Positions 1 to 25,923 of a stretch of DNA of 25,923 nucleotides are shown piece by piece; position 1 is the stretch's first letter; each line of letters starts with the position of its first letter. A program made the position numbers and the translations under genes. Under the pieces are notes generated by a model. That model ran no database searches and was not told the origin of the DNA. It was given only the letters and a program-made list of their open reading frames with translations. The stretch is from a virus: IMG/VR virus record IMGVR_UViG_3300030104_004480, positions 1-25,923 of that record; one strand, given 5' to 3'.

Positions 1-14
1 GAAGGTTGCGCCAT
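1..14 (-). CDS. Start of a probable neck protein gene (gp13-like), cut by the window edge
   Basis: On the minus strand an ATG at 14-12 opens a frame reading Met-Ala-Gln-Pro-Ser before the window ends. It lies 27 bases after the stop of the 129-residue gene, on the same strand and with a late-promoter-like element in the spacer. Neck proteins of marine T4-like phages, as I remember them, often begin MAQPS/MAQPT, and T4 places gene 13 straight after the baseplate/whisker genes, so gp13 is the natural candidate. Only five residues are visible, so the family call rests on synteny and a very short N-terminus. No strong ribosome-binding site precedes it. Confidence 0.45.
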
Positions 15-38
15 CTATCTACTTTACTAGTATAATGT

Positions 39-46
39 TATTTATG
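39..46 (-). promoter_or_regulatory. Late-promoter-like element CATAAATA upstream of the gp13-like start
   Basis: The minus strand reads CATAAATA here, one base from the T4 late (gp55-dependent) consensus TATAAATA. It overlaps the stop codon of the 129-residue gene. In T4 the element lies at about -13 to -6, so transcription would start near base 33 and leave a leader of about 19 bases before the ATG at 14. The spacing is plausible. The DNA is AT-rich, so chance matches occur; the call gains weight because the same TAAATAAC core recurs at two other gene junctions in the window. Confidence 0.45.
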
Positions 47-431
47 AAGGAGCAGAAGAGATACCAGGTATAACTAATGCATCTCCTGATACTATTCTAA
101 AAACTGATGATCCAGATCCAACTAAAACATCATATACATATCTCCCTTCTTTTAAATTTCTAGTGGTTGTAGATCCTAATGATATTCTAAACTCTCCACC
201 TTTTGCACTTGTGAATCCAACATTGAATGTTGCTTGAGCACCTAGTGTTGCACCAATAGCAACACTCTTTGCAAGTTGAGCAGAACCAGTATACCCAGTA
301 AAATCAAAAGCAGTCCCAGATGTGCCAACCACAGTGTAGTCAGCATCTAAGTCTGCCCCTGTATTGATGGTGAGATTTACACCATATGCAACACCTGAAC
401 TAGGATCAAAAGTAAAAGTGTTTTTAGCCAT
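42..431 (-). CDS. Small beta-rich virion protein, possibly BppU N-terminal-like
   Basis: This 129-residue protein starts at an ATG that lies inside the end of the preceding small gene (8-base overlap, ATGGCTAA), so the two are probably translationally coupled. It has no signal peptide or membrane segment. The pattern is beta-type: an N-terminal strand region (NTFTFD), a central FDFTGYTGSAQLAK segment (about residues 42-55), then ISLGSTTTRNLKEGRYVYDV (about 83-102) and a terminal LVIPG strand. The order 'DFTGYTG-A-hydrophobic ... L-x-EGRYVYDV' resembles the N-terminal domain of phage baseplate upper proteins (BppU_N), and similar short proteins occur in marine T4-like phages. A minor baseplate or neck-proximal structural role is inferred from fold and position, between the 2694-residue structural gene and the presumed gp13. 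The family call is tentative. Confidence 0.8.
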   Translation of the reverse strand: MAKNTFTFDPSSGVAYGVNLTINTGADLDADYTVVGTSGTAFDFTGYTGSAQLAKSVAIGATLGAQATFNVGFTSAKGGEFRISLGSTTTRNLKEGRYVYDVLVGSGSSVFRIVSGDALVIPGISSAPS

Positions 432-645
432 TGGATAATGCTCTTAGTAAATTTTTGATTTCATTAATATCATCTTTTAAATTTTTCAAATCACTTTCCA
501 TATTATCTATCCTATCACTTCCTTGTTTTCTTTTAGAACGTCCATTAACATAATTATCATATTCAGAGTAATTCACATTTAAAATAGCATTGCTATTATT
601 TTCACGAACTAAATCACCATGTCCTTTTACATTTGTGTGTTTCAT
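424..645 (-). CDS. 73-residue conserved small protein with C-terminal coiled coil
   Basis: I take the ATG at 645-643 as the start, giving MKHTNVKGHGDLVRENNSNA... A five-codon longer frame would need a TTG at 660 inside the end of the upstream gene. The chosen ATG follows the upstream TAA by a single base, and its 3' end overlaps the next gene by 8 bases, so the three cistrons look coupled. The N-terminal half (HTNVKGHGDLVREN-SNAILN) is polar. The C-terminal half (about residues 43-71, SDRIDNMESDLKNLKDDINE and on) has heptad spacing of I/M/L and should form a coiled coil. I recall small proteins with this layout at the same place in marine T4-like genomes. The function is unknown; a minor virion or assembly role is inferred only from position among structural genes. 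Confidence 0.85.
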   Translation of the reverse strand: MKHTNVKGHGDLVRENNSNAILNVNYSEYDNYVNGRSKRKQGSDRIDNMESDLKNLKDDINEIKNLLRALSNG

Positions 646-646
646 A

Positions 647-3600
647 TTATGCAAGTGCAATTACTCTAAGATTTCTCACTCTAGGTGGTTGAGATGAATT
701 TGTTCCTGTTCCTACTATCTTAATACTAAAGTATTTAAAGGTAGCAAGATTATCTATGGTAAATTCATAATCATTATACACCACTTCATCTGCAAGGTAA
801 GCTATGACATCAGTTTTAGATAAAGATTTATCTGGAAGACCACTGTTTTTTGCAGGATCTATGATTTGTCCAGTAGATAATAAATTATCATGTCCTGGAA
901 AAGCCTGATAAACTAAATCATCATTTGGATTCTCTGAAATAGCATAGAATGCTCTTACATCACTGGTGACATTAATATGTGCTTCCATATGAATCTTAAT
1001 TCCACTTGCTCCAGATTCTAGAGTAATTGGTTTGGATGCATATACAAATGCGTTAGGATCATCTTGTATTGTGTTGATTCTATTATCTGTTGTATAATCT
1101 GTTATGGGTTGATTTAACCTATTGGAAGTTAAAATAACAGCCATCCTATCTAAATCAATCACAGGAGAGAGTGTATTTTGTAATGAAGATAAAGTCAAAT
1201 TTAAAGTAAATGATTTATTATCAGGAAGATTAGGTAAAGATGTGGTTTCATTAATTCTAGAAGCAATCATTCTAGGACTAGACATATAATTATCACCTAC
1301 AAGAGTAATACTTTCAAATCCTTTATCTACAAAAGGAGATTCTGATCCATCTACACTGGTGGATGTAACAGTTCTAACTTGACCTGTTACAGTGGTTCCT
1401 GTTGGTGTTATATTTTGAACCATAGGAGTTATAATATCAAATGGTATATTTTCAGTAGATAAAATATTATCAGAACCAGTAGATTTAGTTTGATTAAACT
1501 TAAGTTTAGGTAAACTAGTTCCAGTAGATCTATCAACACCATTAGAAGACATATCCACTTTAATATTATAGAAATCTAATCCTCTAGGATCAGTAACAGT
1601 GGCATCTGCTAAATTATGATTAGTATTAATTCTTCTTAAGGAAACACCATTTAATTCATACTTACGAACAAAATCATTTGCATCATGAGTTAATGTGGGA
1701 GTGGAATCAACTCCTCTAGTTACTCCAGTTAAGGTATTAGCAGTTACTCCACTATATGAGAGTATTTCTGATCCAACCTTAATAAATCCTAAGTTTGTAG
1801 AACCAATACCAACATTTTCAAATTCAGCAAAATTTGTTGCATCATCTAATACAATAGATCCTGTGGAAGTAGAAGAATATTCTGCAGCTAATTGAGTGGC
1901 AGGAGCATCAGTATTAACTCCATCAATAGTTACTGTATTCTGAGATGAATACATTCCATGGTTCTTTTGATTAACTTTTATATGAAGTCCATCACTAGTA
2001 ACTGCTGGAGTCCCTGATAAGAATACATTTCCCCCAGCTGCACCATTAAGATCTGTAGCAGCAGCTCCTGCAATGTATTGGATTGTTTTTCCAATACCAG
2101 TTGCAAATTCCCCTTGAACATTATCAAGAACAAATTCATTGATCCCTGTTATAGAGGCTATGGAGAATTGAATACCTGATCCTAAAGAAGTTAATCCAAC
2201 AGTAGAAACTCCAATCACATCACCTACAGAATAACCACTACCACCACTAGCAACAGTTGCAGCAACTGCTACTCCATTGGTTATGGTCATATTCAATGTT
2301 CCATCTCTACCACTTCCAGTCTGAGTGACCATGGGAACAAAATTATATGTTGTGCTACCAGAGGAAGGTGTGTATCCTACACCAGCATTAGTAATAGTTA
2401 AATTACCAGTTGCTGTTCCTCCAGAACCAACATATCTTCCAGTAGCATTGCTTCCTTGTTGAGAAATTAAATTACCAATGGCTACAGCACTGTCTGATAT
2501 TGTTGTGTTGAACCCTATTCTTATTTTATTTGATTTAATTTCAAAAGAATCTTTGAGTAAAGGTGAAACATCATCAGAGAATGTAACTAAAGGAGGATTT
2601 ACGAAATTAATAGTTCCAGTTGGTTCTATGAATACTGCTCTATAAAGAGTAAATTTAAGATCTTCATATTGACTTGGATTCCAAGTTTCTCCATTTTGAG
2701 ATTTAAATAAAGATCCTAATGTAGGTTGAACTCCAACAACTATTTGCTCAGCTTCTGGTCTATCCTTTGATTGAACATCAGTCTCTCCCATTCTAGAAAT
2801 CCAAGCAGTATATTCACTACTTGTAGATAAAAGAACTATAGAATAAGATTTTCCACCTGGAAGATATACTGGAGATGGGAATCTAACTTGAGTAACAGCA
2901 GTGGCATCTGAAGATATATTAACATTTTCTGGTTCTAATACTACCTCACTAAAAGGAATTATTTCTGTGGTAGGAAGACCTGCTTTCATAGTTCTTAATT
3001 GAACAGTTACAGGCAATGATTCATCTTTAGTTCCAAAGAATAAATCTACTTTAGTAACAAAAATACCATCTGTTTCTGCTACAAAGAAAGATTGAGCTAA
3101 AGGATCTTGTTGACCCATTCCACAAGGATCATCTAATTCACTATAACCACCAGCTTCTACACCAGTAAATGATGATATTAGTGCAGAAGATTCAGCAATT
3201 GCAGCTGCACCTGCCTCACTTGATTCAAAAGCAGCAACTGCTTCTTCATTATTAGCAAATTCAATATGCTCCACCATTCTAGCTTGAACAGCTTCTGGAG
3301 AAGCATCAGATCCTAACTCAATAGCAATAGCAGTGGTCCAATATAAAGCAGCACCTTCATCTAAAGCAGAATCACTCCCATTTACTTCAATATATGCTGC
3401 AGCTATTGGATCTACAACAGCAGGGAAAGTATCTTCAAAATCAGATACACTCATCTCAGCTTCCCCAGCTGCAACTGCCTCTGCAGTTCCTACCACTGTC
3501 TCAGACATATCTTTAGAACCACCTGCCTGATACTCTGGAGGTAGTCCTACAAATACTTCTAAAATTTCTTTAATATGAGGAACTGTTTCTCCAGTGTCAG

Positions 3601-6600
3601 GGACTATATATTCTTTAGGTGGGTTATCTTCATCAATATCAATAACAGGAGTAGTGTCTATAACTTCTTCATCAATAGGGTCAGTTTCAATATCTGGGAT
3701 AATATCTATTGTTGGTTGTCTAGTGTCTACTATTCTTGAGGATGATGTTGAAGTTGTGCCTCCTGTTAATGATTTACTTTCAACTCTTGTTATAATATCA
3801 GTATGGATATTTTTTACACTAATAATAGTAGATTGAAGAGTTTCAATATCTCCAGATGATTCAAATATTTCTGTAGCATCTGTGGTAACAAGTCCCTCAT
3901 TTTGAGCATTAAGTGCACTACTTGTAAGTCTGAATACCTTTTTACCCACATCAAATTTTGGTGTGGTTATATCATTAGGATTAGGAATAAAGAAAGATCC
4001 AAGTAAGTTTCCTAAATTATCACTCTTAAGTCTTACATTAGAAACAGTAGCTTGAGCATTAGATGTTTGTCCTACTAATCTAAGATTTTTTTCAATAAAT
4101 CCAAAGAAAGTATTATCTGATTTAGTTGATAAAGTATCTAAATCTACATTCAGAAGAACAGATGTTGAAGAATATAATTCTGGGACATTAACAGTGGTAG
4201 AAGCACCAGTTGAATCAGAAGGTTCTAGTGTAGATTGATCAAGTGGTAGGTTTGTTCCTACATCAGGAGTAATTGTATCTATTATGGGTCTTGAAAGAGT
4301 TAATCTTGCATCTTGTTGTTCTAAAACTGAAGAACCAAATAGAGAAGTAAATTGATAATATGGATTAGGTCCATATGTTTGAGTTGGAGAATCAATGGGT
4401 CCCCTCTTATGATTTGATTGTGCTACTTTAAATCTAATTAACTCCTTGCCATCAGAATTAGTTCCTACAACAGTTTCACCAATTTCAAAGGTTCCTGTTG
4501 TCATTGAAATTTCAATGAGTTTTGGAATAATATATTTTGCAACATCTTGACCATCAAAAAATGCGTATAACTTGGTAGAAGGTCTTAAAGTTCTAGCATC
4601 AAACTTAATATTTCTAGACCTCATATAAGCAGCTATCTGTGTATTAATGACTTTAGGTCCATCATTAATAGTGCTAAATGTCTCTCTAATAAGTTGCTTA
4701 GAAGCTGTTCTACTAGTGCTTCCAACACGTCTTTTTGCTGTAGATGTAGTTTGTACTAAATTATTACCTTGCCATGATGAACTATTAGAACTAGACATAA
4801 CTTCATATCCTGTCCAAGTTTCACTCCAAGAACCCCAAGTTACTGGACCATAACCAGTTCTTGAATCAAATCCTCCAGCATCTATTTGTTCAGTTGATTC
4901 AGTATAAGTAGTAAGATCTTCATGCTTTGCTTCTAATACAACTTGATCTACCCATACTTCAGATGATGGGAGTAAATCTACAGTTCCTCCATAATAACTT
5001 ACAAGATATGGAGTAACATTTTCTACTCTTGTGGCAAAAGGTTGTTCAACATATACAGTCTCCTGATAATTTAAAGTTAAGCATCTGCCAGTTTTTACAA
5101 TTCCATTTGCACTATTCAAATCTAATTGTAAATCAAGTTCAGTTGTATATGGAGATGGTCTAAGTTCTCCATTTTTAAAATCAATAGAATTTTTTACTAT
5201 GGTAGTTTTTATTTGATTTTCTGTGCTTGAGAAATCATCTACAAAAAATCCAGATTTAAATCTATTCAACCCATCACTATCAGTGATCTGCATATTTAAA
5301 GTTTCATTTTCTAGTAAAGTCAGTGATGTATAAAATTCTAAATTCTCAATTCTTTTTTCAAGTTTATTGATATCACTCATTTGATATCTCTTATATTGAG
5401 CAAGACTAATGCTTGCTTGATTAACATTAAACAAATACGCAGGTAATTTGATAGAGGCAACTTCCAATGCTCCATCAATAGGAACAGGAAATTCTGGAGT
5501 CTCAGCTGGCACTCCTTTTATTAATTGAAAAATTCCATTTTTAGATAGATAAATTTTATCAAATCTAGGTAAAAAGAATGAATAATCTAATAATATAGAA
5601 CCATCAGATGCTAAAATATTTGCAGCTGAATTGCCATCACCATCAAAAGATCTACCTAAAAACTCAAAAGGAGATCTGGAAGTTCCTGAAAAATCAGTAA
5701 CTCTAGGTCTTATATCAATAATATCACTTACTCTAGTATCATTAATTGCAGGTAAATTTGTATAATCAAAATTATCATAAGAATTTACTGTAGTAATATC
5801 TCCAGTGTCTGCTGCAGAGAAGAAAGCAGATTCAAAGATGATGGTTATTTGTTTAGATGGTGCATCAAATCCAGGTTTTCTTATTAGTTTAGCATAATCA
5901 TAAATGGTGCTTCTTTGTCCATCATCATAAACAAATTCATCAGTTATATTATTAGAACCTACAGCGAGAGCATCTACTGTAGCAGTAATACCAGACTCTT
6001 CAAAAGTAACTGTTTCTCCAATCTGAAAACCATAATCATTTAGTAAGGTATAATTGATAGCGCTGTCTGTATTTTTGCTAACATAAATTGCACAGCATTG
6101 ACTAGTATCTCCAACAAATTTTTCCCCAATTAACAAATCACCAGTTCTTGCAGTGTCACTATTAATAGAAGATAAAGTTAAGACTGGTAAATTTGGAGCA
6201 CTAGCATTTGATGATTCATATATTCCATAAACCCTCATCACATCAGGAGTATTTAATGAAATTTCTTCATCTTGAACTCTAGTTCCATAAACTGTGCCAT
6301 GAGTTAGTCCATCATTTAAAGTAGTAGTTCCAATACCAGATTGAGAATTTATAGAATTTGATATTGTTAAAACATTAATCTTTTGTTTTTCTTTAATTTT
6401 TTCTTTTGCCTTTACTTTTCTAAGAGTTGCAATAAGTTTAGCAGGACCAGATCCAGATAAACCACTAATTGTTATTTGAGTAGATCCAGTGTTAAACTCA
6501 AATTTATCTGCAGATAAAGATTCTGTAGTTCCATCAGTTCTTATCAAAACATAATCTTCCTCATCATAAGGTAAAAATGTTTGATTAGCATCGCCACTAC

Positions 6601-8731
6601 TAATAGCACCAGTTGTGTTGCTAGAAATAGTTACATCAAATTGTTTTCTAATTGTTATATGAGAATTTGTTAAATTTACATTAGAAATATTATCTTTAGG
6701 TAACTCTGTATATAAGTTATTGTCTGTAGAAGATTGGAATTGAGAAGTTAATATCTTAAAATTTGATGGATTAATAGTTGTAATAGGAAGACCACCATCA
6801 CATATTCCAGTAACACTAGTAACTCCAGAAATAGTTAAAGAATTTTGTGATACACTTTCAACTCTTGCAAAAGAAACAGTGCTCTTTCCTGGATTTGTAT
6901 ACTCTACAATATTTCCAACAGTAGCAATTCCAACAAAGAATTTACTTGGATTTGTAAAAGTAACTGTTGAAATACCTAAGGAAGCTCCAGAAGTAGTAGC
7001 AATACTAATATTAACTTCCCCTATATTTGATAGTACACTTTGTTTAACATCAGCATTAAATGTGCTGGCAGTGCTTACAGTTCCATTAATAGATTTAACA
7101 TCACTAGTGGTAAAAGCTGTAGATCCCACTGAAATATTACCACTCTCTATTCCATTAAAAATAAATTGTTCCCCAGTGATAAATTTACCTTTAGTATTAT
7201 ATAAAGTAACATCAGTTGAACTAGTTACAGCACTTCTTAAAAATCCAGTGGCTCCACTAGACTTTCCTTTAACATGAGTAGGAACAGCGAGTGTTGCTGG
7301 AGTGTTTAAAGCTATTTTTGTATATGTTTGAATGTCATATAATGCAAGATCCCACTCATTTTCATTAGGATTAGATGAATTATAAGATCCAGATTCTAAT
7401 GCAAAATCATATATACGTGCCAATCCAATTTCATCACCAGCAGCTGTGGTAGATGCAGCCCCTATTCTTTGATCTCTTAAACTTACAGTGTAATCAGTTC
7501 CTATTCCCAAAATAGGAGAACCAGAAACTCTATTTAAAGTAAATGTAGGTCCAGTTACATAATTAATACTTTGACCTTCTAAAAGTTTTGTAGTTCTTGG
7601 TTTATCAAAATCTAAAAAAGTAGGAGTTATAGTTTCTACCTCATATCCTTCAATATAAGCTTTTCCTGGTGTTAATCTATAAGTTCCTAAATCATCAGAG
7701 GGACCATTATTATTATAAGTTAATTGATTTGAATTAAAAATTCCATTATTTCCCTGATTATTATTTAAAGTTTCTCTAGCAGTGAGAGAAAATGGTCTAA
7801 TATAATAATTTCCTGATTCATCAAATGTTCTCTTGGCTAATTCATTACCTAATTCATTATAATCATTTTCTGTGCGCACATAAGCCAAGTTACCATTTCT
7901 AATCTCCATCAAACTTATAAAATTAGATGGTTTTGTATCTCTTATGCTTAATGCTTTTAGTCTTACTTGTATACTTAATCTATCAGCTCCTGGAGCAGTA
8001 TAATTGCTATATCCAGCAGCGTTATCATTTAAAGATTCATCTGAATCAGAGTTTACTATGGTTTCTTTAACTTCTAATCCAATTTGAGCATCAACATTAC
8101 TGACATAGGGACTTATGACAACTGTTTGTTCAGGTACATCTACAAAAAATCCTCTTACAAAATAAATTCCATTAGATAAAACAGCAGCACTTCCAACAGC
8201 TGCAGCACTTATTGTAACAGTTTGAGCAAGTGGTTGACCTGATTGAAAAATTAAATTATTACGAGTGGATATTGCATTACCATCTAATAATAAACTTTCT
8301 CCATCAGAAAATACTTCATTACCTTCACCACCAGTATTTAAATATGAAATAAACAATACATAAAAATTAGTTCTAGTAGGACGTCCAATATATGATTTTA
8401 TTTTAGCTTTAACTCCAGAATTACTACCAACTATGATTTTACCAACTAAATCTGGCAAATATGATTTTACATCTATTCCCTCATTTGATATTTGAATTTT
8501 AACTGAATCATAAGCACCATTAAATCTAACTCCACCCCCAGTAACAGAGGCACCATCCTTAAATATGTGACTACCAAATTTTTCAATCTGACTTTGAAGT
8601 AAAGATTGAATTCCTGTTAATTCACGTGCTTGTACTGGTGTTCCAGGTTTGAATAATATTTTGCAATAACTACTTTTAGAATCAAAATCGTCAAAGTAAG
8701 GAGCGACGTTTAAATTGGTTTCCTGTGGCAT
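647..8731 (-). CDS. Giant DUF4815-type baseplate/tail structural protein (2694 aa)
   Basis: The N-terminus (MPQETNLNVAPYFDDFD, then KPGTPVQARELTGIQSLLQ, QIEKFGSHIFKDGA) is typical of DUF4815 structural proteins of T4-like marine phages. Visible parts: the N-terminal domain (about 1-400); a Ser/Thr-rich beta region with 'IGETV' and 'GKSSG' motifs (about 450-1000); a short coiled coil, INKLEKRIENLEFYTSL, followed by GLNRFKSGFFVDDF (about 1110-1160); an acidic Pro/Asp/Glu/Ile linker (about 1667-1725); an Ala/Glu-rich probably helical insert (about 1740-1860); a conserved domain beginning DPLAQSFFVAETDG (about 1875-2030); two GxGY modules (about 2110-2180); an NHG module and an EILSYSG-RG module (about 2249-2347); and a conserved C-terminus ending RNLRVIALA. 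There is no signal peptide. The ATG follows the gp8 stop by 6 bases. It sits where T4 has gp9/gp10, so a peripheral baseplate or fibre-attachment role is inferred, not shown. Confidence 0.93.
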   Translation of the reverse strand: MPQETNLNVAPYFDDFDSKSSYCKILFKPGTPVQARELTGIQSLLQSQIEKFGSHIFKDGASVTGGGVRFNGAYDSVKIQISNEGIDVKSYLPDLVGKIIVGSNSGVKAKIKSYIGRPTRTNFYVLFISYLNTGGEGNEVFSDGESLLLDGNAISTRNNLIFQSGQPLAQTVTISAAAVGSAAVLSNGIYFVRGFFVDVPEQTVVISPYVSNVDAQIGLEVKETIVNSDSDESLNDNAAGYSNYTAPGADRLSIQVRLKALSIRDTKPSNFISLMEIRNGNLAYVRTENDYNELGNELAKRTFDESGNYYIRPFSLTARETLNNNQGNNGIFNSNQLTYNNNGPSDDLGTYRLTPGKAYIEGYEVETITPTFLDFDKPRTTKLLEGQSINYVTGPTFTLNRVSGSPILGIGTDYTVSLRDQRIGAASTTAAGDEIGLARIYDFALESGSYNSSNPNENEWDLALYDIQTYTKIALNTPATLAVPTHVKGKSSGATGFLRSAVTSSTDVTLYNTKGKFITGEQFIFNGIESGNISVGSTAFTTSDVKSINGTVSTASTFNADVKQSVLSNIGEVNISIATTSGASLGISTVTFTNPSKFFVGIATVGNIVEYTNPGKSTVSFARVESVSQNSLTISGVTSVTGICDGGLPITTINPSNFKILTSQFQSSTDNNLYTELPKDNISNVNLTNSHITIRKQFDVTISSNTTGAISSGDANQTFLPYDEEDYVLIRTDGTTESLSADKFEFNTGSTQITISGLSGSGPAKLIATLRKVKAKEKIKEKQKINVLTISNSINSQSGIGTTTLNDGLTHGTVYGTRVQDEEISLNTPDVMRVYGIYESSNASAPNLPVLTLSSINSDTARTGDLLIGEKFVGDTSQCCAIYVSKNTDSAINYTLLNDYGFQIGETVTFEESGITATVDALAVGSNNITDEFVYDDGQRSTIYDYAKLIRKPGFDAPSKQITIIFESAFFSAADTGDITTVNSYDNFDYTNLPAINDTRVSDIIDIRPRVTDFSGTSRSPFEFLGRSFDGDGNSAANILASDGSILLDYSFFLPRFDKIYLSKNGIFQLIKGVPAETPEFPVPIDGALEVASIKLPAYLFNVNQASISLAQYKRYQMSDINKLEKRIENLEFYTSLTLLENETLNMQITDSDGLNRFKSGFFVDDFSSTENQIKTTIVKNSIDFKNGELRPSPYTTELDLQLDLNSANGIVKTGRCLTLNYQETVYVEQPFATRVENVTPYLVSYYGGTVDLLPSSEVWVDQVVLEAKHEDLTTYTESTEQIDAGGFDSRTGYGPVTWGSWSETWTGYEVMSSSNSSSWQGNNLVQTTSTAKRRVGSTSRTASKQLIRETFSTINDGPKVINTQIAAYMRSRNIKFDARTLRPSTKLYAFFDGQDVAKYIIPKLIEISMTTGTFEIGETVVGTNSDGKELIRFKVAQSNHKRGPIDSPTQTYGPNPYYQFTSLFGSSVLEQQDARLTLSRPIIDTITPDVGTNLPLDQSTLEPSDSTGASTTVNVPELYSSTSVLLNVDLDTLSTKSDNTFFGFIEKNLRLVGQTSNAQATVSNVRLKSDNLGNLLGSFFIPNPNDITTPKFDVGKKVFRLTSSALNAQNEGLVTTDATEIFESSGDIETLQSTIISVKNIHTDIITRVESKSLTGGTTSTSSSRIVDTRQPTIDIIPDIETDPIDEEVIDTTPVIDIDEDNPPKEYIVPDTGETVPHIKEILEVFVGLPPEYQAGGSKDMSETVVGTAEAVAAGEAEMSVSDFEDTFPAVVDPIAAAYIEVNGSDSALDEGAALYWTTAIAIELGSDASPEAVQARMVEHIEFANNEEAVAAFESSEAGAAAIAESSALISSFTGVEAGGYSELDDPCGMGQQDPLAQSFFVAETDGIFVTKVDLFFGTKDESLPVTVQLRTMKAGLPTTEIIPFSEVVLEPENVNISSDATAVTQVRFPSPVYLPGGKSYSIVLLSTSSEYTAWISRMGETDVQSKDRPEAEQIVVGVQPTLGSLFKSQNGETWNPSQYEDLKFTLYRAVFIEPTGTINFVNPPLVTFSDDVSPLLKDSFEIKSNKIRIGFNTTISDSAVAIGNLISQQGSNATGRYVGSGGTATGNLTITNAGVGYTPSSGSTTYNFVPMVTQTGSGRDGTLNMTITNGVAVAATVASGGSGYSVGDVIGVSTVGLTSLGSGIQFSIASITGINEFVLDNVQGEFATGIGKTIQYIAGAAATDLNGAAGGNVFLSGTPAVTSDGLHIKVNQKNHGMYSSQNTVTIDGVNTDAPATQLAAEYSSTSTGSIVLDDATNFAEFENVGIGSTNLGFIKVGSEILSYSGVTANTLTGVTRGVDSTPTLTHDANDFVRKYELNGVSLRRINTNHNLADATVTDPRGLDFYNIKVDMSSNGVDRSTGTSLPKLKFNQTKSTGSDNILSTENIPFDIITPMVQNITPTGTTVTGQVRTVTSTSVDGSESPFVDKGFESITLVGDNYMSSPRMIASRINETTSLPNLPDNKSFTLNLTLSSLQNTLSPVIDLDRMAVILTSNRLNQPITDYTTDNRINTIQDDPNAFVYASKPITLESGASGIKIHMEAHINVTSDVRAFYAISENPNDDLVYQAFPGHDNLLSTGQIIDPAKNSGLPDKSLSKTDVIAYLADEVVYNDYEFTIDNLATFKYFSIKIVGTGTNSSQPPRVRNLRVIALA
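3150..3730 (-). other. Acidic linker plus Ala/Glu-rich helical insert within the 2694-aa protein
   Basis: Roughly residues 1667-1725 are an acidic low-complexity linker (IDIIPDIETDPIDEEVIDTT and onward). Residues about 1740-1860 are rich in Ala, Glu and Ser (for example TAEAVAAGEAEMSVSDFEDT and EAVAAFESSEAGAAAIAESS). The rest of the protein is Ser/Thr/Asn/Ile-rich and beta-like. The composition change is sharp at both ends, and the conserved DPLAQSFFV domain begins straight after it. Boundaries are approximate. Confidence 0.65.
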
Positions 8732-8737
8732 GATTCT

Positions 8738-10306
8738 TTAGAATTGCAAAATGACTTTGATATCTTCTCTTTGGTTAGCAGACCTAGTGATGGAAGGTCT
8801 ATTATCCACATAAATTATATTTCCAGAGTACTTTTTAACTTCAGGATTAGAAACTCCTTGAATAAAACTCTGTCCCAGAAAATATTTTCTATTATTTATT
8901 ACAGTACTTATACCAGGACTTCCTGTAGTTCCAAAATTAGTATCTATTCCTAAAGTACTTTCATTACTAGCAATATTAACATTTCCTCCACTAGTAGGAT
9001 TTGCTGTAAATCTATTAAGGGCAAATCCATAAGTAGGGTCTGTTCTCAAAGTTCCATCACTATTAAATCCAACTAAACTTTTGTCTTGCCAATACTTTAA
9101 AACACCAGTGGTTTGATCATATGATGCCACTCTACCAACAGCAGTAGATCCTACACCAATGGTTTGAGTAAATTCACTATCTAAATCAAAAGTAGCTGTG
9201 GTATAACCAGACCCAACTAATTTTAAAGCATAAAGGGCACTAGCTTTAGAAAGTTCAAGATTTGAAGTAGAATCAAAAGCCTCTGGATTCTCAACAATTC
9301 CTATTCTAGCTATTTGATTTCCTGTAATAAAATCAGGATTTTCAGCATCATTTTCAATTCTAGAGTAAACTAAAACGTTACTTGCACCTAATTCTCTATA
9401 AATATCTGCTCCATGACCACCTTGAGGTGGAATTATAACATTAAATATAGGATCTGTGGTTCCATCAGGAACTCCACCAGATTTTAGATCTAAAGTTCCA
9501 TAAGTATAACCAGTTCCACCTTTAGAAATATCTACAGATTCTACTTTTGCATCATTATTAATAACTATGGTTGCTTCTGCACCACTACCATCCCCATTAA
9601 TAGGAACTCCTGTATAGGTTCTATTAGCAGTTCCTATACCAGATCCTCTATTGACAATAGTGACAATTTTTAATTGACCACTGCTAGAGGCATTATCTCT
9701 TACTGAAGCATTATCTGTGCCTGTCTCCCAATCTTCTGGCACTGGAATAAAGTTAGTAGAATCAAATTTAGTAATTTCAGTTGGTTTAATTGTATAAAGA
9801 TATTTCCAAATATATCCATCACCACTATTACCTGCTGCTTTAGGTTCAAGGTCTGTAAAACCAGGTTGATCTAAAGATGGTCTACCTGAAACATTTTCTG
9901 GATTTGTTCCATTTTGAAGACAAATATAAACTTTAAAATCTTCATTAATAACATAATATTTGGATGAATATAAACTAGTTGCTCCAGATGGTTTTGCTAT
10001 ATTGGTTCTACTAATATCCCCTCTATACATGTCATAAGTTACACCTGAAGTCCAAGTATACTTACTACACATTCTACGTATGTCAGAAGTTGTAACCTTC
10101 TTCAACGCTACCATAGTATCCCAATAATCATTCTCCTGATCAAAACTATCTTTTGGAGAAGGAGGATTAGCATTCCATGTGGAGGAATAACTAGTAGCAT
10201 TAGGTAAACCAACAAAAGAATAATAAGAATTAACTGAAGAAGTTGCAGTAGAAACAAAATTCTTCGCATTCAATATTCTAAGTTGATCAGTTATAATGGC
10301 AGCCAT
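8738..10306 (-). CDS. 8: Baseplate wedge subunit gp8, enlarged
   Basis: This 522-residue protein matches T4 gp8 (334 residues) at both ends. The N-terminal part has YWDTMVALKKVTTSDIRRM, comparable to T4's 'MWTHMMGTVKVLPSMLDAVIPR'. It is followed by GDGYIWKYLYTIKPTEI (T4 GDGYVWEYLFEIPPDV) and FIPVPEDW. The C-terminus SGNIIYVDNRPSITRSANQ, REDIKVILQF matches T4's 'SGEMIYMENRPPIIMAMDQTEEINILFTF'. gp8 forms a dimer in the outer baseplate wedge and contacts gp7, gp10 and gp6. The extra length lies between the conserved ends: GxGY/GxGI beta modules near residues 209, 253-280 and 357-377, of the type also present in the neighbouring giants. The ATG lies 30 bases after the previous stop, in an AT-rich spacer with a late-promoter-like AATAAATA and no Shine-Dalgarno. 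The family call is firm; the insertion is direct observation. Confidence 0.94.
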   Translation of the reverse strand: MAAIITDQLRILNAKNFVSTATSSVNSYYSFVGLPNATSYSSTWNANPPSPKDSFDQENDYWDTMVALKKVTTSDIRRMCSKYTWTSGVTYDMYRGDISRTNIAKPSGATSLYSSKYYVINEDFKVYICLQNGTNPENVSGRPSLDQPGFTDLEPKAAGNSGDGYIWKYLYTIKPTEITKFDSTNFIPVPEDWETGTDNASVRDNASSSGQLKIVTIVNRGSGIGTANRTYTGVPINGDGSGAEATIVINNDAKVESVDISKGGTGYTYGTLDLKSGGVPDGTTDPIFNVIIPPQGGHGADIYRELGASNVLVYSRIENDAENPDFITGNQIARIGIVENPEAFDSTSNLELSKASALYALKLVGSGYTTATFDLDSEFTQTIGVGSTAVGRVASYDQTTGVLKYWQDKSLVGFNSDGTLRTDPTYGFALNRFTANPTSGGNVNIASNESTLGIDTNFGTTGSPGISTVINNRKYFLGQSFIQGVSNPEVKKYSGNIIYVDNRPSITRSANQREDIKVILQF

Positions 10307-10322
10307 TTTGTTATTTTTTAGT

Positions 10323-10330
10323 TATTTATT
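10323..10330 (-). promoter_or_regulatory. Late-promoter-like element AATAAATA upstream of gp8
   Basis: The minus strand reads AATAAATA, one base from TATAAATA, followed by C. It lies in the 30-base spacer between the 395-residue gene and gp8. A start site about six bases downstream would leave a leader of about 11 bases, short but possible. It shares the octamer TAAATAAC with the elements at 39-46 and 11546-11553. AT-rich sequence makes chance occurrence possible. Confidence 0.4.
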
Positions 10331-10336
10331 GAAGAA

Positions 10337-11524
10337 TTATATAGATGGATAAATTACAATACTACCACCCATAGTATTAAAGTTAGTAGCTTGATAATAA
10401 AGAGTGTTAGGAGCACTATAAGGAACTTCAAATTGCAACTGAACATTTTGGTCAGCATCATTGTTAGTGACACCAACATTCCATTGACTACTTACAGATC
10501 CATTAGCACCTGATTGTATTCTAAGTTGAGCAGTAGAAGTGTTATTAAAATAATAAGTTTGTCCTCTAGCAAGATATAGAGTTGGATCACTAGTTACTGT
10601 CCCTCCTAATCCAGGACCAGTAAAGGTATAGTGAGCAGTGCCAGAAGCACCAACTTGCCAACGTCCACCAGTAGGACCACCATACTCACCAGCAGTGCAT
10701 AATCCAACAAATGTTCCTACCCCAGTAACTCTTAAATTGGTATTAGTTGTATTAGTTGTAAATCCAGTAGAAGTCTTAGAACTAACAAAAGTAGAGATAC
10801 CAGTTACTGTAAGATTGGTATTAGTTACATTAGTTCCAAAACCAATAACTGCAGTTGTAACACCAGTTATATTAGCGTGAGTGGAATTGAAATTAGTAGC
10901 AGTTGCAGTGGTGGCAGTAAGAGTTGTAATATTTGATGTAGCTATAGTGCTAACACCAGTTACTGTAAGATTGCTATTTGTTGTATTAGTTGTAAATCCT
11001 GTGGCAGTTTTAGAACTAGCAAAAGTAGAAACACCACTTACATTGAATTGAACTGCATTAACGCTATTAGAAGTAAATGTGGTTATACCTGTTGCTTGCA
11101 ATCCACCTATGATACTAGTCTCTCCAGTAATTTTTGATCCAGCATTTACCACTAAACCATCAGTTACTGTAAGAAATCCACTAATTCTACCTCCACCAAG
11201 AACTGTTAATCCAGATACAGCTGTGGTTGTTCCTATGCCAACATTTCTTCCTACAGTGTTTATTCCTGTTGAATTTAAATTCCAATAAGAGGATATACCA
11301 GTTGTTTCAAGAGCAGTAACAGTAACTTGTCCAAAAGAAGTACTAATACTTATATTAGACCCAGCAGCTATAGCTGTTACAATTCCTGGAGATAAATTAG
11401 TTCCATCTCCTGCTAAAGTATAAATTTCATCAAAATTATCATTTATTTTTTCAGCACCAGCTAGAAGGGTATCACCCGTTCCATCATTGGGAGATGAGCC
11501 AGTACTAATACCTTGTTTAGCCAT
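10337..11524 (-). CDS. Repetitive fibre-like virion protein with beta-sandwich C-terminus
   Basis: This 395-residue protein lies between the giant in the gp7 slot and gp8. The N-terminus has the SSPNDGTGDTLLAGAEKIND-NFDEIY segment (about residues 9-39), seen in many short fibre-like proteins of marine T4-like phages. Residues about 135-270 consist of degenerate repeats around V(T/S)G(V/I)(S/G)TF (VSGVSTF, VTGVSTI, ITGVTTA, VTGISTF, VTGVGTF) separated by TGFTTNTTN-NL segments, suggesting a beta-helical or trimeric shaft. The last 110 residues (HYTFTGPGLGG, DPTLYLARGQTYYFNN, FEVPYSAPNTLYYQATN, MGGSIVIYP) look like a cupredoxin-type beta sandwich without the usual His/Cys metal ligands. It starts 24 bases after the giant's stop. 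A minor baseplate fibre or decoration protein is the best inference; no T4 gene of this kind sits between 7 and 8. Confidence 0.88.
   Translation of the reverse strand: MAKQGISTGSSPNDGTGDTLLAGAEKINDNFDEIYTLAGDGTNLSPGIVTAIAAGSNISISTSFGQVTVTALETTGISSYWNLNSTGINTVGRNVGIGTTTAVSGLTVLGGGRISGFLTVTDGLVVNAGSKITGETSIIGGLQATGITTFTSNSVNAVQFNVSGVSTFASSKTATGFTTNTTNSNLTVTGVSTIATSNITTLTATTATATNFNSTHANITGVTTAVIGFGTNVTNTNLTVTGISTFVSSKTSTGFTTNTTNTNLRVTGVGTFVGLCTAGEYGGPTGGRWQVGASGTAHYTFTGPGLGGTVTSDPTLYLARGQTYYFNNTSTAQLRIQSGANGSVSSQWNVGVTNNDADQNVQLQFEVPYSAPNTLYYQATNFNTMGGSIVIYPSI
10720..11036 (-). repeat. Direct repeats of about 85 bp within the fibre-like gene
   Basis: Copy one (about 10720-10807) and copy two (about 10954-11036) share long near-identical runs, for example TTGTATTAGTTGTAAATCC followed by (on the plus strand) AGTnTTAGAACTA, CAAAAGTAGA and ACACCA/ATACCA. 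A third partial copy (10797-10844) repeats CCAGTTACTGTAAGATTG. At protein level the copies read STFxSSKTxTGFTTNTTNxN followed by LxVTGVxT. Similarity at the nucleotide level indicates fairly recent duplication or gene conversion within the gene. Confidence 0.8.
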
Positions 11525-11545
11525 CTTGTCTTTACAATTTAGAGT

Positions 11546-11553
11546 TATTTAGT
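11546..11553 (-). promoter_or_regulatory. Late-promoter-like element ACTAAATA upstream of the 395-aa gene
   Basis: The minus strand reads ACTAAATA followed by AC, overlapping the TAA stop of the 4036-residue gene. Its TAAATA core matches the T4 late consensus, with two mismatches at the first two positions. A start site around base 11540 would give a leader of about 15 bases. It shares TAAATAAC with the two other proposed elements and is the weakest of the three against the T4 consensus. Confidence 0.35.
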
Positions 11554-14500
11554 CATATTCAATAGATCTCAAAGGATTGAATCTTTGAATGTAAGCTGAG
11601 GTAGATATTCCACCAGTTCCACCATCACCATAGAACTTAAATGATCTAGGTTCAGCTCTTACACCTAATCCAACTTTACCAAAACTATAATCACCAAAGA
11701 AAGGTTGATGATATATATCTCCACTGAAAGTAACACCTAGACCAGCAGAATCAAATTTAGTTGAAGTGGAATCAAATTTTAATATGGATGAATCAAATGA
11801 ATCAGATGTAAATTTATCTATATTTACAAATACCCTTTTAACAAAAGTAGTTGCTGTTCCTACAGTTGATAAACCAATAATAGTATTAGCAATACTTACA
11901 GTATTAACATCAACTACCTGATAAACATTATCAACAAATTGGGTGCATATTCCTGTAGTAGTTATACCATTAGCATTAAACGACTTCAGTGAAGTATTGG
12001 CATTTCCAACATTGGAATTATTTACAATAAAGAAATCATTAACAGTTAAAGAACTTAAAGTAACTGCAGTTCCTGTTATGGTAGAATCTCTCAAAGGAGA
12101 ATTTAAAGGAATATGCATATCAAAAATTATTCTATTTCTACCACCAACAGTGGTTGTACCAAATCCAACTACTGTTCCAAAATCTCCAGAATAAGTAACA
12201 GAAGTAACCTTTTCAACAGCACTAGATGCTTGAGGAGGTCCTATAAGAACTGCAGGTGGAGAAGCAGTAGTATAACCACTTCCAACTGAATCTAAAGTAA
12301 TAGATTCTAATATATCACTATCCATTGCAGCAGTAGCAGTTGCTCTTTGAGTAGTTCCAAATCCAACAGGTTGTTCTATAGAAACATCAGGAGTGCCTGT
12401 ATATCCCATACCAGAATTAGAAATTACAAATGAACTAATAGTTCCAAATCCAGAAACTATTGCAGTGGCTGCTGCCCCTATCAAATCATCCTGAGATATA
12501 ATTTGTATAGTCCCTTGACCATCATAATTTTCAAAAGAATTATCAAAGAAAGTCCTAACACTCTCTACATAAGCCACTGTAGAACTCGTTGATACTGGTG
12601 AAATTAAATTACTGGTAGGGAAGATTAAAGGTTCATAATGTGGTCTATCTTTAGTAACTTCATTACCATCTATGACTTTATCAACAAGTTGTCTTGACCA
12701 TGTAATAGATCTTTCATAAGTTTCATCAGTATTAATACCAACAGAATCATATGGATTAGTAGTAGCATTATCAGCTGCATTTACAGCAGTTACTATTCTA
12801 GGACCTTGATCAAATTCAAAATTATCATCATGCAATCTAACTTCATCACCTTTTTTAACAGTTTCTAAAACATCAACAAGAGATGTATCAACTGAGCCAG
12901 TTCCTCTATAGAATAAAATCTTAGAGGTATCTCCTGCTTTTGGTGGTTCTTTAAATGTAAGATAACTACCACCTTTAAATTCATATCCAATTTGAGGAAC
13001 CTGAAGAATATCATTAATGAACACTAGAAGTGTGTATTCTACATCAATAGGAGATCCTACTTCAGTATTGATTGTTTGTTGCTCATCATCAATTTTTAAA
13101 GCATATGTAAGAGTTTGTCCATCAAATAAAGAATCTAAGGGATCAAAGACTTGGAAATCACCAACAGTCCATGCAGCAAAAGTATCACTAACAGTTTCTT
13201 GAATAGTAAGTTCAAATTGTCTAGATGGACTAAAATCAGCAGTGGTTGGAATACCCACACTACCACCAACACCCACTGTTAGAACTGCTGAATCACCATA
13301 ACCAAATCCTTCTTTAATTATTTGGAAGTCAATAACACTAGAACCTTGTCCAACAACTATATTTGCAGTTGCTTCTGATCCCACTCCACTAGAAGATGAA
13401 GTATAGAACAATCGCATATTATCATATGATAATGGTTCATCTATGACAACTAATGGAGGATTGGTTGATGTATATCCAGTGCCAGGATTGGTAATTGCAA
13501 CACTTACAATATTACCATTATTAATTGCAGCAGTACCAATAAATTCTATAGCTGGTGTTCCAGTGCTTAATGTTTGAACTCCTACATTAACTATAGATTG
13601 AATTCCTGGTCTATAACCAGAACCACTATTACCAATGCTAATAGAACTAATAGTTCCCAATCCAGAAACAATAGCAGTACCACCTGCAGAAACTAATGGT
13701 TGATATCCAAAACCCTCAGTAGATCCAACAGAGACTATAACACCACCCAAAGGAACATTTGCTGTGTTTGGATCAGATGCAACAGAACTTGTAGAACCTG
13801 TAAACTGAATGGTAGTGACACCAACTGCATCTGTATCTTCAATAAGAGTGTAGTTTCCAGTAACAGTTACCTCATCTCCAGTTCTCTTAGGAGACTGGAA
13901 TATCTGATTAACCAATATGATAGCGTTACTGGTAGAGAAACCTGCTACATCCTCTCCATCTTGTTTAAGAGTGAACTCTGTAGTAAGACCTGTAAAATTA
14001 GCAGAAATATCATCAAAGATATAATTTTGAGAATAAGGTTCAACAGTTGTATCTTTAATTCCAGATCTCATGAAAGATCTTCCATTAAATGTTGAGTGAG
14101 TTGCTATTCCAACAAAGTCTATTTCATCTGGTTCATTACTAGAAGTTGAAAGAGGAACTAATCCTGCAGGTGCAGCATAGAAGTTAATAGTGCTGTCAAC
14201 AATATTATAATTACCTTCAATTTTAGTAACTAAAGATCCAGAAGTATGTGATGCTAATCCTGATCCCATCCAAGGTCTAGATACTAAGAGAATATTTGTA
14301 TCACCTACTCCAACAGAGTTTACCTTCATAATCTCATCATCTATCTTCAACAAATCTCCACCACTAATAGAAGTGATACCAGAAATTTTTATCTTATCAG
14401 TGCTACTATCTGCTACTGCAGATAGAACTGTGGTGACTGATGTTGCAACTATGGGTTGTTGAATTACATTATCAAGACTAATGATACATCTTGAATTTTG

Positions 14501-17500
14501 TTTTTTAGATGTAAGTGAATGAGAAGTACCTATACCAACAGAAGTAATATCTAAATGTACAGGAACAGTTTTTAATGCATTTTGTGCAGTGGATGCTAAT
14601 TTTAATGTGGAGTCATTAATTTTAATAGCAAATACTTTATCTGGGAGTTTATCTGTGCTTCCATATCCAGATATAGTTTGAGTGCTAATACCAATAGCAG
14701 AAGTGGTTCCTGCTCCCAAGTGCCTATAAGTTAACTCCTCACCACTAACAAAGAAATGATTTGGAATTTTAATAGTATCTCTGAGAGGACTGACTACAGT
14801 AGATGCTCCTCCTACAAAATTTCTCTTAAATATTGGATTCTGTCTATGAGAAAGTTCAAAAGCTAGAGCTATATCAGCGCCAGTACCACTATAAGTTCCT
14901 TCACCAGAATCAATAGTAGCATTTTCTAAATCAATTTGAACTTCTGTATTGTCATCATCCTTCACTCTAATTGCATTTTGATATACTTGAACTACAACAT
15001 TTTTACTTGCTATTGGAGTAAATGTTATATTAGTATTAGTCCCATCCACTTCAGCATCAAATGTTCCAATTGGTGCAGATGTTTCTACATTTCCATATTC
15101 AGTAATATATGATGTTGTGCCATCATCTATTACAATCAGCTCAGATATTGAATGATGACTATCAGTGGTATTAGTGACAACTGCAAAACAATAAGCAGCT
15201 GAATATAATTGATTATCATATGTTGCTACAGTAGTAGCAGATGGAGATCCACTTGAAGATATAGAAGTTCTTCTAGAATCAAATGATCCTGTTTGCAATG
15301 CAGTTGTACCAATTCCAGTAACATCATTATCTGCTACATTAATTGATAATGTGTTGGTGGTAAATGTGGTTGCAGTGGATACATTAGGATGTAAATTAAT
15401 ACTAATACGAGATCCTGCAATAGAAGCACTATAAGTACCAAGTCCAGGAGTTCCAGATCCACTACCCAAATTGTCTGATGTTAATTGTCCATATTCCACT
15501 AAATCAACTTCTGTTCCATTATGAACTATGTTTAATTCTTCATATTCAAAATAAGACTTATCACTAGATGCATATGAAACTAAAACCTTTGCTGCTCTAT
15601 AAGTAGAAGCAAATGATACTATTGAATGAGATGTTGAAATTCCTAATGGTATGTCTGTGGTTCCACTTACAATTGAACAAACTGAACCAAGAGCAGTAGA
15701 AGCTATTCCAGCTGCGCTATCTGAAATATTATATGCAATAGATGAAACATCATAATTATTAACTTTAAATTTCTTGGGGAAGAATAATAATCTTCCATTC
15801 TCACCACTAATATCTAAATCAAAAGATCCCAATTCTGAGGTAAATTCTCCACCATCTGTATGAGTTGCTACAGTGCCATACTGGTTTAAGAGCATATTAC
15901 CCTTATTATTATGAATCAAAGAAACCAGCATAACCTGTCTTTCTTTAGTAAATCTTCTATCACGAACAAAAGTAAGATATTTTCTAGATCTTGTATTTTG
16001 AAGTTCAAAGTTATCAACAGCAGAAAACTTGTCTATTCTCTCAGTATTATTAAATGATGGACTTATATCATCAAAGTTTAATACTCTATTACCTATTGAA
16101 GAAGTAAAGTCTTTAATTCTTCTAGATTCAAAGATTACTTGATCAGAAACTACTTTATTGTCTATTCTTAATGTTTTTTCTCTAGCAAGATCAAAATCAA
16201 ATACAGTATTCATATCCATGATGGATATCAAATCTGTGATAACATCAAATTTACTTTCTGTTTGTGAGGTGCTTACTCCAACACTACATTCATCTCTTAT
16301 AACTAAATCACTAAATTTTTTAAATCCTGCAGTGTGATTTAAAGATGATACTGCATTTTCCCATTTTTCAAGTGGAACTTCAGATTTAATTGCATAAGAG
16401 AAGTATTGATAATAATCACTATCAAATAATCTTTGATTATCAGTATTTAAAAATCCACTATCATCTTGCCAACCTTCCTTAACTATGGCAGAAGACTCTA
16501 CATCATATAAAGATCTATGTGCCACAACTTGAGTTATAGTCCCTTTTACACCAGAAGATTTTCCAGTAACAATATCATCTACTTCATAATCTTGAGGTGA
16601 TGATATTTTCAAAAATCCATTTGTTTCATTGAAAGATTGAAGAACTCCCACAGCTTTATGTGAAACTATGGTCTCTCCAATATCAAATTTATTTCCTTTC
16701 AAAGAAATATCAAAAATTGGAAAATCTTCTTCATTAATAACTCTTCCAGCAGAAGATGCAGGTTTAAATGTTCCAGCAATTTTTCCTTCAGGAATTATAC
16801 CAGATAAACTGTAACTTATAGATCCAGCAGCACCACCTATGTTGGCATCTGTTGATAAAATCTCAAATAATCTAAAATCATAACTTGCAGAGTTATAACC
16901 AATTCCTGTAGTTCCAACTCCAACACTAACTCCCTCAATCATTACTTTTTTACCAGTTTCAAATGGGAAATTTGAAAGACTCGTAAATGTAGCACCTAAA
17001 GTTACTGTTACTAATTTTGTCCCAAAGTCAAAGTCCATTCCAGAAATTTTAATTCCATTAGAATTGCTAATTGGACGAATTATTGGCGTAACATTGTTTA
17101 AAGATTTGGTATTCCTTAAAATAGTAACTTCCTCATCTCCTAGTTCGTAATCTAAATCAAGATCACTAACCACTTTTTGAGTTGTTCCATCTAAAACAAC
17201 TAATCCAGGAGATTCTAGATAATTATTTCCAGATGAAGTAATACCAATTCTTTTAAGAGATTCTAAAGCATCAACCTTTACTAATTGAGGAATTTGAGAC
17301 TCTGGCTTAAGACTTCTATCTGCTGAGTAGTCAAATCCAATATCTTGAATATCAACATCAAGTATTCTTCCAATGTTAGAACCAAAAAGTTCTAATATAG
17401 CACCACTACCAAAATCAGATCTTATACTACTAACTCCTGGAAGAGATCTATATCCATTTCCCCCATTTTTCAAGTTAACTGAATTTATAGGTCCAAATGC

Positions 17501-20500
17501 ATTTCTACTAAAAGTAAAATAAGAAAAATCACCATCAGTTTCATTATATTGAAGTTTTGGAGGGGATTTTCTAGCAGAAAAACTAAAGGTTGTAGTTCCA
17601 ACACCAACCACAGGAAATAAAGAATTTAAAGGATTAATTTCTTGATCTAAAGTATTGGCATTTTCAATATTTAAATTATCTGTAATAATTTCTTTCTTAA
17701 CTACTTTATTTAAAGTATCATTTACTGGTATTAAATTATAATATAATACTTTAGAAATTTCTTCTACATTTTTAATAGTTACATTTGCAGTACTATCAAT
17801 ACCAATCTTACCAGATGAAGTTAAATTAAAAGTATCAGTTAATGATGAAGAATAAAATCTATCAGTTAATAATTTATCATTGTAAATAGCAAAATCAAAT
17901 GCACTGTATAAAACTCCATTATCACTAAATGCTAAACTAGAATCAGAGAGATCAAACTTAATTTGTTGATTTTTTTGTGTAAATATTTTAGGATTAACTG
18001 AAGAAATAACACCATCTTGTGCATCAGTAATATTAATTGTTTCAGGAATAATTTTTACAGATTGATAATGTTGATTGCATAATTTAATTTTGTCTTTATC
18101 TACAACTGCGACATAATAAATCCCATTATCAACTAATCCACCTGGTGAAGTTGTAGCAGTAGAAATAACTTTTTGACCACTGATATAACCATGATCAGAT
18201 ATGGTGATAGTATTATCTGTTGTGTTGATACCTGCTTTAATATAAGCTCTAGGATTAATAACTAGTCTTCTATTAAAATCATTATATGCCACATTTATAG
18301 TGGTAGTTACTCCACTCAAAACAGTAAGATTTATAGGATCAAGATCCTTAAGACCATGAGTAGAGGCAGTTGATACTGTTGCTAAAGTTCTATTTGCTGT
18401 GCCAGTTAAAACATTAGTAAAGTTTGTTTTAAAACTATGATTTAGTCCAGTCCCAATTCCAGTAAAAAATAAAGTGCTAATATTAGTGGTGCTATTAATA
18501 CCTGTTAATGATCCAGTAGATCCTAATCCAACTCTAGCAGTGGCTATACCAATTAAATCAGAGTTAACTGGTGCAGCAAATAAAGTTTGTTCATTAGAGA
18601 GGGTAAAGGACATAATACCATCAGTTGAAACCCCTAAAGCAGTTCCATCATTAGTCTTATAAGTTAACTGATCTCCTAATTTTAAACCATGTCCTTTAAA
18701 ATAAATGGATTTAGTAGGAATAAATATTTCGCTTATTCCAGTTCCTGGATTGGAGAACACCACAGTAGATCCAATACCAACTCCTGATAAAGTTCCTAAC
18801 CCTACAGAATCTGCAGGATTGAAATATAATTCAGTGTTATATCTAAGACTATTGCCAATATTGTCAGTGTTATTAATAAATTTAAAGTTTCTTGGTTTAG
18901 ATTCTAACTTAGAAGTTGCAGTATGAGCAGATCCTATGGTAGAATTGTGATTTCTTAAAACTCTAAGTCTTTTGCCATCTAAATCTACATTTAATACTTT
19001 TACTTGCTCAGTGCCTATACCTAGAACGTCATTAGGTCTAACTGAGAATATATCTCCAATTTGACCACCAACATTAAAGAAAGTAACAAGACCAGTAGCG
19101 CCAGCAGAGCTTATTCCAACATCTAAATTAAATCTACTTGTAGTTACTCCAACACTAAAGATTTTATTATTAGTCAATCCACTAGTGCTCAATCCAGTAA
19201 TGGTAAGGAATTCTAATAAAAATAAATTATGAGGAGATGTAGTATATCCTACAATTTCTCCTGGTCCTCCATGAGGAACAAATTCTATATTTTCAAAAGT
19301 AGTATTGGATACACTGATATCAGTTATAGTTTTTCCTTTAATTGACTCTACTTTAGCCTCAACTCCAGTTCCACTAGTTCCAGAATTATCAAATTCTATA
19401 ATATCATTTATTTTAAAATTATTACCTCCTGTTTTTATTCCTACATCAATCACTGATCCAATGGATGTTGAAGTTATTGAAGTTTTTTGTTTTCTAATAG
19501 CGTTTGGATCTACTAAAAATTCATAAACAGATTTATTAAATAAGAAATTATAAACACTAGTATTTCTTATAAATCCAGTGTTATTAATATCAAAATCATC
19601 TTGATTAGAATTAAAAGCAAAATTGTAATCAATAGATTTGTGCTTGTATGAATTACCTATAAAATATGGGAATTGTGGTTGTCTGAAATTTTTAAATGCT
19701 CCTTCAGAATCTCTAACATCTGGATTAATGGTAGCAAAATAAGCATATACTCCATTAGGATAGTCTGGAGTTTTACAAAATCTACCATTATGTCTATCTA
19801 AATCATTACCCTCTTGGTGCACATAATCTTCAACAAAGAATCCTTTTCCATATATTTCTTCACCTGCAGATGTAAGTGGATTAGGTCTCTCTGATGATAT
19901 TGAGACAGAGTATCCAGATGTGAGAATTTTTACTTGCCCTCCACCATTATCAGAAAAACCATATGGTCCATAAATTGGAGATCCATCATATGACCACCCA
20001 ATAATTGGAGAATGATTTATTGAATCTTGTTCAATATCATTCTCTAAAAGTAAATCTGGAACAAAAACTTCTTTATCACCTAAATCTTTTCTAACATTAA
20101 CAGATTGTCTTAATTTTCTAGGAGAATATAAGTGAGAATATTCTAAACCAGATTCATCTCTAGATCCTTCACTTACCACTCCATCATCAGATGTAATCTG
20201 ATTATTTTGTATCAATCTTTCTACACTATTAATAGTCCATGTTTTTGGTTTAGAGAAAAACTTAGCACCATCTCCATTTGGAGTAACTGTGATACTTGTG
20301 TTTGAAGAACTATATCCAATTCCAGCATGAGATACTACTACAGAATCTATGGTTCCTGATTTTAATATTGGCACTAAAACAACTCCTCTTCCAATTCCAC
20401 TTACAGTCAATTCTGGAGGAGAATTATATCCTGAACCTTCATTCTTAATTACTACTGATTTTATTTTTCCATCATGAGATACTATGGGAGTTAATTGAGC

Positions 20501-23500
20501 ATCTTTTCCTTTATTTAAAGTAAATTCTGGTTGTCTGTTATAATTAATAATTTCAGATGATCCATATCCAACACCACCATATGGAACATAGACTGATTTT
20601 ATAGATCCCCTAGCAATGGGTCTTAATTTTGCATTAAAATTCTGACCACTAAATGTAGAGACTCCTATATTATTATCAACTGTTATGGTTATAGGAGGAT
20701 AATTAAATTCATGAATTCCAGTGCCACCAGAAAATAAATCAACATATTCTTTATTTTTCAGATAGAAATTTTGAGCTGTAGATCCTATTCCAACTTCAGA
20801 CAATCTAAAGGAACCACCATCTACCTTAGAAACAAAATAATCAGTTTGAGTAGAGAGTCCAGTAATGGGAGTTGTAGACTTAGTATCGTATCTTATTTTA
20901 TCCCCATCAATATATCCATGATCTTTAATATTGATTGTATTAAGAGCAGTATTAATTCCAGATGAAGTGACTGCAGTTAATCTATTTCTATATCCAATTC
21001 CAGAACTAGCAACGCTAACAGAACTAATAATTCTTTTTTGAGAGGCGCAATCAAGTTGATGAATACCTGCACCAAATCCAGTTAAATTTATGGGTGAAAT
21101 CCCATCTATGGAATCCTCAAAATTTTTATGTAAAGTTACTGTAGTTGCACTTTTAACACAACAAAAATATGGAGCGCCTGTTGTTAATCCAGCTACAGCA
21201 GTTTGACCCTCTGGATTATAAATTATGAGTTCTCCATCTCTAAATTTATGAAATGTAGAGAATCCTATAATATTATCAGTGGTGTTTACTAATCCACCAA
21301 GTTCTGTGGAATCAAATTCTATAGAATGATCTATTAACTTTAAATTAGCGTGTGCAATGCAACCCCTACCATTTCCACCAGTTATTTTTAAAGTTGGAGT
21401 AGTTAGATAATCAAATCCACCATCAACTACATCAATTCTTTCTATATTTCCTTCTACCTCACAAAGAGCAGAACATCCAACTCCAGTTTTGTCAGAAAGA
21501 GTAAGAATAGGAGGATTTATTATATCGTAATTTTTTCCTTCACTGGTAACATCTATTTCAGATAATGAACCATAATGAATAATATCATCTGATTTATAAT
21601 TAGTAATTTCAACTCCATTTACCAATATGCCAATTTTTCCAGATTTAGTTGTTTCTGGAATACTACTAATTGGTTCTTTAATTTTTCTTAGTAGTTTTTG
21701 AGATTCTATGCTTTTATTAGCAAAATTTGCCAATTTAAATTTATTATTTGTTACGCTTCCACTAAATGTTACAAAAATATTATTATCTACATTAGAAGAA
21801 CTTCTAGCAATTTTAAAAATATTCTCATCTATTTTTTTAACAAAATATTCTTCTTCATCTAAATCTAATTTATTTTCACCCTCTCCAGCTGCATATCTTA
21901 TTTTTTCACCATTAATTAATCCATGATTGGGAATATTAATATCAGTGCTTTCAGAAAATGAACCAGTAAATGTAAGATCTGTTTGTCTAATATCTAAACC
22001 TTCATCAAGATAATCTGGTATAGAGGAGGAAGCAATATAAACACAAAGATCATCTTCATCATTGTCTATATAAGAATTTTGAACATTTGTGGTAAATATA
22101 TTTGCATTAGGATAATTAGATAGATTAGCTTTAGATATTAATCTTTTAATCTTATAATCTACATTGGCAAATAGTTCTCCTGCACCTTTTACTAAAATTT
22201 CCTTAGAACTAACTAAACCTATAATTCTACATTCTACATCATTAATAAGAGCTCTGTCTCCTACAATAAAACTATGAGGATCAAAGAGATTTAATTTATA
22301 GGTAAAGTTGGAAGAATCTACAAGATCAAAAGATGCTACATCGTAAGTTATAGAAACATTAGGTTGCAAAGATTTAGTAATTAAATCTGCAGAATTAATT
22401 CCCAACCCTCTAGGTTCTATAATATCTCCAATTTCATTAAAATTACCAATATTATTTTCTAAATTTAAATTACCTAAAACGCCAGTCACTCTAACTTTTA
22501 TTTTATTGGATGTTCCTAATCCAGAAAATCCATAAGCAAAAGCATCCAATTTAATATCTTCTTTAGCATCAAGATTTACATCAATTCCACTACAACCAAA
22601 GAATTGATTTAATGATTTTGACTTATACTCTATAGTGGTTGATTTAGTAACTAAAGTTCCAGTAGTTCCAAAACCAACAGTGGAATCTACTGTTAGTACA
22701 GTAGATCCTACAGAAACAGAGTCAACTAGTTTGGTATTAGGATGAATAGAAAAAATATCAGACAATCTATCACTTTTTTTATCAAAATCTAAACTTAATC
22801 TATAAAAAGATTTTCCATCTCTTACTATTTCTTCTACATCACTTACAGCTGCAGTGGCTTGAGATAATCCAGCAATAGGATCTTGAAATAGGTTTCTATT
22901 AACAAGATCTGATGGATCTCCTTCAATAGCCTCTACTACTATTTTTCTGGATACCTTATAATCTGCATTTGAAGGAATAAAGAGAAAATCTCTTGGTTTT
23001 ATTACATCTACATCTTCTCCATATAACGCACGAAACAAAATTTCAAAAGATTGATCAGTTCCTTTAGATGAATAGAAATCTTTTGATTGTTTTATGAATA
23101 ATCTTTTATCAATATCATCAGAAAGAGCTCTTTCTTCAAAACCAGGTGTAATTTGATTTTTTACTTTTTTAAAAAACTCTTGTAAAAATCTAATACTTAA
23201 ATTATCAACTGTTGCCCCTGAAGAATGGGTGGAAATGCCTGATTGTGAAAATACAAGGCAATCTGGCTTATTAAGACTTCTATATGAGGTAATTCCACTA
23301 AATCCTCTAGAACAACCAGTGAAAGAATTGGTTGTAATTCCAGTATATGTAATAATTTCATTATCAATCTGAATTAATCCATAAGTATCAGGAAATCCAG
23401 TAGTAGATTTAACATTAATGATATTATTTGCTATTCCAACATTATCAGACAGAGTTGTAGAATTTACAAGGTCTGTTAATTCATCAATTTTTATATACTT

Positions 23501-23659
23501 ATCAACATTTTGTAAAATATCAAGTGTAGATCCTTGATTTTCTATTGCAGTATAATATTGCTCTAAAAATTCTCCAGCAAGAGGGAAATCTCCTCTTATA
23601 AAATCAGGAAGTTGATTTTTAACAACGGAACTAATTTTGACTCTGTTATTTTCTGGCAT
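11549..23659 (-). CDS. Giant baseplate protein (4036 aa) with YHYH-type domain, in the gp7 slot
   Basis: An uninterrupted frame of 4036 codons follows gp6 by 36 bases. T4 has gp7 (1032 residues) here, so this is probably its functional counterpart, but I see no direct gp7 motif. The N-terminus (NRVKISSVVKNQLPDFIRGD, EFLEQYYTAIENQG) resembles large post-gp6 proteins of marine T4-like phages. Visible parts: an EIITYTG-CSRG module (about 93-128); about 15 GxGY-type beta modules (clusters near 700-760, 877, 1018-1128, 2057-2158, 3335-3465, 3740-3806); about eight (N/D)HG(Y/L)-G-K-Y modules (573-3026); a YHYH-type domain (about 1170-1310) with GWSYDGSPIYGPYG and LDRHNGRFC; and a three-copy tandem repeat (about 2570-2900). 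The C-terminus has FFGDYSFGKVGLGVRAEPRS and ends RSIEYD. There is no signal peptide or long membrane segment. A virion-structural role is secure; the gp7 assignment is inference from position. Confidence 0.92.
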   Translation of the reverse strand: MPENNRVKISSVVKNQLPDFIRGDFPLAGEFLEQYYTAIENQGSTLDILQNVDKYIKIDELTDLVNSTTLSDNVGIANNIINVKSTTGFPDTYGLIQIDNEIITYTGITTNSFTGCSRGFSGITSYRSLNKPDCLVFSQSGISTHSSGATVDNLSIRFLQEFFKKVKNQITPGFEERALSDDIDKRLFIKQSKDFYSSKGTDQSFEILFRALYGEDVDVIKPRDFLFIPSNADYKVSRKIVVEAIEGDPSDLVNRNLFQDPIAGLSQATAAVSDVEEIVRDGKSFYRLSLDFDKKSDRLSDIFSIHPNTKLVDSVSVGSTVLTVDSTVGFGTTGTLVTKSTTIEYKSKSLNQFFGCSGIDVNLDAKEDIKLDAFAYGFSGLGTSNKIKVRVTGVLGNLNLENNIGNFNEIGDIIEPRGLGINSADLITKSLQPNVSITYDVASFDLVDSSNFTYKLNLFDPHSFIVGDRALINDVECRIIGLVSSKEILVKGAGELFANVDYKIKRLISKANLSNYPNANIFTTNVQNSYIDNDEDDLCVYIASSSIPDYLDEGLDIRQTDLTFTGSFSESTDINIPNHGLINGEKIRYAAGEGENKLDLDEEEYFVKKIDENIFKIARSSSNVDNNIFVTFSGSVTNNKFKLANFANKSIESQKLLRKIKEPISSIPETTKSGKIGILVNGVEITNYKSDDIIHYGSLSEIDVTSEGKNYDIINPPILTLSDKTGVGCSALCEVEGNIERIDVVDGGFDYLTTPTLKITGGNGRGCIAHANLKLIDHSIEFDSTELGGLVNTTDNIIGFSTFHKFRDGELIIYNPEGQTAVAGLTTGAPYFCCVKSATTVTLHKNFEDSIDGISPINLTGFGAGIHQLDCASQKRIISSVSVASSGIGYRNRLTAVTSSGINTALNTINIKDHGYIDGDKIRYDTKSTTPITGLSTQTDYFVSKVDGGSFRLSEVGIGSTAQNFYLKNKEYVDLFSGGTGIHEFNYPPITITVDNNIGVSTFSGQNFNAKLRPIARGSIKSVYVPYGGVGYGSSEIINYNRQPEFTLNKGKDAQLTPIVSHDGKIKSVVIKNEGSGYNSPPELTVSGIGRGVVLVPILKSGTIDSVVVSHAGIGYSSSNTSITVTPNGDGAKFFSKPKTWTINSVERLIQNNQITSDDGVVSEGSRDESGLEYSHLYSPRKLRQSVNVRKDLGDKEVFVPDLLLENDIEQDSINHSPIIGWSYDGSPIYGPYGFSDNGGGQVKILTSGYSVSISSERPNPLTSAGEEIYGKGFFVEDYVHQEGNDLDRHNGRFCKTPDYPNGVYAYFATINPDVRDSEGAFKNFRQPQFPYFIGNSYKHKSIDYNFAFNSNQDDFDINNTGFIRNTSVYNFLFNKSVYEFLVDPNAIRKQKTSITSTSIGSVIDVGIKTGGNNFKINDIIEFDNSGTSGTGVEAKVESIKGKTITDISVSNTTFENIEFVPHGGPGEIVGYTTSPHNLFLLEFLTITGLSTSGLTNNKIFSVGVTTSRFNLDVGISSAGATGLVTFFNVGGQIGDIFSVRPNDVLGIGTEQVKVLNVDLDGKRLRVLRNHNSTIGSAHTATSKLESKPRNFKFINNTDNIGNSLRYNTELYFNPADSVGLGTLSGVGIGSTVVFSNPGTGISEIFIPTKSIYFKGHGLKLGDQLTYKTNDGTALGVSTDGIMSFTLSNEQTLFAAPVNSDLIGIATARVGLGSTGSLTGINSTTNISTLFFTGIGTGLNHSFKTNFTNVLTGTANRTLATVSTASTHGLKDLDPINLTVLSGVTTTINVAYNDFNRRLVINPRAYIKAGINTTDNTITISDHGYISGQKVISTATTSPGGLVDNGIYYVAVVDKDKIKLCNQHYQSVKIIPETINITDAQDGVISSVNPKIFTQKNQQIKFDLSDSSLAFSDNGVLYSAFDFAIYNDKLLTDRFYSSSLTDTFNLTSSGKIGIDSTANVTIKNVEEISKVLYYNLIPVNDTLNKVVKKEIITDNLNIENANTLDQEINPLNSLFPVVGVGTTTFSFSARKSPPKLQYNETDGDFSYFTFSRNAFGPINSVNLKNGGNGYRSLPGVSSIRSDFGSGAILELFGSNIGRILDVDIQDIGFDYSADRSLKPESQIPQLVKVDALESLKRIGITSSGNNYLESPGLVVLDGTTQKVVSDLDLDYELGDEEVTILRNTKSLNNVTPIIRPISNSNGIKISGMDFDFGTKLVTVTLGATFTSLSNFPFETGKKVMIEGVSVGVGTTGIGYNSASYDFRLFEILSTDANIGGAAGSISYSLSGIIPEGKIAGTFKPASSAGRVINEEDFPIFDISLKGNKFDIGETIVSHKAVGVLQSFNETNGFLKISSPQDYEVDDIVTGKSSGVKGTITQVVAHRSLYDVESSAIVKEGWQDDSGFLNTDNQRLFDSDYYQYFSYAIKSEVPLEKWENAVSSLNHTAGFKKFSDLVIRDECSVGVSTSQTESKFDVITDLISIMDMNTVFDFDLAREKTLRIDNKVVSDQVIFESRRIKDFTSSIGNRVLNFDDISPSFNNTERIDKFSAVDNFELQNTRSRKYLTFVRDRRFTKERQVMLVSLIHNNKGNMLLNQYGTVATHTDGGEFTSELGSFDLDISGENGRLLFFPKKFKVNNYDVSSIAYNISDSAAGIASTALGSVCSIVSGTTDIPLGISTSHSIVSFASTYRAAKVLVSYASSDKSYFEYEELNIVHNGTEVDLVEYGQLTSDNLGSGSGTPGLGTYSASIAGSRISINLHPNVSTATTFTTNTLSINVADNDVTGIGTTALQTGSFDSRRTSISSSGSPSATTVATYDNQLYSAAYCFAVVTNTTDSHHSISELIVIDDGTTSYITEYGNVETSAPIGTFDAEVDGTNTNITFTPIASKNVVVQVYQNAIRVKDDDNTEVQIDLENATIDSGEGTYSGTGADIALAFELSHRQNPIFKRNFVGGASTVVSPLRDTIKIPNHFFVSGEELTYRHLGAGTTSAIGISTQTISGYGSTDKLPDKVFAIKINDSTLKLASTAQNALKTVPVHLDITSVGIGTSHSLTSKKQNSRCIISLDNVIQQPIVATSVTTVLSAVADSSTDKIKISGITSISGGDLLKIDDEIMKVNSVGVGDTNILLVSRPWMGSGLASHTSGSLVTKIEGNYNIVDSTINFYAAPAGLVPLSTSSNEPDEIDFVGIATHSTFNGRSFMRSGIKDTTVEPYSQNYIFDDISANFTGLTTEFTLKQDGEDVAGFSTSNAIILVNQIFQSPKRTGDEVTVTGNYTLIEDTDAVGVTTIQFTGSTSSVASDPNTANVPLGGVIVSVGSTEGFGYQPLVSAGGTAIVSGLGTISSISIGNSGSGYRPGIQSIVNVGVQTLSTGTPAIEFIGTAAINNGNIVSVAITNPGTGYTSTNPPLVVIDEPLSYDNMRLFYTSSSSGVGSEATANIVVGQGSSVIDFQIIKEGFGYGDSAVLTVGVGGSVGIPTTADFSPSRQFELTIQETVSDTFAAWTVGDFQVFDPLDSLFDGQTLTYALKIDDEQQTINTEVGSPIDVEYTLLVFINDILQVPQIGYEFKGGSYLTFKEPPKAGDTSKILFYRGTGSVDTSLVDVLETVKKGDEVRLHDDNFEFDQGPRIVTAVNAADNATTNPYDSVGINTDETYERSITWSRQLVDKVIDGNEVTKDRPHYEPLIFPTSNLISPVSTSSTVAYVESVRTFFDNSFENYDGQGTIQIISQDDLIGAAATAIVSGFGTISSFVISNSGMGYTGTPDVSIEQPVGFGTTQRATATAAMDSDILESITLDSVGSGYTTASPPAVLIGPPQASSAVEKVTSVTYSGDFGTVVGFGTTTVGGRNRIIFDMHIPLNSPLRDSTITGTAVTLSSLTVNDFFIVNNSNVGNANTSLKSFNANGITTTGICTQFVDNVYQVVDVNTVSIANTIIGLSTVGTATTFVKRVFVNIDKFTSDSFDSSILKFDSTSTKFDSAGLGVTFSGDIYHQPFFGDYSFGKVGLGVRAEPRSFKFYGDGGTGGISTSAYIQRFNPLRSIEYD
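14963..15945 (-). repeat. Three tandem degenerate modules of about 110-130 aa in the giant
   Basis: Three successive segments share the plan 'xYGxV/L ... LG(S/T)(F/Y) ... I/V-x-G ... (A/T)GI-(S/T)TAL'. Copy 1 contains LLNQYGTVATHTDGG and LGSFDLDISG. Copy 2 (about 15335-15601) contains YRAAKVLVSY, DLVEYGQL, LGTYSASIAG and NTLSINV. Copy 3 (14963-15205) contains YSAAYCFAVV, YITEYGNV, IGTFDAEVDG and NAIRV. AAGIASTALG and VTGIGTTALQ introduce copies 2 and 3. Similarity is at protein level only and is weak for copy 1. Confidence 0.65.
19730..20150 (-). other. YHYH-type domain inside the 4036-aa protein
   Basis: About residues 1170-1310 contain INHSPIIGWSYDGSPIYGPYG, a central glycine-rich part, GYSVSISSERPNPL, GKGFFVEDYVHQEG, LDRHNGRFCKTPDYPNGVYAYF and AT. 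The order 'x-DG-PIYGP ... LD-x-NGR ... G-Y-x-Y-x-AT' fits the YHYH domain family, known from bacterial and phage proteins of unknown biochemical role. The final motif here reads YAYF rather than YHYH. Confidence 0.75.
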
Positions 23660-23695
23660 TTTATAGTGGTGCTAATTTCCTGCTTATAAAAAGGA
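23660..23695 (-). promoter_or_regulatory. 36-base spacer between gp6 and the giant, with misplaced SD-like AGGAAA
   Basis: The spacer reads AGGAAA on the minus strand, but 16 bases separate it from the ATG, further than a normal Shine-Dalgarno. TATAAA lies directly before the ATG, and TTATAA lies near the start of the spacer. There is no full late-promoter match and no hairpin with a T-run. I list it as the only intergenic stretch with a purine-rich SD-like word. Confidence 0.25.
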
Positions 23696-25783
23696 TTAAT
23701 ATAATGATGAGGATGATGATGTAGTAGGAGAAATTGCTCCAGATGATGATACAGTGGATAGAGCAGCATCAGGTGCTGTAGGATCTCCTTGAAGTTCTGG
23801 TTGAGTATTACCTCCTAATACATATGTATCCAATGACTGGAGGGATGTATTTTCACCCTCACTTTCAGTTAATCTTGCTATGTTACCTCTAGTGTAACTT
23901 GAAGTAGCTGTGTAACTAGTACCAGAAGATCCTTCACCAGCACCTATGGTATCAACTACCATATCTACAGTGCTTTTGCTAACATCTAATTGCAAATAAA
24001 GATCCTGTAGACCTATTACATCATTTGATTGTGGACAAGCTGACACCTCTATAATTGGCATTTCTTGAATTTTCTTTGATGTATTTGTAAAAGTAATTGG
24101 TTTTAGTAAAATTTCACCTTTGTTATAAAAAATTGTTCCTACATTGGTTTTTACTACCACAGGATTATTTCTAGATTGCAATCTAAAGAGGAATAAAGAT
24201 CCAGTTTTTTTATCTGCACCTGGTTTATCTCCCAAATATAAAGTATCAGCTTGACCAAATATTGTAAATCCTGATGATTGAATATTATAACCATTTGTAT
24301 TTTTTATATAAAATGAATTTCCAAAACATAATTCATATTCAGCAGCTTGATTTAATAGGGGTTTCATATCCCTACGTATATTGACTTTAGTAATATTAGA
24401 TGTTATTGATTCATTACTATTATCTACAACAGTTTGAAATTTACTATATTTAAATTTCGCTCCATATTTATTCAATTCTGTTGAATTTGCATATGAATTA
24501 ACATTATTTGCTATCATTGTTTTCACTGCTGCAGCATCAGATACTAAATTAGGGTTATAATATGCATTTACATCAACTTCCACATACAAATATTTCAAAT
24601 CTTGTATTTCGCATACAATTCCAGCAACAGAATATTTTTTTATTAAAGTTTTAATGTTATTTTTAATGGAATTTGGAACATATGGACCATAAAATGGTTT
24701 TATGGTGATGAAAACCTTTCCCCACTGAGGTGGATTTAACTCCTCACCTCCAAAAACAGAAACAGACTCTGCTTCAGGGTAAATTTTAGGAATTAATGCC
24801 TCATAATCACCTGCTGTAACAGCTCTATTAAAAGCAGAATAGACTTTGGGTGCATAACGCTTGACTGATTCTACAGATTCAATTTCTTTACCACCTAGAG
24901 AGTTCTCTATGGTAGTAATAATTGAAATTCCTGTGCTTACAAGATTATTATTGTTATCTACAATCCTACCATTGAATGAAAATGATGAAACATTGTTTCC
25001 AGCAGATCCATTTGTGGTAACATAAGAAACTTCAATATAATTTAATGATTCTAGTTTTTTTCCAAAAACACCATCACCAAAAATGAGCTCATATCTTTGA
25101 TCTTCTACTTCTTGAAGGAAATATACACAAGAGGAAGAGGTAACTTCTATTAAAGTGTCAGAAAATACGTATTTTTTAGCAGCAGTGCTTGCTTCAGTGG
25201 AACGAACTTGCACTTCCATGGTAGAAGTGTCAATATTTGCATTTTCTAAAATGTATCTTGAGGGTGGTGCAGGGATTTCAGCAGAAACAGTGAAATTTGA
25301 GGTTAAAAATGTGCCTTGAAAAATCTCTATATTGGAAAATGTAGCAATTCCATCAATTACAGGGACTGTGATGTCACTTGGAATAGCAAATGAGTAACTT
25401 TCTGACCCAAATACTGATGCAGCAGTGGATACAATACCTTTTTTCAGGGTTAAAGTGACTGGTTTAGTGGTAAATCCAGTTGTATCCACAAAAAATGAAA
25501 TTATTGCCTTTGCTGCAGTAATAGATCTGGGTGTGTAACCAATATTTCTTGCTAATGCAACTACATTTTCTCTCAGAGTAGCACTATCAATAAAAACTTC
25601 ATTGCTAATCATGTTAGCATTGTAAGAATTGATGTACGTATTGTATGCCAATACATCAATTATGCTTGAAAGGTTTGATCCTTCAAAGTCATAGTCAGAA
25701 AAATTGGAATTTGCTCTCAAATAATCCTTCAAAGAAGTTTTTATTTGATTAAAATCTAAATTTGTGAAATTAACTAGTGCCAT
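23696..25783 (-). CDS. 6: Baseplate wedge subunit gp6 (baseplate J-like)
   Basis: This 695-residue protein (T4 gp6 is 660) begins MALVNFTNLDFNQIKTSLKD and has the gp6 N-terminal pattern: IKTSLKDYLRANSNFSDYDF, SSIIDVLAYNTYINSYNANM, then SATLRENVVALARNIGYTPR. The middle carries baseplate J-type signatures: ELIFGDGVFGKKLESLNYIE (about 228-247), VSYVTTNGSAGNN, and NRAVTAGDYEALIPKIYPEA (about 315-335) followed by WGKVFITIKP. gp6 dimers form the inner iris-like ring of the wedges around the tail hub and contact gp25 and gp53. The last 90 or so residues are Ser/Thr/Gly-rich low complexity ending SPTTSSSSSLY, probably a flexible tail. Its ATG directly abuts the gp25 stop (TAAATG), implying translational coupling; no good Shine-Dalgarno precedes it. 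Confidence 0.96.
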   Translation of the reverse strand: MALVNFTNLDFNQIKTSLKDYLRANSNFSDYDFEGSNLSSIIDVLAYNTYINSYNANMISNEVFIDSATLRENVVALARNIGYTPRSITAAKAIISFFVDTTGFTTKPVTLTLKKGIVSTAASVFGSESYSFAIPSDITVPVIDGIATFSNIEIFQGTFLTSNFTVSAEIPAPPSRYILENANIDTSTMEVQVRSTEASTAAKKYVFSDTLIEVTSSSCVYFLQEVEDQRYELIFGDGVFGKKLESLNYIEVSYVTTNGSAGNNVSSFSFNGRIVDNNNNLVSTGISIITTIENSLGGKEIESVESVKRYAPKVYSAFNRAVTAGDYEALIPKIYPEAESVSVFGGEELNPPQWGKVFITIKPFYGPYVPNSIKNNIKTLIKKYSVAGIVCEIQDLKYLYVEVDVNAYYNPNLVSDAAAVKTMIANNVNSYANSTELNKYGAKFKYSKFQTVVDNSNESITSNITKVNIRRDMKPLLNQAAEYELCFGNSFYIKNTNGYNIQSSGFTIFGQADTLYLGDKPGADKKTGSLFLFRLQSRNNPVVVKTNVGTIFYNKGEILLKPITFTNTSKKIQEMPIIEVSACPQSNDVIGLQDLYLQLDVSKSTVDMVVDTIGAGEGSSGTSYTATSSYTRGNIARLTESEGENTSLQSLDTYVLGGNTQPELQGDPTAPDAALSTVSSSGAISPTTSSSSSLY

Positions 25784-25923
25784 TTATCTTGTTGGCTGTA
25801 GTGCAAATGCTAATTGTTGAGGAAGAGCATCAATTCCTATGATATTATATGTAATTACCACATCAAAAGCATAACCTTCAAAGTCAGGGGTTGCTTTTAC
25901 ACTCACTAATTTCACTCTAGGTT
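25784..25923 (-). CDS. 25: Baseplate wedge subunit gp25, C-terminal part only
   Basis: The minus strand from the window edge to the TAA at 25786-25784 encodes 45 residues beginning PRVKLVSVKATPDFEGYAFD and ending ALPQQLAFALQPTR. This fits the C-terminal strand region of the gp25/lysozyme-like wedge family (R-V-x-L ... V-x-Y-x-I-x-G ... QQL-F-L). gp25 is the small wedge subunit next to gp6 and the sheath initiator. The 5' end lies outside the window. The stop touches the gp6 ATG. In T4, gene 25 is far from gene 6, whereas here they are adjacent, which fits a rearranged marine T4-like gene order. Confidence 0.85.
   Translation of the reverse strand, partial: PRVKLVSVKATPDFEGYAFDVVITYNIIGIDALPQQLAFALQPTR

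Follow-up and report, generated by a model that had tools for sequence, protein, structure and literature searches.

Domain I of the T4 tail-sheath protein gp18 (PF22639, PDB 3foa/3fo8) is described in PMC3004832 as a six-stranded barrel with a helix, which protrudes and lies outside the gp18-gp18 contacts; according to the same source the baseplate and the retracted tail fibres dock on it, and G106S is among three gp18 changes that block fibre retraction. Counted without the start methionine, G106 is the first glycine of a GSNY motif, which is kept as GSNYAVGD in the 15 sheath rows compared, and the second half of the domain has GKNY in T4, absent in the relatives compared. Small beta domains on many unrelated virion proteins are also known in the form of the promiscuous phage Ig-like domains (Fraser et al. 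2006, as cited in PMC9230969), and domain D3* of Dpo31 from the marine podovirus Carin-1 (PDB 28lx, 8ck1) is described as a beta domain that is inserted and protrudes.

According to PMC3037559, myoviruses of the T4 type occur throughout the sea. The GxGY module described here, from a 25,923-nucleotide window of IMG/VR record IMGVR_UViG_3300030104_004480, resembles each of these domains in part. Like T4 domain I, which is reported to be inserted into a conserved subunit of the tail, it is predicted to have six strands per pair, and the predicted gp8 pair superposes on domain I; it differs in that domain I carries an additional helix and was found in T4 in gp18 only, whereas the window has copies in gp7, gp8 and a DUF4815 protein. 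None of these window copies lies in a tail-sheath protein, but gp18 of S-CAM3 carries four units. Like the Ig-like domains the module sits on many unrelated virion proteins, yet it is built from two similar halves and occupies fixed slots with no recent shuffling seen, and Pfam listed no Ig-like family for gp7, gp8 or the DUF4815 protein (E up to 1), nor any for the window's pair segments. Dpo31 D3* contains two copies of the motif, 42 residues apart (445-460 and 487-506; a weak match, E 0.18 and 1.1), and differs in being Ig-like according to its authors and in belonging to a trimeric podovirus tailspike. Among the papers listed by a literature search limited to open-licence PMC articles, none described the module.

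The window and its GxGY units

The window, by which we mean the whole stretch of DNA analysed, is the baseplate cluster of a T4-like cyanophage. Its genes, all on the minus strand, encode a gp6 baseplate wedge protein (23696-25783; Pfam and PHROG matches), a giant gp7-type baseplate wedge protein of 4036 aa (11549-23659; phrog_2885 'baseplate wedge subunit', 3450 bits), a gp9/10-N-type fibre connector protein (10337-11524; PF07880), a gp8 baseplate wedge protein of 522 aa (8738-10306; PF09215) and a DUF4815 virion protein of 2694 aa (647-8731; PF16075, phrog_358). The giant takes the position of the annotated gp7 in S-SM2 and of the 'baseplate wedge subunit' in P-TIM68; in the records examined, very large cyanophage gp7-type proteins are annotated only as wedge, virion or hypothetical. 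Both profile and fold identify gp8, with 49.9 bits against PF09215 (T4 gp8; cutoff 25) and Z 19.7 between its model and T4 gp8 1n7z. The motifs quoted in the preliminary description were all found at their positions in the minus-strand gp7, gp8 and DUF4815 genes, and the motif count was zero in gp6 and in the fibre connector.

Most units of the window are located in gp7 (minus-strand coordinates throughout). A first pair at anchor residues 708 and 748 (21332-21583; motif, HMM, model and conservation) is followed by a single unit at 887 (20957-21043; conservation and a weak HMM match) and by three tandem units at 1029, 1075 and 1113 (20231-20623), the last two found by HMM and the first by conservation and model. 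Further on stand a single weak unit at 1412, GNNF, of the GD variety (19346-19468; motif and HMM), three units at 2067, 2108 and 2144 (17144-17503; motif and HMM), of which 2108 is weak and was seen mainly by eye, three HMM units at 3346, 3393 and 3451 (13220-13669), the first two in both HMM scans and the third in one of two, and an HMM pair at 3750 and 3793 (12191-12457). The gp7 total is about 12-15 units, 12 by HMM and up to 15 by eye. One pair is present in gp8 (residues 205-292, anchors 221 and 264; 9431-9694; model and conservation), where the degenerate unit at 221 had escaped the preliminary description, and another in the DUF4815 protein (anchors 2117 and 2164; 2117-2419; profile links and conservation).

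By motif counts alone, compared with 500 residue shuffles per protein, chance is exceeded in gp7 only: the core pattern occurs 24 times (shuffle mean 4.6, maximum 15) and the bare G-x-G/N/D-Y/F 20 times (mean 7.5, maximum 20). The core pattern counts of gp8 (3; mean 0.5, maximum 4) and DUF4815 (5; mean 2.2, maximum 10) lie within the shuffle range and are not decisive, and counting was rejected as proof for these two proteins. An HMM of the copies, which had been proposed as a check, was built from 15 gp7 copies (one of them misaligned) and recovered gp8 at 247-268 with 13.4 bits whilst missing DUF4815 (0.3 bits), with one of 1206 shuffled or reversed controls reaching 14.5 bits over the whole sequence; because of this control and the indecisive counts, single sequences are insufficient as proof. 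Conservation within the families, judged from aligned sequences, confirms that the module is real. With G-x-x-Y/F required within 3 residues of the site in each alignment row, gp8 site 264 is kept in 63/63 rows and site 221 in 54/63 (the window plus 62 sequences out of 65 that had been chosen from 309 for their diversity), DUF4815 sites 2117 and 2164 are kept in 37/38 and 38/38, and in gp7 (the window plus 36 of 53 loci) site 708 is kept in 31/36 rows and sites 748, 887, 1029, 1075 and 1113 in 37/37 each. The gp8 match at 365 (KLVGSGYTTATFDL) was rejected, since it is kept in only 5/63 rows and is probably no module.

Pairing and predicted fold

In the models, a single unit of about 40 residues makes up half a domain, predicted as strand, GxGY turn, strand, strand, and units stand mostly in tandem pairs with six strands per pair, an arrangement that is new here. 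Among 18 proteins, picked because they carry units and not as a random sample, 29 of the 31 runs of at least two units were even, under lenient settings (domain E of at most 1 with 100 sequences) and with units less than 70 residues apart joined; 12 singletons and the by-eye triples in the window gp7 break strict pairing. Structure prediction, suggested earlier as a further check, agreed as far as strand order is concerned: the models of gp8 and gp7 agree in how the three strands of each unit are ordered, and the AF2 model of the gp8 pair has six strands.

Residues 213-292 of the gp8 model superpose on T4 gp18 domain I (3foa_B 99-186) with Z 6.0 and 2.7 Å over 73 aligned residues, whilst the non-sheath rows shown for this stretch reach Z 2.7 or less; the tool itself rates Z 6.0 as middling, and the gp18 match came from VIA-align and no other tool. 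For the gp8 pair, the predicted structure thus has the same fold as 3foa domain I. Foldseek against the PDB found T4 gp8 with the gp8 model, T4 gp18 being absent among the best 50 rows, and with the gp7 model it gave no match at E 0.001 or better, returning long poor alignments and a Uba1-like domain; T4 gp18 was likewise absent from the 50 VIA-align rows shown for the gp7 model, a list filled by another domain. In the viral model library, gp7-type proteins came top for gp7 and a gp14 neck protein ranked 33, with low whole-chain TM-scores. At the profile level, a six-row module profile (two of the six rows being S-CAM3 gp18), run against the complete T4 genome with a cutoff of E 1, matched gp18 domain I (E 4.5e-4) and nothing else. 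Compared directly with T4 domain I, the DUF4815 pair profile reached 52% over 19 columns and the gp8 and gp7 pair profiles only 3-7%. T4 gp18 itself scores 126 bits against PF22639; for the three window pair segments no Pfam hit was listed at E up to 10, under filters that drop most hits above 0.1.

Distribution and putative role

Further proteins with the module are gp14, gp5, gp18, one Hoc-like protein of the capsid and a small number of bacterial proteins, and its virion carriers are many and non-homologous (gp5, gp7, gp8, gp14, gp18, DUF4815 and a tail fibre); because neck, hub and sheath proteins are among them, 'baseplate genes', as the carriers had been called, is too narrow a label. 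In gp5 of S-SSM7 a GxGY pair stands directly ahead of a Big_5 Ig-like domain. A depolymerase and a GDSL hydrolase are carriers as well. Bacteria searched with a profile of gp7 and gp14 rows yielded no usable stretch, and levanase chains, which appeared in a PDB profile search with one module profile (E 0.07-0.08 on 23 columns), were set aside.

We favour, with some reserve, an outward accessory beta domain of the T4 gp18 domain I fold, promiscuous in the style of the Ig-like domains and used for docking or adhesion. Two tandem units of about 40 residues would usually form one six-stranded domain, which T4-like marine phages would carry in one to many copies within conserved subunits of the tail machine, namely gp7, gp8, DUF4815 and gp14, as well as gp5 and gp18 of certain phages. 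The domain would face outward and work like the promiscuous Ig-like domains, keeping mainly its turn and core positions whilst the remainder varies, and many copies per virion would provide multivalent weak contacts that, by analogy, may dock virion parts such as folded tail fibres or hold the host surface. We infer the same fold in the other carriers, the outward position in the cyanophage virion, and docking or adhesion itself; on the virion exterior the module may act as a knob for docking or sticking.

Each pair could alternatively be a genuine carbohydrate-binding module that takes a host surface glycan per copy and gains avidity from many copies, as might be read from the two motif copies in the marine tailspike Dpo31, from a T4-like phage protein in which a unit pair separates a Hoc-like N-terminus from a GDSL hydrolase, and from the bacterial carriers, one with autotransporter-type repeats and one weakly protease-like. 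We consider this unlikely, if still a serious alternative: judged by eye in two profile consensuses, the turn Gly and Tyr and hydrophobic strand positions recur and no polar or aromatic patch is conserved, the Dpo31 match is weak, and the ligands reported for T4 gp18 domain I, the fold relative with a solved structure, are proteins. We give similarly limited credence to the units being inert spacers, without a ligand, that add length or stiffness to large tail proteins. Many gp7 units between other domains, the 24 units of a 6395-aa protein in S-RIM8 and a conservation mostly of structural residues would suit spacers, but the slots have persisted across deep divergence (37/37 rows at five gp7 sites, 63/63 at one gp8 site), which would hardly be necessary for a mere spacer, and mutations in T4 domain I are reported to cause a specific fibre-retraction defect.

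Distinctly improbable, in our estimate, is that the GxGY pair is a general fibre-docking knob of T4-like tails, with a series of docking sites running between neck and baseplate. Such a series would build on the need for G106, the motif glycine of T4 gp18 domain I, in long tail fibre retraction; cyanophage knobs would sit on the neck (gp14), the wedge (gp7, gp8) and the DUF4815 protein, in some phages also on the sheath (gp18) and the hub (gp5), and folded fibres would rest on them until a host is met.

Common origin and fixed slots

The claim that one module is common to three neighbouring, otherwise unrelated virion proteins is confirmed, on the evidence of conservation and of sequence profiles. 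With hhalign, gp8 is linked to gp7 at 95.7% and 97.4% and to DUF4815 at 96.5%, DUF4815 and gp7 are linked more weakly (55% and 73%), and the links span 56-79 columns; gp7 pair 1 has a profile link to gp7 only, giving 13.9% with gp8 and 1.6% with DUF4815. The 35 clean control comparisons all stayed at or below 1.2%; 40 had been run, and the five with one control stretch were excluded because that stretch includes a piece of DUF4815 unit 1 (by construction, one of the five overlaps its own query, 98.7%, and the other four gave 0.9-6.7%). The comparison of gp7 pairs 2 and 3 overlaps and was left out of the count.

Profiles of DUF4815 rows alone find gp7-type ORFs in other phages and, weakly (E 0.0015 to 0.048), gp8 ORFs; T4 gp18 was not found, and the single PDB hit, at E 9.8, is meaningless. 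An HMM of gp14 copies alone scores gp7 at 48 (S-SM2), 34 (P-TIM68) and 25 bits (window) and gp8 of the window at 12.5 bits, against 9.5 bits for the highest-scoring control listed among 1734; not above this control are gp8 of P-TIM68 (6.5 bits) and S-SM2 (-1.8 bits) and DUF4815 of P-TIM68 (8.9 bits) and the window (-1.7 bits). The profile of gp7 and gp14 rows matched all 10 phage records, finding gp8 of pf16 at 6e-10, five cyanophage gp8 at 2.4e-4 to 8.4e-3 and also gp5 and gp18 ORFs, with no gp8 match in 4/10 records and none in the DUF4815-position gene of any of the 10. An HMM iterated from it scored gp7 well and was not used as evidence, because the window gp8, DUF4815 and T4 gp18 were not improved.

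Were GxGY no more than a common tight turn linking strands, convergence and not homology would explain the copies; this would accord with the gp8 and DUF4815 motif counts, with gp8 365 as just such a chance match, and with the unlinked gp7 pair 1; we hold this to be very improbable in view of the length of the profile links against their controls, of whole-genome matches that fall in virion genes wherever annotation of the 10 phage records gives a function, of the 16 PHROGs (its own included, and gp8, gp14, hub-lysozyme and tail fibre families among them) matched by the isolated gp7 segment 1013-1145, and of the shared strand order in the gp8 and gp7 models.

A tree of copies, which the preliminary description had advised for detecting within-genome transfer, was made from 103 units in 17 slots of gp7, gp8 and gp14 (40 columns, DUF4815 units left out), and needed 19 changes of slot label (least possible 16, shuffle mean 77) against 88 of genome label. 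Units of these three proteins thus appear to be inherited in fixed slots, with no sign of recent exchange; ancient duplication or transfer of units is possible. Several slots do not form one clade in the tree. Recombination of copies among gp7, gp8 and DUF4815 inside the locus, proposed from their presence in three neighbouring genes, is as a recent process extremely improbable given this grouping by slot and not by genome, and given orthologous slots conserved in alignments of 37, 38 and 63 rows.

An accessory domain with a solved fold relative and an old T4 mutant phenotype would supply a partial parts list for the gp7-type proteins and a testable role, in fibre docking or surface adhesion. 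With it, phages would have a second promiscuous domain, composed of two similar halves, in addition to the Ig-like ones.

Gene content and the paired GxGY module

All large genes of the 25.9 kb virus record lie on the minus strand, and the gene order (gp6, the giant gp7, a gp9/10-N-type fibre protein, gp8, the DUF4815 protein and a small protein matching a family annotated as L-shaped-fibre assembly) and the matches are those of T4-like cyanophages. By gp8, the nearest named relative is Synechococcus phage S-SM2 (65%), in which the counterpart of the giant is annotated gp7, and P-TIM68 shares the window gene order, its fibre connector likewise lying between the giant and gp8.

Copies of the GxGY motif are present in gp7, gp8 and the DUF4815 protein at the places quoted in the preliminary description. 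Counting a longer pattern gave 24 copies in gp7, clearly above shuffled sequence (maximum 15 in 500 shuffles), the bare pattern (20 copies) equalled the maximum of 500 shuffles, and by counts alone gp8 and DUF4815 were not above shuffled sequence, only gp7 exceeding it. It is the family alignments, not the counts, that make the motif convincing. In gp8, residue 264 is the sole site with G-x-x-Y/F in ≥90% of rows (63 rows, sites 10-509 scanned) and 221 is kept in 54 of the 63; in the N-terminal part of gp7 (37 rows) only 748, 887, 1029, 1075 and 1113 reach ≥90%, with 708 kept in 31 of 36 rows, and in DUF4815 the motif is conserved at 2117 in 37 of 38 rows and at 2164 in all 38. A further gp8 copy quoted at 365 is kept in 5 of 63 rows and is probably due to chance.

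The gp8 model (mean pLDDT 83.8, pTM 0.76) has six predicted strands in residues 205-292, three per ~40-residue unit, the GxGY turn lying between the first strand and the other two. The same order is predicted for gp7 units 708, 748, 1029, 1075 and 1113, with 887 less clear, in a model of mean pLDDT 84.5 and most module blocks >90. Across 18 carrier proteins, 29 of 31 runs of at least two units were even (2, 4 or 6), with one of 5 and one of 7; the same proteins hold 12 singletons, at least three of which have a neighbour visible only in the family alignment or by eye, and window gp7 has two runs of three by eye, the pair therefore being the usual but not an invariable unit.

A second type of beta-domain, with HGxxxGDxIxY-type motifs, lies between the GxGY units of gp7. 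The first (window 21041-21334, gp7 776-873) matches a ubiquitin E1 domain (Uba1/UBA6, Z up to 8.9) and the second (window 20696-20989, gp7 891-988) the phage endosialidases phi92 and K1F (Z 7.4 and 6.7, 24-27% identity); like motifs appear again elsewhere in gp7 by eye. A YHYH domain (PF14240, 72 bits) lies at window 19721-20059 (gp7 1201-1313), and a ThiF-like NCBIfam match at 17759-18136 (gp7 1842-1967; 19.5 bits vs. a cutoff of 159) is probably chance.

Relatedness, distribution and history of the units

Five pair profiles (88-104 residues each) were compared profile to profile, leaving nine comparisons once an overlapping one was dropped. gp8 was linked to DUF4815 at 96.5% and to gp7 at 95.7% and 97.4%, links inside gp7 reached 97.3% and 97.4%, and DUF4815 matched gp7 at 55% and 73%; the two low values of the nine were those of gp7 pair 1 (708 and 748) vs. 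gp8 (13.9%) and DUF4815 (1.6%). The 35 clean controls gave ≤1.2%, five others being set aside because the control stretch holds part of DUF4815 unit 1. An HMM built from gp14 neck-protein copies of two phages detected gp7 of S-SM2 (48 bits), P-TIM68 (34 bits) and the window (25 bits), as well as window gp8 (12.5 bits), against 9.5 for the best listed of 1734 reversed or shuffled controls, which gp8 of P-TIM68 (6.5) and S-SM2 (-1.8) failed to beat and below which DUF4815 (8.9 and -1.7) also fell. Isolated gp7 segment 1013-1145 matched 16 PHROG families, its own counted, including gp8 (1e-8), gp14 (7e-7), hub-lysozyme (1e-6) and tail fibres; an isolated gp8 segment matched eight, including gp14 (2.6e-4) and gp7 (0.006), and a DUF4815 segment matched one, a virion family not its own (2.8e-7). 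In 14 whole records, a profile of DUF4815 rows only reached, beyond DUF4815 itself, a gp7-type ORF (8e-5), gp8 ORFs (0.0015, 0.009 and 0.048) and S-CAM3 gp18 (0.009).

Searched with a profile built from gp7 and gp14 copies, all ten phage records gave matches, 114 in total at E ≤ 0.01. Carriers among the matches looked up were gp7-type proteins, gp14, gp8, tail fibre and virion structural proteins, gp5 of S-SSM7 and S-CAM3, a P-SSM2 protein at the gp5 position annotated only as predicted, S-CAM3 gp18, and proteins without assigned function in P-SSM2 (617 aa) and Melnitz-1 (896 aa); further matched ORFs include one in Bellamy (486 aa) and another in P-SSM2 (471 aa). This profile matched the DUF4815-position gene in 0 of 10 records and left gp8 unmatched in P-SSM2, S-RIM8, Melnitz-1 and Cr30. 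The S-CAM3 stretch also occurs in S-CAM1 sheath proteins (53-55% identity), the pair in S-SSM7 gp5, the tail lysozyme/hub (L094, 467-3493), stands immediately before a Big_5 Ig-like domain, and a 6395-aa baseplate-cluster protein of S-RIM8 (L097, 431-19618) has 24 detected units. Beyond the cyanophages, Pseudomonas phage pf16 gave a gp8 match at 6e-10. In the T4-like phage record L415 (302-1837, minus strand), a 511-aa protein of head-decoration type has a GxGY pair between its Hoc-like N-terminus and a GDSL hydrolase, a capsid decoration carrying an enzyme plus the pair. Searching bacteria with one S-RIM8 segment, which detects close relatives only, found two Planctomycetaceae proteins (autotransporter-type repeats in the one scanned), a Pinibacter fibre-like protein whose adjoining gene has a sub-threshold tail-collar match, and a Marinilabiliaceae protein with metalloprotease matches below threshold.

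The module had been proposed to be exchanged inside the locus. On a 40-column tree covering 17 slots in gp7, gp8 and gp14 (103 units, DUF4815 units left out), the slot label changes 19 times (least possible 16, shuffled mean 77) and the genome label 88 times; units group by slot, not genome, therefore most are inherited in place in these three proteins, and recent exchange is not supported. Of the 15 slots listed, six take two changes each, and gp14 slots 2 and 3 do no better than shuffled. The 40-column tree leaves the deep order unsettled, and the spread of the module among genes looks old.

Resemblance to T4 sheath gp18 and possible role

Against solved structures, the core of the gp8 model matched T4 gp8 (Z 19.7), whilst the modelled pair matched domain I of the T4 tail sheath (3foa_B 99-186; Z 6.0, rmsd 2.7 Å, 73 residues, 14% identity), 3j2m (Z 6.0) and a Klebsiella phage sheath (Z 5.2), the remaining matches listed for this stretch having Z ≤ 2.7. 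Before this structural result, a six-row GY-x-GD profile had found tail sheath chains as 6 of 9 PDB matches (best E 0.26). In the T4 genome gp18 domain I was its sole match (E 4.5e-4), with the same gp18 place matched in three T4 relatives, though S-CAM3 gp18 supplies two of its six rows, which makes this link in part one between gp18 proteins. T4 was not reached by the DUF4815-only profile, and the gp8 and gp7 pair profiles gave only 3-7% vs. T4 domain I. The argument for a shared fold therefore depends on the predicted gp8 structure, with sequence as support. A structure search with the gp7 model gave no gp18 match among the matches listed, which another domain filled, and the Pfam matches listed for the window pairs did not include Gp18_dom_I (PF22639). 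Additional Ig-like domains on sheath proteins are already known (in a passage of PMC9230969), and searches of the open-licence PMC literature listed no paper seen to describe the module across gp7, gp8, gp14, gp5 and DUF4815. We regard it as an accessory phage domain of known fold, what is new being a widespread, mostly paired module.

According to a passage of PMC3004832, the gp18 changes G106S, S175F and A178V inhibit retraction in T4. Counting Met as 1, T4 gp18 has G at 107, S at 176 and A at 179, but P at 106 and L at 178, which suggests that the published numbers omit Met and that G106 would be the glycine that opens GSNY, at the GxGY position. T4 gp18 domain I and D3* of Dpo31, from marine podovirus Carin-1, are both protruding accessory domains, the former a precedent for protein docking and the latter for a position beside a glycan-degrading domain. 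Since mainly turn and core positions of the module are conserved, we favour a general accessory knob, whose ligand may differ by protein.
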